Positions 1-64,000 of a DNA stretch of 64,000 nucleotides are shown in pieces. A program made the position numbers and the translations under genes. Under the pieces are notes generated by a model. That model ran no database searches and was not told the DNA's origin. It saw nothing but the letters and a program-made list of their open reading frames with translations. The stretch is from Actinomycetota bacterium (lineage in GTDB: Bacteria > Actinomycetota > Actinomycetes > Mycobacteriales > Mycobacteriaceae), in the NCBI GenBank assembly GCA_018268465.1, contig JAFDWN010000039.1, forward strand, positions 56,079 through 120,078, in the 5' to 3' direction. Each line of letters starts with the position of its first letter. The first letter of the stretch is position 1.

Positions 1-717
1 TTGGACGACCGGTCGCGGCCCAGTTTCCAGCTGCTTCAGCGCCGGCTGCCCGTGGCGAGGCCACCGCAATCGCTGCAGCGTCGCCTAGCGGCGCGCCTGG
101 TGGTCTTCGATGTCCTGCACTTAGACGGCCACGACCTCACACGACTTCCATATCAAGAGCGTCGCGAGATTCTCGAGGATCTCGATTTCGCCGTGGCATC
201 GCCGGCACTGTCGACCTCGCCGGCGTGGCCTGGCTTAGATGGGCGCGACATCCTCAAAGCCATGGTCGATGCCGGGATGGAAGGTGTCGTGTGCAAGAGG
301 GCCGGGTCCTCTTACTGGTCGGGTCGGCGGAGTCGGCAGTGGATCAAAACGCCCTACCGCCATAGCGGCCATTTCGCGGTCGGGGGCTACGTCGCCGCAG
401 CTACTGGTGCAGTAAGCGCGTTACTGATCGGCGCGTACGACCAAGCGGGCGACTTCATATATTGCGGAACCGTCAGCATCGGGTTTACCAATCGTGCACG
501 CCGCGACTTGGGGGCGGCGCTCGCTCAATTACAGCGTCTGACTTCACCTTTCAGTTCAGCGGGTGCCCCATTGGATGAGAGCCGCATATGTTGGGTTGAG
601 CCACTCGTGGTCGGCCGCGTCGAGTTCCGCGAGTACAACGGTCGGCTACGGCACGCCGCGTGGAAAGGCGTGGTCGATGTCGACGCCGGCCCTGTCTGCG
701 TACCGGCCCTGACTTGA
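1..717 (+). CDS. ATP-dependent DNA ligase, 3' part (runs in from the left)
   Basis: C-terminal part of an ATP-dependent DNA ligase of the LigC/LigD-ligase-domain type, which seals nicked DNA via an enzyme-AMP intermediate. Visible are the motif around GMEGVVCKR (ligase motif IV) and WIKTPYR (motif V), followed by an OB-fold with the family ending EFREYNG-LRHAAWKG. The adenylated-lysine motif is absent because the gene starts left of the window; the first codons align with the stretch following LDGEIVA in the related fragment at 5005-5817. The stop at 715-717 is natural for the family. It lies 2 bp from the end of the tnpC-like gene and could be cargo of that element, since in the second element cargo lies on the same side of tnpC. 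Confidence 0.8.
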   Translation: MDDRSRPSFQLLQRRLPVARPPQSLQRRLAARLVVFDVLHLDGHDLTRLPYQERREILEDLDFAVASPALSTSPAWPGLDGRDILKAMVDAGMEGVVCKRAGSSYWSGRRSRQWIKTPYRHSGHFAVGGYVAAATGAVSALLIGAYDQAGDFIYCGTVSIGFTNRARRDLGAALAQLQRLTSPFSSAGAPLDESRICWVEPLVVGRVEFREYNGRLRHAAWKGVVDVDAGPVCVPALT

Positions 718-719
718 AC

Positions 720-1244
720 TCAGGACGACCTGTTGAGGGCCGAGATGAGTTCTCTGTTGGCGGCCCGCGCGGCGTCGAGTTCGCCATCTCGCTGCTCCAG
801 CTGCCGTTGCAAAGTGAGGTTTCGTTGTTCGAGTGCGGTCACCTGACGTTGCAGTGCATCGATGTCCGGTGCAGCTCCGAGACCGGATTCGCGCCACGCC
901 TGCTCGCCGAGGACCTCGGACAACTTGCGTTCCAGCTGCCGGTTATGGGCGGCCATGCGCGCGATCCGCTGCTGAGTGTTGGCCAGGTCCGCCTTCAGTG
1001 ACTCGTTGGTCACGGACGCTTGCTGCTGTCGAAGCGGAGGCGCGACCTGCGAATCGTGTATCTCGGCGAGTAGATCGGGGTGGCGGTACAGGAAGCTGCG
1101 GTCGACGCCGGCGGTTCTAGCGATCGAGGCGACGCTCAGCGCCTGGCCTTGGCCGTGGGCCTGTGCCAACGCGAGTCTGACGCGTTCACGGCGGCGGTGC
1201 GAGTCGGCGCGTCGGCCGTTGATCATTGCTTCGGTCACCGTCAT
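720..1244 (-). CDS. tnpC: TnpC-like (DUF6262-type) accessory transposition protein
   Basis: A 174-residue basic protein with an N-terminal helix-turn-helix-like part (VASIARTAGVDRSFLYRHPDL, residues about 38-58) and a long C-terminal heptad-rich coiled coil. This architecture is that of the small third gene of Tn554-family elements, whose product influences transposition frequency and orientation. The start codon overlaps the tnpB stop in an ATGA (1241-1244), so the three genes are translationally coupled. A second protein of the same layout closes the recombinase operon at 20883-21290. Identification rests on architecture and context. Confidence 0.75.
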   Translation of the reverse strand: MTVTEAMINGRRADSHRRRERVRLALAQAHGQGQALSVASIARTAGVDRSFLYRHPDLLAEIHDSQVAPPLRQQQASVTNESLKADLANTQQRIARMAAHNRQLERKLSEVLGEQAWRESGLGAAPDIDALQRQVTALEQRNLTLQRQLEQRDGELDAARAANRELISALNRSS

Positions 1245-3733
1245 GCCGTTCTGTCGGGGCGGATGGTGGGGACGGGTTGGCGGATGCTGGGCATGTTGAG
1301 GCTCGTGACGCCGTTTCGGGCTCGTCGGACGACGCTGACGGCCTCCTCGATCTGTCTGCGCTCGGTATCGGAGAGTTCGTCGACGTCGGCTTTAATGCGG
1401 GCGATGAGCCGGCGGATCCGCGCGATCTCCTCATCGGAAGGCGTCGCCTCGTTCCTGGCCCATTCATCGGCGTCGAGGAAACCGAGCAGCTTCTCGCGCG
1501 TCCGGAGCAGATCGGCGAGATACCCTTCCAGATCGGGCAGGTAGGAAACGTCGGTGCCGAAGTGAGCACACCCGACGCAGCGGAAACGGACAGGGCAGTC
1601 CTGACCCCCTGCCGCGACGTTGGTTGGCTCGCTGCACATTCCGTAGGGAACGGCGACTTCCCCGACCGCCCTACGCAGGTGTTCGGAGTCCAAGAGTTTC
1701 TTGGCGTTACTCCACGTCCGGTTGCCGTGCCGGTCGAATTGCATTGCAGTCACCCGGTCGACGGCATTACGTCGTCGCTGCTCTCCGACGCGGTAGTAGC
1801 CCTGCGTGGTGATCAGATTGAGGTGGTCCATCAATTCGCGCAGCACATCGATGGGCACCCCAGCATCGGCATGCCGTTGGGCATAGGTGTGTCGGTAGGC
1901 GTAGGGGAATATGCGGCCCTTGTCGAACGGGATTGAATCGGCCGCTCGACCGTCATCTGTCGACGGTGTTGACACCAGCACGTCGGGCAGGGAATCAACC
2001 CACATTCGGTGCCGTGCGCCGACGGTTTCGTCTCGCAGGCCCTTAGCGCCGTAGGGATTCTTGATCCAGGTGGGGAGGAGCTTCAGCTGCGCTGCAGGGG
2101 TCTGCGGGAAGCGCTGACGCACCCGCCGCTGCTGCCGTTCGATCACGGTGACCGTCGCTGCTGCAATCGGCAGGTGGCGTTGCAAGCGGTTGGCTTTGAG
2201 GTTGTCATAGACCAACACCGGCTTCCCGGTGCCGTCGCGGGTGATGCAGTCCATCGCCAGTGCGCAGATCTCCTCCGGGCGGCGGCCGGTGTCGATCATC
2301 AACTCCACGGCGACCCGTACTTCGACGCCGGCTTGAGCCTCGAGTTCGTCGAGGTGCTCGCACAGGTGCCGGACTACTTCAACGGGAAGATCCCGGCCGG
2401 CGGCCTGCTCCTCGGGTTCACCGGGGACGTCTCCCTCGGCGATGGAGAAGTCGTCGGGCAGACCGTGCAGTGGTTGACCACTACGGGTTAGGCCGAGGGC
2501 CCGCATCTGGCTGAGCGTGCGGCGCAGCTCGCGGACCGCACGCGGCCTGAGCTTCGCGGAAATCTGACCTTCGCTCTGCAGGAACGCCAGCCGATTCAAG
2601 AAGGCGGTGATGTCGCTGCGACCAAGCGCGCGGATGTCCATGCCGGTGTCCTCGCGATGGATGACCAGGCTCTCGCTGAGTAGAGCCAGGTAACTGATGC
2701 GGGTTTGGCAGTGGCTCTTCCCTCCTTTCCCGCGGCGGCGCGGGAGGTCGTTGTACACCTCCACTTTCGCTGCGGCGCGCAGCCACGGTTGCGTGATCGA
2801 TCCGAATCTCAGTGTCCCGGGGTATCCGAAGACGGCGAGATCCCAGACGTCCTTCACGGCCTCTATATCAGGTGTCGTTCGCAACCTGCGGGCTGTCGCC
2901 ACGAACTTGCGATGCAGTTTTGCGACCTCGAAGGTGAACTGCGCCACGTCTGCGTCATCGATGGTGAGCACCTGCTGGCTCAGCAACTGACGACCCAGCG
3001 TGCGGAAGTAGGACGCATCGAGACGGGCGCCTTCCTCGACGTTGCGCTGCAATCCGTACAGCATCTCGGCTATCACCCGGTCCGGTAGTCCGCGCAGCGT
3101 GATCTCCCCGCGGGTGGTGATCGCCGGCTGCACCCGCCGGAACTGCTCTTCGTCGGTGTCCGTGACCGCGCCTGCGCGACGATGCTCTCGCCAGCGGTTG
3201 TCGTGAGGGGAGCAGTATGGGTTAGTGCTCGCAACGCGCTCTCGGTTGCACGCGCGCACCGTGCATTCGCCGAAGGTGGCGAATCCCTGAAGGCCTGGCT
3301 GGTTCACGAAGTCCTCGACCGCCATCTGGCGGGTCGTACGTGCTCGCTCGTGTGCACCGCACAATCCGCTGGAGGCTCGCGCCGTCCGCTCACAGACCGC
3401 GACCCCGCATGGGTCGGCGCCGTGTCGTTTGAGCCGCACGCGAGGCACCCGAACGAAGTCGGCCAGTTCGGGCCGGTCTAATTTTTTCCATCGGATACTG
3501 CATGCCGCACAGAGCGCTTCGGTGGCCAAAAGGATCTTCTGGTCACAATCGGGGACGCTGCATTCTTTCCAGCCGAGTACCGGGTGGTCGCGAGGGAACA
3601 CCAGGACGTTATCGTCGGCCGACCACTGCACCGATGTCAGAAAGTCCTGTGAGATTGCATTCCACAGCTCAGCAGCTTCCGCATCGCGGCTGGTTGATGC
3701 GGCAGGAGCAGTGGGGCTGGTAGTGACACTCAT
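1241..3733 (-). CDS. tnpB: TnpB-like tyrosine recombinase with zinc-type clusters
   Basis: An 830-residue recombinase subunit. N-terminal Cys/His pairs (CSVPDCDQK, LCAAC) suggest zinc binding. The C-terminal catalytic part has DTGRRPEE (first Arg), YAYRHTYAQRH (Arg/His box), MDHLNLIT and a terminal Tyr in TTQGYY. After it comes a Cys-rich tail (CPVRFRCVGCAHF) and a coiled coil. Known Tn554 TnpB is about 630 residues, so this is a long version. The start at 3733 was chosen because its ATG overlaps the tnpA stop (ATGA, 3730-3733); the reading frame stays open upstream but there it is antisense-like and runs through tnpA. Confidence 0.8.
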   Translation of the reverse strand: MSVTTSPTAPAASTSRDAEAAELWNAISQDFLTSVQWSADDNVLVFPRDHPVLGWKECSVPDCDQKILLATEALCAACSIRWKKLDRPELADFVRVPRVRLKRHGADPCGVAVCERTARASSGLCGAHERARTTRQMAVEDFVNQPGLQGFATFGECTVRACNRERVASTNPYCSPHDNRWREHRRAGAVTDTDEEQFRRVQPAITTRGEITLRGLPDRVIAEMLYGLQRNVEEGARLDASYFRTLGRQLLSQQVLTIDDADVAQFTFEVAKLHRKFVATARRLRTTPDIEAVKDVWDLAVFGYPGTLRFGSITQPWLRAAAKVEVYNDLPRRRGKGGKSHCQTRISYLALLSESLVIHREDTGMDIRALGRSDITAFLNRLAFLQSEGQISAKLRPRAVRELRRTLSQMRALGLTRSGQPLHGLPDDFSIAEGDVPGEPEEQAAGRDLPVEVVRHLCEHLDELEAQAGVEVRVAVELMIDTGRRPEEICALAMDCITRDGTGKPVLVYDNLKANRLQRHLPIAAATVTVIERQQRRVRQRFPQTPAAQLKLLPTWIKNPYGAKGLRDETVGARHRMWVDSLPDVLVSTPSTDDGRAADSIPFDKGRIFPYAYRHTYAQRHADAGVPIDVLRELMDHLNLITTQGYYRVGEQRRRNAVDRVTAMQFDRHGNRTWSNAKKLLDSEHLRRAVGEVAVPYGMCSEPTNVAAGGQDCPVRFRCVGCAHFGTDVSYLPDLEGYLADLLRTREKLLGFLDADEWARNEATPSDEEIARIRRLIARIKADVDELSDTERRQIEEAVSVVRRARNGVTSLNMPSIRQPVPTIRPDRTA

Positions 3734-4878
3734 TTCGGGTGCACCGGCGCTCTGGGCGACCCGACACGTTCGACCGCTGCGCGGAGCCGATCCGCCGACG
3801 GGTGCAGATACGGTTGCGACGACGTCGGACTGGCATGCCCCATCAGCATCTGTATCTCGTCGAGCAGCGCGCCAGAGTCGGCGAGGTTGCTGCCGAAAGC
3901 GTGGCGTCCTTGATGCGGTGTGACCGTGCGTTCGAGGCCCGCGCGGCGAGACAACGACGCGAAGAGTTCGTTGAACGCCCCTGGCTGCATCGGTGCCCCC
4001 AGCGGTGCCCGGAACAGGTTCACCAACAGGTAGTCGCTTTCTGCGGCCGCCGGTTGATTCTCCCGCTCCAAGAGGTAGAGGTCCAAGGCCCGTACCACCA
4101 TGAAGTCGATCGGCACCGCTCGCGGATGCCGGGACTTCGCCCAGGCCCCGTTCGCGTTCGGTCGGCGTACGACATGCAGATGCGCTCCGGCCATCGCGCA
4201 TCCGTGAACATCGTTGTGAGGCAACGAATGCACGTCCGAACGGCGTAACCCTGCCGCCTCTCCGCGCCGCAAGCCCACCCGCGACAGCAGAAGGACGATC
4301 AGGCGGTCCCTGGCCGATCGGCACGCCCCGAGCATTGCGACGATTTCCTCATCAGTGGCTCGGTCAACCGCCGTCCTGGGTTCCCTCATCCGATGACGAG
4401 CCCGGAGCCGATACCGAAGACTGGAGTCCTCGCCGCGGGCCTCATTCGGAAGGTCGCGCGAATCGCCCATCTCGTAGAGCTGGTCGAGTACCTCAGGTGG
4501 CAGTTCCTTCGCGACAACCGCGAAGGACAAGAACCCGCGAACGGCAACGAGCACCCGATTGATCCGGCCGACGCTACGGACGGGTTCCGCGCCGGGGCCT
4601 GGAATGACACGCGAGCCGATCGCCGGCTCATACTTGAGCCAAGCGATGAAAAGTCCTAAATGGCCTGCGGCGGTCCGCCAGTCACGTTCGGTCGCCGAGC
4701 ACCACCGTAAGAACAACGACACGCCCTCGGCGTATGCCTTCGACGTCGATTCCGCACGATCACGCCCGAATCGAAGCTCTCGAAGGAACTGGTCTGCAAC
4801 AGGCTGCGCCTCATATAGGTCATCAATCACCGTCCAATAACGGTCACCAGATGGCATCCGAACCGGAAAAGCTCGCAT
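3730..4878 (-). CDS. tnpA: TnpA-like tyrosine recombinase
   Basis: A 382-residue site-specific recombinase, close to the 361 residues of Tn554 TnpA. An N-terminal SAM-like core-binding domain (about residues 30-130) precedes the catalytic domain with GLRRGEAAGL (catalytic Arg), HQGRHAFG (His-x-x-Arg) and LMGHASPTSSQPYLH (His, then the Tyr nucleophile). The start at 4878 is preceded by an AAGGCGG-like ribosome site. It is the first gene of a three-gene ATGA-overlapped operon and starts 125 bp inside the proposed transposon end. Expected role: cutting and joining at the transposon core together with TnpB. Confidence 0.85.
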   Translation of the reverse strand: MRAFPVRMPSGDRYWTVIDDLYEAQPVADQFLRELRFGRDRAESTSKAYAEGVSLFLRWCSATERDWRTAAGHLGLFIAWLKYEPAIGSRVIPGPGAEPVRSVGRINRVLVAVRGFLSFAVVAKELPPEVLDQLYEMGDSRDLPNEARGEDSSLRYRLRARHRMREPRTAVDRATDEEIVAMLGACRSARDRLIVLLLSRVGLRRGEAAGLRRSDVHSLPHNDVHGCAMAGAHLHVVRRPNANGAWAKSRHPRAVPIDFMVVRALDLYLLERENQPAAAESDYLLVNLFRAPLGAPMQPGAFNELFASLSRRAGLERTVTPHQGRHAFGSNLADSGALLDEIQMLMGHASPTSSQPYLHPSADRLRAAVERVGSPRAPVHPK

Positions 4879-4996
4879 AGCCGCGCCGCCTTCGATCACA
4901 CAACGAGATGGAACGAAGTCAACACCCCCGGAGAACCAATCCGAAGCACATCTGCGCCGTGTCGCGAGCAACCAAGTGCAACACTCGGCGTCACCC

Positions 4997-5009
4997 CAGA
5001 GAACATCAC
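4997..5009. other. Recombinase-side terminus and 6-bp core of element 1
   Basis: CAGAGAA at 4997-5003 is followed by CATCAC (5004-5009). To the right, the ligase reading frame has family-like sequence from the codons for Ile-Thr-Glu-Thr-Phe-Pro-Glu-Leu onward; to the left no ligase sequence is seen. Read into the element, TTCTCTG is followed by GAC and GTG at nearly the same spacing as at the end of element 2. This is inferred to be the crossover site of the TnpA/TnpB recombinases. Confidence 0.6.
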
Positions 5010-5817
5010 CGAAACCTTCCCCGAGTTGTCCGCGGTCGCAGCTGCAGTCGGTGGCCGTCGAATGATCCTCGACGGTGAGATCGTCGCCGTCGACGAGCAC
5101 GGGCGCCCGTCGTTTAGACGGCTCCAGCGGCGGTGGCCTCAGCAGCGTCGGCCCAGCGGGCAGCTCGTGCGTGAGGTGCCCACGCGATATCTCGCCTTCG
5201 ATGTGGTCAACATCGACGGCGAAGACATCACGCACTGGCCTTACCGGGAGCGCCGCGAGCTGATGGACACACTGATGGTGGTGAAGCGTTCGCCAGCACT
5301 GACGGTGCCAAGGCACTGGACCGATGTCGCTCCTGCGGACATGCTCGCTATCTGCGCTGATCAGCACCACGAGGGCATCGTGTGTAAACGACTGGATTCG
5401 CCATACCGGTCGGGCCGATCCCGGGACTGGATCAAATGCCCAGTGCGCGCGACAACCGAGGCGGTGGTCGTGGGGGCGTTCGCCGGCCGTCGCGGTGAGG
5501 TTGGGGCCCTGATCCTGGCCGCCCACGACGAGGCGGGCCAACTCGTGCTGTTGGGTCAGGTCGGCACGGGTTTTAGCGGTGCCGAACGTCGCCGCCTGGC
5601 CACACTGTTGGCCGGGACCGAGGTCTCCGCGCCGCCGGTGGCGGAGGGGGCGTCGATGTCGGGGGTCCAGTGGTTCAAGCCGCGGTATGTCGGTGAAGTT
5701 GCCTACCGCGAGTATCACGCGGGCAAAGGCCTGCGCCACGCGTCGTGGAAGGGACTCCGTACTGCGCCCGTGTCGGGGGTGTGTTTGCCGCGCGATGCCG
5801 GCGCGCCGACCAGCTGA
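5005..5817 (+). pseudogene. ATP-dependent DNA ligase interrupted by element 1 (3' part)
   Basis: About 270 codons of an ATP-dependent DNA ligase: FPELSAV, then ILDGEIVAVDEHGRPSF (motif III region), HHEGIVCKR (motif IV), DWIKCPV (motif V) and an OB-fold ending AYREYHAGKGLRHASWKG. The nucleotidyl-transferase lysine motif and everything before it are missing; the homology begins exactly at the proposed transposon core at 5004-5009. A TTG at 5026 could start a truncated protein, which could not form the AMP adduct. The stop at 5815-5817 abuts the converging kinase remnant. The 5' half should lie outside the window to the left. Confidence 0.75.
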
Positions 5818-6009
5818 TTACGAGTGCGTGCCCCACCAGGCGTAGAGCTGGTCCAGCCGAGGATCGTTGGGGCCACCGGATTGCACGTCGGCGATGAGCC
5901 GTTGCGCGTCGTTGGTCCACACCACACGCGGCCGGCCATTGCTCAGCCCGCAAAGCACGGTTCCGCGGGTGACGGCGGGGGTGTCGTTGCGTCGCCACGG
6001 GCCGGGAGT
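5818..6009 (-). pseudogene. Severed 3' end of receptor Ser/Thr kinase gene
   Basis: Reading leftwards from 6009 there is an open frame with PGPWRRND, TVLCGLSNGRPRVVWTNDAQ and a terminal LDQLYAWWGTHS ending in TAA at 5818-5820. This is the end of the extracellular sensor domain of the mycobacterial receptor kinase family to which the gene at 26756-28174 belongs. That kinase stops matching its family right after CPGNIQSP, and this fragment starts with the next family residues, (S/T)PGPW. An in-frame TGA at 6010-6012 and a stop at 6166-6168 close the frame upstream, so it is not translated alone. It is interpreted as the part of the same gene that ended up on the other side of the 20.8-kb insertion. 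Confidence 0.8.
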
Positions 6010-6034
6010 TCACTCACCCATTCGACAGTTGTCC
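6003..6034. other. Cargo-side terminus and core of element 2
   Basis: Kinase-derived sequence ends with CGGGAG (6003-6008), which differs at one base from CGGGTG at the other junction (26806-26811). The element then starts TTCACT and carries the short dyad GACA-GT-TGTC at about 6023-6032. The opposite end starts TTCTCT and carries GACA-GGCG-TGTC at a similar distance, so the ends look like imperfect inverted copies. A 6-bp, non-identical core is what is known for Tn554. Confidence 0.65.
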
Positions 6035-6258
6035 ATCCACCGATCCCTGATAGGAGACTGCGAGGTCATCGCGTGCTGTGCCAAATCCAGATCCGGCTGT
6101 AAAGATCCGTCGATCGATTTGCAAACAGATGATTGAGAATGATCACCGACCTGCCCGTGCCGAGGTTACGGCACCGTGGTGCCCGCACAAGTGTCAGTTC
6201 AGCTAACTATTCAGAGACTGGTCGCGCTAACCATCGTTGGGCGCCTTCTGCCGCGGCG

Positions 6259-6840
6259 TTAGTTGGCTGAGGCGGCACGCCACATCATCGAGGGGCGCAG
6301 CAGCCGAATCGGTGGGTCAACGAGCCAGGCCGCCTTGAGGAATCGCTCGAATGCGGCGGTGTCACATCGGCAGCAGTCAGTAATCGGTCCATGTACCCGC
6401 TGAGCAACCTCGTCGATGGCGGTGCCGTGTCCTAGTCCCGGGCAGCTAGGGGTCACCGCCTGCAGCCAGCTGCCAAGCCTGGCCGATTGGCTCCGGAGTT
6501 AGCTAGCTTAGCTAACACACTGTCGCGGAAGATCCACTGCGCTCCAGGACAGGGAGTTTCTCAGCGGCCAAGCTTTCCAGCGCGGCCACGCCGTCATACC
6601 TGCACATAGATTGGGTTGAAGCTGCACACCGCGTCGCCGACGACAAGCAAGCCCTCCGTCAGCAGTCGCGCTTTGTCGGTGCGACGCCAACGGCTGGACG
6701 GGAAACGATGCTGCGCAGCCTCTCCAGGAGGTTCGGCTGCCGGGGTATCCATCGACGGCACCCCTGAAGTTCTGGTACCGCCGTGGGTGACATTGAGTCC
6801 TACGAGTTCTGGCGGGAGTTCCTCGCGTCGTTGAAGCACG
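6259..6840 (-). pseudogene. Degenerate FAD-dependent monooxygenase, C-terminal part
   Basis: Three frames each hold a recognisable piece of a mycobacterial flavin monooxygenase read leftwards. At about 6740-6600: FPSSRWRRTDKARL and LLVVGDAVCSFNPIY, the second FAD-contact motif GDA. At about 6600-6510, in another frame: GMTAWPRWKAWPLRNSLS. At 6456-6259: FLKAAWLVDPPIRLLRPSM, the usual C-terminus. At least two frameshifts separate them, so no functional protein is expected. An N-terminal fragment of the same family, on the same strand, lies at 16560-16760, beyond the nar operon. Confidence 0.7.
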
Positions 6841-6925
6841 GGAACTGTCTGGGGTGTATGTGGTCATCGCGACGCCCATAGCGGTTTGAAAGCGGCTCTG
6901 GCACAACAGTTCACCAGCTCATTCG

Positions 6926-7060
6926 GGCAAGGGTAGGCGCCGGGTGCACTTCATGCGCAAACTGCGCACCGCGGTCTCAGCTAAACACGCCCCGGCGGTG
7001 ACGGCGGCGGTCCAGACCATTTTCGCCCACACCGACCCCGAGGAGGTCGCCGCCCAGTGA
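6926..7060 (+). pseudogene. IS256-family transposase fragment
   Basis: Forty-odd codons read GRRRVHFMRKL ... AAVQTIFAHTDPEEVAAQ, the conserved stretch following the second catalytic Asp in IS256-family transposases (RVHFMRN ... IFAQPDAE). The frame ends in TGA where the family has Trp, and after it GRVTKT still resembles the family. Both ends of the IS are gone. It is a scar of an older insertion next to the broken sensor gene. Confidence 0.6.
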
Positions 7061-7273
7061 GGCCGCGTCACCAAAACCGTGGGTTGATCAGACACCGTGG
7101 GTTGAGTTGATGGGTGCAGTGGCTGGCTGGTGACGACGCTGCCGACACGCGGGACCAGCGGCGTAGGATCGCATCTACCGTGTGCCAAAGAGTTGAGTCG
7201 CGAAAGGTGTTGGGGATGCCCGGCGAACGGGTCGGTGTTTTCTCGGCTGATCCAGGGCTGGCTGGTGGGCCGG

Positions 7274-8050
7274 ATGCATGAACAGCTCGATGAGCTGCTG
7301 GCGTCGCGTGACCAGATGGAGCAGTTGCTGGCCCTCAACATCGAAATCGGCGCCGATCTTGATCTGGATGCCACGCTGGTCCGTATCGTCACCGCAGCCA
7401 GGCAGTTGACCGGCGCCCAGTATGGCGCGCTCGGGGTGCGTGACGCGGACGGCCGATTGATGTCGTTCGTGCACGCCGGTATGGACGCCGACACGGTGGC
7501 GCGGTTGGGTGATCTGCCGGCCGGTAAGGGTCTGTTGGGAGTGCTGTTGAATCAGACCGACATCGTGCGGCTGGGTGATTTGACCGCCCACCCCGCAGCG
7601 GTGGGGTTTCCCGAGCATCATCCTGCGATGCGCGCATTTCTGGGGGTGCCGATCATCATCCGCGAGGTGGTGTTCGGCAGTCTGTACCTCGGCGATGATC
7701 GGCCCGGCCAAGTGTTCAACGAGTCCCATGAGAACGCCGTGCGGGCGTTGGCCTCGGTGGCGGCGGTGGCCATCGACAACGCCCAACTGTTCGATCAGGT
7801 GTCCACCTCCGCGCGGTGGACCGCGGCCAGCCGCGAGATCATCACCGCGGTCCTCGCGGGCGGCGACTCCGGTAAGGCCGCGCTGTCGCTGATCGCCGAC
7901 CGCGTCTGCGCGCTGACCGACGCTGAGCAGGCCATCGTGCTGCTGTCTGCCGACCCTGAGCTGCCGGCCGATCACCTCGACACCCTGACTGTCGCGGCCG
8001 CGGTGGGGGTCCACGCATTCCGGGGGTCTGCTGACCTCATTCTTTTTTAG
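7274..8050 (+). pseudogene. Truncated DevS/DosT-like GAF sensor
   Basis: N-terminal half of a DevS/DosT-type sensor. A coiled lead-in (LDELLASRDQMEQLLALN) is followed by a complete GAF domain (about residues 15-160: LDLDATLVRIVTAA, AQYGALGV, HPAAVGFPEHHPAMRAFLGVP, FGSLYLGD, ALASVAAVAIDNAQLF) and the beginning of a second GAF domain. The family continues with GAF-2, HisKA_3 and HATPase domains, all missing; after VAAAVG the frame runs through unrelated residues to a stop. The histidines in FPEHHP fall in the segment that supplies the haem ligand in DevS (family knowledge). The start is uncertain: ATG 7274 is used, GTG 7130 is in frame. Without a kinase domain it can at most be a free GAF protein. 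Confidence 0.65.
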
Positions 8051-8075
8051 GGTTTTCCTTGGCTCCATACCGGGC

Positions 8076-8099
8076 ACCCCTCCGTGTGCGGGGAGGGGT
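8076..8099. terminator. Inverted repeat, terminator-like hairpin
   Basis: ACCCCTCC (8076-8083) and GGAGGGGT (8092-8099) form a perfect 8-bp GC-rich stem with an 8-base loop, 26 bp after the stop of the broken sensor gene. No T-run follows, as is common for mycobacterial terminators. It would insulate the narK upstream region. Confidence 0.4.
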
Positions 8100-8371
8100 C
8101 TGCATCCGTGATGGCCGACGTTTCCATCGAGTATCGGTGGGCGAGGTCATCTCGGGGGTGTGCTCACCAGGCGAATCGTCCAGGTAAGGCAATGTGAGCG
8201 ATGAGCGGAGACCGGCGATGGCGAAGGGCGCTCAGAGGGACACGACGCCACCGGCGTCTGGAACGTGTCGATGAGATGCGAGCCTGTCAGTTCAACTGCC
8301 CACGCGTGTACTGCTGGGCCACAACGTTTTTGGTCGAAGTGCTCATATCTTGATCTCCCAGTGGTTGTCTG
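8100..8371. promoter_or_regulatory. narK upstream region with a divergent 19-codon mini-ORF
   Basis: No full gene is seen. On the minus strand a GGAGATC ribosome-site-like sequence precedes an ATG at 8346 and a 19-residue peptide (MSTSTKNVVAQQYTRGQLN) ending at 8287; it could be a leader or the remnant of a lost gene. The promoter of narK-narGHJI should lie here. I looked for a DosR-type palindrome (GGGAC...GTCCC) and did not find a convincing one. Confidence 0.3.
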
Positions 8372-9604
8372 GTGGATGTGAACACGGCGAGCACGCCGCA
8401 CTCTGGCGCCAGCAGAAATGTGAACCTTGCGCTGGCCACGTGGGTCTCGGCGATCAACTTCTGGGCGTGGAACATGATCGGTCCGCTGTCCACCACCTAT
8501 GCCGGCGACCTGTCGTTGAGCAGTACCGAGGCCTCCATGCTGGTCGCGACGCCGATTTTGGTCGGGTCCTTAGGCCGGATCGTCATCGGGTCGCTTACCG
8601 ACCGGTTCGGTGGGCGGGCGATGTTCATCGCCGTGTCCGCTGCATCGATCGTGCCGGTGCTGGCGGTTGGGGCGGCAGGAACGGCTGGGTCCTATCCGCT
8701 GTTGCTAGTGTGCGGTTTCTTCCTGGGCATCGCCGGAACGATCTTCGCGGTCGGTATCCCGTTCGCGAATAGTTGGTTCGAGGCGTCGCGGCGCGGCTTT
8801 GCGACTGGCGTGTTCGGCATGGGAATGGTGGGCACTGCGTTGTCTGCGTTCTTCACGCCGCGGTTCGTGCGCTGGTTCGGCCTCTTTACTACTCACGTCA
8901 TCATCGCGGTTGCGCTCGCGCTCACTGCGGTGGCGTGCGTCTTCGTGATGCGAAACTCTCCCAGTTTCAGCCCGAACACCGGGCCAGTGGTGCCGAAGCT
9001 GATTGCTGCCGCAAAACTGCCGGTCACCTGGGAGATGGCGTTCCTGTACGCGGTGGTCTTCGGCGGATTCGTGGCGTTCGCCAACTACCTGCCCACCTAC
9101 ATCAAGACGATCTACGGGTTCTCCGCGATCGATGCGGGCGCGCGCACCGCCGGTTTCGCACTGGCCGCCGTATTGGCCCGGCCTGTCGGCGGCGCGCTGG
9201 CCGACCGGATCGCACCCAAGTACGTCGTGTTGGCGTCGTTCGCGGGTACGGCGGTGATGGCGTTCGTCGCCGTGTTCCAGCCACCACCGGACGTGTGGTC
9301 GGCGGCGACATTCATCACGCTGGCGATCTTCCTGGGCATTGGCACCGGCGGTGTGTTCGCGTGGGTGGCCCGCCGAGCACCGGCCCAGTCCGTGGGGTCG
9401 ATCACCGGAATCGTCGCCGCGGCGGGCGGGCTGGGCGGCTACTTCCCGCCGCTGGTGATGGGCGCGACGTACGACCCCGCGGGCAACAACTACACGGTCG
9501 GGCTGCTTCTTCTGGTGGCCACTGCGCTGGTCGCTCTCGGCTACACCGCGTTTCGGCTGCACGCACACGAACCGGCAACTCAGACGAAGGGGGCGACGAT
9601 GTGA
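8372..9604 (+). CDS. narK: NarK nitrate/nitrite transporter (MFS)
   Basis: A 410-residue, 12-helix major-facilitator protein of the NarK/NRT family, taking up nitrate and/or exporting nitrite for the nitrate reductase encoded just downstream. Family features include AINFWAWNMIGPLS in helix 1, GSLTDRFGGR between helices 2 and 3, the nitrate-signature-like GFFLGIAGTIFAVGIPFANSWF in the fifth helix and GTGGVFAWVARRAP in the C-terminal half. The GTG at 8372 is used; GTG 8378 is equally possible. The stop overlaps the narG GTG (ATGTGA, 9599-9604), so narK is the first gene of a narK-narG-narH-narJ-narI operon. Confidence 0.9.
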   Translation: MDVNTASTPHSGASRNVNLALATWVSAINFWAWNMIGPLSTTYAGDLSLSSTEASMLVATPILVGSLGRIVIGSLTDRFGGRAMFIAVSAASIVPVLAVGAAGTAGSYPLLLVCGFFLGIAGTIFAVGIPFANSWFEASRRGFATGVFGMGMVGTALSAFFTPRFVRWFGLFTTHVIIAVALALTAVACVFVMRNSPSFSPNTGPVVPKLIAAAKLPVTWEMAFLYAVVFGGFVAFANYLPTYIKTIYGFSAIDAGARTAGFALAAVLARPVGGALADRIAPKYVVLASFAGTAVMAFVAVFQPPPDVWSAATFITLAIFLGIGTGGVFAWVARRAPAQSVGSITGIVAAAGGLGGYFPPLVMGATYDPAGNNYTVGLLLLVATALVALGYTAFRLHAHEPATQTKGATM

Positions 9605-12600
9605 CGGCGTCACCGCGCACCGGCGGGCCGATCGAGGAACTGCTCGAACGTAGCGGCCGGTTTTTCACCCCCGGCGAGTTCTCGGAAGACTTGCGTACCG
9701 TCACCCGGCGTGGCGGTCGCCAAGGCGACGTGTTCTACCGGGACCGGTGGAGTCACGACAAGGTGGTGCGCTCCACCCATGGGGTCAATTGCACGGGGTC
9801 GTGTTCGTGGAAGGTCTACGTCAAGGATGGCATCATCACCTGGGAGACCCAGGAGACCGACTATCCCTCGGTCGGCCCGGACCGGCCCGAGTACGAGCCC
9901 CGCGGCTGCCCGCGCGGTGCGGCGTTCTCGTGGTACACCTATTCGCCCACGAGGGTGCGATATCCCTATGCGCGCGGCGTGCTGGTGGAGATGTATCGCG
10001 AAGCCAAGGCCCGCCTGGGCGACCCGGTGCTGGCGTGGGCCGACATCCAGGCCGACGCCGGGCGGCGCCGCCGGTACCAGCAGGCCCGTGGCAAGGGCGG
10101 ACTGGTGCGGGTGACGTGGGCCGAGGCGACGGAGATGATCGCCGCCGCGCATGTGCACACCATCAAGGAGTACGGGCCGGACCGGATCGCGGGCTTCTCG
10201 CCCATTCCCGCCATGTCGATGGTCAGCCACGCCGCGGGGTCCCGGTTCGTCGAACTGATCGGCGGAGCGATGACGTCGTTCTACGACTGGTACGCCGACC
10301 TGCCAGTCGCCTCGCCGCAGGTGTTCGGCGATCAGACCGACGTGCCGGAGTCCGGCGATTGGTGGGACGCGTCGTATCTGATGATGTGGGGCTCCAACGT
10401 TCCTGTGACCCGGACGCCGGACGCGCACTGGATGGCTGAGGTGCGCTATCGGGGCACCAAGGTGGTCACCGTTAGCCCCGACTATGCCGACAACACCAAG
10501 TTCGCCGACGAGTGGATGCCGTGCGCGGCGGGCACCGACGGCGCGTTGGCGATGGCGATGGGCCACGTGATCCTCTCGGAGTGCTTTGTCCACCAGCGTG
10601 TCCCGTTCTTCGTCGACTATGTGCGCCGCTACACCGACTTACCGTTCCTGGTCAAGCTGGAGGAGCGTGACGGCGCCCTCGTGGCCGGCAAGAACCTCAC
10701 GGCAGCCGATCTGGGACAGGACGTGGAGAACGCGGCGTTCAAGCCGGTGCTGCTCAACGGAGCCGCCGACGAGATCGCCGTGCCGCACGGGTCGCTGGGA
10801 TTCCGCTACGGCGACGACGGCATCGGCAAGTGGAACCTCGACCTGGGCGACCTGGCGCCGGCGCTGACGGTCGCGCCGCAGCACGGAGAACACGCCGAGA
10901 CCGCGCTGATCCAGCTGCCGCATTTCGACACCGTCGACGGGCATGGCGAGACTCTCGCGCGAGGGGTGCCGGTACGCCGGGTGGGCGAGCACCTGGTGTG
11001 CACCGTGTTCGACCTGATGCTGGCCCAATACGGTGTGTCCCGGCCCGGATTGCCCGGCGACTGGCCCACCGGCTACGACGATCCCGACCAGCCCTACACC
11101 CCCGCATGGCAAGAGCCGATCACCGGAGTGTCTGCGGCGCAGGCGATCCGGGTCGCCAAGGAGTTCGCCCGCAACGCCGAGGAGTCCGGTGGCCGGTCGA
11201 TGATCATCATGGGTGCCGGTATCTGCCAGTGGTTCCACGGCGACGCCACCTACCGCGCCGTGCTGGCGCTGCTGCTGCTGACCGGGTCGATGGGCCGAAA
11301 CGGCGGCGGCTGGGCGCATTACGTCGGCCAGGAGAAATGCCGACCGGTCACCGGCTGGGCGACGATGGCGATGGCCACCGACTGGAGCAGGCCACCGAGG
11401 CAGATGGCGGGCACGTCGTACTGGTATGCCCATACCGATCAGTGGCGCTACGACGGCTACCGCGCCGATGCGCTGGCCAGCCCGCTGGGCCGGGGCCGGT
11501 TCCGCGACAAGCACACCATGGACGTGCTCGCCTCGGCGGTGGCGATGGGCTGGAGCCCCTTCTTCCCGCAGTTCGACCGGTCCAGCCTCGCTGTCGCCGA
11601 CGAGGCACGCGCCGCCGGCAAAGACATCCCGGCCTATGTGGCTGAACAACTTGGCTCCGGCGGCTTGAAGCTGGCCGTCACCGACCCCGACAATCCGGCG
11701 AACTGGCCGCGCGTTCTCAGCGTGTGGCGGGCGAATCTGCTCGGCTCGTCGAGCAAGGGCAACGAATACTTCCTGCGCCACCTGCTGGGCACCACCTCGA
11801 ACCTGCAAGCCCAGCCCACCTCGGAGGCGTTGCGGCCCAACGACGTCACGTGGACCGACCATATTCCGGAGGGCAAGCTCGACCTGCTGATGTCGATCGA
11901 TTTCCGAATGACCTCGACAACGCTGCTCTCGGATGTGGTGCTACCCGCGGCGACCTGGTACGAGAAGGCCGACCTATCCAGTACCGACATGCATCCCTAC
12001 GTGCATGCGTTCAGCCCCGCCATTGACCCACCGTGGGAAACCCGCTCAGACTATGACGCATTCGGCGCGATCGCCCGCTCGTTCAGCAACCTGGCTGCCA
12101 AACACCTGGGCACCCGCACCGATGTGGTCCTCGGCACCTTGCAGCACGACACCCCCGGCGCCATGGCTTATCCCGGTGGCACCCAGCATGATTGGCGCGT
12201 GACCGGCGAGGTACCGGTTCGGGGAAAGACCATGGGCCCAGTGGCGGTCGTGGAACGCGACTACGCAGCGATCGCCGACAAGTGGGCCACGTTGGGACCG
12301 CTCGTCGACACACTCGGCGTCACCACCAAGGGCATCACCACCCACCCGACCAACGAAGTCGCCGAGCTGGGCGCCAAGTTCGGGGTCATGAATTCCGGTG
12401 CGGCGGAAGGGCGCCCGGCGATCACCACCGCGGAGCGGATGGCCGATGTCATCCTCGCGCTGTCAGGAACCTCCAACGGCCGCCTCGCGGTCGAGGGATT
12501 CCGCGAGCTGGAGAAGCGCACGGGACGACGATTGGTGCACCTGGCCGAGGGCAGCGAGGAGCGCCGCATCACCTATGCCGACACCCAGGCCCGCCCCGTC

Positions 12601-13299
12601 CCGGTCATCACCAGCCCGGAGTGGTCCGGCAGCGAGACCGGCGGCCGCCGCTACGCACCGTTCACCGTGAACATCGAGGAGCTCAAGCCGTTTCACACAC
12701 TGACCGGTCGGATGCACTTCTACGTCGACCACGACTGGCTGGAGGAGCTCGGCGAGCAGCTGCCCACCTACCGGCCACCGCTCGACATGTCCCGGCTGTT
12801 CGGTGAGCCGGCGTTGGGGGATGGCCGGCCCTCCGACGGGGTTGGCCTGACGGTGCGCTACCTGACACCGCATTCGAAGTGGTCCATCCACTCCGAGTAC
12901 CAGGACAACCTGTTCATGCTCTCGCTGTCGCGCGGCGGGCCGACAATGTGGATGAGCCCGGGTGACGCTGCGAAGATCTCGGTGCGCGACAACGACTGGG
13001 TCGAGGCGGTCAACCGCAACGGGGTGGTGGTGTGCCGCGCGATCGTCTCGCACCGCATGCCCGACGGGGTGGTGTTCGTCTATCACGCGCAGGAACGCAC
13101 CATCGACGTGCCGCTGACCGAGACCACCGGTACCCGCGGCGGTATCCACAATTCGCTGACCCGACTGCTAATCAAGCCCAGCCACCTCGCGGGTGGATAC
13201 GCCCAGCACGCGTTCGCGTTCAACTATCTGGGCCCCACCGGGAACCAGCGCGACGAGGTGACGGTGGTCCGTCGCCGGTCGCAGGAGGTGACGTACTGA
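9601..13299 (+). CDS. narG: Respiratory nitrate reductase alpha subunit
   Basis: A 1232-residue Mo-bis-MGD catalytic subunit that reduces nitrate to nitrite at the cytoplasmic face of the membrane with quinol electrons supplied through NarH and NarI. The FS0 cluster ligands are visible as His60, Cys64 and Cys68 (HGVNCTGSC) and Cys103 (RGCPRG). The Mo-ligand Asp is Asp229 in SFYDWYADLP. There is no twin-arginine signal, as expected for NarG. The length equals that known for M. tuberculosis NarG. The GTG start at 9601 overlaps the end of narK, and the stop (13297-13299) shares one base with the narH ATG. No internal damage is seen, so the enzyme looks functional. Confidence 0.97.
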   Translation: MTASPRTGGPIEELLERSGRFFTPGEFSEDLRTVTRRGGRQGDVFYRDRWSHDKVVRSTHGVNCTGSCSWKVYVKDGIITWETQETDYPSVGPDRPEYEPRGCPRGAAFSWYTYSPTRVRYPYARGVLVEMYREAKARLGDPVLAWADIQADAGRRRRYQQARGKGGLVRVTWAEATEMIAAAHVHTIKEYGPDRIAGFSPIPAMSMVSHAAGSRFVELIGGAMTSFYDWYADLPVASPQVFGDQTDVPESGDWWDASYLMMWGSNVPVTRTPDAHWMAEVRYRGTKVVTVSPDYADNTKFADEWMPCAAGTDGALAMAMGHVILSECFVHQRVPFFVDYVRRYTDLPFLVKLEERDGALVAGKNLTAADLGQDVENAAFKPVLLNGAADEIAVPHGSLGFRYGDDGIGKWNLDLGDLAPALTVAPQHGEHAETALIQLPHFDTVDGHGETLARGVPVRRVGEHLVCTVFDLMLAQYGVSRPGLPGDWPTGYDDPDQPYTPAWQEPITGVSAAQAIRVAKEFARNAEESGGRSMIIMGAGICQWFHGDATYRAVLALLLLTGSMGRNGGGWAHYVGQEKCRPVTGWATMAMATDWSRPPRQMAGTSYWYAHTDQWRYDGYRADALASPLGRGRFRDKHTMDVLASAVAMGWSPFFPQFDRSSLAVADEARAAGKDIPAYVAEQLGSGGLKLAVTDPDNPANWPRVLSVWRANLLGSSSKGNEYFLRHLLGTTSNLQAQPTSEALRPNDVTWTDHIPEGKLDLLMSIDFRMTSTTLLSDVVLPAATWYEKADLSSTDMHPYVHAFSPAIDPPWETRSDYDAFGAIARSFSNLAAKHLGTRTDVVLGTLQHDTPGAMAYPGGTQHDWRVTGEVPVRGKTMGPVAVVERDYAAIADKWATLGPLVDTLGVTTKGITTHPTNEVAELGAKFGVMNSGAAEGRPAITTAERMADVILALSGTSNGRLAVEGFRELEKRTGRRLVHLAEGSEERRITYADTQARPVPVITSPEWSGSETGGRRYAPFTVNIEELKPFHTLTGRMHFYVDHDWLEELGEQLPTYRPPLDMSRLFGEPALGDGRPSDGVGLTVRYLTPHSKWSIHSEYQDNLFMLSLSRGGPTMWMSPGDAAKISVRDNDWVEAVNRNGVVVCRAIVSHRMPDGVVFVYHAQERTIDVPLTETTGTRGGIHNSLTRLLIKPSHLAGGYAQHAFAFNYLGPTGNQRDEVTVVRRRSQEVTY

Positions 13300-14942
13300 T
13301 GAAGGTCATGGCGCAGATGGCGATGGTGATGAACCTCGACAAGTGCATCGGGTGTCACACCTGCTCGGTCACCTGTAAACAGGCGTGGACCAACCGGGCA
13401 GGCACCGAGTACGTGTGGTTCAACAACGTGGAAACCCGCCCGGGACAGGGCTATCCGCGGACCTACGAGGACCAGGAACGGTGGCGGGGTGGCTGGATCC
13501 GCGACAAGCGGGGTCGGTTGCGACTGCGCGACGGCGGCCGGATCCACAAGCTGTTACGGATCTTCTCCAACCCGAAGCTGCCCAGCATCAACGACTACTA
13601 CGAGCCGTGGACCTACGACTACGAGAACCTCACCTCCGCACCGCTGGGCGAGCACATGCCGGTGGCGCCGCCGCGCAGCCTGATCAGCGGGAAACCGATG
13701 AAGGTGTCGTGGTCGGCCAACTGGGATGACGACCTCGGCGGTTCCCCGGAGATCGTGCCGGGCGACCCGGTGCTCAAGCAGGTGAGCGAGCAGGTCCGTC
13801 TCGAACTCGAGCAGACCTTCATGTTCTACCTGCCGCGGATCTGCGAGCACTGCCTGAACCCGTCGTGTGTGTCCTCGTGCCCGTCGGGGGCGATGTACAA
13901 ACGCACCGAGGACGGCATCGTCCTCGTCGACCAGGACCGCTGCCGCGGCTGGCGGATGTGTGTGTCCGGCTGCCCGTACAAGAAGGTGTACTTCAACCAC
14001 AAGACCGGCAAAGCCGAGAAGTGCACCTTCTGCTATCCGCGCGTGGAGGTCGGACTGCCCACTGTTTGCGCCGAGACGTGTGTGGGGCGGTTGCGTTACA
14101 TCGGCCTGGTGCTCTACGACGTGGACCGGGTGCTCGAGGCGGCATCGGTGGAGAACGACGCCGATCTGTACGAGGCGCAACGGCAGATCCTGCTCGACCC
14201 CGCCGACCCGGAGGTCATCGCCGGCGCCCGTGCCGAGGGGATCTCCGACGAGTGGATCGAGGCCGCGCAGCGCTCACCGGTGTACGCCTTGATCAACACT
14301 TTTCGGGTGGCGCTGCCACTGCACCCGGAGTACCGGACCATGCCGATGGTCTGGTACATCCCGCCCCTGTCGCCGGTGGTCGACGCAGTCAGCCGCGACG
14401 GACACGACGGCGAGGAGTTGGGCAACCTGTTCGGCGCGCTCGAGTCGCTGCGCATCCCGATCGCCTACCTGGCCGGGTTGTTCACCGCCGGTGACACCGG
14501 CACCGTCGAGGCGGTGCTGCGCCGCCTGGCGGCGATGCGGTCGTACATGCGCGACATCAACCTGGGCCGCGAGACGCAGCCGCACATCCCGCAGTCGGTC
14601 GGGATGACGGAGGAACAGATGTACGACATGTACCGGCTGCTGGCGATCGCGAAATACGAAGAGCGCTACGTCATTCCCACCGCGTACGCCGATGAGGGCC
14701 ACCACCTCGAGGAAACCGCGACCGAGTGTGCGCTGTCGTTCGACGGTGGACCCGGAATGTACGAGTCGGGTCCGTTCGGCGAGGCCAGCGGGGGCCCGGT
14801 GCCCGTGGCGGTGGAGACGTTCCATGCGCTCAAGCAGCGGCAGACCGATGAAGGCATGGCCGCCAACTCCGAGCGCCCGTCCCGGGTGAACCTGCTGAAC
14901 TGGGACGGCAGAGGAGTGCCGACGGAAATGTTCCCGCGATGA
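13299..14942 (+). CDS. narH: Respiratory nitrate reductase beta subunit
   Basis: A 547-residue electron-transfer subunit with four Fe-S clusters. The cysteine groups are CIGCHTCSVTC (residues 16-26), CEHCLNPSCVSSC, CRGWRMCVSGC (the Trp in place of Cys marks the [3Fe-4S] cluster) and the paired CTFC / CAETCVG segments. It carries electrons from the NarI haems to NarG. The start at 13299 follows the family N-terminus (MKVMAQMAMVMNLDKC) and overlaps the narG stop. It ends in an ATGA overlap with narJ. All cluster ligands are intact. Confidence 0.97.
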   Translation: MKVMAQMAMVMNLDKCIGCHTCSVTCKQAWTNRAGTEYVWFNNVETRPGQGYPRTYEDQERWRGGWIRDKRGRLRLRDGGRIHKLLRIFSNPKLPSINDYYEPWTYDYENLTSAPLGEHMPVAPPRSLISGKPMKVSWSANWDDDLGGSPEIVPGDPVLKQVSEQVRLELEQTFMFYLPRICEHCLNPSCVSSCPSGAMYKRTEDGIVLVDQDRCRGWRMCVSGCPYKKVYFNHKTGKAEKCTFCYPRVEVGLPTVCAETCVGRLRYIGLVLYDVDRVLEAASVENDADLYEAQRQILLDPADPEVIAGARAEGISDEWIEAAQRSPVYALINTFRVALPLHPEYRTMPMVWYIPPLSPVVDAVSRDGHDGEELGNLFGALESLRIPIAYLAGLFTAGDTGTVEAVLRRLAAMRSYMRDINLGRETQPHIPQSVGMTEEQMYDMYRLLAIAKYEERYVIPTAYADEGHHLEETATECALSFDGGPGMYESGPFGEASGGPVPVAVETFHALKQRQTDEGMAANSERPSRVNLLNWDGRGVPTEMFPR

Positions 14943-15601
14943 GGCTGCTCAACCGTGCCCGCGGCAACCTCGTGTCCCTGCAGGATCGTCTGGTGTGGCA
15001 GTGCGCCTCCCTGCTGCTGGCCTATCCCGACGAACACCTGACCGAACGCCTACGCACTGTCGACGAACTGCGCGCACCCGCGGTGGGCCCGGCCGCCGGT
15101 CTGCTGGCTCGGACCGTCACCGCGTTGACGTCGACACCCCCGCTGCAGGCGGCGACCGCGTACGTCGAAACTTTCGACCTGCGGCGTCGCTCCACGATGT
15201 ACCTGACCTACTGGACAGCGGGCGACACGCGCAACCGCGGCCGGGAGATGCATGCGTTCACCCAGGCATATCTCGATGCCGGCGTCCGCCCACCCGCCGA
15301 CGAGGCTCCCGATCACCTTCCCGTCGTGCTCGAGTTCGCCGCGACCGTCGACCCGGCGGCGGGACGACGGTTGCTGATCGAGCACCGGGTGCCGATCGGG
15401 GTGCTGCACGACAGTCTGACCGAACACGGATCGCCCTATGCCGACACCATCGCCGCGGTATGCGCGACGTTGCCCACCGGCGGTGAGCGCGATGTGCGAC
15501 GCGCGCAGCACCTGGCGCAGGTCGGGCCGCCCACGGAATCAGTTGGACTGCAGCCCTTCACGTTGACCGTTCCGGCGCGGCGTGCCGAAGGAGGGCACTG
15601 A
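14939..15601 (+). CDS. narJ: Nitrate reductase assembly chaperone
   Basis: A 220-residue NarJ/NarW-family (TorD-like) all-helical chaperone, needed for inserting the Mo cofactor into NarG and for docking NarGH on NarI; it is not part of the final complex. Family-like segments are LVWQCASLLLAYPDE near the N-terminus, YVETFDLRRRSTMYLTYW in the middle and DHLPVVLEFA. It is translationally coupled to narH (ATGA, 14939-14942) and followed one base later by the narI start. Confidence 0.93.
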   Translation: MRLLNRARGNLVSLQDRLVWQCASLLLAYPDEHLTERLRTVDELRAPAVGPAAGLLARTVTALTSTPPLQAATAYVETFDLRRRSTMYLTYWTAGDTRNRGREMHAFTQAYLDAGVRPPADEAPDHLPVVLEFAATVDPAAGRRLLIEHRVPIGVLHDSLTEHGSPYADTIAAVCATLPTGGERDVRRAQHLAQVGPPTESVGLQPFTLTVPARRAEGGH

Positions 15602-15602
15602 C

Positions 15603-16334
15603 GTGGCCACCGGCGAGATCTTCTGGGACACCGTGCCCTACGTCGTGCTGGCCATCGTTGTGGTCGGCACGTGGTGGCGTTACCGCTACGACAAATTCGG
15701 CTGGACCACGCGCTCGTCGCAGCTTTACGAGTCGAAGTTGCTGCGAATCGCCAGCCCGATGTTCCACTTCGGAATCCTGGTGGTCATCTTCGGTCACTTC
15801 ATCGGTCTGGTGATCCCGCAGTCGTGGACCGACGCCATGGGGCTGAGTCAGCATGCGTACCACGTCCAGGCGGTGACGCTGGGCTCGATCGCCGGCATCT
15901 CGACTCTGACGGGCATCGTGCTCCTGATCTACCGGCGGCGCACCACGGGCCCGGTGTTCATGGCCACGACGGCGAACGACAAGCTGATGTACGTCGTGCT
16001 CGTCCTCGCAATCGTCGCGGGACTGTGCGCGACGGCACTCGGGTCGGGCGTCGTCGGCGAGGAACACAACTACCGCGAGACTGTGTCCGTTTGGTTCCGG
16101 TCGATCTGGGTCCTACAGCCCCGCGGTGACCTGATGACGCAGGCGCCCTTGTATTTCCAGCTGCATGTGATGATCGGGCTGGTGCTGTTCGCGTTATGGC
16201 CGTTCACTCGGTTGGTGCACGCCTTCAGCGCGCCGATCGGCTATCTGTTTCGGCCCTACATTGTCTACCGCAGTCGCGAGGTGGCAGCCAAAGACGAATT
16301 GGTGGGGTCGCACCCGCGGCGACGCGGCTGGTGA
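15603..16334 (+). CDS. narI: Respiratory nitrate reductase gamma subunit (cytochrome b)
   Basis: A 243-residue integral membrane subunit with five predicted helices that oxidises menaquinol and passes electrons to NarH. The expected haem-b histidines appear as a pair in the second helix region (FHFGILVVIFGHFIG) and a pair in the last helix (LHVMIGLVLFALWPFTRLVH). The GTG start at 15603 lies one base after the narJ stop. It closes the nar operon; the next 225 bp (16335-16560) contain nothing recognisable. Confidence 0.95.
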   Translation: MATGEIFWDTVPYVVLAIVVVGTWWRYRYDKFGWTTRSSQLYESKLLRIASPMFHFGILVVIFGHFIGLVIPQSWTDAMGLSQHAYHVQAVTLGSIAGISTLTGIVLLIYRRRTTGPVFMATTANDKLMYVVLVLAIVAGLCATALGSGVVGEEHNYRETVSVWFRSIWVLQPRGDLMTQAPLYFQLHVMIGLVLFALWPFTRLVHAFSAPIGYLFRPYIVYRSREVAAKDELVGSHPRRRGW

Positions 16335-16559
16335 CGCCCTCTGATCACATCGGGAACGAATCGCGGACGGACACCCCGCACCGCCGGTGTTGGCCCGTGC
16401 CCGGTCATGCGAATAATCGGAGAGTTGGGCAACTCGCGGTCCAGCCGGACTTGGACGCGACAAGCCCACGCGCACGGCCATACGTTGAATGCCGGCAACT
16501 GGCAGGCTCAGTCACAACGGCGTGTCAGATCAAGTTCGGGGCGTTCATCGATCGCGGAT

Positions 16560-16760
16560 GAAATCACCGAAGACCGTTTCGACATCGTTCTCGATCATCG
16601 CGTAGATGGTGGCCGCCAGGTCGTCGCGCGGCAGGCTGATGAAACCGGCGCCCGCTCGATCAATGTCGGCTCGTGGCCGGTTCGGTGCGGCCGAGGCGCG
16701 AGTGACGGGCCCGCCGCACCAGTTCCGCTGATCGCGATTCTTATGGCCTGAGCTCCTCCG
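16560..16760 (-). pseudogene. Degenerate FAD-dependent monooxygenase, N-terminal part
   Basis: Read leftwards from about 16760, RIAISGTGAAGPSLA ... RTGHEPTLIERAP is the N-terminal dinucleotide-binding fold (GxGxxG) of a mycobacterial flavin monooxygenase. About 35 codons in, homology shifts to another frame with SLPRDDLAATIYAMIENDVE and VFGDFI, a segment that normally lies about 60-70 residues further on, so there was an internal deletion plus a frameshift. It is not functional. Together with 6259-6840 it looks like the two ends of one gene, with the nar operon between them. Confidence 0.65.
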
Positions 16761-16848
16761 ACCGCCACATCGCGACATTGTCGACGACCCCTGAAGCGTT
16801 CTCGATACCAACCGCCGACTGGGGATGCATGTGCGGGGAGCAATGAGA

Positions 16849-17403
16849 TCAGGCCACCGACGACACATCGAGTTGGCTGGCGTCGCCGCCTCGCAGCCGC
16901 CGGTGAATGGACTTGGCGATTCTGGCGGCTTGGATCTTCGCGCGTTCCGCGACAGGACCTTGGTACATCTCGTCGACGGTGGCGTTCCACAGTTGCAGCC
17001 AGCGCACAAAGTGATTGACGCACAACGGATGGCGATCCTCGAGCTGCCGATGAACGACCATCGCGTTGCCGTGGTAGAGCCCCGCGCGGAACAGGACGGT
17101 TTCCCAGAAGTCGCACATCACCGCGAGATGCGACTCGAGCCCCCTAGCCCGTAACTCGGTGAACGGCTCGGCGAGAACGTCGTCGGCGAACACCCGCCCG
17201 TAGAAGCGCCGCAACAACCTCTCCACGTCTGCATGGTTGGCCAGATCCGCCATCGCTAAGGGTTCGTGGGTGAGTTCTGCCCCTCCCGGTCGAAGCACAC
17301 GCTTCCCGAGGCGCGCCATCAGCCAGTGGCCCTGCACCGCGGCGTCGTGGCGAGTGGTCGACGGTGGGGGCAGATCGGCATCGGCCCTGTCGCGCTGCGA
17401 CAT
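16849..17403 (-). CDS. Group III truncated haemoglobin with a foreign N-terminus
   Basis: A 184-residue protein. Residues 51-180 are a group III (trHbP-type) truncated haemoglobin: MADLANHADVERLLRRFYGRVFADD, LAEPFTELRARGLESHLAVMCDFWETVLF, then a C-terminal LWNATVDEMYQGPVAERAKIQAARIAKSIHRRL. Such globins bind O2 or NO and are linked to NO detoxification. Residues 1-45 instead resemble the start of a mycobacterial class I methyltransferase (AVQGHW-LARLGKRVLRPGG-ELT). A strong ribosome site (GGAGGGAGA) stands before the ATG at 17403, so the hybrid is likely translated; an internal ATG at 17253 would give the globin alone (134 residues). It is divergent from the ferredoxin gene with 50 bp between them. 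Confidence 0.8.
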   Translation of the reverse strand: MSQRDRADADLPPPSTTRHDAAVQGHWLMARLGKRVLRPGGAELTHEPLAMADLANHADVERLLRRFYGRVFADDVLAEPFTELRARGLESHLAVMCDFWETVLFRAGLYHGNAMVVHRQLEDRHPLCVNHFVRWLQLWNATVDEMYQGPVAERAKIQAARIAKSIHRRLRGGDASQLDVSSVA

Positions 17404-17453
17404 TCATATCTCCCTCCATGTTTTTACAAGTGATGTCGTATAAACTGTAGTTC
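17404..17453. promoter_or_regulatory. Divergent promoter region, globin / ferredoxin
   Basis: Only 50 bp separate the two divergent starts, so the promoters must overlap. It is the most AT-rich spot of the cargo block (GTCGTATAAACTGTAGTT). The Fe-S-type regulator encoded in the ferredoxin operon (17795) is the obvious candidate to bind here; no clear dyad could be assigned. Confidence 0.4.
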
Positions 17454-17798
17454 ATGACGTACGTGATTGGGAAGCCATGTGTGGACGTGATGGATCGGTC
17501 CTGCATCGAGGAGTGCCCAGTGGACTGCATCTACGAAGGCGGGCGCGCGTTGTACATCCACCCCGACGAATGCGTGGACTGCGGCGCGTGTGAGCCGGTC
17601 TGCCCGGTGGAGGCGATCTTCTACGAGGATGACCTCCCCGAAGAACAGGTGCCTCACCTGGCCGACAATGCGGCGTTCTTTACAGGATCTCTGCCCGGCC
17701 GCGACAGCCCACTGGGCTCACCGGGCGGTGCGGCGAAAGTCGGCCCGCTCGGGGTGGACGCGCCACTGGTGGCGGGGCTGCCGAGGGCACAAGAGTGA
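17454..17798 (+). CDS. fdxA: 7Fe ferredoxin
   Basis: A 114-residue ferredoxin with a [3Fe-4S] and a [4Fe-4S] site. Cysteines are at 9, 17, 21 and 25 ([17 protein letters not shown]) and at 40, 43, 46 and 50 ([11 protein letters not shown]), the FdxA pattern. The C-terminal tail (about 45 residues, Gly/Pro-rich) is longer than the core domain needs. It donates electrons to redox enzymes in the cytosol; here a link to nitrate or NO metabolism is suggested by its place between narGHJI, a globin and a hemerythrin. The stop overlaps the GTG of the regulator. Confidence 0.93.
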
Positions 17799-18427
17799 GT
17801 CGCGAAGGTGTGCTGGCTGTTCTGAGGGGTGTGGCCAGTGCGTTGACGATCCCGCAGATCGCCGATGAGCTCGGCGTGCATCCGAATACGGTCCGGTTCC
17901 ATCTGGACACCCTGGTCACCGAGGGCCGGGTCGAACGTGTCGAGCCCGACCGCGGGCGCCCGGGCCGTCCGCCGCTGATGTTTCGCGCTGTGCGTGGGAT
18001 GGACCCCGGCGGGACCCGGCGCTACCGGGTACTCGCCGAGATCCTCACGTCGGCCCTCGCCGGGGACCGCAACGCCAGCGCCAAGGCACTCGAGGCGGGC
18101 CGGGCGTGGGCACGGCGGGTGACCGGCCCGACGCGAAAGGCGCCAGGCGCCCAACAGTCGATCAATCGGCTGGTCGAGTTGCTCGACGACCTCGGGTTCG
18201 CACCGCAACGACGGGAAGCGCACGGACAGGAGCAAATCGGGCTGCGTCATTGCCCGTTCCTGGAACTGGCGCAGGATCGCTCGGCGGTCGTCTGCCCGAT
18301 CCACCTGGGGCTCATGCAGGGCGCGTTGGCGGCGTGGCGTGCACCGGTCACGGTTGAGCGGCTGGATCCGTTCGTGGAGCCGGACCTGTGTCTGGCCCAC
18401 CTGACATTGTCGGTGGTGGCATCGTGA
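17795..18427 (+). CDS. HTH regulator with SufR-like cysteines
   Basis: A 210-residue winged-helix repressor-type protein. The helix-turn-helix is near residues 18-40 ([24 protein letters not shown]), followed by a wing (GRPGRPP). The C-terminal half has Cys153, Cys167 and Cys199 in [10 protein letters not shown] ... [12 protein letters not shown] ... EPDLCLAHL, an arrangement known from SufR-type [4Fe-4S] sensors (CX12-13C...C). The family reacts to iron-sulfur status, O2 or NO. It is coupled by overlap to both the ferredoxin gene and the next membrane-protein gene, so it probably controls its own operon and perhaps the divergent globin. Confidence 0.8.
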
Positions 18428-18849
18428 GTCTTGCGTCGGCGTTCGCGGTCGCTCTCATTTTCGTGTGGCTGGGCATGGTGCTGGCCATCTCGTTCCTGGA
18501 GGCGCCGCTGAAGTTCCGGGCTCCGGGGGTAACGCTGCAGATCGGACTGGGCATCGGGCGCATGGTCTTTCGTGCGCTCAACACCGTCGAGTCGCTCCTT
18601 GCCGCCGCGATCCTGGTCGCCTTGTCGCTGAGTCGCCCCTCCGTCAGCGTCGGCGTGGTGTTCTTGATCGTCGTCGTCGCGCTGGTCGGCCAGCTGCTGG
18701 TCGTGCGACCGCGGTTGGCGCGCCGCTCCGATGCGGTGTTGGCGGGCGATGAGGGGTCTCGTTCGCGGGCGCATTACGCGTACGTTTGGCTCGAAGTGGT
18801 CAAGGCGATAGACCTTGCACTCGGCGGAATACTGTTGCTGTCCGGCTGA
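18424..18849 (+). CDS. Conserved four-helix membrane protein
   Basis: A 141-residue protein with four hydrophobic segments (about residues 2-25, 50-70, 75-95, 115-140). The polar loop after helix 1 has FLEAPLKFRAPG, and GRMVFRALNTVE is typical of small uncharacterised actinobacterial membrane proteins found beside redox genes. The GTG start at 18424 overlaps the regulator stop in GTGA. I do not recognise a function. Confidence 0.65.
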   Translation: MSLASAFAVALIFVWLGMVLAISFLEAPLKFRAPGVTLQIGLGIGRMVFRALNTVESLLAAAILVALSLSRPSVSVGVVFLIVVVALVGQLLVVRPRLARRSDAVLAGDEGSRSRAHYAYVWLEVVKAIDLALGGILLLSG

Positions 18850-18868
18850 ACAGGAGAGACATCCCGAG

Positions 18869-19210
18869 ATGGAATCAATTTCACTGATCGACATGGCCCA
18901 TGAGAAGCTGACCGAGGCGCGCACGGCGCACAGCGGCCGGGCTGCGCACACCATTCACGGTGGTCACGATCACGAATTGCGGCAGACGGTCATGGCGCTG
19001 GCGGCCGGGCGGGAGCTGGCAGAGCACGACAGCCCGGGTGAGGCGACACTTCAGGTGCTACACGGCCACGTCCGCCTGTACACGAAATCTGATGCGTGGG
19101 AGGGGACGACGGGTGATCACGTGACGATCCCGCCCGAGCGGCACGCGTTGACGGCCATTGAGGACTCGGTGATTCTGCTGACGGTCCTCGCGCAGCTTCC
19201 GCGCGCGTGA
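18869..19210 (+). CDS. Small cupin-domain protein
   Basis: A 113-residue single-cupin protein. The beta-barrel core contains GRELAEHDSPGEATLQVLHGHVRLY and GDHVTIPPERHALTAIEDSVILLTV, matching the two cupin motifs (the first has only part of the usual metal ligands; His in the second is present). The ATG at 18869 is preceded by AGGAGA. Such small cupins may bind metal or small molecules; the substrate is unknown. It is the last gene of the rightward ferredoxin operon. Confidence 0.75.
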   Translation: MESISLIDMAHEKLTEARTAHSGRAAHTIHGGHDHELRQTVMALAAGRELAEHDSPGEATLQVLHGHVRLYTKSDAWEGTTGDHVTIPPERHALTAIEDSVILLTVLAQLPRA

Positions 19211-19256
19211 CGACGCTGCGCGACACGTTCGTGGGGCCGGCCGGTGGTGCAATCAA

Positions 19257-19736
19257 TCACCCGGCGATCATGTGTCGGCCTGGGTGCGCGTCATGCCATG
19301 CGTCGATCGATGCGTCCCACTCGTCGCCGTCCAGCGCGGTCAGCGAGGCGGGGAAGAGCCCGTCCTCCTCCTTGCTGATGTGTTCATACAGATCGGACAC
19401 CGCCTCGCGGATGGCCTGCTGGCCGTCGGTTGAGGAGATGTCGACCGTGGCGAGCAATGCGGCCAACTCGCGGTGCTCGCGAACGAGTGGAGTGATGTGC
19501 TCGGCGTACATCTCCTCGCGCGCCATCACCCGAAACAGCCCGGTTTCCTCGCCGAGCCAGTGCGCGGCCAGTTCGGTCGCCATCTCAGCGAGCAGGTGCC
19601 CTGCCCGGGCCAGGTCCCCCCGATCGATGGCCCGCACCGCCTCGCCGCCGAAGTTGATGGCACGTTCGTGTTCGGCGATGTAGTCACGCAGTAGCGGCAT
19701 TTCTCGACACCCGCAGTAGTGGCACATCACTTCCAA
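19257..19736 (-). CDS. Hemerythrin-domain protein
   Basis: A 159-residue four-helix protein with the His/Glu pattern of a hemerythrin di-iron site: HERAIN, HWLGEETGLFRVM, HITPLVREHREL and HISKEEDGLFPASL. Hemerythrin-like proteins bind O2 or NO, or sense redox state. The N-terminal MCHYCGCREMP is a small cysteine cluster often seen before actinobacterial hemerythrin domains. It converges with the cupin gene and completes the set of O2/NO-binding proteins around the nar operon. Confidence 0.88.
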   Translation of the reverse strand: MEVMCHYCGCREMPLLRDYIAEHERAINFGGEAVRAIDRGDLARAGHLLAEMATELAAHWLGEETGLFRVMAREEMYAEHITPLVREHRELAALLATVDISSTDGQQAIREAVSDLYEHISKEEDGLFPASLTALDGDEWDASIDAWHDAHPGRHMIAG

Positions 19737-20882
19737 ACGCTACGCGTCGGTCCGCCGGGGTGTCCGGGACTCACCGGAGTCGTGCAGGACGACATACCGG
19801 CCATCGCGTCGTCCAACAGCGAACGGACGCCCATTGGTGGAGGCCGTCCTGTGAATTTGAGCGCCGCACCGTCGAATCGCCGTCGCCGACGCGACACCTG
19901 GTCGTTCTGGGCTGAGCCCTTATGCTCTTGACTTTGGCCTCGGTTGTCTCGAAGTCATCGGCGACCTTGGCCCGCCGTGGCTCGCCGTCGCCGCGACGGG
20001 GGTTGGGCGTCGTTCATGCAGCGATTCCGTCGCACCGTCTCAGCGGTCGCAGGCGACCGCCGGCGAGCATCACGATAGTGCCGCTGGGATTGCGGAGGTC
20101 GGTGAGCCTGTAGTCGTTCTCATAGGGCGCTACGCCGCGAAGCGGACGGCAGCCGTGGGCTCCTTGCGGCAAGGGAAAAGAGGCGGAAACCGATGCTGGG
20201 TTGCGATTCGCGGCCGTGCTCCCCAGAGCGCCCCCCAACTCGCACAAGCGGGGATTCACCGTCGTCGTCCAAGTTGAGAATCCCGTACCCGTCAGCTCAG
20301 CGTGACCATCGCGAACCGGGATGTAGGCATCGTTCCCGGCTGCCGACCCGGCGGTTTACGTCGCCGCTCATGGCGGACTTGGTCAGAGCCAGCACTCGGG
20401 CGAGGGCGAGTTGTCCGTTGGGTCGTGGTGACCCGGCGATGACGATGCCCGCGAGGGGTAGGGAGTGAGGAAGCGTTGCAGCGCGGCGGTGGTCGGGTGG
20501 AGGGTGAACCCGTGGAAGTGCGGGAAGTTCGCGAGGGAACGCGGCCGGTGCCGAGGACGTCGACTTCGAGGTGCACGAGGAGATCCATATCGACATAGCG
20601 TGGCTGGGTGACGGGTTTCGCGCACTTTCCAGCGACACAATATGGGTCTGAGTGACGCGCCGCTCGTAAGGCAGGGAAGTTGGCGCCGACACCTTCAGGA
20701 TCTCATGTGCTCGGGGGGTCCTCTCAATGGCGCTGAGCGCGCAGGCCGGGTGTGGAGAGATTCCGCGGGCGCGTTCGGGGCGACCGGCTGATATGTAGGG
20801 GAATTGGTCAAGAGGGCAAGGTGAAACGGCGGCCGCAGTCCAGTGTCGCCTGAACGTCTTGTGCCAGGGGGCAATCAAACAG
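19737..20882. other. 1.1-kb region without an intact gene
   Basis: No intact gene is seen between hemerythrin and the tnpC-like gene. On the minus strand at about 20590-20300, three frames in succession read like one protein: MDLLVHLEVDVLGTG, then ANFPHFHGFTLHPTTAALQ, then LAGIVIAGSPRPNGQLALAR. This suggests a gene broken by frameshifts, which I cannot identify. The remaining sequence (19740-20280) shows nothing I can name. Confidence 0.3.
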
Positions 20883-21290
20883 TCACCGCCCGGGGTGTTT
20901 GCGTGGCATCGAAACAACGACGTTGACTGCGGAGTTCTCGTGCGTGAGTTCGGCGATCACCGCCGAGAGCGTCCTGATCTTGCTTCGCAGTTGAGCATTC
21001 TCGGTAGTCAGTTCTTGGTTGTGATCGCGGGCCTGTGCAAGTTGGCGTTGCAGAGCCTCGACATTCGGGGTGACGGGTCCGCACCCGACCGTCGCCTTGA
21101 ACTCGTTGAGCAGATCGCTGTGATGTTCATAGAGTCGCTGCCGTGATATTCCCGATTCGTCAGCCAAGGCCACCACAGTGCGCGCGCCGCTGCTCCGCTC
21201 GGCTCGGTTGTCTCGGAGGCGGCTCATTGCGGCCCGAACCTGTTGGCGTTCCTCATCATTGTGTGCCGCGCCATCGCCGATGAGGGTCAT
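20883..21290 (-). CDS. TnpC-like (DUF6262-type) protein of element 2
   Basis: A 135-residue protein laid out like the one at 720-1244: an N-terminal HTH-like segment (VVALADESGISRQRLYEHHSDLL) and a C-terminal coiled coil (VEALQRQLAQARDHNQELTTENAQL). It starts in an ATGA overlap with the preceding recombinase gene (21287-21290). It is the last gene of the four-gene recombination operon, at the border to the cargo. Its presumed role is as a transposition accessory factor. Confidence 0.75.
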   Translation of the reverse strand: MTLIGDGAAHNDEERQQVRAAMSRLRDNRAERSSGARTVVALADESGISRQRLYEHHSDLLNEFKATVGCGPVTPNVEALQRQLAQARDHNQELTTENAQLRSKIRTLSAVIAELTHENSAVNVVVSMPRKHPGR

Positions 21291-23428
21291 CCGCTTTCCT
21301 CGTCCTGCCGTGGGATTGTCAGCGGTCGGCTGGATTCGTGTCCTGCAAGCGCCTTTCGGTGCTCGATCAGGCGAGTCTGAATTCGTTGCCGCAGCGGTTC
21401 GGGGAGCCCGAGGGTCACCAGGTCACGTTCGAGGGCTGCGACATGCTGGCCAAGGTTGGCTGCGTCGCGGTCGGTACGGGCGGCGTTGACGCAGCCCAGA
21501 CGGCACCGATTCCACAAGGGTTCAGCGGAGCTGTCGGCATGTTCCAGGCAGGCCGCGGTCGCGCGCCGGAACACGCAGGTTACGACCGCGCCGTGGTGGA
21601 TCTGCAAGTCGGGGTTCGACAATGCGGTGTTGATCTGACTCTTGGTGGTCACTGTCAAGCCCGCGAATGTGCTTGCCCGCGCAACGCGGGCCCGGTACTC
21701 ATCGGCAGCCGGGCCGGAGACGTGCTCGCCGCGCTCGAGTCGATGGTGATCATCGTGGATGATCTCTGCGCGGTGGAGGAACTGTTCGAAGGTGATCTCA
21801 TCATGGAATCCTGAATCAGCTCCGCCGGCATAGCCGTGGATCATCTGTGAGTGCAGGTGGCCGTATTGCGTTGCGCCGGCCACCGTTCCGCCGGGCCGCC
21901 GGACGATGTGCCAAGCCAGTGTGCGTCGCAGGCGCGGCACCTGGATTGCGCCGAGCGGGTCGGTGCCGATCAGCGGATGGCTGAGCGCTGGGCCGATCTC
22001 GCGGTTGAACCATTCGATGAAGCTGGTGATGTCGGTGTTGACGGAGCCGGGTGTTCGGGTCCGGGTAGCGCCGAAGCGAAATTGGTCCTCAGAGAACAGC
22101 TTGAAGCCCGGAAAGAGTAGATCGCTCACCGTGATCTGCTCAAGAACGCAGACGGCATGGGCGGTTTCGTCGGTCACGACCCACGGGATCGTGGCCGGCG
22201 ACCGGTCCGTGCGCGGGCCTTCGGCCTTCAACTGCTGGCCGGACATCAGTGTCAACGCCAGTCTCGGGTCCCGGCTGATGCAGCCGCGGCGGAGGTTGAG
22301 TGCCTCGCCGGTCCGAACACCCGACAGGTAGGCGATCACGACGAAGCAGGCCGTCGTAACGTGGCGCAGCAGTTGGACGAGTTCACCCGCACCGACAGGG
22401 TCTTCACGCCAGCAGTGGGTGCCGATGACGCCGAATGTGTTGATGCGCAGCATGTCGACATCGATCGGCAATTCATGCTTGGCCAGCAGGACCGGAGTCT
22501 CTTTCATGCGTTTCAGTTCGGTGTGGTTGAGCCATCCCCCCACGGCCAATCCCATCAGGTCGACACTGGTGGTATCGCCGGTGCGGATACCTGGAAGTGA
22601 GGCGTCGTTGCGGCCCAGTGCCGCAAGCAGGCATTCGAGTTGGGCCTTGGTGGCGTCGAATACCGATACCATGCGAGTGGGAGCCCGACGAATGTCCGGC
22701 GCGATCTGATGGGCCAGATGCCGCATTGCGAGGAGGTTGCGGGCTGCGGGAAGGAGATCGGCGGCGACCGTGTCGGTGACCATCAATGCCGCCGAGAGCA
22801 GCGGCTCCATGACGTCGGGGTGAATGCGGGGGGTGGTGTTCGGTTTGCCCCAGGATGACTCGTAGTGGGCGAGGCCTCGGGCGCTCGCACCGCCCCACAA
22901 CGGGCCCGCGGGGAGCCGGCACTGCGCGGGCAGGGCATCCCGGTACAGCTGCAGACGCTTGATCGCCTGTAACGCCGCGCGTTTGGATCCGGCACTGACA
23001 CCGCTGGCCTCGGTGACGTGGCGCAGGTAGTCGTCGAGGTGTTCGGCGCTGACCTGGTCAAACGATGTGACACCTCGCTCCACCAACCACGACGTGAACC
23101 TCCGCAACGGCACCAGCTCACCCAAGATCGTCTTGATGTGCGGATAGAGCGATCGAGCACTGTCAAGCCGGGGTGCATCGTCAACAACGTTGAGAAGGGC
23201 GAACAAGTAGAGCTTGCAAGCGTGGCGAAATGGCATCGGAAATCCCTCCCAGTGCACGGCCTGTCCAGCGCTGTGTCGGTCCTCGATCGCTGCGGACAGA
23301 TCCCACACCGGGTCACCAAATCGGCAGCAGATCCCGTCGATGTGAAGCGTGCGGTTGATCACGACCTCTGTTGCGGGACCGACGTGAACACCTGCCACGA
23401 CGTCGAAAGCTTCAGCCGTTTCCGTCAT
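21287..23428 (-). CDS. Tyrosine recombinase, third of three (713 aa)
   Basis: A large recombinase. The catalytic part has SGVRTGEALNLRRG (first Arg), RRTLAWHIVRRPGG (His-x-x-Arg type box) and QYGHLHSQMIHGYAG (His and the probable Tyr nucleophile). A C-terminal Cys-rich segment (CVFRRATAAC, CRLGC) may bind zinc, as in TnpB proteins. The start at 23428 was chosen because it forms an ATGA overlap with the previous gene; the open frame extends upstream over that gene. It plays the TnpB-like part in the operon. Confidence 0.8.
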   Translation of the reverse strand: MTETAEAFDVVAGVHVGPATEVVINRTLHIDGICCRFGDPVWDLSAAIEDRHSAGQAVHWEGFPMPFRHACKLYLFALLNVVDDAPRLDSARSLYPHIKTILGELVPLRRFTSWLVERGVTSFDQVSAEHLDDYLRHVTEASGVSAGSKRAALQAIKRLQLYRDALPAQCRLPAGPLWGGASARGLAHYESSWGKPNTTPRIHPDVMEPLLSAALMVTDTVAADLLPAARNLLAMRHLAHQIAPDIRRAPTRMVSVFDATKAQLECLLAALGRNDASLPGIRTGDTTSVDLMGLAVGGWLNHTELKRMKETPVLLAKHELPIDVDMLRINTFGVIGTHCWREDPVGAGELVQLLRHVTTACFVVIAYLSGVRTGEALNLRRGCISRDPRLALTLMSGQQLKAEGPRTDRSPATIPWVVTDETAHAVCVLEQITVSDLLFPGFKLFSEDQFRFGATRTRTPGSVNTDITSFIEWFNREIGPALSHPLIGTDPLGAIQVPRLRRTLAWHIVRRPGGTVAGATQYGHLHSQMIHGYAGGADSGFHDEITFEQFLHRAEIIHDDHHRLERGEHVSGPAADEYRARVARASTFAGLTVTTKSQINTALSNPDLQIHHGAVVTCVFRRATAACLEHADSSAEPLWNRCRLGCVNAARTDRDAANLGQHVAALERDLVTLGLPEPLRQRIQTRLIEHRKALAGHESSRPLTIPRQDEESG

Positions 23429-25209
23429 GATGCTTCGAGGTTTCCCGTCAGCAGAAGGTTGACCATCCGGTGATCGCTGTCGGTAATCGCGCCTCGCGCG
23501 GCGTCCAGCTGGGCCTGCTCGTACTCGGCGAAGATGTCGTCCAGTTGCGCGAGAGGACCCGCGTGCTCGGCGATCCACTGCCCGATCGGCATCTCTTGGC
23601 GCAGGTCACGAAGCCGGTCGGCCACGACCAATTGAACGGGTAGGTGGCGCGGAAAGGCGCGGGCATTGCTGCAGTCAAGGCATGCCATGAACGACTGGCG
23701 GCACCGTTGACCGTCGATCGGCGAGTGCTCAAAATCGGCGCAATCGCCCAGCACAGCGTCCTGACCGGACCCGATGTCGTCAGTTTCCGGCTGCACCGTC
23801 ATCGATCGTCGGGCCAGTGCTCGTGCCACCTGCTCATCGAGAGCTTCGGCCACGATCTGGAATCCCTCGTTCCTGACAGGGTCCATGCGACTCAAATAGC
23901 GAGCCAACGTGACTGGGCTGTGGGAGGTGGGTTTTCGGACCTGCTCCAGGTAGGTCTTGCGCAGCCGATCCATGCTGATCCCGAGGAGCAAGCCATCATG
24001 GTCGGGGTCACCGGTCAGCCACGGCGCCATCCAGCGCCGTCGCGCATCCACTCCGGACGCTGTGCTGCTGATCCCGTACCCGAAGAGTTTCTGTTCGACA
24101 TGGTCTGGCTGGGCGCTGTAGTAGAGAAAAGCGCGCTGGGACCCGGTCAGCGCGCGGGCCGGTTCGGTCAGTTCCAGCAGCAACGTGAACACCCCGTACG
24201 CGGTCGTCAGCGATGTGTTGGCCACTGCTGCGCGCCGATTCTCCCCGCCAAGCGGCAGCAGTTCGGGGCGCAGCGCGGTCACCGGCAACGTCATGACCGA
24301 CCGTTTCCCACGACGGGGCTTGTCGGCGTTGACGAACACGATGCCGGGTTCATCGGGTCTGCTGGCGTGTCGGTGTGGGGCCGGCAGCGAGTCCAGCGTC
24401 GACAGGTTCAGGCCAGTCAGTCCGGCGAGGAGAACACCAAATGCCCATGCCTCGCCCGGGCTGAGATGCAGGAATGACTGAAGATGGTATCCACCGGCTG
24501 CGGCGGCTACCCGCCGCGTCACGTAAGCCCTTGCGCCCGAAGCAGTACGAGGGAAATCTCCCTCACGGGCGCAGTGATCGAGCACTTCGGCCAGACTACG
24601 ACCGGGGTCTGCGCGGGGGAGGTGATCGAACCGTCCCGCACGATAGTGGTCGACCATCTGCCAATGAGTCTGCAATCGGGCGCGTGCCCGTCGAACCATT
24701 CCCCGCGCGACGACTGTGATGCGGCGCATCTCCTCAGTGGAATAGGGCTGGCGCGCCGTGTTCGTCTTCGGGTGACGCACGCGCGTGTACGCCTGGCGTG
24801 CCTCGTCGGAAACGACGAGACTACAACGCAACAGCGTCTTCAGGCTATGCAACGGGCCAGGACCACTGGGTACCCGACACGACAGGGCCAGGAGCCGGGC
24901 ATCCGCGACGGACAACTCAGCCAATCCCTGCATTCCTGGCCGGTTTTCGGCGAGCCAGCAGCAGGCATGCCGGGCAGACTGCCACAGCGCGCCAGCACCC
25001 CTCAACCGCTTGGATACGCCCAGCACACCGGTGGCGTCCTCGAACGCGATCGAGAAATCGCGGCGGATTCCGTCAGTACCCGGCAGTGAACCGAAGTCGA
25101 AGTCCTTCGACTGCGTGCCATCCTCGCTAACGAACGTGACGATCAGCCCGCGTCGCCGCAATACCGGTCGCCAGGTCGGACCCGGCTGCGCCGCACGGTG
25201 ACCCGTCAC
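23425..25209 (-). CDS. Recombinase-like protein, second of three (594 aa)
   Basis: A 594-residue integrase-like protein in the middle of the recombinase operon (GTGA overlap upstream, ATGA overlap downstream). It has a late C-terminal Cys motif (CRQSFMACLDC). The position of the first catalytic Arg reads GLTGLNLSTLDSL, so the Arg appears to be Asn; a DRLRKTYLEQVRK box and a later ARYLSRM segment remain. It may be a catalytically weak or structural partner of the two neighbours. Recombinase trios (RIT elements) and Tn554-type pairs are the known relatives. Confidence 0.65.
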   Translation of the reverse strand: MTGHRAAQPGPTWRPVLRRRGLIVTFVSEDGTQSKDFDFGSLPGTDGIRRDFSIAFEDATGVLGVSKRLRGAGALWQSARHACCWLAENRPGMQGLAELSVADARLLALSCRVPSGPGPLHSLKTLLRCSLVVSDEARQAYTRVRHPKTNTARQPYSTEEMRRITVVARGMVRRARARLQTHWQMVDHYRAGRFDHLPRADPGRSLAEVLDHCAREGDFPRTASGARAYVTRRVAAAAGGYHLQSFLHLSPGEAWAFGVLLAGLTGLNLSTLDSLPAPHRHASRPDEPGIVFVNADKPRRGKRSVMTLPVTALRPELLPLGGENRRAAVANTSLTTAYGVFTLLLELTEPARALTGSQRAFLYYSAQPDHVEQKLFGYGISSTASGVDARRRWMAPWLTGDPDHDGLLLGISMDRLRKTYLEQVRKPTSHSPVTLARYLSRMDPVRNEGFQIVAEALDEQVARALARRSMTVQPETDDIGSGQDAVLGDCADFEHSPIDGQRCRQSFMACLDCSNARAFPRHLPVQLVVADRLRDLRQEMPIGQWIAEHAGPLAQLDDIFAEYEQAQLDAARGAITDSDHRMVNLLLTGNLEAS

Positions 25210-26717
25210 ATTGGCACTGTCAGTACACGAGGCTCACCGACGCCGACCGTTGCTACGAGACGCTCAAGGGATTGCCGATCGTCGGCATCCATCAGCGCGA
25301 TGAGCTCCTCCACCTGCAACGCCTGAAACGGCTCGAGATAGACACCGCGTGTCACCTCGGCACTGCGATGTCCAAGAAGTGTCGCCAGCAGAAACCACAC
25401 ATCGCCAAGCTGATTACGGAAGTCGCGCTGCTCCTGCTTGGTCAACATATCGGTACGGCGCCACGCCACGAACGTGGCGATGCAAAACCACCGCAGCGCA
25501 AAGGAATGCCTCAGCATGTGGGGACGGCACCACAACGGCGTACCCCCTGATAGTGCAAGCACTTTGGCGACCCTGGCGTTCGCACGGTCGAATGTCTTGT
25601 ACCAGGAATGTTTGGGGCGCGGTGTCCCGTCGTGATTCAGCCACAGCCACATCGGCTCCAGCCCACCAGGTGCACTGCGGAACAACGTCATTCGTGTCGA
25701 GGGCCCAAGTGCATCCAGCCGAACCGTACGACGCGATCCCGTCGCATCAACGACCTTCAGTTGCCCATCCCGGCGAACATTCTCAACGATGCAACGATCG
25801 GCGATCTGTTCATAGCGACCAGCATGTTGCGCACGCGCTACAGCAGCAGTGCGACTACCTTCCTGCATATAGAAGTAGACCTGTTGGGCGACGCGGCGCC
25901 GCATCCAGAACGTTCGACCGCTACCGCCCTTCGCGCAACGAGATGCGACGCGCGAACGCAGGAGCCCCTCAGAGCCCGGCTCAGGCACCTCGATGGTCAA
26001 CATGCTGGCCCACTCGCCGATTCGTAAACCCGTCCCGAACAACCCCTCCACAAACGCGACGTCGCGATCCTCAGTCGCTCCCCGCCAATCTTGTTGCGGC
26101 ACGCCCTCCATCGTGAAACCGCGCAACCCCAGGTTCCGCCACAATCGAAATGCCTGTGGGGTCAGCCATTTCACATCGGACCTGCGCATCCCCGACGGAG
26201 TGCTCTCCAACGCGACCTGGCCCCCGCCCATCCAAGATGTGGCAATCGCACGAGCTCGGACGGGGTTGTCGATTCCGTGCTGCTCGGCCGCCCACGAGTA
26301 GAAAGTACGGATCGACGCGCGATCGACGCAGAAACTATTTGCACTCACATGCTGGGGGTTCTGCTCAGCCGATAGCCGCCATTCCTTGAACGCCGCCAGT
26401 TCCGATCGCGACGCTTGATCCCATCGGACGCCCATCGCGTGCAGAAAATCCAACCACACCTTCAACGACAAGGCGTAACGACGCAACGTCCCCGTTGCTC
26501 GCCCCCGCACCAGCGGATCTCGCCAGTAGGCGTTCACCAACGCATCCGCCCGGCCCCACGGATCAAGGAAGAACGGAGTGCCGTCACGCGCACCATTTCG
26601 CTTCGCCCAGGCCTCGACATCACCCACCACCCCCGGAGCCACGTCGTCCACCGACACGAACCGTTGGCGGAAATCGTAGAAGTGGAGAGTCCAACCATCA
26701 GTCGAAGCGCCATCCAT
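25206..26717 (-). CDS. Tyrosine recombinase, first of three (503 aa)
   Basis: A complete tyrosine recombinase. The N-terminal core-binding domain is at about residues 55-155 (LVNAYWRDPLVRGRATGTLRRYALSLK). The catalytic domain has GTGLRIGEWASML (Arg), HMLRHSFALRW (His-x-x-Arg) and LLGHRSAEVTRGVYLE (His, then Tyr). The start at 26717 lies 88 bp from the element end at 26805. It is the first gene of a four-gene operon whose members all overlap by 4 bp, implying a fixed stoichiometry. It is expected to act at the 6-bp core sites at 6003 and 26806. Confidence 0.88.
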   Translation of the reverse strand: MDGASTDGWTLHFYDFRQRFVSVDDVAPGVVGDVEAWAKRNGARDGTPFFLDPWGRADALVNAYWRDPLVRGRATGTLRRYALSLKVWLDFLHAMGVRWDQASRSELAAFKEWRLSAEQNPQHVSANSFCVDRASIRTFYSWAAEQHGIDNPVRARAIATSWMGGGQVALESTPSGMRRSDVKWLTPQAFRLWRNLGLRGFTMEGVPQQDWRGATEDRDVAFVEGLFGTGLRIGEWASMLTIEVPEPGSEGLLRSRVASRCAKGGSGRTFWMRRRVAQQVYFYMQEGSRTAAVARAQHAGRYEQIADRCIVENVRRDGQLKVVDATGSRRTVRLDALGPSTRMTLFRSAPGGLEPMWLWLNHDGTPRPKHSWYKTFDRANARVAKVLALSGGTPLWCRPHMLRHSFALRWFCIATFVAWRRTDMLTKQEQRDFRNQLGDVWFLLATLLGHRSAEVTRGVYLEPFQALQVEELIALMDADDRQSLERLVATVGVGEPRVLTVPM

Positions 26718-26755
26718 CCCCGGACCCTCCTACCTCACGACCACTGCCCCCATCA

Positions 26756-28174
26756 TCACCGACGCAATCCCCCAAACTGCTCCGACACGCCTGTCGGGCA
26801 GAGAACGGGTGACTGGATGTTGCCGGGGCAGACCACCACTGTCGTGGATTCGACGAGCTGGTCGAACGTGGTGCGCAGCGCCTCGGGTCCGCCGGCCAGG
26901 GTGTAGGTGGCGCTGCGGGGTCCACCAGCGTCGGTGTTGGGTCCGCAGGTGATCACCGTCGCGCCATCAGGGGACGGTGCTGGGGTGCATGCGTCGGCGG
27001 GATAGCCGGACGGGAGCAGCCGCCGGAGGTCCTCAAGCGCGGCGGGCGGGGCCGCGGTGGTCGTCGCTGGCGCCGCCGTGGGCGCGGTGTCGGGCGGGTC
27101 GGAGCGTCCGATAAGCCACACCGACAGGGCGATGATGAGCACGGCGGCGACTGCGAGTGCCGCGATCAGCTGGCGCCGTTGTGAGACGGCACGGGTGTGG
27201 GGGAGCAGGCTGATGAAATCCGCTGCTGCGCCGTGGGACTCGGCCCTGCCTAGCTCAGTGTGGGGTGGCGGCTCGTCGCGATCGGCGGGCGGTGCCGCTG
27301 GAGCCGAGGGCGGGGGGAGGGTGAGTGCCGCGCTGGCCGCGGCCGCGAAGTCGCCGGCGGTGGGGTAGCGGTCAGCGGGATTCTTGGCCAGCGCCTTGGC
27401 GATCACGCTGTCTAGTTGTGGTGAGGCCCAGCTGAGCCGGTCGGACACTCGGGGCGGGGTGGTGTCCATATGAGCTTTTACTGTGGCGCCGACCCCGGCG
27501 TCTGTCGGGTAGGGGTGGTCTCCAGTCAGCAGCCGAAAGAGCGTGCATGCGAGGGCGTAGACGTCGGCGCGTCCGTCCAAAGCTGATGTCCCGGTGATGA
27601 CTTCGGGTGCGCTGTAGGCGAGGGTGGCGCTCATGGGCCCGTCGCCAGCTCCGCGGCTGTGGGGGGACAGCGCGGCACCGAAGTCGGTGAGCACGACGCG
27701 GTCGAGACCGCCCGGCAGTTTCTGGGCGGCGATCAGGAAGTTCGAGGGTTTGATGTCTTGGTGCACGACCCCGCGGGAGTGCGCGTAGTCCAGGGCTCGG
27801 GCGACCTCGGTGATGATGTGGACTGCGCGCTCGGGCGTCATCTGTCCGTCGCGCAGCGCAGTCTCGGCGTTGGTTCCCTCGACGTACTCCATGGCGATCC
27901 ACAGTTGGCCGGTGTCGGTCTCGCCGCGGCTGAACACGCGCACGATGTTGGGATGTTCGAGCCCGGCGGTGATGTCGGCTTCGTGGAGGAACTGGGCGCG
28001 AACGTGGTCGCCTTTGGCGTGCTCGGGTTGAAGCACTTTGAGCACTTCCCGGCGCGGCAGGGTGGGACTGTGCACCAGGTAGACCGTCGCCATCGCCGTG
28101 ACGGCCAGGACCCGCTCGACGCGGTATCCGGCGATGTGGGTGGGTGGTGTGGGCAGGCCCTCTGGTGCGGTCAT
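26756..28174 (-). pseudogene. Receptor Ser/Thr protein kinase, 3' end displaced by element 2
   Basis: A PknE/PknF-type transmembrane kinase. The kinase domain is at residues about 15-290, with catalytic VVHQDIKPSNF, DFGAAL and APEV; then a proline-rich linker, a membrane helix (about 335-356) and an extracellular sensor domain. The glycine loop is unusual (VLAVTAMATVYLV, no Gly). The sensor domain stops matching its family after CPGNIQSP and ends with 16 residues encoded by the transposon end. The missing 63 codons are found 20.8 kb away at 5818-6009. The intracellular kinase could still be made, but signal sensing is probably lost. Confidence 0.85.
26799..26811. other. Recombinase-side terminus and core of element 2
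   Basis: CAGAGAA (26799-26805) borders CGGGTG (26806-26811). To the right the kinase reads in frame through Cys-Pro-Gly-Asn-Ile-Gln-Ser-Pro; to the left the frame continues for 16 foreign codons. Inside the end there is an imperfect dyad, CTGCCCGACA-GGCG-TGTCGGAGCAG, a possible recombinase binding site. The same CAGAGAA heptamer marks element 1 at 4997. Confidence 0.65.
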
Positions 28175-28220
28175 GTCGACGCCTTCCCTGCCAGCCGGTG
28201 AAGGCTGCGCACGTGTGTGC

Positions 28221-28631
28221 TCATAGGCGGAGCCATTCGACGGCTTGTCCGGTGACTTGCGCGATCAGGTCGAAGTCCCTGTCGAGGGCGAGCACGGTGA
28301 GGCCGGCCATCTCGGCGACAGCCGCCACAAGCAGATCCGGGATCGCCGGGGCACGGTGCAGCCCACGGTCGGCCAGCTGGAGCTGCACGCCCACGGCGCG
28401 GTCCTCGGCGGCTGGGGTTAGGTACTCGAGCGGCATCAATGCCAGCGGCGGTGCGCCTGATTCGCTGCGGGCCTGCGGCCCGTTCCGGAACGAGTAGCCG
28501 ATCTGTAGGCGGGTGACGGTGCTCATGCGCACGAGACCACGTTCGATGCGCTCGACCCAGGCCTGGGCGTCTGGGGAGGCCACCAGTCGGGTGTAGGCCG
28601 ATTTGTCGATGAGCCAGTTGGTCACCGCCAC
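28221..28631 (-). CDS. vapC: VapC-like PIN-domain toxin
   Basis: A 136-residue PIN-domain ribonuclease of a type II toxin-antitoxin pair. Acidic sites are visible in NWLIDKSAY (Asp), in the central [12 protein letters not shown] (Asp) and in LDRDFDLIA (Asp). The usual Glu of the second motif is replaced in [13 protein letters not shown], although a shifted residue could substitute. The start overlaps the end of the antitoxin gene by 10 bp. It would cleave RNA when free and be neutralised by VapB. Confidence 0.85.
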
Positions 28632-28849
28632 GCGGCGTCCATGATGTCGGGATCGTCGAGGTCGGTGGCAGCCGCGGCGGCGCGGCGTAGATCGTCGACG
28701 GTCATGGTCCGCGCGGGGGCGCCCACTGAACCTTCGGTCTCGAATCTGGTTCGCAGATACTCTTGGCGCGAGAGGCCGCGGGCGGCGGCATCAGCGTCGA
28801 TACGCGCGATCGCCGCGTCGGACAGCCCGCGGATCAGCACATCGCCCAT
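28622..28849 (-). CDS. vapB: VapB-like antitoxin
   Basis: A 75-residue protein: a ribbon-helix-helix N-terminus ([31 protein letters not shown]) for DNA binding and a C-terminal tail ([25 protein letters not shown]) that would wrap the toxin. AGGAGGT stands 9 bases before the ATG at 28849. It precedes and overlaps vapC. The operator-like palindrome upstream suggests the usual autoregulation. Confidence 0.85.
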
Positions 28850-28863
28850 CGTGCATGACCTCC

Positions 28864-28880
28864 TGATATCATCGTTATCA
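28864..28880. promoter_or_regulatory. vapBC operator-like palindrome
   Basis: TGATATCATCGTTATCA is a near-perfect 17-bp dyad (TGATA...TTATCA) 15 bp upstream of the vapB start, overlapping where a -10 element would lie. It fits autorepression by the RHH domain of VapB. Confidence 0.5.
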
Positions 28881-28993
28881 GTTTACAGGGCGTTTGGCTG
28901 GCCCCCTGCGGCGACACTCATCGCGACGGGCATCCGCGCGGCCGCGCTGACTCCTGCTGTCACCAGGGCTCTGCATGCCCGATAATTGGTGGC

Positions 28994-29950
28994 GTGACCA
29001 TTCAGCTTGAGGCGGCCCAGGCGCTGGCGGTGGTCGAACGCGCCCGCTCGCTGTTCGGTACACCCGGGCCTGTGGCGACGTCAGGCGCTCCTCTGCAGAC
29101 GGCCGCGGAATCCGTCAGCGGCGCGGGCCAGCAGATGTCGGGCCTGTCTGGTCAGCTCGTCGATCGGCATGCGTCGGTGGTACAGCAGCAGAACCGGGAG
29201 CTGGTCACCGCCGGCCGTACCGACTCCACCTTGGAAGCGCGATTGGCCAACGCGGCGCAGATCACTGAGGGCGGGGCGCGCCAAATGGACACGATTGTCG
29301 CCCAGACACGCTCGATCGCCGAGGTGGCCGGATCGGCTCGCACGCCGGCGGCGGAGATGATGGTGCTCAAGGCCCTGCGGACGCAGGTCGCCCGCGCCCA
29401 GTCGGTAGTGGTCTCGACTCAGCAGCAGTCCAGCCAGGCCGCCGGCGAAGTGAGAGCGCTCAGCTACGGCTCCGGTGAGTTGCCCCAGGCTCCGGCCGAG
29501 CTTCCTACCGACAAGCCGGGGGAAGACCCACCGCACGGTGAAGATCCGCGGTACTGGCTCGATGTCACCAAGTTGACCTACGTGGGTGACGGAGAGCTCG
29601 CGCCACCGAACTACAAGCAGGTGGGCCCCAACCTCTGGTATCCAGACCCTGAGGGCGGCCTGGGGTATGTGCCGCCCCCGCCGCCGGCAAAGTACCCCCT
29701 CGATCTGAGCGACGTTCGGGTGATCGACCCCGACTCCGGTGCGCTCTTCCCGCCGGGCTATCAGCAGGTCGCTCCGGGAATTGGTGTCCCACACCCTGAT
29801 TCCTATTACGGTGCGCAGCCGCCGTGGCCCAAGCCGCAGCAGCCCATTGATATCCGCGACGTGGTTGAGATAGCGCCAGATCAGCTTGCCCCGTGGGGTT
29901 ACGTGGAGTACATGCCCGGGTGGTGGGTTCCCGATCCGTCCAGGCCCTAG
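28994..29950 (+). CDS. Mycobacterial protein with helical N-domain and repeat tail (DUF4226-like)
   Basis: A 318-residue protein. Residues 1-155 are Ala/Gln-rich amphipathic helices (LEAAQALAVVERARSLFG ... VSTQQQSSQAAGEVR), like the DUF4226 proteins and ESX-associated helical hairpins of mycobacteria. Residues 190-318 contain three related units of about 40 residues with the pattern LDV/IRDV...G.L.PPGY..V.PG.W.PDP (for example DLSDVRVIDPDSGALFPPGYQQVAPG). It starts with GTG at 28994. No signal peptide is seen; ESX-type export is possible but not shown. The function is unknown. Confidence 0.65.
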   Translation: MTIQLEAAQALAVVERARSLFGTPGPVATSGAPLQTAAESVSGAGQQMSGLSGQLVDRHASVVQQQNRELVTAGRTDSTLEARLANAAQITEGGARQMDTIVAQTRSIAEVAGSARTPAAEMMVLKALRTQVARAQSVVVSTQQQSSQAAGEVRALSYGSGELPQAPAELPTDKPGEDPPHGEDPRYWLDVTKLTYVGDGELAPPNYKQVGPNLWYPDPEGGLGYVPPPPPAKYPLDLSDVRVIDPDSGALFPPGYQQVAPGIGVPHPDSYYGAQPPWPKPQQPIDIRDVVEIAPDQLAPWGYVEYMPGWWVPDPSRP

Positions 29951-29981
29951 CGAGGAAGCCACGGGGTTCGGGTTCGTAGTG

Positions 29982-30287
29982 TCAGATCAATCGCGGTCGG
30001 CCCTGGTGGTCCTCGACGATGCAGCGTTCGCGGCGCAGTAGCGCGTCCAGAAGGGCGTTGATATGCGCGACGGCGCGGTCGTCGAGGCGGACGGGCCCGT
30101 AGATGAAAACATGACCGGCGCCGGCGGTCAGTCCGACAGTCTCCGGATCACCACCGGCACGTACATGCATCTCCCAGTGAATGCGCGACCCGACATCATC
30201 GGCGCGCGCATCGAGCAAGGCAAGACTGCTCGCTGAAACCCCCACCGGAAGATCGTAAGGGCACCTCAATACGTTGCTGAGCAACAA
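29982..30287 (-). CDS. Hypothetical protein
   Basis: A 101-residue protein of normal mycobacterial codon use: VGSRIHWEMHVRAGGDPETVGLTAGAGHVFIYGPVRLDDRAVAHINALLDALLRRERCIVEDHQGRPRLI. A small alpha/beta protein is likely. The N-terminus is uncertain because the first 15 residues read poorly. It converges with the preceding gene. I do not recognise the family. Confidence 0.45.
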   Translation of the reverse strand: MLLSNVLRCPYDLPVGVSASSLALLDARADDVGSRIHWEMHVRAGGDPETVGLTAGAGHVFIYGPVRLDDRAVAHINALLDALLRRERCIVEDHQGRPRLI

Positions 30288-30402
30288 TTTTCACTGCGCA
30301 CCCGCTACCGCGCGTAAGACGGTGGGTCGTGTGGTGACGCGCTCGGGCGTGCTGACCAAGAGATTGACCACGGTGTCGCAAACGCGCCCTAGCATCAGCG
30401 CC

Positions 30403-30705
30403 ATGCTTAGTTTCTGGGTTATCACGTGGGCCGGATCGCTTCTCTTCGCGGCGTTGGGTGTTGAGACGTACGTGAAGCGCCGATGGCCATCCCGCAGCAC
30501 ACTGGGGCTGGGCGCGGTCGTTGGGCTCAGCGCCATCCTGTTCGCGTTCGTTGGTATCGGCGCCCTCGTCGAAGGCGCCCTTCATAGTGCGGCGTGGCTG
30601 AGCGACGACGAGATGGCGCTATGGGTCGGAGTCCTGTGCCTCTGGTCCATCTTCGTGTTTGGCGCCCTCCGAGCGATCCCCTGGGTGGCCGCGCAGCGTG
30701 AGTAA
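30403..30705 (+). CDS. Small membrane protein
   Basis: A 100-residue protein with three hydrophobic segments (residues about 2-20, 32-56, 70-92) and a basic loop (VKRRWPSRS). The ATG at 30403 begins the first membrane helix. It is a single-gene unit. No known family is recognised. Confidence 0.5.
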   Translation: MLSFWVITWAGSLLFAALGVETYVKRRWPSRSTLGLGAVVGLSAILFAFVGIGALVEGALHSAAWLSDDEMALWVGVLCLWSIFVFGALRAIPWVAAQRE

Positions 30706-30783
30706 AGATGACACCGCACTTCTAGCTAGCGTGCTGGCCGGAACACTGAAATATCCAGCAGCGCAGCATAACTGAGACCCAGG

Positions 30784-31488
30784 TTAACCACCAGCTCGAA
30801 CAGTGAACACCTCATCGGCGACGCCTGCTACGGCGGCGCGCGCATCGTCGAGATAGGTGAACATCGTCGCCCGACCGACGAGGGCCGGATGACCGGGGAT
30901 TCCCGTGAGGCCGACGTCGAGCCAGTCGCGGTCGAGCCGGTCGGCCGACACCAATTGACGACCGGGCCGGCCGGCGCCGTCGAGGGCAGAAGCGACCGCC
31001 ATGCCTGAATTCGTCGGCAGCATCGTATGGATGACCTCGGCCACCGCCCAGGCGCGTAGTCGTGAGACTGGCATGAGGTCGTCGACGGTCGCGGCCACCA
31101 CCGGCAGAACGGTGAATATTGGCATGCCGTCGAAGAATTCGATGTGCTCGTCGAGCTCCGCCTCAAGTTCTCCGCCGTTGAACAGCTCTCCGAAACGGGC
31201 CTCCCGAGTGCCCAACTGAGCGAGACGGTCAGCGACCGGCTGGCGGCTCTGTCCGAGCTGCACCAGCACAAAGTCCACCGCGCCAACCGTCACCGCGGGG
31301 GAGGCAGCCACCTCGGCGGCCAGATCGGTCATTCGTATCTCTGCGCGCCAATCGCGACACCAACTGACCGTGGCGGCGTCGAGGCTTTCGAAGTGCAGCA
31401 CCGGCAGGCTCAGCTCCGCGGCGCCCCGCCGCGCCACGTGCGGCCGGCGTAGGTACTCGTCGAGGTCAACAGCAGCTGGTGCGCTCAT
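30784..31488 (-). CDS. Hypothetical actinobacterial protein
   Basis: A 234-residue acidic protein (DLDEYLRRPHVARRGAAELS at the start, AELDEHIEFFDGMPIFTVLPVVAATVDDLMP in the centre). It has no signal peptide and no membrane segment. Composition and codon use look genuine. It is flanked by a short membrane-protein gene and by the 1.2-kb stretch that holds the dif-like site. I do not recognise its family. Confidence 0.55.
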   Translation of the reverse strand: MSAPAAVDLDEYLRRPHVARRGAAELSLPVLHFESLDAATVSWCRDWRAEIRMTDLAAEVAASPAVTVGAVDFVLVQLGQSRQPVADRLAQLGTREARFGELFNGGELEAELDEHIEFFDGMPIFTVLPVVAATVDDLMPVSRLRAWAVAEVIHTMLPTNSGMAVASALDGAGRPGRQLVSADRLDRDWLDVGLTGIPGHPALVGRATMFTYLDDARAAVAGVADEVFTVRAGG

Positions 31489-31756
31489 CTGGTTGCACAG
31501 TCCGTGGCAGTGGTCGGCATCCTCAATTCGTCACTGTGACGAAATAACGCTACTGGCCCGCAGTAGATGTAGTGCGGTCGACGGGGGACGTGACGGGCAC
31601 CCCAGTAGAGAACGGCTGAAAATTCACTCGATCGCTGCCGGGCGCCATTCATGCCGGGCGGATGCACTGTCGGTGACCGCAGGCCCATTCCGCGGCCGGC
31701 GCACTCGTGACGCACACTATCGACCGAGGTGATCACCGCCGTGACGCTACCGGGCC

Positions 31757-31783
31757 GACCCCGGACATTGCTTGTCCGGGGTC
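31757..31783. terminator. Perfect 11-bp inverted repeat
   Basis: GACCCCGGACA (31757-31767), loop TTGCT and TGTCCGGGGTC (31773-31783) form a very stable hairpin. It has no T-run. It may be an intrinsic terminator of mycobacterial type for leftward or rightward transcripts, or an end structure of an element. Confidence 0.45.
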
Positions 31784-32135
31784 GCACACCCTGTTGGCAA
31801 CTCTGGCAGCTGCTTAAGAACACAAGCCGTGAATCACGTTGTGCCACACCGCATTTCGCCGATAATAGCGATTATGGTAATTAGCCTGTCCCAGAGGGGA
31901 TTCCAGGTAATGCATGAGATTTCGACCTGTGTGCAGCCAGTTGATGCACGGTCACGTCGATGCGCACGTTGAGCCTCGACAGCGCGTGAAGGCGCGGTTG
32001 GCGATCTGCGCGGAGAATGGGCATCGGACGAACACGAAGTTCGGCCATCGCGAGGCGATTCCGAGCGGCGACATATCGTCACCGTGACGCTTTGTCAGCG
32101 GAATATGGCTCTCCCCGCGGCAGTTTCGTTACTTC

Positions 32136-32161
32136 TCATGGATAATCGTCATTATCCATGA
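32136..32161. repeat. dif-like recombination site, copy 1
   Basis: TCATGGATAA (32136-32145), spacer TCGTCA, TTATCCATGA (32152-32161): perfect 10-bp inverted arms around a 6-bp spacer, followed by ACC. The same arms and trailing ACC occur at 62892-62920 with spacer CGAGTG, beside a tyrosine recombinase gene. This is the architecture of sites used by Xer-type recombinases. Confidence 0.75.
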
Positions 32162-32673
32162 ACCGGAGCTGCCCAATCTCGGCGATACGCACCGTTTCGG
32201 GCGTGATGATGCGACCGCTGGAACCATCTCGCCCTCATTGCTCTGCACGCTAAGAGGGTCCGGAACCAATCTCAAGATCCGCGGCCTGATAAATGGTGTG
32301 AGGTGGCGGGTGACGGCGCCTATGTAAAAGCTATGAGCCTGGGGGAATCGGCTTTGCTGTTAACGACGCCAGCGATGGGCTTTCCGATCGAGCTGAGGTG
32401 TCATGTCCAGGACTGTCCGGAAATAGACCAACGCTGACGAGCGTGACCTTCCGGCGCGCCTATACGCCTTTGAGACACCTCCGGGTAGCTGGTGACAAGC
32501 CACCGGTGCGGTCGGTGGCCGCTGGGCGGTCGAGGACCATCACGGCAGAACTCGGACAGCTATCTGAAGCGCTGTTGGCGCTGCTAGCGGGCACGACACA
32601 GTACGGCGCCGAACTCGCGGTGGTGAGCGCATCTGCAATGATCGAGCGAGCGCATTGTGCAAGGAGGGGCCAC

Positions 32674-33636
32674 ATGGCGAGGTCTGACCTGGTGATTGAT
32701 CTGGTCGAGGCGCAGCAGCGTGGCGACGTCGCCCGCTTTCGCATGCTGGTGGAGGCGATCATCGCCGAGGAGCGCAACAATCAGCACCATCTCGTGGCTG
32801 ATCGTCTGTCTGAATTGATTACCACTGCCGGTGCGCGCAGCCTGCTCGCCCGTGATGACACCGCCCGCCAGGTTGCTGATCTGGTCACCGAAATTGTGCC
32901 TAAGCGGCGATTGTCAGAGGTGCATCTGGCGCCGGCCGTCACCGCCGCGGTGGCCGAGGTCATCGAGGAGCATCACCGTAGCGAGCTCCTGCGCAGCCAC
33001 GGCCTGGAACCGCGTAACCGCATTCTTTTGGAGGGTCCTCCTGGTAACGGTAAAACCTCGCTTGCTGAAGCATTGGCAGCGGAGCTGATGGTGCCGTTCT
33101 ACGCCGTGCGTTACGAGGGAGTTGTATCTAGCTTTCTCGGAGAAACGACGAGTCGAATCGACCACGTTTTCGAGTTCGCACGGACTCGGCGCTGCGTGCT
33201 CTTTTTCGACGAGTTCGACACAATCGCCAAGGAGCGCGCGGATGCGCACGAAACCGGCGAGATTAAGCGCGTCGTTTCGACGCTGCTCCTACAGATCGAT
33301 CGCTTGCCCTCTCACGTCGTCGCCGTCTGCGCGACCAACCATGGCGAACTGCTCGACCGCGCGGCATGGCGCCGCTTCCAGGTGCGATTAACACTGCCTC
33401 CCCCGTCGCGCACACAGGCCACGGCTTTTCTGGAGCAGCTGCGTATGCGGCTCGGCGGGAACCTCGGCATGGCGCCGCGCACCCTCGCCGACAAGCTTGC
33501 CGGCGCCAGTTACGCCGACATTGAGGAGTTCGCGCTGGACGTCATGCGGCGCTATGTGTTGTCCCTCCCCGATGGGCGTGTGGAGGATGTTGTGCGGGAG
33601 CGACTCAAGCAGCGCAACGCCATGAGGGAGATGTGA
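32674..33636 (+). CDS. ietA: AAA+ ATPase, IetA-like
   Basis: A 320-residue AAA+ ATPase. Walker A is GPPGNGKTS (Lys127), Walker B LFFDEFD (Asp179-Glu180), followed by an RR-containing helix (DRAAWRRFQVRL) as in FtsH-like ATPases. The N-terminal 100 residues are helical and may bind the partner. The ATG at 32674 was chosen for its AGGAGG site; upstream codons are open but featureless. The stop overlaps the GTG of the subtilase gene. An AAA ATPase followed by an S8 protease is the two-gene IetAS system, reported as anti-phage defence and earlier as a plasmid-stability function. The assignment is by gene pair and motifs. Confidence 0.78.
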   Translation: MARSDLVIDLVEAQQRGDVARFRMLVEAIIAEERNNQHHLVADRLSELITTAGARSLLARDDTARQVADLVTEIVPKRRLSEVHLAPAVTAAVAEVIEEHHRSELLRSHGLEPRNRILLEGPPGNGKTSLAEALAAELMVPFYAVRYEGVVSSFLGETTSRIDHVFEFARTRRCVLFFDEFDTIAKERADAHETGEIKRVVSTLLLQIDRLPSHVVAVCATNHGELLDRAAWRRFQVRLTLPPPSRTQATAFLEQLRMRLGGNLGMAPRTLADKLAGASYADIEEFALDVMRRYVLSLPDGRVEDVVRERLKQRNAMREM

Positions 33637-36209
33637 CCGCTCCGCGTCAACCGCTGTCCTTCGGCGTCCCCGTCATCGGGCCCATACCTACCGGCGCGCC
33701 CCGCTTCCCTGGAAATCGCATCGCCGGGCCGGAACCGGCCCGGCAGGGGCAGCGGCTAGCACCGCAGTTCGCGGCACTCCAGGAGGCCTTGCAGGCAGGC
33801 CGAGTCGACGTGGATGGTGACACGACTGAAGCCGATCCAGAGCTTGTGGTGGTCTTCGATCTCGCCGCACCTGTAGCCGAGTTCGCGCGAGCCGCCGCCC
33901 GTGTGCCGGGACTGGAGTTCCTCCTCGAAGCTGATGGCGACGAGTTCGCCGCCGACGACGACTTCCATGCCGTACGCGATGGCGAACCGAGCGACGATGC
34001 TGTGAGCGACAGCCTCTACGTTGTGATGTCGAACAGCCAGGCCGTCGTCGAGCTTCTCGCCCTCTTCGCGCGATGGCAGGAGAACCGCGATGCGGCAATG
34101 CCTTTCGGGTTAGCGCCCTTACGCGAGGTCTTTGCGCTGTTGCGTGAGGTGAGGCGCTGGGGACCCCAGGATCGGGTCCGCGAGACTGGACTGCTGGAGC
34201 GCTGGCGCGAAGATGTCGCCGTCGTGGGACAGTCAGCTACTACGGCCCGCGTCGAAGTCGAGCTGTGGTTCCGCCGCGATGCCGCACGTCGGGCGGTTGC
34301 CGAAACGACTGTACGGGAACTCATCGCCGCAGCCGGCGGCCAAGTCGTCACTCAATCGACGATTACCGGCATCGGCTATCACGCCATTCTCGCCGATATC
34401 CCCTACAGTCAAGTCGAAGCGGTCCTCGATCGCGGGCCCGACGCGATTGCACTGTTGACCACCGACACCATCATGTATGTGTCCCCGGCACGGCCGATGA
34501 CCATTCCGTCAGCAGCGCCCTCCGACGAACCTCTTGAACCCGAGACGTTTTCGGTGAAGCCCGCCGACCGACGTCCACGGATCGCCCTGCTCGATGGCCT
34601 GCCGATGGCCGGCCACATCGCACTGTCCGAACGACTGATCATCGACGACCCTGACCAGATCGCTGCGTCCTACACCGCATCACAAATGCAGCACGGCACC
34701 GCCATGGCGTCGCTGATCTGCCATGGCGACCTCAACGCTCCCGGCGAATCGACGCAGCGCCGCATGTACGTGCGGCCGATCATGCAGCCACACCCATTCA
34801 ATGGCCAAGGGGAAACTGTGCTGAGGGACCGACTTTTAGTCGACCTCATCCACGAAGCCTTTCGACGCCTGTTCGAGCGACACGGGGAACACGATCCTGC
34901 GGCTCCCAGCGTCAGAATCGTCAACTTGTCCATCGGCGATCCCATCCAGATGTTCGTGCGCCGCATCAGCCCCTTGGCGAAACTGTTGGACTGGCTCGCC
35001 CACACGTACAACGTGCTCATCCTGGTCAGCGCGGGCAACCATCCTATTGATGCCGACATCCCCGCAGCAGCGCTGTTCGATGTATCCGAATTACGGCGCG
35101 CGGTCGGCACCGCCATGTACGCGCGGGCGCGCCGTCGACGGCTCCTCTCCCCTGCTGAGGCAGTGAACGTGATCTCCGTGGGTGCCCTGCATGCAGACGC
35201 CGCGCCCACCCCAACCAGCGACACGGTGCTAGACACCGCCGACATGGGCATGCCTGCGCTCTACAGTCCCGTGGGTTTCGGCCACCGCAACTCGGTAAAA
35301 CCGGAAATACTGCTGCCCGGCGGTCGGAGTCTGCACCAGCGTCCGCCTTCGGCCGAAGGAACCGCGAACTTGTATCCGGCGGAAACAACGATCACCGGCC
35401 CCGGTATGCGCGTCGCCGCGCCCGGATACGGCGGCGCACTCCACGGAACTGCCTATCTACACGGAACCAGCAACGCCACCGCCCTCGCGACACGCACCGC
35501 CGACCACATCTTCGATGTGCTCGAAGCCTTACAGCCCGCCGACGGCGAACCACCGTTCGCCACCGCCGAATACCATCCTGTGCTCACCAAGGCTTTGCTT
35601 GTTCACGCCGCATCCTGGGGCGCCATGCGCGAGGGGCTGACCCGCACAATTGACGGCGGCGCCGATCTCAACCGTCGTGACATCTCTCAGCTACTTGGCT
35701 ACGGCGCCATCGACGCCGAACGGATCGTCACCGCCGCAACCAACAGAGTTCTCCTCCTTGGCGCCGGGTCCATCACAGCCGACCAACGCCAGACGTTTGC
35801 ACTGCCTCTGCCGACCAGCCTGGCTGCGACGACCGACTGGCGACGGCTGACGATAACCCTGGCCTGGCTTTCCCCGGTCAACACAACGACGCGCCGACAT
35901 CGTATGGCCCGCTTGTCTTTCGAGCCGCCGCGTCAGCCACTGGGAGTCGAGCGCCTGGAAGCTGAAGGCCGCGTGTCCCGCAACGGTACGGTTCAACACG
36001 AGATTCTCGAAGGTCAGCGGGCCGTCGCGTTCACAGCGGGCGATGCGCTGGAAATCAACGTCGATTGTCGCGTCGACGCAGGCCGCCTGACGGCACCGGT
36101 TCGCTACGGCCTGGCAGCAACACTTGAAGTTGCTCCCACCATCCGTGCTGACATTCACCAGGAAGTTCGTCAACAACTGCAAATACGACTGCAGACCAGG
36201 ACACGGTGA
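33633..36209 (+). CDS. ietS: Subtilisin-like serine protease, IetS-like
   Basis: An 858-residue S8 (subtilase) protease. The catalytic triad is visible: Asp321 in ALLDGLP, His354 in MQHGTAMASL and Ser613 in HGTSNATALAT, with the oxyanion Asn region VSAGNHP before it. There is no signal peptide, so it should act in the cytosol, unlike most subtilases. The N-terminal 300 residues form a separate region. The C-terminal 150 residues are beta-rich. It starts in a GTGA overlap with the ATPase gene, which argues for a complex. Expected role: proteolysis after sensing infection, gated by the ATPase. Confidence 0.8.
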   Translation: MTAPRQPLSFGVPVIGPIPTGAPRFPGNRIAGPEPARQGQRLAPQFAALQEALQAGRVDVDGDTTEADPELVVVFDLAAPVAEFARAAARVPGLEFLLEADGDEFAADDDFHAVRDGEPSDDAVSDSLYVVMSNSQAVVELLALFARWQENRDAAMPFGLAPLREVFALLREVRRWGPQDRVRETGLLERWREDVAVVGQSATTARVEVELWFRRDAARRAVAETTVRELIAAAGGQVVTQSTITGIGYHAILADIPYSQVEAVLDRGPDAIALLTTDTIMYVSPARPMTIPSAAPSDEPLEPETFSVKPADRRPRIALLDGLPMAGHIALSERLIIDDPDQIAASYTASQMQHGTAMASLICHGDLNAPGESTQRRMYVRPIMQPHPFNGQGETVLRDRLLVDLIHEAFRRLFERHGEHDPAAPSVRIVNLSIGDPIQMFVRRISPLAKLLDWLAHTYNVLILVSAGNHPIDADIPAAALFDVSELRRAVGTAMYARARRRRLLSPAEAVNVISVGALHADAAPTPTSDTVLDTADMGMPALYSPVGFGHRNSVKPEILLPGGRSLHQRPPSAEGTANLYPAETTITGPGMRVAAPGYGGALHGTAYLHGTSNATALATRTADHIFDVLEALQPADGEPPFATAEYHPVLTKALLVHAASWGAMREGLTRTIDGGADLNRRDISQLLGYGAIDAERIVTAATNRVLLLGAGSITADQRQTFALPLPTSLAATTDWRRLTITLAWLSPVNTTTRRHRMARLSFEPPRQPLGVERLEAEGRVSRNGTVQHEILEGQRAVAFTAGDALEINVDCRVDAGRLTAPVRYGLAATLEVAPTIRADIHQEVRQQLQIRLQTRTR

Positions 36210-36462
36210 CGCGCGTAGTCCTGTCGACAATCTGGGCCATTCTCGGACGCGAACAGCGACGTGCGCTACCGCCGCATCGGCGAGGCCTCGGGAGGGGCCG
36301 ATGTTGGTTATCGCCGAACGGCTGTGGTTAAGACTCGCAGACGAAGGGTCGCATCGATTCATCTACGTAGGACGGCAGTAGTTGATGACGAGTGAATCTC
36401 GTTCGTATTGAGATGTGGCCTCATGCAACCAGTGTCGAGGGCGGCGCTGGCATTCTGAGTCG

Positions 36463-37299
36463 GTGGCCCCCAGGACAGCGAAGAAGACCGACAGCCGCTT
36501 GGCGGCTCGGCTCGCCGCGCTCGCCTCGCTGGGCGCTTCTGTCATCCACTTCGCGGTCGTTCCCACCCACTGGCAGGAATGGATGCCAGCAGGGCTGTTT
36601 TTCGCGGCCATCGCGCTGTTCCAACTCTTCTGGGCGCGGCTGGTGCTGACACGAACCACCACCCCGGTGCTGATCCTTGGCGTCATGGTCAACCTTGCCG
36701 TCATTGCGCTGTGGTCTGTGTCGAGAACTGCTGGCGCGCCGTTCGGACCCCACGCCGGTGAAGCGGAATTGATCCAAGCCGCGGACCTTTGCGCGCTGTT
36801 GCTCCAGATCTATGTCGTCATGGGAGCCGGCTGGGTCTGGTACCGCGGGCTGCAAGGAGAACCGGTGCCGACCTTCGGCTCCGCCATGGTGCTGCTGGGC
36901 GCGATCGGGGTCATCACGCTGGCGTCCACCGTGGGTGCTGCCTCTGGTCTGCGGCACGGCCACCACGCCCCAGCCGGTGCTGAAGCAGGGGGTCATCACC
37001 ACGGGACCACCGGTGCCGAACAGACTGACGACCATCACAGTCACACAGAGCCGTCTCCTGCAGCACCCACTAAGCCAGGATCCGATGATCACGGAACTGA
37101 CGCAGAACACGCCGACGACCATCACAGTCCTGATCCGGTGCCGACCTTTCCCCCGCCGGCTGTCCAACCGGTCGAAGCTCCTGCGCCCACCCCCGGCGGT
37201 GGCGGTGCGTCGGACGGCGCCACGCCCGCGCCAATCAGTGAGCCGCTTCCTGCGGCGGAGCCGCTAGACGACCACCAAAACCACGACCATGTGCATTGA
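36463..37299 (+). CDS. Membrane protein with His-rich tail
   Basis: A 278-residue protein: four membrane segments in residues 15-150 (LAALASLGASVIHFAVVP, FFAAIALFQLFWARLVL, ILGVMVNLAVIALWSV, SAMVLLGAIGVITLAS) and a C-terminal tail of about 120 residues rich in His, Asp and Pro (GHHHG, DDHHSH, DDHHS, DDHQNHDH). The tail probably binds copper or another metal outside the membrane. The GTG at 36463 is chosen before the first helix; ATG 36415 is in frame. It converges with the CopB-type ATPase gene at the edge of the copper island. Confidence 0.6.
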   Translation: MAPRTAKKTDSRLAARLAALASLGASVIHFAVVPTHWQEWMPAGLFFAAIALFQLFWARLVLTRTTTPVLILGVMVNLAVIALWSVSRTAGAPFGPHAGEAELIQAADLCALLLQIYVVMGAGWVWYRGLQGEPVPTFGSAMVLLGAIGVITLASTVGAASGLRHGHHAPAGAEAGGHHHGTTGAEQTDDHHSHTEPSPAAPTKPGSDDHGTDAEHADDHHSPDPVPTFPPPAVQPVEAPAPTPGGGGASDGATPAPISEPLPAAEPLDDHQNHDHVH

Positions 37300-37472
37300 T
37301 GTTTGCCCGCAAAATCGCCGATTGCGCGCCGGGGTCTTGAAGTTCCACCCTGTCAGCGCGACGGAGAAGTCACGCGGCACGGAACGCCTATCGTGCATCG
37401 CCTGAGGGCCGTCGCTCGGGATTCTCCGTCGCTCACGCGGGTCGGCAAGGTGCCCCCATGGTCGACCGTCCC

Positions 37473-39593
37473 CTAACGGTTGAGGACGGCACGGGTGCTG
37501 GCCTCGGGCGTCAGGTCGAGGCGGCGCAGAAGTTGCGCGTTGAGCGCTACGACGATCGTCGACAGTGACATGAGGATGGCGCCGACCGACATGGGCAGCA
37601 CGACGCCGATGGGTGCCAGGACACCGGCAGCCAGGGGCACGGAGATGAGGTTGTATCCGGCGCCCCACCAGAGGTTCTGTTTCATCTTGCGGTAGCTGGC
37701 GCGGGACAGTTCGACGACCGACAGCACTGAGCGGGGGTCGGAACTGGCCAGGATGACGCCAGCAGAGGCGATGGCGACGTCGGTGCCCGCGCCGATCGCG
37801 ATGCCGACGTCGGCTTGCGCCAAGGCGGGGGCGTCGTTGACTCCATCGCCGACCATGGCGACCTTTTTCCCTTCATGTTGCAGCGCAGCCACTTTCGATG
37901 CCTTGTCTTCGGGTCGCACCCCAGCGAACACTCGGTCGATGCCGAGTTCGTGGCCGACCGCGTTGGCGACGGCTTCGGCGTCGCCGGTGATCATGACGAC
38001 TTCGACGCCGAGCTTGTGCAGCGCGTCGACGGCTTCGCGCGATTCCGGGCGGATCTCGTCGGCCAGACGCAGGCCGCCGAGCACCACCCCGTCGCGGATG
38101 ACGTGCAAGATGATGGCGCCTTCGCCGCGCCACGCGGTGGCCGCAGGGATCTCCTGGGCGCCAACTTCTTCGAGGAGGCGGGGGCCGCCCACGCGGATTT
38201 CGTGCCCGTCGACTGTGGCGGTCACACCGACGGCGGGAGATGACGAGAAGCCGCTAGCGCGTGGGACGGCCAGACGCCGGTCCTGCGCGGCTTTCACGAT
38301 GGCGCGCGCTAGGGGATGTTCACTGTCAGTTTCGGCGGCGGCGGCGAGCGCGAGCACGGTGTCGCCGTCGTGGTCTGCGGTGGTCTCGACGGCGGTGACG
38401 GTGGGTTCGCCTTTGGTCAGGGTGCCGGTTTTGTCGAATAGCACGGCGTCGACGGTGCGCATGCCTTCCAGGGCTAGGCGGTCTTTGATCAAGACGCCGC
38501 CTTTGGCGGCGCGTTCGGTGGCGATCGACACGACCAGTGGTATCGCCAGGCCAAGGGCGTGGGGGCAGGCGATGACGAGCACGGTGATCGCTCGTACGAC
38601 CGAGGCGTCGGGGTTGCCGACGATTGTCCATGCTGCCGCGGTGATGGCAGCGGTGACTAGGGCGAACCAGAACAGCCAGCCGGCGGCGCGGTCGGCGAGG
38701 CGCTGGGCGCGCGAGGACGAGTTCTGCGCTTCGGTGACCAGGCGTTGGATGCCTGCCAGGGCGGTGTCGTCGCCGGTGGCGGTGATTTCGACCCGGAGCC
38801 CGGAATCGGTGGCGACGGTGCCGGCTGTCACGGGGTCTCCGACGGTGCGGGTGACGGGGCGGGATTCGCCGGTCACCATGGATTCGTCCATGTCGGCGCG
38901 TCCGTCGACGATCTTGCCGTCGGCGGGGATGCTGCCGCCGGGTCGGACGACAACGAGGTCGCCGACGTGCAGGTCGGACGGCGAGACGGTGATGATGTGG
39001 TCGCCGTCGATCTTTTCGGCTTCGTCGGGCAGCAGTGCGGCCAGTGAGTCCAGCGCTGAGGTGGTCTGGGCCAGCGAGCGCATTTCGACCCAGTGGCCGA
39101 GCAGCATGATGACGATGAGCAGGGCCAGTTCCCACCAGAACTCCAGCTCGTGGTGGAGCAGGCCCAGGCTGGCGCCCCAGGACGCGAGGAAGGCGACGGT
39201 GATCGCCAGTCCGATGAGCAGCATCATTCCTGGTTTGCGGGAGCGGATTTCGCTCACGGCGCCGGTAAGAAACGGGCGGCCGCCGACGACGTACATCACT
39301 GTCCCCAGCAGGGGTGCGATCCAGCGGGCGCCGGGGAAGCCGGGGATGTTGTAGCCGAGCAGCATCGCGAACATGGTTGAGAACGCGACGACCGGGATGG
39401 CGATGATCAGGTTGATCCAGAACAGCGTGCGGAATTGCCCGACGTGATCACCGCCGTGCCCGCCGTGCCCGCCGTGACTTTCATGCCCCTGGTGGCCTGT
39501 GTCTGCGTCGGGTGCAGGGTGTTCGTGCGCGTGCTGGTCGTCGTGTCCGCTGGTGTGGGATGTTGCGACGCCGTGGTCATCGCGGTGTGTCAT
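37473..39593 (-). CDS. copB: CopB-type heavy-metal P1B ATPase
   Basis: A 706-residue P-type ATPase. The membrane metal motif is CPH (VIACPHALGLAIPL), typical of CopB-type pumps for copper or silver. The phosphorylation site DKTGTLTKGE, the actuator MVTGESRPV and [10 protein letters not shown] are all present. Instead of an HMA domain the N-terminus is His-rich (THRDDHG, HDDQHAHEH, GGHGGHGGDH). An AAGGAA site precedes the ATG at 39593. It is the last gene of the leftward copper cluster that starts at copZ. Confidence 0.9.
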   Translation of the reverse strand: MTHRDDHGVATSHTSGHDDQHAHEHPAPDADTGHQGHESHGGHGGHGGDHVGQFRTLFWINLIIAIPVVAFSTMFAMLLGYNIPGFPGARWIAPLLGTVMYVVGGRPFLTGAVSEIRSRKPGMMLLIGLAITVAFLASWGASLGLLHHELEFWWELALLIVIMLLGHWVEMRSLAQTTSALDSLAALLPDEAEKIDGDHIITVSPSDLHVGDLVVVRPGGSIPADGKIVDGRADMDESMVTGESRPVTRTVGDPVTAGTVATDSGLRVEITATGDDTALAGIQRLVTEAQNSSSRAQRLADRAAGWLFWFALVTAAITAAAWTIVGNPDASVVRAITVLVIACPHALGLAIPLVVSIATERAAKGGVLIKDRLALEGMRTVDAVLFDKTGTLTKGEPTVTAVETTADHDGDTVLALAAAAETDSEHPLARAIVKAAQDRRLAVPRASGFSSSPAVGVTATVDGHEIRVGGPRLLEEVGAQEIPAATAWRGEGAIILHVIRDGVVLGGLRLADEIRPESREAVDALHKLGVEVVMITGDAEAVANAVGHELGIDRVFAGVRPEDKASKVAALQHEGKKVAMVGDGVNDAPALAQADVGIAIGAGTDVAIASAGVILASSDPRSVLSVVELSRASYRKMKQNLWWGAGYNLISVPLAAGVLAPIGVVLPMSVGAILMSLSTIVVALNAQLLRRLDLTPEASTRAVLNR

Positions 39594-39670
39594 GTTCTTT
39601 CCTTGTGGGGCTTGGCGTTATCGGTCGACGCGCATTGACGGTGTGGGTCGCAGCTGCCCCGCGCGGGGCG

Positions 39671-40000
39671 TTACGAGCGCACCAAGCGGGCGATGGCTTC
39701 GGAGGCTTCGGTGAGTTTGGCGTCGGCGGCCGGTCCGCCGGTAGCGGCGGCGTCGCGGACGCAGTGTCGGAGATGGTCGTCGAGCAGAGCCAGCGCGACG
39801 CCTTGGAGGGCTTTGGTGAGCGCGTCGGTTTGGGTGAGGATGTCGATGCAGTAGCGCTCCTCTTCGATCATTCTGCTGATGCCGCGGGCCTGGCCTTCGA
39901 TGCGCTTTAACCGCTTGAGGTATTTGTCTTTGTCGGTGATGTAGCCGTGATGGGTTGAGCCTGTTGTCGGGCAGTGCCCGCTGTCGTCTGCGTGGGTCAT
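39671..40000 (-). CDS. csoR: CsoR-family copper-sensing repressor
   Basis: A 109-residue helical repressor. Cu(I) ligands are in register with M. tuberculosis CsoR: Cys51, His76 and Cys80 (YCIDILTQ ... DDHLRHC), with the same 25- and 4-residue spacing. The core KYLKRLKRIEGQARGI is the DNA-facing helix. The ATG at 40000 has an AAGGAA site. It is expected to repress the copper operon by binding the ATACCC-N5-GGGTAT dyads at 43910 and 43941, releasing DNA when Cu(I) binds. Confidence 0.92.
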   Translation of the reverse strand: MTHADDSGHCPTTGSTHHGYITDKDKYLKRLKRIEGQARGISRMIEEERYCIDILTQTDALTKALQGVALALLDDHLRHCVRDAAATGGPAADAKLTEASEAIARLVRS

Positions 40001-40070
40001 GGCAGATTCCTTGTGCGTCGTGGTGACGAAGTTGGCGTGTCCGGCGCGTTCCGCGCGACCAGGATGGCGG

Positions 40071-40349
40071 TCACGCGATGTCGGCGTACTTGTCGGGGTC
40101 GCGATCGAAGCGTGGTCCGCATCCCTTGCAGCAGAACCAGTACCGGCGGCCGCGGTAGTCACGGAACAGTCCGGCGGCCTCGGCGACCGTCTTGTTTACC
40201 GGTGTGCCCGGCATCACCGGACAGGTGGTCTCGTCCTGCGCCCCGGGGTCGAGCAGGTTCCTTGCCGTCGGGTCGATCGCTGAGGTGTCGATCTCGTCGG
40301 CCGCGCCGCTGCAGCAGCAGCTCGGCGAGGACAACTGATGGTCGGACAT
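40071..40349 (-). CDS. YHS-domain metal-binding protein
   Basis: A 92-residue protein with an N-terminal CCC cluster (SPSCCCSG) and a YHS-type domain: DETTCPVMPGTPVNKTVAEAAGLFRDYRGRRYWFCCKGCGPRFDRDPDKYA. YHS domains bind metals or are fused to copper ATPases in other bacteria; here it is a free protein between copA and csoR. GGAGACC precedes the ATG at 40349. It probably buffers or delivers copper. Confidence 0.8.
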   Translation of the reverse strand: MSDHQLSSPSCCCSGAADEIDTSAIDPTARNLLDPGAQDETTCPVMPGTPVNKTVAEAAGLFRDYRGRRYWFCCKGCGPRFDRDPDKYADIA

Positions 40350-40376
40350 AGGGTCTCCTTCAAGGGTGGCGGTGAT

Positions 40377-42659
40377 CTAATCGCGGGTGTTGGACGTGGT
40401 GGCGAAGCGGCGCAGCCGCAGGCTGTTGCCCACCACGAAGACGCTGGAGAACGCCATCGCGGCTCCGGCCAGCATCGGGTTGAGCATGCCCAGTGCTGCG
40501 ACCGGAATGGCGGCGACGTTGTAGGCGAACGCCCAGAACAGGTTGGTCTTGATCGTCGACAGTGTTTTGCGGGACAGCCGGATCGCGTCGACGGCGCTGC
40601 GCAGGTCACCGCGCACCAGGGTGATGTCGGAGGCCTCGATAGCGACGTCGGTGCCGGTGCCCATGGCCAGACCGAGGTCGGCTTGGGCCAGGGCGGGCGC
40701 GTCGTTGACTCCGTCGCCGACCATGGCCACTGTTTTGCCTTCGGCTTGGAGGCGGGCGATGACGTCCACCTTGTCCTCGGGCATGACCTCGGCGATCACC
40801 TCGTCGATGCCCACTTCGGCAGCGATCTGTCGAGCGACGGCTTCGTTATCGCCGGTGAGCAGCACGGGGGTCAGACCGATGTCACGCATCTGCGAGATCG
40901 CCTGCGCGCTGGTCGGTTTCACGGTGTCGGCGATGACGAGCACGCCGCGCGCCTGCCCATCCCACCCGACCGCAACCACGGTCTTGCCCTGGGCTTCGGC
41001 GCTGGCCTTGGCGTGCGACAGTTCCGGATTCAGGCGTTGCGCCCAGTCGGCCAGCAGTGATTCGCGCCCGACGACGACGGCGTGTCCGTCCACCACGCCC
41101 TGGACACCTTTGCCTTCGACATTCGCAAAATCCTCAGGGACAGGCAGGGTTTCGAGTTCCTCGGCGGCTGCGGCGGCGACGGCTTGGGCGATGGGGTGCT
41201 CGGAGGCGTTCTCCAGAGCCCCGGCCAGCCGCAGCAGCTCTGCACGTTCGGTTCCCGGCGCCGCGATGATATCGACCAGGGTCATCTTGCCGGTGGTGAC
41301 GGTGCCGGTCTTGTCCAGCACCACGGTGTCGACCTTGCGGGTCGATTCCAACACCTCGGGACCTTTGATCAACACACCCATCTGGGCGCCGCGACCGGTG
41401 CCCACCAGCAGGGCCGTGGGGGTGGCCAATCCGAGGGCGCAGGGGCAGGCGATGACCAGGACCGCGACCGCTGCGGTGAACGCGGCGGTCACCGAGAACC
41501 CCGCGCCCAACCAGGCACCGAGGGTGATCACCGCGATCGCGATGACGATCGGCACGAAGACACCGGAGATCCGATCGGCCAGGCGTTGCACTTCGGCCTT
41601 GCCGGTCTGAGCGCGTTCGACCAGCGCAGCCATTTGCGCCAGCTGGGTGTCCGAGCCGACCCGACTGGCCCGCACCACCAGCCGGCCGCCGGCGTTGACG
41701 GTGGCACCGACCACGGTGTCGCCGGCAGCGACTTCCACGGGTACCGATTCGCCGGTCAGCATCGATGCATCGACAGCCGAGGTACCGGACACCACCACGC
41801 CATCGGTGGCGATCTTCTCCCCCGGGCGCACGACGAACTCGTCCCCGACCGCCAGTTGCTCGATGGCGATCTTGGTTTCCACCCCGTCGCGCAGGACGGA
41901 TACGTCTTTGGCGCCCAGGTCGAGCAGGGCCCGCAGCGCGGCCCCGGCTTGGCGCTTGGACCGCTTTTCGAAGTAGCGGCCAGCCAGGATGAAGGTGGTC
42001 ACGCCGGCGGCGACTTCGAGGTAGATGTTGGCGGCGCCATGCGACGGCGCCAAGGTGAACTCGAAGGGATGCGTCATGCCCGGCGTGCCGGCACTACCCA
42101 GAAACAGTGCGTACAGCGACCACAGGAACGCCGAGACGGTTCCCAGGGAAATGAGGGTGTCCATGGTCGCGGTGCCGTGGCGCAGGTTGGCCCAGGCGGC
42201 CCGGTGGAACGGCCAGGCTGCCCATACGATGACCGGTGCGGCCAGCGTGAGCGACGCCCACTGCCAGTAGGTGAACTGCAGCGCCGGAATCATTGCCATC
42301 GCGATGACCGGCACCGTCAGGACAGTCGAGGCCCTCAGTCGGTGTCGCAGCGAGGCCAGTTCGGGGTCACCAATCCCGTCGGCGTCCGGGGCGTCGACGG
42401 ATGGGTCGGATGGCGGCGGTGTGCGCGGTGTCGGGAGCGCGGCGGTATAGCCGGTCTTTTCCACCTCGGCGATCAGCAGCGCCGGATCGTAACCGTCAGG
42501 CACCGTGACGGTGGCCTTCTCTGTCGCATAGTTGACTGTCGCGGCCACGCCGTCGAGCTTGTTGAGCTTGCGCTCGATGCGGTTGGCGCAGGAGGCGCAG
42601 GTCATTCCCCCGATGCGCAGTTCCACGCTCGGGCCGGACACCGGTGTCGATGTCGTCAT
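40377..42659 (-). CDS. copA: CopA/CtpV-type Cu(I)-exporting P1B ATPase
   Basis: A 760-residue copper exporter. The N-terminal HMA domain has [11 protein letters not shown]; eight membrane helices carry CPC ([21 protein letters not shown]) and the downstream N/YN and MxxS region ([26 protein letters not shown]). The site [14 protein letters not shown] and [10 protein letters not shown] are intact. It removes Cu(I) from the cytosol, fed by CopZ. It lies 40 bp after the secreted His protein gene and 27 bp before the YHS gene, within the leftward copper operon. Confidence 0.92.
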
Positions 42660-42699
42660 AAGAGCTACTGCCTTTCAGTGTCTAGGTCGGGCGAAGTGG

Positions 42700-43671
42700 T
42701 CAGTGCCCGCCGGCATGGCCGGCGTCGCCCGTCGGTTGCGGCGCGGGCTGCGCTCGGCCGCTGGGGGCGGCGTCGACGACGAATGTGGCGGTGTGCACGG
42801 TGTCGTCGACTTTGAAGTCGAGGTAGAGCAGGTATCTACCGGCCGTAGGTGCGGTCGCCGCGAACGGCACCGCTGGCCCACCGGTGCGGCCGGGGACCGG
42901 CTCGGCTCCCTCCGGGTGCACGTGCAGATACGCCAGGTCTCCCTCACGCAACGCGACGAGGTGCCCATAGGCCCCCAAGTAGGGCTGCAATGCCGTCACC
43001 GGCTGACCGTCGCGCGTGACTGTCGCGGTGAGCTGCTTGGCGACGCCCGCGGTGAGTGCGCCGTCAAGTTCCACGGTGTAGCCAGCGACTTCATCCACGG
43101 TGCGTGTGGTGCTTGGCGCCACCGGGGCGAATGCGCCGGCCACCTCCACGGTGCGGGTGAGGGTGAGTTTGGCGCTGCCGGCGCGGGCCGGCTGGAAGTC
43201 GGCGAACACGCGGTAGGTGCCGGCAGCCGTCCACGTCCACGGCGTGGACCACGTGCCGGTGGCCGGGTCCAGCCTGGGGTGCACATGGGCGAAGTGCTGG
43301 CCGTCGGAACGGACGACGATGAGGTGCAGCTGCTTGTCGTGCACAGTCGCGTAGTCCCGCAACGGCGCGCCGCCCGGGTCGACAATGGCGAAGTTCAACG
43401 TGCCCTGATCATTGGGCGCATCGGGTGCCCGCACCGGGCCGAGCACGTATCCGTCTGCAGCGAGCGACAACCCCGGCGGATCGGCGGACATAGCGGCTAC
43501 CGGCGGCGCTGGCTCCGTCGGCGCACGGTGATCAGCTGCGCCATCGACGCCCAGAGCCTGCGTGGCGGGGGGCGCGGCGTCGGGGCCGACGGCCGCGGCG
43601 GTGGCGTACGCAGCCGTGAACGCCACCGCCAGTGCGGCGCCGAACGCGCTCAACCGGCCCGCGGCGTTCAT
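42700..43671 (-). CDS. Secreted His-motif protein of the copper operon
   Basis: A 323-residue exported protein with a signal-anchor N-terminus (LSAFGAALAVAFTAAYATAAA). It has two similar beta domains, each with a His signature: HDKQLHLIVVRSDGQHFAHVHP and GHLVALREGDLAYLHVHPEG. It ends in a short Gly/His tail (GDAGHAGGH). Such histidine sets suggest metal binding in the periplasm-like space. It is coupled to copZ by an ATGA overlap and precedes copA. No enzymatic function is assigned. Confidence 0.7.
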   Translation of the reverse strand: MNAAGRLSAFGAALAVAFTAAYATAAAVGPDAAPPATQALGVDGAADHRAPTEPAPPVAAMSADPPGLSLAADGYVLGPVRAPDAPNDQGTLNFAIVDPGGAPLRDYATVHDKQLHLIVVRSDGQHFAHVHPRLDPATGTWSTPWTWTAAGTYRVFADFQPARAGSAKLTLTRTVEVAGAFAPVAPSTTRTVDEVAGYTVELDGALTAGVAKQLTATVTRDGQPVTALQPYLGAYGHLVALREGDLAYLHVHPEGAEPVPGRTGGPAVPFAATAPTAGRYLLYLDFKVDDTVHTATFVVDAAPSGRAQPAPQPTGDAGHAGGH

Positions 43672-43880
43672 GCGACCCGCACCGCCGAGTACCCGGCCTC
43701 GCCGACGGCGTTGAGGATCTGCGCGTCATCGACGGGGCTGCTGGACGTCACGACCAGCGTCCCGGTTTTGGCGCTGACCTCAACGCCCTCAACACCGGCG
43801 ACCTCGCCGACCTCCTCGCGCACCGACAGCTCGCAATGCCCGCAGGTCATTCCTGTGACCGCATAGGTGCTCGTGCTCAT
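43668..43880 (-). CDS. copZ: CopZ-like copper chaperone
   Basis: A 70-residue HMA-fold protein with GMTCGHCELSV, the Cu(I)-binding CxxC loop; it hands copper to CopA. The ATG at 43880 is chosen (MSTSTYAVTGMTCGHC); an in-frame upstream ATG would add 28 residues of non-HMA sequence through the operators. It is the first gene of the copper operon, directly downstream of two CsoR-type dyads. Confidence 0.9.
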   Translation of the reverse strand: MSTSTYAVTGMTCGHCELSVREEVGEVAGVEGVEVSAKTGTLVVTSSSPVDDAQILNAVGEAGYSAVRVA

Positions 43881-43909
43881 TACCGCTCTCCCATCCTCGA
43901 CTGGTCGAT

Positions 43910-43926
43910 ATACCCCTACCGGGTAT
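43910..43926. promoter_or_regulatory. CsoR-type operator 1
   Basis: ATACCC-N5-GGGTAT (ATACCCCTACCGGGTAT) is a 17-bp dyad of the CsoR/RicR type, 30 bp upstream of the copZ start. It forms a pair with the copy at 43941, 31 bp away, so the two lie on the same DNA face. Confidence 0.8.
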
Positions 43927-43940
43927 GCGTACGCCAGCTT

Positions 43941-43957
43941 ATACCCCCTGAGGGTAT
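43941..43957. promoter_or_regulatory. CsoR-type operator 2
   Basis: A second ATACCC-N5-GGGTAT dyad in the copZ-44035 intergenic region. It could also serve the rightward hydrolase gene at 44035. Confidence 0.8.
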
Positions 43958-44034
43958 GCTTCAAGGGTTAGTTTTCCGGGGGCCGCTGGTGGCGTTCGAC
44001 GCTTATCGCGCTACCCCCGAGCGAGGAGGGATCG

Positions 44035-44829
44035 GTGGCGGTGCGCACATTGCACGTCGGCGATGACGGTTGGCCGCTCATGGGCGAGGTGGTCGGCCGC
44101 GGCGAGCTGATCATCATGCTGCACGGTGGCGGGCCTGATCACTACAGCATGCGGCCACTCGCCGACCGGCTCGCAAACCGGTATCGCGTTGTGCTGCCTG
44201 ATATTCGAGGGTACGGAGCATCGCGGTGCCCCGACCCGGCGTTGCACCGATGGGATCAGTACGTCGCCGACGTCATCGCGATCATGCATGCGCTCGACGC
44301 CCCCTCCGCCCACCTTGTCGGTGCCGGCCTGGGCGGCACGATCGCTTTGCGGACGTGCCTCCAGCACCCCCGCTCCGCCCGGTCCGCGGTCGTCATCAGT
44401 GCTGAAGCGGTTGAGGACGACGCGGACAAAGCCGCAGACACCGAACTGATGGATCGCTTCGCTGAGCGCGCCCGTTCATCCGGTCTGCACGCCGCCTGGG
44501 AGCTGTTCGTTCCCCATCTTCAGCCGCTCATCGCCAACCTGGTGACCGAGGCCATTCCGCGCACTGACGCCCACAGCGCGGCTGCCGCAGCGGCAATCGG
44601 TCATGACCGCGCCTTCGCGACCGTCGAAGACCTCCGGTGCATCGACACTGCGACGCTCGTCATCGCCGGCGACGACACCCGTCATCCCACGCAGTTGGCG
44701 CACAGCCTCGCCGACGTCCTCCCACGAGGAGTCATCGCCGAAGCCTCGATGTCCTACGAGCTCGTCGACGCTGAAGACATGGCGCACGCCTTCGGCCCGG
44801 CGATCGAGGAATTTCTTCTACGAACTTGA
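44035..44829 (+). CDS. Alpha/beta-hydrolase-fold protein lacking the nucleophile Ser
   Basis: A 264-residue alpha/beta-hydrolase fold: LIIMLHGGGPDHYS (oxyanion loop), RVVLPDIRGYGAS and LVIAGDDTRHPT (acid). The nucleophile elbow normally reads G-x-S-x-G-G; here it is LVGAGLGGTIAL, with Gly in place of Ser. The His candidate is in DAEDMAHAFGP. It is therefore unlikely to act as an ordinary esterase; binding, or cofactor-free chemistry without a Ser nucleophile, is possible. It starts with GTG at 44035, divergent from copZ across the CsoR-type operators. Confidence 0.75.
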   Translation: MAVRTLHVGDDGWPLMGEVVGRGELIIMLHGGGPDHYSMRPLADRLANRYRVVLPDIRGYGASRCPDPALHRWDQYVADVIAIMHALDAPSAHLVGAGLGGTIALRTCLQHPRSARSAVVISAEAVEDDADKAADTELMDRFAERARSSGLHAAWELFVPHLQPLIANLVTEAIPRTDAHSAAAAAAIGHDRAFATVEDLRCIDTATLVIAGDDTRHPTQLAHSLADVLPRGVIAEASMSYELVDAEDMAHAFGPAIEEFLLRT

Positions 44830-44938
44830 GACAGGGAACTGGGTCCAACACGACTTGGTGCGCGCAAATCCACAGGACAGCGCTGAGGAAATCTCACGCT
44901 CCGGCAGCAGCGCCCGAGGACAGCACGTCGCGGTGCCG

Positions 44939-45085
44939 TCAGCCGCAGCAGGACTTTCCCCCGCCGGCCTTGACGGGGCGCCGCCCACCGGTGACGCGGC
45001 CCATCGCGCACAACGCGAGGCATTTGGCGATCGACCGTGTGGTCTGACTCTGGACGATCCGCCGGAATTTCTCTTGGACCGTCAC
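44939..45085 (-). CDS. Small cysteine-containing peptide behind a CsoR/RicR-type box
   Basis: A 48-residue frame: a basic N-terminal helix (VQEKFRRIVQSQTTRSIAK), CLALCAMG in the middle and GGGKSCCG at the C-terminus; four Cys in all. The GTG at 45085 follows an AAAGGCG-like ribosome site. A perfect TACCCC-GGA-GGGGTA dyad lies 53 bp upstream (45138-45152). Copper-inducible small proteins (MymT, SocAB) are known from the RicR regulon of M. tuberculosis, but this one is not similar enough to name. No other gene explains the 480-bp gap between 44830 and 45313. Confidence 0.5.
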   Translation of the reverse strand: MTVQEKFRRIVQSQTTRSIAKCLALCAMGRVTGGRRPVKAGGGKSCCG

Positions 45086-45137
45086 CAGCGATACGCCTTT
45101 CGCGTCGTCGAGCTACCCGCCGTGGATAGAGCCAAGG

Positions 45138-45152
45138 TACCCCGGAGGGGTA
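45138..45152. promoter_or_regulatory. CsoR/RicR-type dyad
   Basis: TACCCC-GGA-GGGGTA, perfect 6-bp arms. It lies between the small Cys peptide (leftward, start 45085) and the AraC-family gene (rightward, start 45314). The arms match the copZ operators, with a shorter spacer. Confidence 0.65.
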
Positions 45153-45313
45153 TCCGAGGCAAGGTGCCCGGCGCCAGCGGCGTGGCTACTCGCGAAGAAG
45201 CGACGCCGATCCTGTGCCGCCGCGGGCGGCGGATAGCCGCCAACGTCGAATTCGCCGCCCGTCGTTGCTGGCGAGGCAGCAAGTCGATCCCGGGGAGGCC
45301 GTAGCATCGATTC

Positions 45314-46090
45314 GTGGCCATCACCCAGCCGGGCGCAGACATCGCCGGTGAACCGCGCTGGGGCGGGGCCGCGCTGCTGCGCCCTGGAGTGTTGGCGTTC
45401 ACTGGATCGATCGGCACCACTGACGTACACGCCCACCATGCCGTGCAGATCGTCACCGCGACAACGCCTTTCACGATGCGTGATGCGCATGGCAACCGGC
45501 ATCGAGGCACCAAGGTGGTCGTGCCCGCCGACGCGCCACACCGAATCGAAGTAGGCGCACCGCAGGCCACGGTGGTGTTCTTGGAGCCGGAGTCTTCCGC
45601 AGGGCGGTCAGCACATCAGCGGGCGCTCGGTTCGGGCTGGACCATTGCTCCGGTGTTGACGTTCACCCGCCGACGCCCGCTGGCCGTCGTCGTCGACGAG
45701 CTCATCGAACACCTGGCGCCCGCCATGGCCGCTGACGAAGCGACGCCCCGTCACCGCGCTGTTGACGAAGCGTTGCGGCTGCTACCCGACCTGGTGGCCG
45801 CAGGCCCGGTCAGCGGTGAAGAACTCGCGGTCCAGGTGGGTGTGTCTGTGAGCCGGTTGACCCATCTGTTCACCGAGCAGGTCGGCATACCGCTACGCCG
45901 CTACGTGCTGTGGCTGCGGCTGCGGCTCGCCATCATCTGCGTGCACGCCGGCGATGACCTGACTGGCGCCGCGCACAATGCGGGGTTCGCCGACAGCGCT
46001 CATCTGACCCGCACCACGCGCGACATGTTCGGGTTGGCGCCCTCGGCGCTGAGCCGGCACGTGTCGTGGGACCTCGAAGCCGACGTGTAG
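45314..46090 (+). CDS. AraC-family regulator
   Basis: A 258-residue protein with an N-terminal cupin-like sensor region (HAHHAVQIVTATTPFTM ... VVVPADAPHRIE) and a C-terminal double helix-turn-helix (ELAVQVGVSVSRLTHLFTEQVGIPLRRYVLWLRLR; AAHNAGFADSAHLTRTTRDMFGLAPS). The second HTH is the most conserved part of AraC proteins. The ligand is unknown. The next gene, a membrane di-iron hydroxylase 46 bp downstream, is the likely target or operon partner. Confidence 0.88.
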   Translation: MAITQPGADIAGEPRWGGAALLRPGVLAFTGSIGTTDVHAHHAVQIVTATTPFTMRDAHGNRHRGTKVVVPADAPHRIEVGAPQATVVFLEPESSAGRSAHQRALGSGWTIAPVLTFTRRRPLAVVVDELIEHLAPAMAADEATPRHRAVDEALRLLPDLVAAGPVSGEELAVQVGVSVSRLTHLFTEQVGIPLRRYVLWLRLRLAIICVHAGDDLTGAAHNAGFADSAHLTRTTRDMFGLAPSALSRHVSWDLEADV

Positions 46091-46136
46091 CCGGATCGTT
46101 CAAGCTCTGCCACGCCGTGACGGCGAGGATCAGCTG

Positions 46137-47090
46137 ATGAGCACGACGTCCCCGTCATCGACGGCAGCCACCGCGGCGCGGGCGCTGGCCCGCTACGGCT
46201 ACGCGCCGGTCATGCTGCTCGGCCTCAACAGCGCCGGTGTTGCGTTAACCGCGGCCGGCGCCCCGAAATACTGGCTGTTGGCCGTGTTGGCCGTCGCGAT
46301 CGCCTCCGCGTTGCTGGTCGAGCGTGTCGTTCCGTATGAGCCTGAATGGAATCGTGATCAGTCCGACAGCTGCCGCGACCGCATCCATGCCGCGGTCAAC
46401 GAAACCCTCATCGTGGCCAGCGTGGCGGCCATCCCGTTGCTCGCTGCGATCGTGCCGGCCCCGCAGTTGTGGCCGCACACCTGGCCGTTGCCGCTGCAGG
46501 TCCTCGCCGCGATCGTGATCGCTGACCTCGGCATCACCGTTGTTCATATGGCCAGCCACAAGATCGGCGTGCTGTGGCGATTCCACGCCGTGCACCACAG
46601 CATCACCCGCTTCTACGGTCTCAACGGTCTGGTGAAACACCCGCTGCACCAAACCGTGGAGATGGCCGCTGGCGTCGCACCGCTGATTCTGATTGGACTG
46701 CCCGTCGACGTCGCCTCGGCGCTCGGCCTGGCAGTGGCGATTCAGCTGCTGCTGCAGCACTCCAACGCCGACTACCGGGTCGGCCCCGCCAAGTACGTCT
46801 TGGCCCTCAACGAGGGCCACCGCTTCCACCACCTCAAATGGGCCGGCATCGGCGACGTGAACTTCGGGCTGTTCACCCTGGTCTGGGACCACCTGATGCG
46901 CACCTACTCCTACGACCCCACCCGGCGATTCGACTCCACCCAGCTCGGCATGGCCGCGCACCCCGACTACCCCACCGCCTACGCGCGGCAGCTGATCTAC
47001 CCCTTCACCCGCTCCGGAGGGTGCACCCTCACGTCCACCACCGCGACGAAGGACGCCACCGCCACGAGAGCAACCCTGGAGCACGGCTGA
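46137..47090 (+). CDS. Fatty acid hydroxylase / sterol desaturase family protein
   Basis: A 317-residue membrane di-iron oxygenase. The His boxes are HMASHK (HxxxH), HAVHHS (HxxHH) and HRFHHL (HxxHH), with helices before and between them. The family introduces hydroxyls or double bonds into lipids using O2. The C-terminal tail (TSTTATKDATATRAT) is low in complexity. It is probably co-transcribed with the AraC-type gene. The substrate cannot be told. The following 400 bp (47091-47500) hold only the response-regulator box described separately. Confidence 0.85.
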   Translation: MSTTSPSSTAATAARALARYGYAPVMLLGLNSAGVALTAAGAPKYWLLAVLAVAIASALLVERVVPYEPEWNRDQSDSCRDRIHAAVNETLIVASVAAIPLLAAIVPAPQLWPHTWPLPLQVLAAIVIADLGITVVHMASHKIGVLWRFHAVHHSITRFYGLNGLVKHPLHQTVEMAAGVAPLILIGLPVDVASALGLAVAIQLLLQHSNADYRVGPAKYVLALNEGHRFHHLKWAGIGDVNFGLFTLVWDHLMRTYSYDPTRRFDSTQLGMAAHPDYPTAYARQLIYPFTRSGGCTLTSTTATKDATATRATLEHG

Positions 47091-47332
47091 GAGTTGAGAT
47101 GACCAGCGCCTGAGGGGTCGCCCAGCTAGGAGGCGCCCGTCAGTGCCGCCTGTCGCCGTCCTGCTTCACGCATCCCCCCAGCCATCATGCACGCCACGCC
47201 CACAAGCCTTCGACGTGCCCCCAACGTCCCACCACGATCCAGCGACCGACGAACAGAGCAATCGTCAGCGTTGTTCGGCGCCCGCCAGAGGGGTGCGCAT
47301 GCCCTGCCGCACGACCAGCGAGCGGGCGGTGT

Positions 47333-47350
47333 CTTTACTGAATCTTCATC
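47333..47350. promoter_or_regulatory. OmpR-type direct repeat upstream of the L,D-transpeptidase
   Basis: On the minus strand, CGATGAAGATTCAG-TAAAGAC: two half-sites (TGAAGAT, TAAAGAC) with starts 11 bp apart. The same arrangement precedes the two-component genes (57514) and DUF305 (60351). It lies about 150 bp before the ATG of ldt. Confidence 0.5.
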
Positions 47351-47500
47351 GAAGGACTAAGAAAGCCAAACGACCCCTCAGCACACTCAAGGGCATATCC
47401 GTGAACGGTGCACCGCCGCCCCGCGACCGGCCCTCGCGGCACACGCAGCGCAGTGCCCGCTCGTTAGCGATGTCAACATTCGGATACGGAGATCACACTG

Positions 47501-48724
47501 ATGCCGCAGGCCGCTTGCCCCCCATCCTTTCGCAGGACGACGCAGTGGCTGCGGACAGCCGTCCTGGCGTTGGCAGTCCTACTCATCGCGGCCGCGTGCA
47601 GCTCGGCCCCTGCCGCGGCGCCCCAGCCGGAGGTCATCACCGAGAAGGGCACCCCGTTCGCTGACCTGCTCGTGCCCAAAGTGCAGGCATCGGTGACCGA
47701 CGGAGCGATCGGCGTCACAGTGGACTCCCCCGTCACTGTGTCCGCCGGTGACGGCGTTCTCGGCGAAGTGTCGTTGACCAACGAAGCCGGTGAACTCGTC
47801 GACGGACAGCTCAGCCCGGACGGCGTGTCCTGGTCGTCTGCCGAGCCGTTGGGCTACAACAAGCAGTACACCCTTCATGCCGAGGCCCTCGGACTCGGCG
47901 GCGCGACCACCACGACAGCGACATTCGAAACGCACTCGCCCGACAACGTGACGATGCCCTATGTTCTCCCCAACGACGGAGAAACGGTGGGCGTGGGCCA
48001 GCCGATTGCGATCCGCTTCGACGAGAACATCACTGACCGGATCGCGGCGCAGCAGGCGATCACCGTGACCACTAACCCCCCGGTCGAGGGGGCCTTCTAC
48101 TGGCTCAGCAATCGCGAAGTGCGTTGGCGCCCAGCCGAGTATTGGAAACCGGGAACAACGGTGGAGGTGGCCGTCAACGCCTACGGGGTCGACTTCGGTG
48201 ATGGGCTGTTCGGCCAGGATGACGTCACCACACGCTTTACGATTGGCGACCAGATTGTCGCCACCGCCGATGACGCCACCAAAACGATGACGGTCCGGCG
48301 CAACGGTCAGGTCGTCAAGACGATGCCCATCTCGATGGGTAAGGCCAAGACGCCGACCGATAACGGCACCTACATCATCGGAGATCGTTACTCCTTCCTG
48401 GTGATGGATTCCTCCACCTACGGAGTCCCGGTCAACTCGCCCGACGGTTACCGCACCGAGGTCGAGTGGGCGACCCAAATGTCCTACAGCGGCATCTACG
48501 TGCACTCCGCACCGTGGTCGGTGGGCAGCCAAGGCATCGCCAATGTCAGCCACGGATGCCTCAACGTCAATCCAGCCAATGCCCGCTGGTTCTACGACAA
48601 CACCAAGCGCGGCGATATCGTTGAAGTCATCAACACCACCGGTCCCACCCTGTCAGGGACTGACGGCTTAGGTGACTGGAACATCCCCTGGGAGCAGTGG
48701 AAGGCCGGCAACGCCAACCTCTAA
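47501..48724 (+). CDS. ldtB: L,D-transpeptidase lipoprotein (LdtMt2-like)
   Basis: A 407-residue cell-wall enzyme forming 3-3 cross-links between meso-DAP residues of peptidoglycan stems, the activity that resists most penicillins. The signal peptide with lipobox is LLIAAACSS; two Ig-like domains are at about residues 50-150 and 150-250; the YkuD domain is at 250-375 with [11 protein letters not shown] and SHGCLNV, catalytic Cys353 (354 in LdtMt2). The length equals LdtMt2 (408). The ATG at 47501 is the only start that keeps the signal peptide. It is a single-gene unit with a response-regulator-type box upstream. Confidence 0.93.
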
Positions 48725-49264
48725 AACGCCTTCAGCGCGAAGCGAAACTTCGGGCTCCCACCCCTTGCCAGCAATCTCGTACACCAGCGCCGCGTCCCAG
48801 CAGAAGACTTCTGGTTTTCTGATCATCGGTTCCGCACCGCCGAGTGTCGAGACGTGACGCGCGCCGCAGTACCTTCCTTTGACCGACAGTGATGTGCGCA
48901 GCCGCTCCTGGCACTGCTTCCACACGGCGCCGAAGCGCGGTGTGTTCGGCTGCGAACACTTAGTGTCGGCCCGGATGAAGCGGCCTCGTCGGGTGCGGGC
49001 CTTGCGCACCGATTAGCCCGACATTGCAATTAGCACATTCGGCATTCACCCATTTTCGCTCTTTACCAATTGCCGTCAGAACTTCTGGCGCGCGAATTCC
49101 AGCATTGTAATTATGTTGCTGATGTTACTAATGGGACATATGTGAGTTAGGCTGATCTACGTATTCGCTACGTACATCGTTGCTGCACAGTCCGAAAGCT
49201 CTCTTCCACCACTCCGGGCGAGAACTAGCACTGGCGCTTCGAATGCTGACAGAAAGAAAGCCAT
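48725..49264. promoter_or_regulatory. Intergenic region with CTACGTA motif pair before the RipB-like gene
   Basis: 540 bp without a gene. At 49157-49174 two copies of CTACGTA (49157-49163, 49168-49174) lie 11 bp apart, part of a motif family found at five other promoters to the right. The sequence 49020-49150 is AT-rich. A minus-strand frame at 49009-48668 has some protein-like composition but no recognisable domain and is not called. Confidence 0.55.
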
Positions 49265-50011
49265 ATGGAACCGATGGCCCGATGCGTAGGCCTGAGGGCG
49301 GACCGCAATTGTGAGGTCGGCTTTCGATTCGCCGGGTTAGTCGTTGCTGTTGTCGCGGCGCTATTGGTGGCATGTATGCCGACCGCCTCCGCCGAGCCGA
49401 CCGCCGGTCCGTGGGATCCACTGCTTCCGAAGATGCCGAGCGCAGGCGCGCCCGGCGATCCGGTTGCCATCGCCAACGCGTCCTTGCAAGCGACGGCGGT
49501 TGCCACTCAAACCGCGATGGACTTGGGGCGCAGCTTCCTGAGCAGTCTCGGACTCGTCAGTCCGGCGGCAAGCCCCCAAACGACCGTCCGCGGCAACCGT
49601 CTCTACGGTGCCCAGGCGATCGAATACGTCATCCGTAGGGCAGGAACGCAAATCGGTGTTCCCTACTCCTGGGGAGGGGGCAGCCTCACCGGCCCCAGTC
49701 GCGGAGTCGACCAGGGCGCTGGCACCGTCGGTTTCGACTGCTCAGGTTTGACACGGTTTGCCTTCGCCGGAGTCGGGGTGCTGTTACCGCGATGGTCCGG
49801 CGACCAGTACAACGCTGGCCGCAAAGTTCCTCCCGCCCAGGCGAAACGCGGCGACCTGCTGTTCTGGGGACCCGGCGGAAGCCAACACGAAGCGATCTAC
49901 CTGGGCGGCGGAAAAATGCTCGAAGCGCAACAAACCGGCGTTCCCATCAAGATCTCACCGGTGCGCACCGGCGGAATGACACCCTACGTCGTACGGATCA
50001 TCGAGACCTGA
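49265..50011 (+). CDS. NlpC/P60 peptidoglycan endopeptidase (RipB-like)
   Basis: A 248-residue secreted hydrolase: a signal peptide (VVAVVAALLVACMPTASA), a short linker and an NlpC/P60 domain with the active-site FDCSGL (Cys159), SQHEAIYLGGG (His) and a C-terminal strand ISPVRTGGMTPYVVRI. It cuts D-Glu-mDAP bonds of peptidoglycan stems. Its size is that of RipB. The linker segment GPWDPLLPKMPSA...DPVAIANASLQ is shared with the RipA-like protein at 55816, suggesting a duplicated origin. The CTACGTA motif pair is upstream. Confidence 0.88.
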   Translation: MEPMARCVGLRADRNCEVGFRFAGLVVAVVAALLVACMPTASAEPTAGPWDPLLPKMPSAGAPGDPVAIANASLQATAVATQTAMDLGRSFLSSLGLVSPAASPQTTVRGNRLYGAQAIEYVIRRAGTQIGVPYSWGGGSLTGPSRGVDQGAGTVGFDCSGLTRFAFAGVGVLLPRWSGDQYNAGRKVPPAQAKRGDLLFWGPGGSQHEAIYLGGGKMLEAQQTGVPIKISPVRTGGMTPYVVRIIET

Positions 50012-50056
50012 CCGACGCTTCACGCCGACAGCCCTATCCACGCCTCTGATTAGCGT

Positions 50057-50851
50057 TCAGCCGGCTAGACAGTACCCGATGCCGCGGACCGTGCGGACGT
50101 ATCGCGGACACGTGGGGGCATCACCGAGCTTGCGGCGAAGATTACCGATGTGCACGCCCAATGCTGACCGGCCGCCGGCATTCACGGTCCCCCAGAGAAA
50201 TTCCTGAAGTTGGTGGCACGTCACAGGCTCCCCCGGATCATCCGACAAGACCCGGAGGATCGCGAACTCCGTTCGAGTCAGCGGTATGACGTTGCCGCGC
50301 TGATATACCCGCCGGATTTCTACGTCGATCACGAGATCATCGAAGTGGCGTGGCTGCACGGTGACGGGGCCGCTGTGCAGGCGAAAACGCCTGAGTGTCT
50401 GCCGTATTCGCATGCTGAGCACGTCGTAACCACCGAGGGGGACCACGGCGACCCGCGATACCAATGGCGCCAACTCTGTATCGGTGAGCGCGACTACGCC
50501 GCACCGGGCGGCCTGGCGAACACGGTCGAGGACGGCGGCGCCGTGCTCCGATGGTCCTAGGCACACCACTACTACGTCGGGGGCATCCTCACGCACCGCG
50601 GCGAGTGCTGCCGCTTCTGAGCACGCGACATCGACGGCGAACTCATCAGCGCGCAGAGTGCGGGTCAGAATGTCGGCGTAAATGCGCCGCGGTTCAACGA
50701 GCAGAACGCGGATGCGGCCAGCGGCTACCTCCGCAAAGGCGGCGCTGCCCGAAGCAGGGTGTGGCTCGATGGTCGTGTTAGTCTCCTTGCCAGCGTGGGC
50801 CGTTCGCGCGTGAAGGCGTCTGCGCGCATGGTGTGACCAGCATATCGCCAT
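50057..50851 (-). CDS. OmpR-family DNA-binding protein with a non-canonical receiver
   Basis: A 264-residue protein: a receiver-like domain (residues about 46-165) and a C-terminal winged helix (VIPLTRTEFAILRVLSDDPGEPVT ... LGVHIGNLRRKLGD ... YVRTVRGIGYCL). The receiver lacks its phosphorylation chemistry: the acceptor Asp is Cys97 (DVVVVCLGPS), the acidic pair is VEP, and the conserved Lys region reads LGGYD. It therefore cannot be phosphorylated in the usual way; Cys97 could be redox-active or neutral. The start at 50851 is the longest frame and overlaps the large operator; a later start is possible. It has no kinase partner nearby. Confidence 0.75.
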   Translation of the reverse strand: MAICWSHHARRRLHARTAHAGKETNTTIEPHPASGSAAFAEVAAGRIRVLLVEPRRIYADILTRTLRADEFAVDVACSEAAALAAVREDAPDVVVVCLGPSEHGAAVLDRVRQAARCGVVALTDTELAPLVSRVAVVPLGGYDVLSMRIRQTLRRFRLHSGPVTVQPRHFDDLVIDVEIRRVYQRGNVIPLTRTEFAILRVLSDDPGEPVTCHQLQEFLWGTVNAGGRSALGVHIGNLRRKLGDAPTCPRYVRTVRGIGYCLAG

Positions 50852-50875
50852 CTACGTAGTAGCTACGTAGATGGC
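50847..50875. promoter_or_regulatory. Large CTACGTAG palindrome (BlaI/CopY-type operator candidate)
   Basis: GCCATCTACGTAG (50847-50859), TAG, CTACGTAGATGGC (50863-50875): perfect 13-bp arms. It is the best copy of a motif repeated at six promoters. It lies at the start of the atypical OmpR-type gene and behind the MFS gene. It is proposed as the operator of the BlaI-family repressor encoded at 55101-55463. Confidence 0.7.
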
Positions 50876-50911
50876 ATATGAGGTGTCCGGCATGTCGGCG
50901 TTCTTCGGCGC

Positions 50912-52177
50912 TCAGCGGGGGGTTTGCGCGACAGTGGGTGGCGGCTGTTGAGGCTGAAGTCGGCCTCGTCGGTCCAGCCGGTACAAGGCCGCTGCCGAAG
51001 CCAGCCCGATTGCCGATAACAGAATCCACAGAAGCCAGGGTTGCCCGAGAACTCGGGTGGCCTGCATCAGCGAGCCGGTGGCCAGGTTGCCGACGAGGAT
51101 GCCAACTCCGACGATGGTGTTGTAGAAGCCGTAGTGCGTTCCGATGAGTCGGTTGTCTGCCAACGAGACGACGGTGTCCATTTCGAAGGGGAAGACGGCT
51201 GCAGACCCCACCGCCAGCACCGCCGTGGCGATCAGTAGCGCGGTCGCGGCAGCGACTCTGCCTGCCCTAGTGTCATCGGGCAGCACGATCAGCGGCACGA
51301 ACGACGCCGCGAGGATCATCATGCCGATCACCAGGGAACGGCCGGCGCCCCAGCGCTGGGCGAACCATCGGGTGATACGCATCTGGCCGAGTACGGCGAC
51401 CAGACCCGAGACCACGAAAATCATGGCGGCGACGACGGAATCGTTGTGCGGAAACAGGTCTCGCGCCTGCAGTGGCAGTGCCAGATAGACCTGGAATGAC
51501 AAGACGTACGACCCGATCATGGCCGCCGCGAAGAGCAGAAAGGAGCGGTTGGCCGCTATTGTTCGCCAGTCCTGCAGGACCGAAGTCTTTTCTTCGGGTG
51601 TCTCCGCGGCGCGGTGGGGCAATGCAAAGAGTTGGGCCACGGTGAGCGCTGCGAACACGAGCGCTGCGGCGGCTGCTGTCATCCGGAAATCGACGAACAT
51701 CAAGGCCAGCCCGACGAGGGGTCCGGCCAGGATGCCCGCCTGATAGAACACGTTGAACACCGCGAACGCTTCCACGCGCCGCGGGCCCGCGTCGGCAGCC
51801 AGATAGGCGCGTACCGCAGGGTTGAACAGGGCGCCGGCGAAGCCGGTTGCTGCCGAGGCGATCAGGACTGCTGGCAGCGATTCGGCGAAGACGAGCAGGC
51901 CGAATCCCGCTGTGCGTAGGACACATCCGCAGACGATGAGCGGTTTGTAGCCCAATCGGTCTGCGAGGGTACCGCCGATGAGGAACATGCCTTGTTGGGA
52001 GAAGTTGCGCACACCCAGCACCAGCCCGATGGCCCAGGCGGCCAGCCCCAGTGGCCCGGCGAGGTAGCCGGCCAGGTAAGGCATGAGCATGTAGAAGCCG
52101 AGGTTGATGCCGAACTGGTTGATCATCAACATTCGGCTGGGCCAACCGAAGCTGCGGAAGGCTGAGAACAGCGTCAT
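50912..52177 (-). CDS. MFS transporter (Rv0849-like)
   Basis: A 421-residue, 12-helix major-facilitator protein with [23 protein letters not shown] (motif A) between helices 2 and 3. It follows the cysK2-like gene in an ATGA overlap (52174-52177), reproducing the order lpqS-cysK2-MFS of M. tuberculosis Rv0847-Rv0849. It probably exports a product or inhibitor related to thiol or copper stress. The substrate is unknown. Confidence 0.85.
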
Positions 52178-53292
52178 CGTGGCATCACCTCAGTAGGGTC
52201 GACAACGGTGGTGCATCGCGTCCACGCCGTGACAGTCTGGGTCAGCGGGTCCTCGATGGTGGCGGGATTCCCCGGGGGCGCTGCGTCGAGCAGGCCGTGC
52301 GCGCGGCAGTAATCGTCGTTGTAGATGGTGTCGAAGTAGCGTTGCGGGCCGTCCGGGAAGATCGCCGCGACGGTCGTCCCGGACGGGCTGTTGCGGGCGA
52401 CCCAGCCTGCGACCAAAGCGACCGCGCCGACACTCCAGCCGCCACTGGCGTAGTGAGTGGACGCCAGGGTGCGGCATGCCCACACCGCCTCCGCAGGGGC
52501 CACCCAATGCACTTCGTTGAACGCCCGGTAGTCGACGTTGCCCGGGTAAATGCTCGATCCCAGGCCGCGCATAAGGCGGGAGGCCGCGGGCTGGCCGAAG
52601 ATCGTCGACCCCACCGTGTCGACGCCGATCAGCCTCAGCTGCGGGTTGAATTCGCGAAGGACGCGTGCGACGCCGGCCGAATGACCTCCGGTGCCCACCG
52701 AGCACACCAGGACATCGACGGCGCCGAGTTGTTCGTTCAGTTCCACTGCCAGGCCGCGGTAGGCCTCGACGTTATCGGGGTTGCTGTATTGATCGGGATG
52801 CCAGGCGTGCGGGTCGGTGGCCAAGATCTTCTGCACGCGGTCACGGCGGGCCTGCTGCCAGCCTCCCTGCGGGTGCGGTTCGGTGACTAGTTCGACGTCG
52901 GCGCCGAACGCGGCGAGCATGTTCTGGATGATCGGCTCCATCCCGGGGTCGGTGACCAAGGTGACAGGGTGCCCGTAGACCGTTCCCGCTAGTGCGAGAC
53001 CCAAACCTAAAGTGCCGCTGGTGGATTCGACGATGCGGGCGCCGGGGGTGAGTGCCCCACGGGAGCGGGCGCGTTCGACCATATGCAGCGCGGGTCGGTC
53101 TTTCATTCCTCCCGGGTTGAAGCCTTCGAGTTTGGCCCAGAAGCCCCGATCTTCTGACGTGAACGGTGCGCCGATTCTCAAGACAGGGGTCTGGCCGACC
53201 ATGGTGGCCGGCCGCTCGTTGCGGCCGCGTTGTGGCAGTGCTGATCGGGTGTAAGAAAGGCGTGCATGGCGTATTGGCAGGGCAGGGTTCAT
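52174..53292 (-). CDS. cysK2: PLP-dependent cysteine synthase-like enzyme (CysK2)
   Basis: A 372-residue fold-type II PLP enzyme: Lys64 in [13 protein letters not shown] (Schiff base), [11 protein letters not shown] (substrate loop) and [10 protein letters not shown] (phosphate-binding loop). M. tuberculosis CysK2 (same length) is reported to make S-sulfocysteine from O-phosphoserine and thiosulfate. The C-terminal DPTEVMPR overlaps the MFS start. It lies in the lpqS-cysK2-MFS unit, in M. tuberculosis part of a copper-responsive neighbourhood. Confidence 0.88.
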
Positions 53293-53394
53293 CGATGAAT
53301 ATCGCTTCTGTGAGGCCGCGACTCAGCGCGGCGACTGACGGCAGGTAGCGGTCACCGGCCACCGTCGAAGACGAGGGGGCCTGACGCTAGCCGA

Positions 53395-53811
53395 TCAGCG
53401 GCGCGCGATACACAGGTGAGCGAGCACGTCCCTGCCGGTCCGCAGGGCGCAGGCGTCCCGTGGAGGCCCGCGGATAGGCGCTTTCGCCGCCTGGAACCAC
53501 AGCATCGGCAGTACTGCCACGACGATGGCCAGCCCGAGCGCGACCAGGGAGACGGTTCCCCGCGGCAGGATCGCCTCGGCTGGAATGTCGGGCGTGCACT
53601 CGGCATCGGCTTGGGAGACGTGAGGGTGGTCGAGCTCAACAGACATCGGCGCACCGATAGTGCTGGCAGCCAGTGTGTGCGGTCCGTGCGCGGGTGCCGG
53701 GTCCACGCCGGGCAATGCCCACTCGGCTCCGACGATGACGGTCCAGAACGCGATCAACGCCGCGACGATGGCGCGGCGGCGTTGCACAGAATTCGCGTCG
53801 ATGTACCTCAC
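53395..53811 (-). CDS. lpqS: LpqS-like protein
   Basis: A 138-residue protein: an N-terminal membrane segment (AIVAALIAFWTVIVGAEWAL), a His-containing middle (GPHTLAAS, ELDHPHVSQADAEC), a second hydrophobic segment (VSLVALGLAIVVAVLPML) and the C-terminal RTGRDVLAHLCIARR, which matches the end of M. tuberculosis LpqS (RTGQDLLTRFCLARR). LpqS is copper-induced there through RicR. It starts with GTG at 53811 in a GTGA overlap with a short upstream frame. The classical lipobox is not evident. Confidence 0.8.
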   Translation of the reverse strand: MRYIDANSVQRRRAIVAALIAFWTVIVGAEWALPGVDPAPAHGPHTLAASTIGAPMSVELDHPHVSQADAECTPDIPAEAILPRGTVSLVALGLAIVVAVLPMLWFQAAKAPIRGPPRDACALRTGRDVLAHLCIARR

Positions 53812-53921
53812 GATGTTGCCGACTGTAGCAGCGGATCGACGGATTCAGGCTCGGCCCCTGCGCCGATGCCGGGTTGTGACCAGACCGCGACCGCCGCCGC
53901 GCCCAGCCAACCGGCCGTCAT
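53808..53921 (-). CDS. Short signal-peptide-like peptide coupled to lpqS
   Basis: A 37-residue frame (MTAGWLGAAAVAVWSQPG ... LLQSATS) whose stop overlaps the lpqS GTG start by 4 bp, the coupling style of the rest of the window. It reads like a signal peptide plus a short mature part. An extended frame to 54023 is open. It could be a small secreted peptide or a leader that couples lpqS translation. Confidence 0.35.
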   Translation of the reverse strand: MTAGWLGAAAVAVWSQPGIGAGAEPESVDPLLQSATS

Positions 53922-54021
53922 GCCGTCACATCGAATTCGCCCGATAGCGTTGCTATTAGCCTCTTTTGGAGGTTGCCCATAAGGGAGGTAAGGGGTTAGG
54001 ACGCTGGCTTCGGCGCAGATC

Positions 54022-54044
54022 ATCTACGGTTTTACTCCGTAGAT
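54022..54044. promoter_or_regulatory. CTACG-type dyad upstream of the lpqS unit
   Basis: ATCTACGG (54022-54029), N7, CCGTAGAT (54037-54044): perfect 8-bp arms of the motif family seen at 50847 and elsewhere. It stands about 100 bp before the small-peptide start and 210 bp before lpqS. In M. tuberculosis this unit has a RicR box; none was seen here. Confidence 0.6.
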
Positions 54045-54180
54045 AATTGTTGTCGGATCGACTCACGTTTCCAGACGTGCCGACGTTTGCTGGTTCGGGC
54101 GCGACAGAGAACGCTGAGCACGAACAGCCCGGCGTGCGCGCAGATGGCATTCGGCTCAGAGGCCGGCGGCTGTTAAGGCG

Positions 54181-55104
54181 CTAGTGGTGACAGAGCACCT
54201 GAATAAAAGCCGGTGTGGCGAGCATGGCCGTAATCGCGGCCGTCAGGCAGATGCGGTGGCGCCATCGCACGTGGCGGCGCGAGGGGGTGACCAGGCGCTG
54301 TGCTCGCGCAATAACCGCTGTTCCGGCCGCGGCAAGACCTTCCTGCGCAGGAGGGTGTTCTCCGGCCAGAGCAGACAATCCAGCCAGCAGCGGATGCGTG
54401 CCGACGCGGCGCACGGCGGTGTCGTCAGCGCACATCTCCAGCAGTTCGCCCACACAATGAGGTGCCGTCGCGAAAAGCGGGAGCCGCCGCAGGGTGCCCG
54501 CCAGAGCACGAAGCACCATCAGGATGTGGTGGTGACGGCCAGAAATATGCGCGTTCTCATGCGCCAGAACAGCTTTGAGCTGCGACCGGTTCAAGGACCT
54601 CATGGCCGCGGAGGTGACGATGATCGCGTTCGGGCGGCCGACGACACAGTAGGCAGCAGGCCAGTCGGCCTCCACGATCACCACATTGGGATGGTCGGTG
54701 GGCCGGCCAATGATCCGCGCGGCGTGGGCATGCTCGTGACTTCGCGCCCGCAGCCGCGATAAGCAGCGACCGATCCGCAGCGCAATAAACCCCGACGTCA
54801 GGGTTCCTACACCGATGAGAACGACAGAACCGATTCGTCCCGCCATCGGGGTGTGCTCGGAGAACCCGAAGAGCTCCAGGCACAGCGTCACGACCGCGCC
54901 GGTCCGAATACTGTCCGTCGTCGCGCCGATGACCATGACCAGCGCGACCAGCCACGCCACCAGCGTCGCAGCGACGGTGGAAAGCCAGGCGGCGACTCCC
55001 ATATGGGGACTGATGCCGTGACTGGTCATCCGCCTCAGAACCGGTGGCGCCAACCAGGCCAGCGCGCACCCATAGAGGAGCAGCCATAGCGCGGCAGTCA
55101 TCAC
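54181..55104 (-). CDS. M56-family membrane metalloprotease (BlaR1-like)
   Basis: A 307-residue membrane protein with helices at about residues 2-22, 38-62, 92-112 and near the C-terminus (AAITAMLATPAFIQV). The zinc motif is HENAH (His182, Glu183, His186) in LKAVLAHENAHISGRHHH. It lacks the extracellular penicillin-binding domain of BlaR1, as usual for actinobacterial M56 partners. It overlaps the BlaI-type repressor gene (ATGA, 55101-55104). It probably cleaves or triggers cleavage of the repressor on envelope stress. The activating signal is unknown. Confidence 0.87.
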   Translation of the reverse strand: MMTAALWLLLYGCALAWLAPPVLRRMTSHGISPHMGVAAWLSTVAATLVAWLVALVMVIGATTDSIRTGAVVTLCLELFGFSEHTPMAGRIGSVVLIGVGTLTSGFIALRIGRCLSRLRARSHEHAHAARIIGRPTDHPNVVIVEADWPAAYCVVGRPNAIIVTSAAMRSLNRSQLKAVLAHENAHISGRHHHILMVLRALAGTLRRLPLFATAPHCVGELLEMCADDTAVRRVGTHPLLAGLSALAGEHPPAQEGLAAAGTAVIARAQRLVTPSRRHVRWRHRICLTAAITAMLATPAFIQVLCHH

Positions 55105-55463
55105 CGACGCCCCCTGCGCAAAGCCGCTTTCAGTTGCGCGGACTGCTCGGCGCTCATTTGATCGACGAAGAAGGCCAGCACCGCATCGGTGTCACCGCCG
55201 GCGTCGAACGCGGCCTTCATCAGACGCGCGGAACGCTCCTCACGGCTCATCGACGCCTGGTACAGATACGCTTTCCCGTCACGCTGACGTTTCAGCCAAC
55301 GCTTGCGGTACAGGTTGTCCATCGTCGACATCACGGTGGTGTAGGCAATCTGGCGCCGTTGGGAGATCTCGTCAAAAACCTCGCGCACCGTGACCGGCTC
55401 GGCGTAATCCCACACGCAATCCATGACCACCGCTTCGAGGTCACCGAATCCCCGCTGTTCCAT
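55101..55463 (-). CDS. blaI: BlaI/MecI/CopY-family repressor
   Basis: A 120-residue winged-helix repressor: GDLEAVVMDCVWDYAEPVTVREVFDEI ... IAYTTVMSTMDNLYRKRWLKRQRDGKAYLY is the family core, followed by the dimerisation helices. It is the first gene of the blaI-M56 pair. The family binds dyads containing TAC...GTA, and such dyads (CTACGTAG type) recur at six nearby promoters, including the one between this gene and the RipA-like gene. It is inferred to be the master repressor of the block. Confidence 0.9.
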   Translation of the reverse strand: MEQRGFGDLEAVVMDCVWDYAEPVTVREVFDEISQRRQIAYTTVMSTMDNLYRKRWLKRQRDGKAYLYQASMSREERSARLMKAAFDAGGDTDAVLAFFVDQMSAEQSAQLKAALRRGRR

Positions 55464-55694
55464 GCCGCGCCTCTCCTGCTCTTCACGCCGACGAGCTGAC
55501 CTACTCGCGCCCCGAGACCCCTTCAGGCCCCCAATGTAGCCGCCGAGCTGCGAAAAGCCGCGCTACACCGCACCCCCATAGTGTTCGACCACGAACCTGC
55601 TCCGTCGGCCGCGGCAACTTAGACCGGCGCCCGTCACGCACAGTTGTTACCGACCTGAGACTGTGGCAGATGTTCCTGCTGATACCCCAGTGAT

Positions 55695-55730
55695 GTACGT
55701 TCCGAATACGTACTACTGCACTACGTACTT
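55695..55730. promoter_or_regulatory. Cluster of TACGT(A) half-sites between blaI and the RipA-like gene
   Basis: GTACGTT (55696), ATACGTAC (55706-55713), then ACTACTGCACTACGTACTT up to 55730: three or more half-sites of the CTACGTAG family within 35 bp. It lies 86 bp before the RipA-like start and 232 bp before the divergent blaI start, so it may serve both (autoregulation). Confidence 0.6.
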
Positions 55731-55815
55731 AGCTCGGTAGTAGAAGTGGACCCGGGCTCCTTCGACGGCTAGTAATGCGCGGCCCGACGACGCTCACCCC
55801 AGCTGAGGAGATCCG

Positions 55816-57219
55816 ATGAGGCGCCTCACTTCCTTTCTGAGTCTCTGCACGCTAATGCCGGCACTGATGCTCAGCGCCCCAGGAACCGCCGTGGCCAGCC
55901 ATGACGGCACCCGTAACGGCGGCGACGTTGCCTCTTTGGTCGCGGCGGTCGCCGAAGCGAACCAGCGGATGGCCGACATCGGTGGCGATATCCAAGTCAA
56001 ACAAGAGGGCGTCAACGGTGCCCTGGTAGAGATCGCGGCCGCTCGCGACACACTCGCACAGGCCCGACGCGACGTCGCTGCCAGCGAGCAAGCCCTCACC
56101 GACAGCCAACACGCGATCGACGCCGCGCAGCAGCGCTTCGACCGCTTCGCCGCATCGACCTACATGAACGGTCCGTCGGGCGCGTTGCCACTGGCGCAGA
56201 GTCCCGAACAGATCCTGACCGGGACCTCGACACAGCAGACCCTCGCCATCAGCTTCCAGCGCGTCAAGAGCGACCTCCTGCGCCGGCAGACCGATCGCAC
56301 CAACAAGCTTTCTGAATCAACGGTAGCCCGGGCACGAGCGGAAAGCGCCGCCGCGGACGCCCAACGCCGACAAGACGCCGCGGTAGTTGCACTCCGGGAC
56401 GCCCAGCAGACCTTTGCCGCACAGCAACGCGAGGTCGAACGGCTCGCCGCCGAACGTGACTCCGCTCAGGCGCGACTCGACGCCTCCCGGCCCGCGGCGG
56501 CCACCGCGGCGGCACCCGGTGCCACCCAACCTGGGGCTGCGCCACCATCCGGTGCCCCCTGGGACCGCGGCACCCCATCGCCGGCGGGCGGCGCCCAAGC
56601 AAGCCTGTGGGACACCACGCTGCCGATGGTGCCCAGCGCCAACGTGGCCGGCGACCCAGTGGCCATCATCAATGCCGTCCTCAAAATCATGGCGACCTCG
56701 GCACAGCTGACAGCCGACATGGGCCGCAACTTCCTTACCAAACTCGGCATCCTGTCTCCGGTAGCCGCCGCCGCAGATCCCGGCATCACCAACGGACGCA
56801 TCCCCCGCCTCTACGGCCGCCAGGCCTCCGAGTTCGTGATCCGCCGCGCCATGTCACAACTGGGGGTGCCCTACTCCTGGGGCGGCGGCAACGCCAACGG
56901 CCCCTCGCGAGGCATCGACCAAGGCGCCAACACCGTGGGCTTCGACTGTTCGGGCCTCATGCTGTATGCCTTCGCCGGCGTCGGCATCAAACTCGACCAC
57001 TACTCCGGATCGCAATACAACGCGGGCCGCAAAATCCCCTCGTCCCAGATGCGACGCGGCGATCTGATCTTCTACGGCCCCAACGCCAGCCAGCACGAAG
57101 CAATGTATCTAGGCGACGGCATGATGATTGAAGCCCCCTACACGGGATCGGTCGTCAAGATCTCGCCCGTGCGCACCTCCGGCATGACGCCCTACGTGAC
57201 CCGGCTGATCGAATACTGA
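55816..57219 (+). CDS. RipA-like peptidoglycan endopeptidase
   Basis: A 467-residue secreted NlpC/P60 enzyme (RipA is 472): a signal peptide (SLCTLMPALMLSAPGTAVA), a long coiled-coil N-domain (residues 40-225) with a FAASTYMNGPSG segment, a Pro/Ala linker and the C-terminal catalytic domain with Cys378 in FDCSGLMLYAF, His in SQHEAMYLGDG and ISPVRTSGMTPYVTRL. RipA-type proteins split daughter cells by cutting stem peptides. The linker segment LWDTTLPMVPSA...DPVAIINAVLK also occurs in the protein at 49265. It is divergent from blaI. Confidence 0.9.
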   Translation: MRRLTSFLSLCTLMPALMLSAPGTAVASHDGTRNGGDVASLVAAVAEANQRMADIGGDIQVKQEGVNGALVEIAAARDTLAQARRDVAASEQALTDSQHAIDAAQQRFDRFAASTYMNGPSGALPLAQSPEQILTGTSTQQTLAISFQRVKSDLLRRQTDRTNKLSESTVARARAESAAADAQRRQDAAVVALRDAQQTFAAQQREVERLAAERDSAQARLDASRPAAATAAAPGATQPGAAPPSGAPWDRGTPSPAGGAQASLWDTTLPMVPSANVAGDPVAIINAVLKIMATSAQLTADMGRNFLTKLGILSPVAAAADPGITNGRIPRLYGRQASEFVIRRAMSQLGVPYSWGGGNANGPSRGIDQGANTVGFDCSGLMLYAFAGVGIKLDHYSGSQYNAGRKIPSSQMRRGDLIFYGPNASQHEAMYLGDGMMIEAPYTGSVVKISPVRTSGMTPYVTRLIEY

Positions 57220-57513
57220 AACCGTTGGGACGCCGCGCTGCGATACACCTGTCAGTCCGCACCAGCGCGCCCACCACCGGTAAGTCTGTCCCGTGCGCCA
57301 GGCCGCTCAGAACGGCGCGGCTTCCGAGAGGCATGAAACAGCGCCGTCGCACCGGCGATCGCGGCAGCCCACAGCGCCACAACAACGGCACACAGAACCA
57401 GCCAGGCTTCCCACCCGAGACTGTTCGGGCACACGTCCATCAGCCAACGCATGTCAGGCCCTCCTCCACAGTGAGCCTCACCTCGCAGCACCAGGCAATC
57501 GGTATGAGTCCGA

Positions 57514-57532
57514 TGAAGATCTGCTGAAGATC
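57514..57532. promoter_or_regulatory. OmpR-type direct repeat before the two-component genes
   Basis: TGAAGATC-TGC-TGAAGATC: identical 8-bp half-sites with starts 11 bp apart, preceded by CGA. It stands 58 bp upstream of the response-regulator ATG (57590), as expected for autoregulation by an OmpR-family protein. Related copies are at 60351 and 47333. Confidence 0.65.
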
Positions 57533-57589
57533 GAGCCGCGCGGTCAGCCATGCCGCCCCACGGCCGCACCAGCAGGCACCATAAGGGAC

Positions 57590-58333
57590 ATGCAGCACCA
57601 CCCGGGCACGCCTGCGCAGGCGAAGGGATACCGCGCGCTGGTCGTCGACGACGAACTCCCCCTGGCTGAAGTGGTGGCCAGCTATCTGGAACGCGAACAA
57701 TTCGAAGCCGTCGTGGCCGGCAACGGCGCGGACGCAATCGCCGTCGCACGTGATCTGGACCCCGATGTCGTCATTCTCGACCTGGGCTTGCCCGGCATCG
57801 ACGGACTGGAGGTCTGCCGGCAATTGCGGACCTTCTCCGACGCTTACGTCGTCATGCTCACCGCCCGAGACACCGAAATGGATACCGTGCTCGGCCTCAC
57901 CGTCGGCGCCGACGACTACATCACCAAACCCTTCAGTCCCCGCGAACTGGTCGCGCGCATCCGCGCCATGCTGCGCCGGCCCCGCATCCTGCAAACAGCC
58001 ACCGCACCCGCCGAACAGCAGACGGCCCCACCGCGCCGCTTCGGCGCCCTGAGCATCACCGTCGCCGCCCGCGAGGTGTACATCGACGACGAACACATCC
58101 TGTTGACCCGCACCGAATTCGACATCCTCGAAGCCCTGTCCGCACGGCCAGGGATCGTGCTGAGCCGTCGACAACTTCTCGAAATCGTTCGCGACGGACC
58201 CTGGGTCGGCAACGAGCACCTCGTCGACGTCCACATCGGACACCTGAGACGCAAACTCGGCGACGACGCAGCACACCCCCGCTACATCGCGACCATTCGC
58301 GGGGTGGGTTATCGGATGGGAACCGGCCAGTGA
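57590..58333 (+). CDS. OmpR-family response regulator
   Basis: A 247-residue regulator. The receiver has the acidic pair Asp20-Asp21 (VVDDE), acceptor Asp64 (VILDLGLPG), Thr/Lys switch residues (MLTARD; Lys113 in ITKPF). The C-terminal winged helix contains LLTRTEFDILEALSARPG and VDVHIGHLRRKLGD...RGVGYRMG. The ATG at 57590 was chosen for the receiver boundary; the frame is open for 99 codons upstream. GTGA overlap with the sensor kinase gene. It is the likely binder of the TGAAGAT repeats. Confidence 0.92.
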   Translation: MQHHPGTPAQAKGYRALVVDDELPLAEVVASYLEREQFEAVVAGNGADAIAVARDLDPDVVILDLGLPGIDGLEVCRQLRTFSDAYVVMLTARDTEMDTVLGLTVGADDYITKPFSPRELVARIRAMLRRPRILQTATAPAEQQTAPPRRFGALSITVAAREVYIDDEHILLTRTEFDILEALSARPGIVLSRRQLLEIVRDGPWVGNEHLVDVHIGHLRRKLGDDAAHPRYIATIRGVGYRMGTGQ

Positions 58334-59529
58334 CTCCCCCAGCGGCGTCTCCCCCGGCTGCGGCGACTCCTCGCCGGCGGAGACGGCGGGGGCGTGCCGG
58401 TATCGGCCTGCGGCTGCTGGCGGCTCAAGCCATCGTGCTGGCAGCCGGGGCCGCGACGACCGCGGTGGTGGCCGCCGTCGTCGGCCCGCCCCTGTTCCGC
58501 GAACACCTACACCGTGCCGGGGTCCCGATGGACTCTCTGGAGGAAGTCCACGCCGAAGAGGCCTACGGCTACGCAACGGTGATGTCCATCGGAGGCGCCC
58601 TGGCGGTGTCAGCACTGGCCGCCCTCGCAGTCAGCTTCTACGTCAGTCGACGTCTCCAACGCTCCATCACCGAAGTCGCCGCCGCGGCCACCGATGTCGC
58701 TGAAGGTAACTACGACATCCGCGTCTCGCCGCCGCGCCTCGGCGACGACTTCGATGCCCTCGCAACCGCCTTCAACCAGATGGCCACGCGCCTTCAAGCC
58801 GTCGATTCGACACGACAGCAACTCTTCGGAGATCTGGCCCACGAGATCCGCACACCGGTCGCAGTGCTCGAGGCCTACATCGAGGCACTCGAAGATGGTG
58901 TGCGCACCCTGACACCCCAAACAGCCGCCATGCTGCGCGACCAAACCCGTCGGCTCGTGCGGTTCTCCGATGACGTCGCTGCCCTGGCCAAAGCCGAGGA
59001 AAGCGCAGTGTCCATGTCCTACGCCACCATCGACATCGACCGACTCACCCGCCGCTGTGTCGCGGCAGCGCAAGAGCGCTACGACACCAAGGGGGTCGGA
59101 CTGCACCTGCACCAGCACCGGCCGCTGCCGCCGCTATGGGCCGACGAACAACGCATGTCTCAAGTGCTGGGAAACCTGCTGGAGAATGCGCTACGCCACA
59201 CACCGCCCGGCGGATCAGTAGACCTTCGCTGCCGTCGCGAGGGCGACCATGTGAAAATCGCCGTCACCGACACCGGAGAAGGAATCGCCGCCCAGCACCT
59301 CACCCGCGTGTTCGAACGGTTCTACCGGGCAGACACCGCCCGCGACCGCGAGCATGGCGGCGCCGGCCTAGGGCTCGCCATCGCCAAAGCATTGGTCGAA
59401 GCCCACCGCGGATCCATCTCGGTAGCCAGTGCCGGACCCGGGACCGGCACAACATTCACCATCGACCTGCCCGTCACCCCGGTACCCAGCGAACTACACC
59501 CTGCGACGGCCCACTCAGCGCGTACGTAA
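58330..59529 (+). CDS. Sensor histidine kinase
   Basis: A 399-residue membrane kinase: two transmembrane helices (about 26-52 and 83-104) with a short 30-residue extracytoplasmic loop, HAMP (105-160), HisKA with His171 in LAHEIRTPVAVLEAYIEAL, and HATPase with NLLENALRHT, DTGEGI, GGAGLGLAI. The loop is small and contains several acidic and His residues (REHLHRAGVPMDSLEEVHAEE), which could bind a metal. It is translationally coupled to the regulator. Confidence 0.92.
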   Translation: MTPPAASPPAAATPRRRRRRGRAGIGLRLLAAQAIVLAAGAATTAVVAAVVGPPLFREHLHRAGVPMDSLEEVHAEEAYGYATVMSIGGALAVSALAALAVSFYVSRRLQRSITEVAAAATDVAEGNYDIRVSPPRLGDDFDALATAFNQMATRLQAVDSTRQQLFGDLAHEIRTPVAVLEAYIEALEDGVRTLTPQTAAMLRDQTRRLVRFSDDVAALAKAEESAVSMSYATIDIDRLTRRCVAAAQERYDTKGVGLHLHQHRPLPPLWADEQRMSQVLGNLLENALRHTPPGGSVDLRCRREGDHVKIAVTDTGEGIAAQHLTRVFERFYRADTARDREHGGAGLGLAIAKALVEAHRGSISVASAGPGTGTTFTIDLPVTPVPSELHPATAHSART

Positions 59530-59548
59530 CCGCCACACCATCGCCGCG

Positions 59549-60241
59549 CTACTTGTCCAACATCCCCTGCATCGTGTCGATCTCGGCTTGTTGAGACGAC
59601 ACGATGTTGCGCGCCATCTCGACCGCCGCCGGGAACTGGCCGTTGTCAACTTCCTGCTGCGCCATCATGATCGCGCCCTTGTGATGCTCGATCATTTGCG
59701 TCAGAAAGAGTCGGCTCGCCTCCGCGCCCTGCGCGTTCTGAAGCGCAGCCATATCGGCCTCCGACATCATCCCCATGCCGTCACCGCTCATACCCTGCAT
59801 GTCACCCATGTCTCCGCTGGGCATTTGATGACCCGGCATGTCATGGCCAGGCATTGCGGCTGTGCTGGGAGCAGACGTCGACGATGACACACCCCAGTCC
59901 TGCAGCCAGCCCTGCATCTGTTCGATCTCAGGACCTTGGGCGTTCTTGATTTCGTTGGCCAGCGACACTACTTCAGGATCGATTCCCTGCTTGCCGAGCA
60001 GCATGTCGCTCATCTCAATCGCCTGCTGATGATGAGGAATCATCCCCTGAGCGAACGTCACATCAGCATCGTTGTGGGCAGCGTCGCTGCTCGCAGCACT
60101 AGGCGAGGCCGGCGCCGACGCTGCTGCCGAGGTGGTGCTCGTCGATGACTGGGAGTCGGTCGTCGCATTCGAACAGCCGCTGATAAATAGGGCCGACGCC
60201 GCGATCGCCGCGAGCCCGAATCCAAAACGCTGGTGCTGCAT
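59549..60241 (-). CDS. DUF305 lipoprotein
   Basis: A 230-residue exported protein with a lipobox (ALFISGCSN), a Ser/Thr/Ala-rich linker and two DUF305 halves with conserved His pairs: MIPHHQQAIEMSDM and MIEHHKGAIMMAQQE, separated by a Met/His/Gly-rich stretch (PGHDMPGHQMPSGDMGDMQG). The Met/His content fits copper binding. The ATG at 60241 has a GAGGAAGGA site and begins the signal peptide; the longer in-frame start adds 49 non-signal residues. The regulator box TGAAGAT-N4-TGAAGAC lies 110 bp upstream. Confidence 0.88.
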   Translation of the reverse strand: MQHQRFGFGLAAIAASALFISGCSNATTDSQSSTSTTSAAASAPASPSAASSDAAHNDADVTFAQGMIPHHQQAIEMSDMLLGKQGIDPEVVSLANEIKNAQGPEIEQMQGWLQDWGVSSSTSAPSTAAMPGHDMPGHQMPSGDMGDMQGMSGDGMGMMSEADMAALQNAQGAEASRLFLTQMIEHHKGAIMMAQQEVDNGQFPAAVEMARNIVSSQQAEIDTMQGMLDK

Positions 60242-60350
60242 CGCACATCCTTCCTCGAACATCTTCGTGACGCCATGCGTCCACACGGCAGCGCTCTCGC
60301 CGCCGCACTCCAGCCTCAGCACGCCGCGTATGGGTCGGTTCGTGATTCGA

Positions 60351-60368
60351 TGAAGATTTGGTGAAGAC
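60351..60368. promoter_or_regulatory. OmpR-type direct repeat upstream of DUF305
   Basis: TGAAGAT-TTGG-TGAAGAC, starts 11 bp apart and preceded by CGA as at 57512. It is located between the divergent DUF305 and beta-propeller lipoprotein genes. Confidence 0.6.
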
Positions 60369-60447
60369 GCCTCCCCTCGGTCCGTCACCCGCGGTCGCGC
60401 ACCACCCGAGGCGCAGCCACCTCACGCGGTAGCCACGCACCGCCCAC

Positions 60448-60466
60448 CTACTATTGAACTACGTAG
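60448..60466. promoter_or_regulatory. CTACGTAG motif before the beta-propeller lipoprotein
   Basis: CTACTA (60448-60453) and CTACGTAG (60459-60466), starts 11 bp apart, the spacing also seen at 49157. The site ends 24 bp before the GTG at 60491, so binding would block transcription or leaderless initiation. Confidence 0.55.
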
Positions 60467-60490
60467 ATTTCGTAACCGGAAGGTGTCCGT

Positions 60491-61336
60491 GTGCTGATCC
60501 GCAAACTTTTCGCCATCGCCCTGACCGGGGCTCTGGCCGCGGCCTGTTCGTCGAACGCCCCCGAAAGCCCGCCGCCCGCCGTCGTGCCTGGCATGGTGCA
60601 CATCCACGGACTCGGCCTCAACCCGTCTAACGACAAGCTTTACGTCGCAACTCATTACGGCCTCTACACCGTCGAGCAAGATCAGGCGCCCCAACGAGTC
60701 AGTGAGCTCTCGCAGGACTTCATGGGCTTCACCGTCGCCGGCCCTGACGAATTCCTGGCCAGCGGCCACCCGGACCCCGCCGACCGTCAACAACCGCCCC
60801 ACCTCGGACTGATCAAAAGCAGCGACGCCGGCCGAACCTGGGACTCTCTGTCCCTGCACGGCAGCGCCGATTTTCACGCCCTCAAATACCGCCACGGACG
60901 GGTCTACGGTCACGACAGTCAATCAGGCACCGTGATGGTCAGTCTTGATCAGCAATCCTGGCAGCAGCGCGCAGAAGTGCCCGCCTTAGACCTCGCCGTA
61001 TCACCGGGCGCCCCCGATGAGATTCTCGCGACAACACGCCAAGGGCTGCTCCGAAGCGCCGACGGGGCGAGGACGTTCAGCGCAGTCACCGGTGCGCCGG
61101 CACTACTGCTCATCAGCTGGCCCGACCGCGGTCCACTGCTCAGCGCCGACCTCGACGGACAGCTCTACACCAGCGCCGACGACGGACAGACCTGGCAGCC
61201 GGGGCACTCGCTCAACAACAAACCCCAGGCCCTACTCGCCGCTGGCAACGGCCAGGTCTATATCGCCACCGATACCGCCATCTACACCTCCACCGACAAC
61301 GGCGCCACCGTCAACGTCCTCACCGCTATCGACTAG
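60491..61336 (+). CDS. Beta-propeller (BNR/sialidase-like fold) lipoprotein
   Basis: A 281-residue lipoprotein (lipobox ALAAACSS) with repeated propeller blades and Asp-box-like motifs: SSDAGRTWDSLSL, SADGARTFSAV, SADDGQTWQPG, STDNGATVNVL. HIHGLGLNP at the start of the mature part is typical of the F510_1955-type proteins found next to DUF305 and copper genes. No sialidase catalytic residues can be claimed. It starts with GTG at 60491 behind a CTACGTAG operator. The next 164 bp are non-coding. Confidence 0.8.
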   Translation: MLIRKLFAIALTGALAAACSSNAPESPPPAVVPGMVHIHGLGLNPSNDKLYVATHYGLYTVEQDQAPQRVSELSQDFMGFTVAGPDEFLASGHPDPADRQQPPHLGLIKSSDAGRTWDSLSLHGSADFHALKYRHGRVYGHDSQSGTVMVSLDQQSWQQRAEVPALDLAVSPGAPDEILATTRQGLLRSADGARTFSAVTGAPALLLISWPDRGPLLSADLDGQLYTSADDGQTWQPGHSLNNKPQALLAAGNGQVYIATDTAIYTSTDNGATVNVLTAID

Positions 61337-61500
61337 AACACCCGACCGCAAAATCCCCGTCGAAGCCGTGGGGGGTCGAGTACCGCAGAACGATTGCCCA
61401 CCCGACCCTGCACTTCGCTCACACCATCGACGAAATCGGTGTATAGACCAACTCCGCCAGGACGTTCCGCGTTTCACCCAGCGGCCTCGCTGCGGAACTC

Positions 61501-62592
61501 CTAGTACCGCCGGACGTTGTGAATCGGTGCCGACGAGATCGGCGCGACCTTTACCGGCGTTCCGTACGTCGACGCGTGCACCATCAACCCGTCACCGATG
61601 TAAATCCCCGCATGAGACACGTCATCATAGAAGGTCACGATATCGCCAGGCCGAACATCTGAAAGCGCCACCGGCTCCCCGCCCTGCGCAAGCGCCTGAC
61701 TCGACCGAGGCAGCGACTTACCGTTCTGAAGGAACGCCCACTTAATCAGCCCAGAGCAGTCGAACGCATCCGGACCGGTCGCTCCCCATGAATAGGGCGA
61801 CCCCACCCGTGTCAGCGCCGCCTGCACCACAACAACTCCGTCCCCCGAGGATCCACCGCCCGCCGGGTCCGGCATAGCAACGATGCTTGGATCGCTCACC
61901 GGCGGAGCCGCTGGCAAGGAAGGCGGCGCGGGGCCAGGGTCGGCCAAAACAGCCCGCTGATCAGGCGTCAAAGCGTCGTAGCGGGCCTGCACAGCAGCAA
62001 TCTGCTCCGCCATTCGACGCTGTTTGGCCTCCAGGTCGGTCCGCACTGCCGCGGCCTCGTCGGCCGCACTCCGTGCTTGAGCTGCCGACTTCGCAGACCG
62101 CTCTGCAGCTGCGGCGCCCCGCGCACTGGTCGACCGGAACGCAGCCATCTTTACAGTCAGCTCCGACGCAACCGTCTTCTGGACTGCCAGCTGATCAATC
62201 AAATCCTGAGGAGACGTCGCCGTCAACGCCGCCGCCAAGGTATCCGTGCGCCCACCCATGTAAGCAGCCGCGGCCAACCTATCGACAGCAGCCTGATACC
62301 TCACCAGATCAGCCGCCGCCGCATCCGCAGCCATGCGATCCGAGGCCGCCCCCTGCTCCGCAACCTGCTGCGCTGCGAGCTTCTCGTCAAGGTCGACGTG
62401 CGCTGTGTGTATCTGCTCGGTCGTCTGCTCAGCCAGACGCGACAACTCCGTCAGTTCGGCAAGCGCATCAGCCGCCGGATCAGCGCCGACATCGGTCGCA
62501 AAAAGCGCAGCAACAACGCCGAAAGCCACCAAAATGCAGACGAGCCGTCTACCCAACGCGCGCGGCAGGACCGCAAGCACAGGTGAAGTCAC
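61501..62592 (-). CDS. NlpC/P60 endopeptidase with coiled coil (RipC-like)
   Basis: A 363-residue secreted hydrolase: a signal peptide (RRLVCILVAFGVVAALFATDVGA), a coiled coil (residues about 40-215, with AAAYMGGRTDTLAAALTATSPQDLIDQL), a Pro-rich linker and NlpC/P60 with Cys279 in DAFDCSGLIKWAF and His in DDVSHAGIYIGDGLMVHAS. It cleaves peptidoglycan stem peptides; the coiled coil may be a site for FtsEX-type activation. The GTG at 62592 was chosen to match the signal peptide; the frame stays open upstream through the operator. It is the third such enzyme of the block. Confidence 0.87.
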   Translation of the reverse strand: MTSPVLAVLPRALGRRLVCILVAFGVVAALFATDVGADPAADALAELTELSRLAEQTTEQIHTAHVDLDEKLAAQQVAEQGAASDRMAADAAAADLVRYQAAVDRLAAAAYMGGRTDTLAAALTATSPQDLIDQLAVQKTVASELTVKMAAFRSTSARGAAAAERSAKSAAQARSAADEAAAVRTDLEAKQRRMAEQIAAVQARYDALTPDQRAVLADPGPAPPSLPAAPPVSDPSIVAMPDPAGGGSSGDGVVVVQAALTRVGSPYSWGATGPDAFDCSGLIKWAFLQNGKSLPRSSQALAQGGEPVALSDVRPGDIVTFYDDVSHAGIYIGDGLMVHASTYGTPVKVAPISSAPIHNVRRY

Positions 62593-62622
62593 AAGAGCGG
62601 AAACCTTCGACGAAGTAGGCAA

Positions 62623-62643
62623 GTACGTACTAGATCCGTAGAT
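62623..62643. promoter_or_regulatory. CTACG/GTACGTAC motif before the RipC-like gene
   Basis: GTACGTAC (62623-62630) and CCGTAGAT (62636-62643): on the minus strand ATCTACGG-N5-GTACGTAC. The ATCTACGG half equals that at 54022. It sits 31-51 bp upstream of the GTG at 62592. Confidence 0.55.
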
Positions 62644-62891
62644 CACGGTTAGGTTACGAGGCCAGGCAGCCGCTGTCCAGCCGGGTCTTGCAAAACAACC
62701 GGTCCTCCACTGACGGCCTGGGCAGGCCCTGAAGTCCGATGGCCGGTGTTCACGCCACTCGAAGCGAACCGCCCCGCATCCCAAATAGCACGGCGTGGCA
62801 TATCCGATACAGGGGCGATGACGACGAGGACACCCGGCAGGCGCCATCCGTGCCACCCGGCCACCAGCAAACTCAAGGCATTACGATCAGG

Positions 62892-62917
62892 TCATGGATA
62901 ACGAGTGTTATCCATGA
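62892..62917. repeat. dif-like recombination site, copy 2
   Basis: TCATGGATAA (62892-62901), spacer CGAGTG, TTATCCATGA (62908-62917), followed by ACC as in copy 1 at 32136. It ends 9 bp before the start of the recombinase gene, the classical position of an att site. Confidence 0.75.
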
Positions 62918-62926
62918 ACCCCTGCC

Positions 62927-63976
62927 ATGATGGGGGACGTGCCCAACACCAACTCGCAGGCTCCCGCTGCAATCGTGCATCCGAGCTGGTTTGGCGACTT
63001 TCTGGCCGACCGAGCGGTACGCAAACCATCGCCTCACACGATCAAGGCCTACCGCCAAGACTTCGAGGCCATCGCCATTCTGCTGGCTCACACGGCTGAC
63101 GCCGTCGCGCACTTGCGAGTCGACGAACTGACGAAAGACACCCTGCGGCCCGCGTTCGCCACCTACGCCGGCACCCACTCCCCAGCCTCGATCCGGCGCT
63201 GCTGGTCGACGTGGAACACGCTGTGCGCCTTTCTATTCACTGCGGAACTCCTCGAAGCCAATCCGATGCCACTAATCGGTCGGCCGAAAGTGCCGAAGAG
63301 CCTTCCGAAGAGCTACCCCGCCCGCGCAGTCACCGAGCTTGTCAGCGCCATCGACGCCGACCAGGGATCCACCCGATCCAGCGACTGGCCCGAGCGTGAC
63401 CGCGCCATCGTCTTCACCTCACTGCTCGCGGGCCTGCGGGCCGAGGAACTCCTCAACGCCAACGTCGGCGACATCCGCCGCACCGACGACGGCGGCGTAC
63501 TGCACGTACGCGGGAAGGGCAACAAAGACCGCCGCATTCCCGTCGCTCCAGAACTACTCCAGCTCATCGACTCCTACCTCGAGACGCGCTCCGCCCGCTT
63601 CCCCCAACCGCGCCGGCGCGGATCGGGCAACGGCGTGGCACACCGCTTCTCCCCCAATGCTCCCTTATTCCTAGGCGCCGACGGGGAACGCATCACCCGC
63701 GGAACTTTGCAGTACCGACTGTTGCGAGCTTTTAAGAAGGCCGGCATCAACGGCGAACGCGCCTCCGGTGCACTGGTGCACGGTCTACGCCACACCTTCG
63801 CCACCGAACTCGCCAATGCCAACGTCAGCGTCTACACCCTGATGAAACTCCTCGGACACGAATCCATGGTCACCTCACAGCGTTACGTCGACGGCGCCGG
63901 CACCGAAACCCGCTCCGCCGCAGAGCTCAACCCGCTCTACGCGCTTCTCGATCGCGAGCCAAATGACTCGCCTTAA
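62927..63976 (+). CDS. XerC/D-like tyrosine recombinase
   Basis: A 349-residue integrase: a SAM-like N-domain (SWFGDFLADRAVRKPSPHTIKAYRQDFEAI) and a catalytic domain with LLAGLRAEELL (Arg), GKGNKDRRIPV (Lys), HGLRHTFATELA (His-x-x-Arg) and LLGHESMVTSQRYVDG (His, then Tyr). All catalytic residues are present. The size is near XerC/XerD (300) plus a longer tail. The dif-like site is directly upstream and is the likely substrate. The ATG at 62927 is used (ATGATG). It may belong to a further element on the right, or may have mobilised the block 32.1-62.9 kb. Confidence 0.88.
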   Translation: MMGDVPNTNSQAPAAIVHPSWFGDFLADRAVRKPSPHTIKAYRQDFEAIAILLAHTADAVAHLRVDELTKDTLRPAFATYAGTHSPASIRRCWSTWNTLCAFLFTAELLEANPMPLIGRPKVPKSLPKSYPARAVTELVSAIDADQGSTRSSDWPERDRAIVFTSLLAGLRAEELLNANVGDIRRTDDGGVLHVRGKGNKDRRIPVAPELLQLIDSYLETRSARFPQPRRRGSGNGVAHRFSPNAPLFLGADGERITRGTLQYRLLRAFKKAGINGERASGALVHGLRHTFATELANANVSVYTLMKLLGHESMVTSQRYVDGAGTETRSAAELNPLYALLDREPNDSP

Positions 63977-64000
63977 CCTGAATCCGTGGATCGACCTTCC

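Follow-up and report, generated by a model that had tools for sequence, protein, structure and literature searches.

A putative site-specific genomic island carrying narGHJI in a split mycobacterial kinase gene

The nitrate-respiration operon in the 64,000-nucleotide stretch of DNA analysed here (the window) most probably lies on a genomic island that is driven by site-specific tyrosine recombinases, resembles SE, GInt and Tn554 elements in outline and carries nar as its cargo; on sequence comparisons, we give this reading a probability of about 0.9. The insert spans 6009-26805 (20,797 bp) and interrupts the coding sequence of a Ser/Thr kinase at a core of 6 bp. A four-gene module, A-B-C-D, occupies one end, and the cargo consists of narK-narGHJI with accessory genes.

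Continuous sites and element boundaries

A preliminary description had reported a 20.8-kb insertion in a kinase gene between two 6-bp cores (6003-6008 and 26806-26811) and proposed a search for the uninterrupted gene in relatives. The split, its coordinates and the cores were all seen again, and the gene is unbroken across the insertion site in the loci of all seven aligned relatives, one of them 99.9% identical on both sides. These continuous sites rule out chance as the cause of the split, and they show that the kinase naturally continues past IQSP, against an objection raised at that time. At locus L009, the alignment covers 29675-26806 at 99.86% and then 6008-5003 at 99.90%, the overlap being exactly the core; at the other six aligned loci (L011, L022, L028, L052, L053 and L054), 26806-26808 passes to 6006-6008 in a gapless join. 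Three of the seven loci are located on named plasmids. L022 (in G056) is continuous at the site with its reading frame broken elsewhere, and the contig bearing L028 (in G081) carries the kinase gene only in part, so these two give incomplete evidence for a functional gene. No target duplication extends past the 6-bp core. The far end of the element is AT-rich, with a GC content of 0.545 in 6009-6250 compared to 0.659 in the cargo.

In both clean cases (2/2), it is the right core that is identical to the target, the left core being different; two weaker cases agree with these, and the remaining copies are without a close intact comparison. The rule stated for SEs in the available part of PMC10214605 places the target's 6 bp in attL and the element's 6 bp in attR, and core polarity here looks opposite to that rule.

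Recombinase module and nitrate-respiration cargo

The recombinase genes begin 88 bp inside one end, as first described. Three such genes had been counted; the module has four genes, of 503, 594, 713 and 135 aa, the smallest of which (20883-21290) had been missed, and tyrosine-recombinase motifs or Pfam matches (weak for C) are limited to A and C. The motifs TGLR[I/L]GEW, HMLRHSF and GHRSAEVTRxVYL occur in 8/8 aligned copies of gene A, supplying the residues R, HxxR, H and Y. Gene C has LSGVRTGEAL and YGHLH[S/T]Q[M/L]I[H/Q]GYAG in 11/11 aligned copies, with the residues R, R, H and Y; by eye, the usual H of HxxR is apparently lost. Homologues of gene C include one in Klebsiella and one in an Agrobacterium plasmid. 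Gene B yielded neither a recombinase motif nor a family match in searches that included Pfam, and by eye it has Phe in place of the catalytic Tyr; a GH...Y motif is present in its homologue from Agrobacterium. When profiles were compared, B matched neither A nor C and A did not match C, a search for a solved structural relative of B found none, and its AlphaFold2 model is poor (mean pLDDT 39).

Among the accessory genes previously named, the ferredoxin and the hemerythrin-domain protein were confirmed by family matches, and the globin was not. The GAF-domain ORF has a counterpart frame of 562 aa in G225, a second genome with the same cargo, where 978 bp of extra DNA is present.

Table 1. Features of the element and of the interrupted kinase gene
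Feature	Coordinates	Strand	Evidence or remark
Kinase 3' part (PGPWRRN...LYAWW)	5818..6002	-	
Right 6-bp core	6003..6008	-	CTCCCG, kinase strand; identical to intact site in G140
Element	6009..26805	-	recombinase end 26805, far end 6009; continuous sites in relatives, matching end sequences in other copies
Far (3') end of element, AT-rich	6009..6438		GC 0.59
Cargo common to window and G225 elements	6439..20862		starts ~20 bp past gene D stop
GAF-domain ORF, 306 aa	7130..8050	+	GAF_2 1.2e-20
narK-type transporter	8372..9604	+	TIGR00886 1.3e-53 (below its cut-off); MFS_1 8.9e-49
narG, start codon assumed	9613..13299	+	alignment to E. coli NarG (1q16) covers residues 11-1222 of 1228
narH, start approximate	13299..14942	+	TIGR01660 1.5e-225
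narJ	14939..15601	+	TIGR00684 3.4e-48
narI	15582..16334	+	TIGR00351 1.5e-62
Globin-like, by eye only	16849..17403	-	without Pfam or NCBIfam match
Ferredoxin	17454..17798	+	Fer4 6.2e-11
HTH regulator	17795..18427	+	HTH_20 1e-6
Hemerythrin-domain protein	19257..19736	-	PF01814 6.1e-13
Gene D, 135 aa, coiled-coil-like, Srap/TnpC-like by position	20883..21290	-	below-cut-off matches only, including DUF6262 0.0096
Gene C, large recombinase, 713 aa, IntB-like	21287..23428	-	Phage_integrase 0.064, below cut-off
Gene B, 594 aa, Tfp-like by position	23425..25209	-	no family match
Gene A, tyrosine recombinase, 503 aa, IntA-like	25206..26717	-	Phage_int_SAM_1 3.3e-9
Left (recombinase-side) 6-bp core	26806..26811	-	CACCCG, kinase strand
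Kinase 5' part (Ser/Thr kinase)	26812..28174	-	Pkinase 1.1e-37; intact homologues

Related modules, exchange of cargo and narGHJI in the genus

A chromosomal island in G225, which belongs to another species, lies in another gene and carries a near-identical nar cargo, at least 97% identical in 23 of 28 bins. Per 500-bp bin, identity between the two islands is 93.4-99.8% in the nar cargo and 85.4-91.8% in the recombinase module, and the NarG proteins of the window and G225 form one clade (100/100); the frame of gene C in G225 is shortened, to 588 aa. Because a near-identical nar cargo sits beside a module only 85-92% identical, nar appears to travel and cargo and module appear to have been exchanged. 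The earlier claim that narK-narGHJI moves as one unit is strongly supported by this copy at another gene. Of the segment that was to be sought at other loci, the cargo recurs in G225 and the end sequences recur in other copies.

Among 18 left ends examined in relatives of the module, 16 fall at this one site in coding DNA, IQ[S/C/T]P|GPWRR, and two (2/18), those of G273 and G124, lie in other sequence. The host frame resumes as PGPWRR in 10 of the 11 copies with both ends set; the far flank in G287 is not the IQSPG-type motif. At the DNA level, the docking site is CAG TCN CCN GG, a conserved coding stretch for IQSPG. The 18 left ends exclude G133 and G345, whose end-sequence matches were poor and unrelated when 6 mismatches were allowed and absent when the limit was 4, G385/L046, where similarity starts inside gene A, the fragments L049-L051, G263 and G291, and copies below 60% identity; the right end in G096 was placed from where the protein tail lies rather than from end sequence. 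Since the docking site is part of what a gene family encodes, several sites per genome are possible, and G278 has three copies at three sites. Environmental carriers of the family include M. frederiksbergense LB 501T and M. lehmannii. In 15/15 aligned copies, similarity to the window's module is lost within a zone that runs from 14 bp ahead of the gene D stop to about 36 bp past it, with G225, which shares the cargo, excepted. Beyond that point, the G278 copy that was scanned carries MerA, MerB and MerC (mercury resistance), the G287 copy carries NasC-like and NirB reductases, and others carry a P450, a P-type ATPase or a flavoprotein.

We infer that A and C, assisted by B and D, would join both ends to give a circle with one 6-bp core, and that the circle would integrate into an uninterrupted copy of the site, in a gene of this domain family. 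The element would bring the left core, and the right core would be the target's own. A recipient would gain a respiratory nitrate reductase from the nar block, which is presumed to be of mycobacterial origin. With many natural copies, the strand-exchange rule is directly testable.

Nitrate reduction has long been used to tell mycobacterial species apart. The trait could be gained or lost in one step if an island carries the whole narGHJI operon. In both island-carrying genomes, the island copy is the sole narGHJI among the candidates scored (30 of 324 in the window's genome and 40 of 247 in G225). The operon is common in the genus, being present in 102 of the 176 genomes scored in a scan of 396, which left 220 unscored and took one candidate per scored genome (another scan took two per genome). 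Partly because nar is already so common, we say only that the element may make nitrate respiration transferable.

Alternative explanations and known element classes

A draft bin of 72 contigs with 5.86% contamination invites the suspicion of an assembly or binning artefact, but both junctions match intact alleles base by base and the same ends occur in other genomes, which makes an artefact extremely improbable. It is also very unlikely that recombinase module and nar block arrived as two adjoining insertions and that nar does not move with the module. The step in identity between module and cargo would fit such a history, as would the contigs of G258 and G268, which have a nar-type block next to an uncut kinase and carry no recombinase. 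Against this, module and nar together are bounded by ends of the same kinds in two species, each time at a different gene, and the kinase in the window resumes exactly at the far end. The preliminary description would have been contradicted by a nar block in the same place with the same split and without recombinases; in G258 and G268 the kinase is uncut and the join is elsewhere, which suggests that nar reached this plasmid family another way too.

The island is unlikely to be a classical element of the Tn554 or RIT kind instead of one of SE/GInt type. The preliminary label of Tn554/RIT-like holds for site specificity, recombinase genes at one end and the absence of duplication beyond the 6-bp core, and Tn554-related elements are known in Actinobacteria (PMC3414803, in the part available). 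It fails on gene content: Tn554 proper, with two recombinases and TnpC only, is rejected for the extra gene B, the second gene, for which it has no counterpart. The archetype RIT, as described in the accessible portion of PMC10214605, encodes three recombinases, each 315-410 aa long and each with the catalytic Tyr, and has 34-bp terminal repeats; it is rejected for the proteins of 503, 594 and 713 aa plus a small gene found here and for the lack of a recognisable motif in B. The site-specific island described here is, as judged from its genes, an island of SE gene order within the wider Tn554/SE/GInt group. Whether such islands form a distinct actinobacterial class is a tentative proposal, to which we give slightly less than even odds since only two polarity cases are clean. 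Its members would be four-gene site-specific islands with reversed core polarity, docking at the DNA of a conserved protein motif in kinase and apparently non-kinase genes; they would act as a platform on which entire operons, for nitrate respiration, for nitrate/nitrite reduction or for mercury resistance, pass from one recombinase module to another and spread between plasmids and chromosomes.

Among the open-licence papers listed in our literature searches, none is about a comparable nar-carrying element from mycobacteria. The Thermus nitrate respiration conjugative element (PMC5748679, as far as its available text goes) is likewise a horizontally acquired nitrate-respiration cluster, but it is conjugative and from another phylum. 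The Tn554-related actinobacterial transposons of PMC3414803 count Mycobacterium among their hosts and occur in several copies per genome; like the window's element, they pair a short recombinase with an abnormally long one, and a TnpC-like gene is often present, whereas no gene B, cargo or target gene is described for them in the part of the source available. GInts (PMC5385486, accessible part) share imperfect att repeats and variable adaptive cargo and have 6-nt staggered cuts, and their arrangement of a module, cargo from about the ginD stop and an AT-rich 3' end is matched here. Compared by description, the motif-less protein is the third (GinC) in GInts and the second here, where the third has R, R, H and Y, and the phyla that this part of the source names do not include Actinobacteria. 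The closest likeness in gene order is to SEs, which the available part of PMC10214605 reports only from Gammaproteobacteria and which differ from this mycobacterial element in core polarity; a Klebsiella module (L175) with the same gene order is not labelled SE. Both have an ordinary recombinase, a protein that lacks the catalytic motif (apparently so in gene B), a large recombinase and a small coiled-coil protein in that order (intA-tfp-intB-srap, compared by description and matched here by position, size and motif only), and both share a 6-bp core, few target sites and cargo.

The split kinase gene and the boundaries of the insert

The minus-strand kinase frame from 28174 reaches IQSP and departs from its family at 26806-26811, and the remainder of the gene lies at 6008-5818, which confirms the split as placed in the preliminary description. 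That description had also proposed a search for the uninterrupted gene in mycobacteria. With the 5’ part of the kinase as query against 248 genomes of the genus, the join 26806-26808 to 6006-6008 was gapless in all seven loci aligned to the window, including one whose kinase frame is broken elsewhere in the gene (L022, genome G056) and one whose contig contains only part of it (L028, G081). The nearest intact locus, L009 of genome G140, matched the two flanks of the insert at 99.86% and 99.90% identity. Three of the seven continuous loci belong to named plasmids typed as mobilizable, MOBF: pJCM12603 of M. poriferae, pMSPYR101 of M. gilvum Spyr1 and a plasmid of M. vanbaalenii JOB5. Because relatives are continuous across this join, the insert is 20,797 bp long, and comparison could hardly make the insertion and its boundaries more certain.

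Neighboring genes of the recombinase module overlap by 4 bp each. The gene A motifs TGLR[I/L]GEW, HMLRHSF and GHRSAEVTRxVYL were kept in 8/8 aligned copies, and the gene C motifs LSGVRTGEAL and YGHLH[S/T]Q[M/L]I[H/Q]GYAG in 11/11. By eye, the catalytic tyrosine position of the gene B protein is Phe; in a B homologue from an Agrobacterium plasmid there is, however, a GH...Y motif.

Features of the recombinase module and the cargo
Feature	Position	Length	Strand	Remarks
Gene A		503 aa	minus	first from kinase side; integrase SAM domain, 3.3e-9
Gene B		594 aa	minus	second from kinase side; no family match in Pfam or NCBIfam searches
Gene C		713 aa	minus	third from kinase side; conserved recombinase motifs
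Gene D		135 aa	minus	fourth from kinase side; matches (mostly coiled coils, DUF6262 at 0.0096 included) all below curated cut-offs
GAF-domain ORF	7130-8050			shorter than its counterpart in G225, another species with a nar island

The cargo comprises a narK-type transporter, narG, narH, narJ, narI, a ferredoxin, an HTH regulator and a hemerythrin protein. The globin also named in the preliminary description is labeled by eye only and gave no Pfam or NCBIfam match. GC content is 54.5% at the far end (6009-6250) versus 65.9% in the cargo.

Elsewhere in the window, a different, second Tn554-like element at 720-5003, seemingly ending in ligD at about 5003, encodes a short recombinase, a long recombinase and a DUF6262 protein, and the plasmid backbone between it and the nar element is only some 1 kb long. 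Matches to actinobacterial plasmid-borne heavy-metal P-type ATPases and a metal-sensitive regulator lie at about 37500-44000.

Probable transfer and origin of the nar cargo

The G225 element measures 25.8 kb on a 6.2-Mb contig, and its nar cargo has the same genes in the same order as the window; its host gene has a 208-aa frame that shows no kinase part, and its gene C frame is short. Measured in 500-bp bins, identity was 85.4-91.8% between the two recombinase modules and 93.4-99.8% across the common cargo (23 of its 28 bins at 97% or above). It steps up where gene D ends, and the final 430 bp of the element are not common to both. The higher identity of the cargo indicates that its common ancestry is more recent than that of the modules and that one module was exchanged. 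Directly behind the nar block of G225 (21338-21413 of the element, L127/L141), 76 bp of the gene D end recur at 84%, a possible trace of stacked cargoes.

When a 2,061-bp accessory-cargo query was run against 396 genomes, with two candidates scored per genome, whole-length matches occurred only in the window's genome and G225 among the matches listed; partial matches covered about half of it at 90-91% in G258, G268 and G167, and nearly half at 86% in G013. For narGHJI there was only one match in the window's genome (30/324 candidates scored) and one in G225 (40/247), and one each, at 80-81%, in G140, G278, G301 and G096. It is very likely that nar is the cargo of a mobile island; we infer that the island is active at present and would enable its recipient to respire nitrate.

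narGHJI is common in the genus: of 176 genomes scored (one candidate each, 220 further genomes unscored), 102 have it, the window's own among them. Genome G167 has a cluster syntenic with 8199-19923 at 84-90% identity, and no gene A match was found there in the 396-genome search (E <= 1e-40). The window and G225 make up a single clade (100/100) in a 38-row NarG tree and group there with G167 and G033 (94/98); bootstrap values in this tree had yet to settle fully, and one of its rows sits on a long branch. The cargo is thus most likely of mycobacterial origin.

On contigs of G258 and G268 (L171 and L172; genomes 83% and 64% complete), which have identical alignment figures and are possibly one sequence, a nar-type block (92% over 17240-19890, with an additional 79% over narJ-narI in G268) meets the plasmid sequence at window position 5482, and no recombinase was found on the contig. 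The preliminary description had held that a nar block in the same place, without recombinases and with the same split, would speak against its reading; here the block does lack recombinases, but the kinase is uncut and the join lies elsewhere. So nar entered this plasmid family by another route as well.

Related elements, docking site and core polarity

With gene A as query, 13 loci turned up in named records, and 54 of the 396 genomes of the genus, the window's included, had matches at E <= 1e-40. Sequence was retrieved for 18 regions surrounding the closest copies, ten of them extended, and for two nar regions. Left ends were readable in 18 copies, counting the window and some named loci, and at 16 of them (exceptions G273 and G124) the host frame terminates in IQ[S/C/T]P. 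For 11 copies, of about 10 to 29 kb, both ends could be placed, and the host frame picks up again as PGPWRR[N/S] in all of these except G273. In G287 the end sequence was located, yet the far flank is not the docking motif. Upstream host frames aligned with most of the window kinase in 5/18 copies (window included) and with only its last 74-165 residues in 10/18, nine of these in frames of 122-252 aa; no match was present in G273, G124 and RYN_167, the last a frame of 17 aa. The docking site is therefore the DNA of a conserved motif in a domain present in kinases and apparently in proteins lacking a kinase as well; not every host gene seems to be a kinase gene.

Cargoes differ among copies. 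Of the three 9.95-kb copies in G278, the one scanned encodes MerA, MerB and MerC; G287 carries a NasC-like reductase below its model cut-off (805.9 bits versus 1100) and NirB above its own. A P450 is present in G065 and G176, a P-type ATPase in G179 and a sulfide-dehydrogenase-like flavoprotein in G301. In 15 aligned copies, G225 apart, similarity to the window module breaks off no earlier than 14 bp before the gene D stop and no later than about 36 bp past it, much as the cargo boundary is placed in the GInt account of PMC5385486.

There are two clean cases of core polarity. Against the G140 site, the window has 0 mismatches over 250 bp left and 120 bp right; its right core, CTCCCG, is that of the target and its left core, CACCCG, differs. 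In G301 the right core (CTCCCG) equals the target and the left (CGCCGG) does not, with flank mismatches of 0/120 and 1/250 left and 0/120 right. A G278 insertion in the same gene, its halves now lying at separate copies, shows the same pattern (left core CGCCCG, 0/250 mismatches; right core CTCCCG), as a weaker case whose right flank fits over 60 bp only (53/120 mismatches). A fourth case in agreement, also weaker, is G278 against L012, with 9 and 6 mismatches of 120. The remaining copies are without a close intact comparison, and in the G278c copy both cores are alike. Two G278 copies (L118 and L119) have exchanged right flanks, as if they had recombined. The observed polarity could stem from unsampled alleles, because CACCCG is also a natural intact site (L054).

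Place among known elements

SEs, GInts, RITs and Tn554-related elements are kinds listed in PMC10214605. A Klebsiella plasmid module of 397/581/645/149 aa matches A (9e-19), B (2e-5, 67 residues) and C (4e-18), and a gene D query found no match in it; an Agrobacterium plasmid module of 417/474/724 aa matches A (7e-17), B (1e-15) and C (1e-31), with no D counterpart annotated. Gene C has relatives in 219 plasmid records, with Streptomyces and Agrobacterium the most frequent hosts, and gene B has relatives in 127.

The SE gene order intA-tfp-intB-srap is the order A-B-C-D, and the three-part plan of GInts is common to the nar element. Tn554-related transposons of Actinobacteria, Mycobacterium among the hosts, were described in 2012 (PMC3414803). 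Because this gene order, plan and actinobacterial relatives are already described, the nar element belongs to a known kind. In SEs, according to section 3 of PMC10214605, attL contains the target core and attR the element core, the opposite of the pattern in the window, G301 and the two weaker cases. The nar element differs in its unusual docking site and, possibly, in a reversed core polarity.
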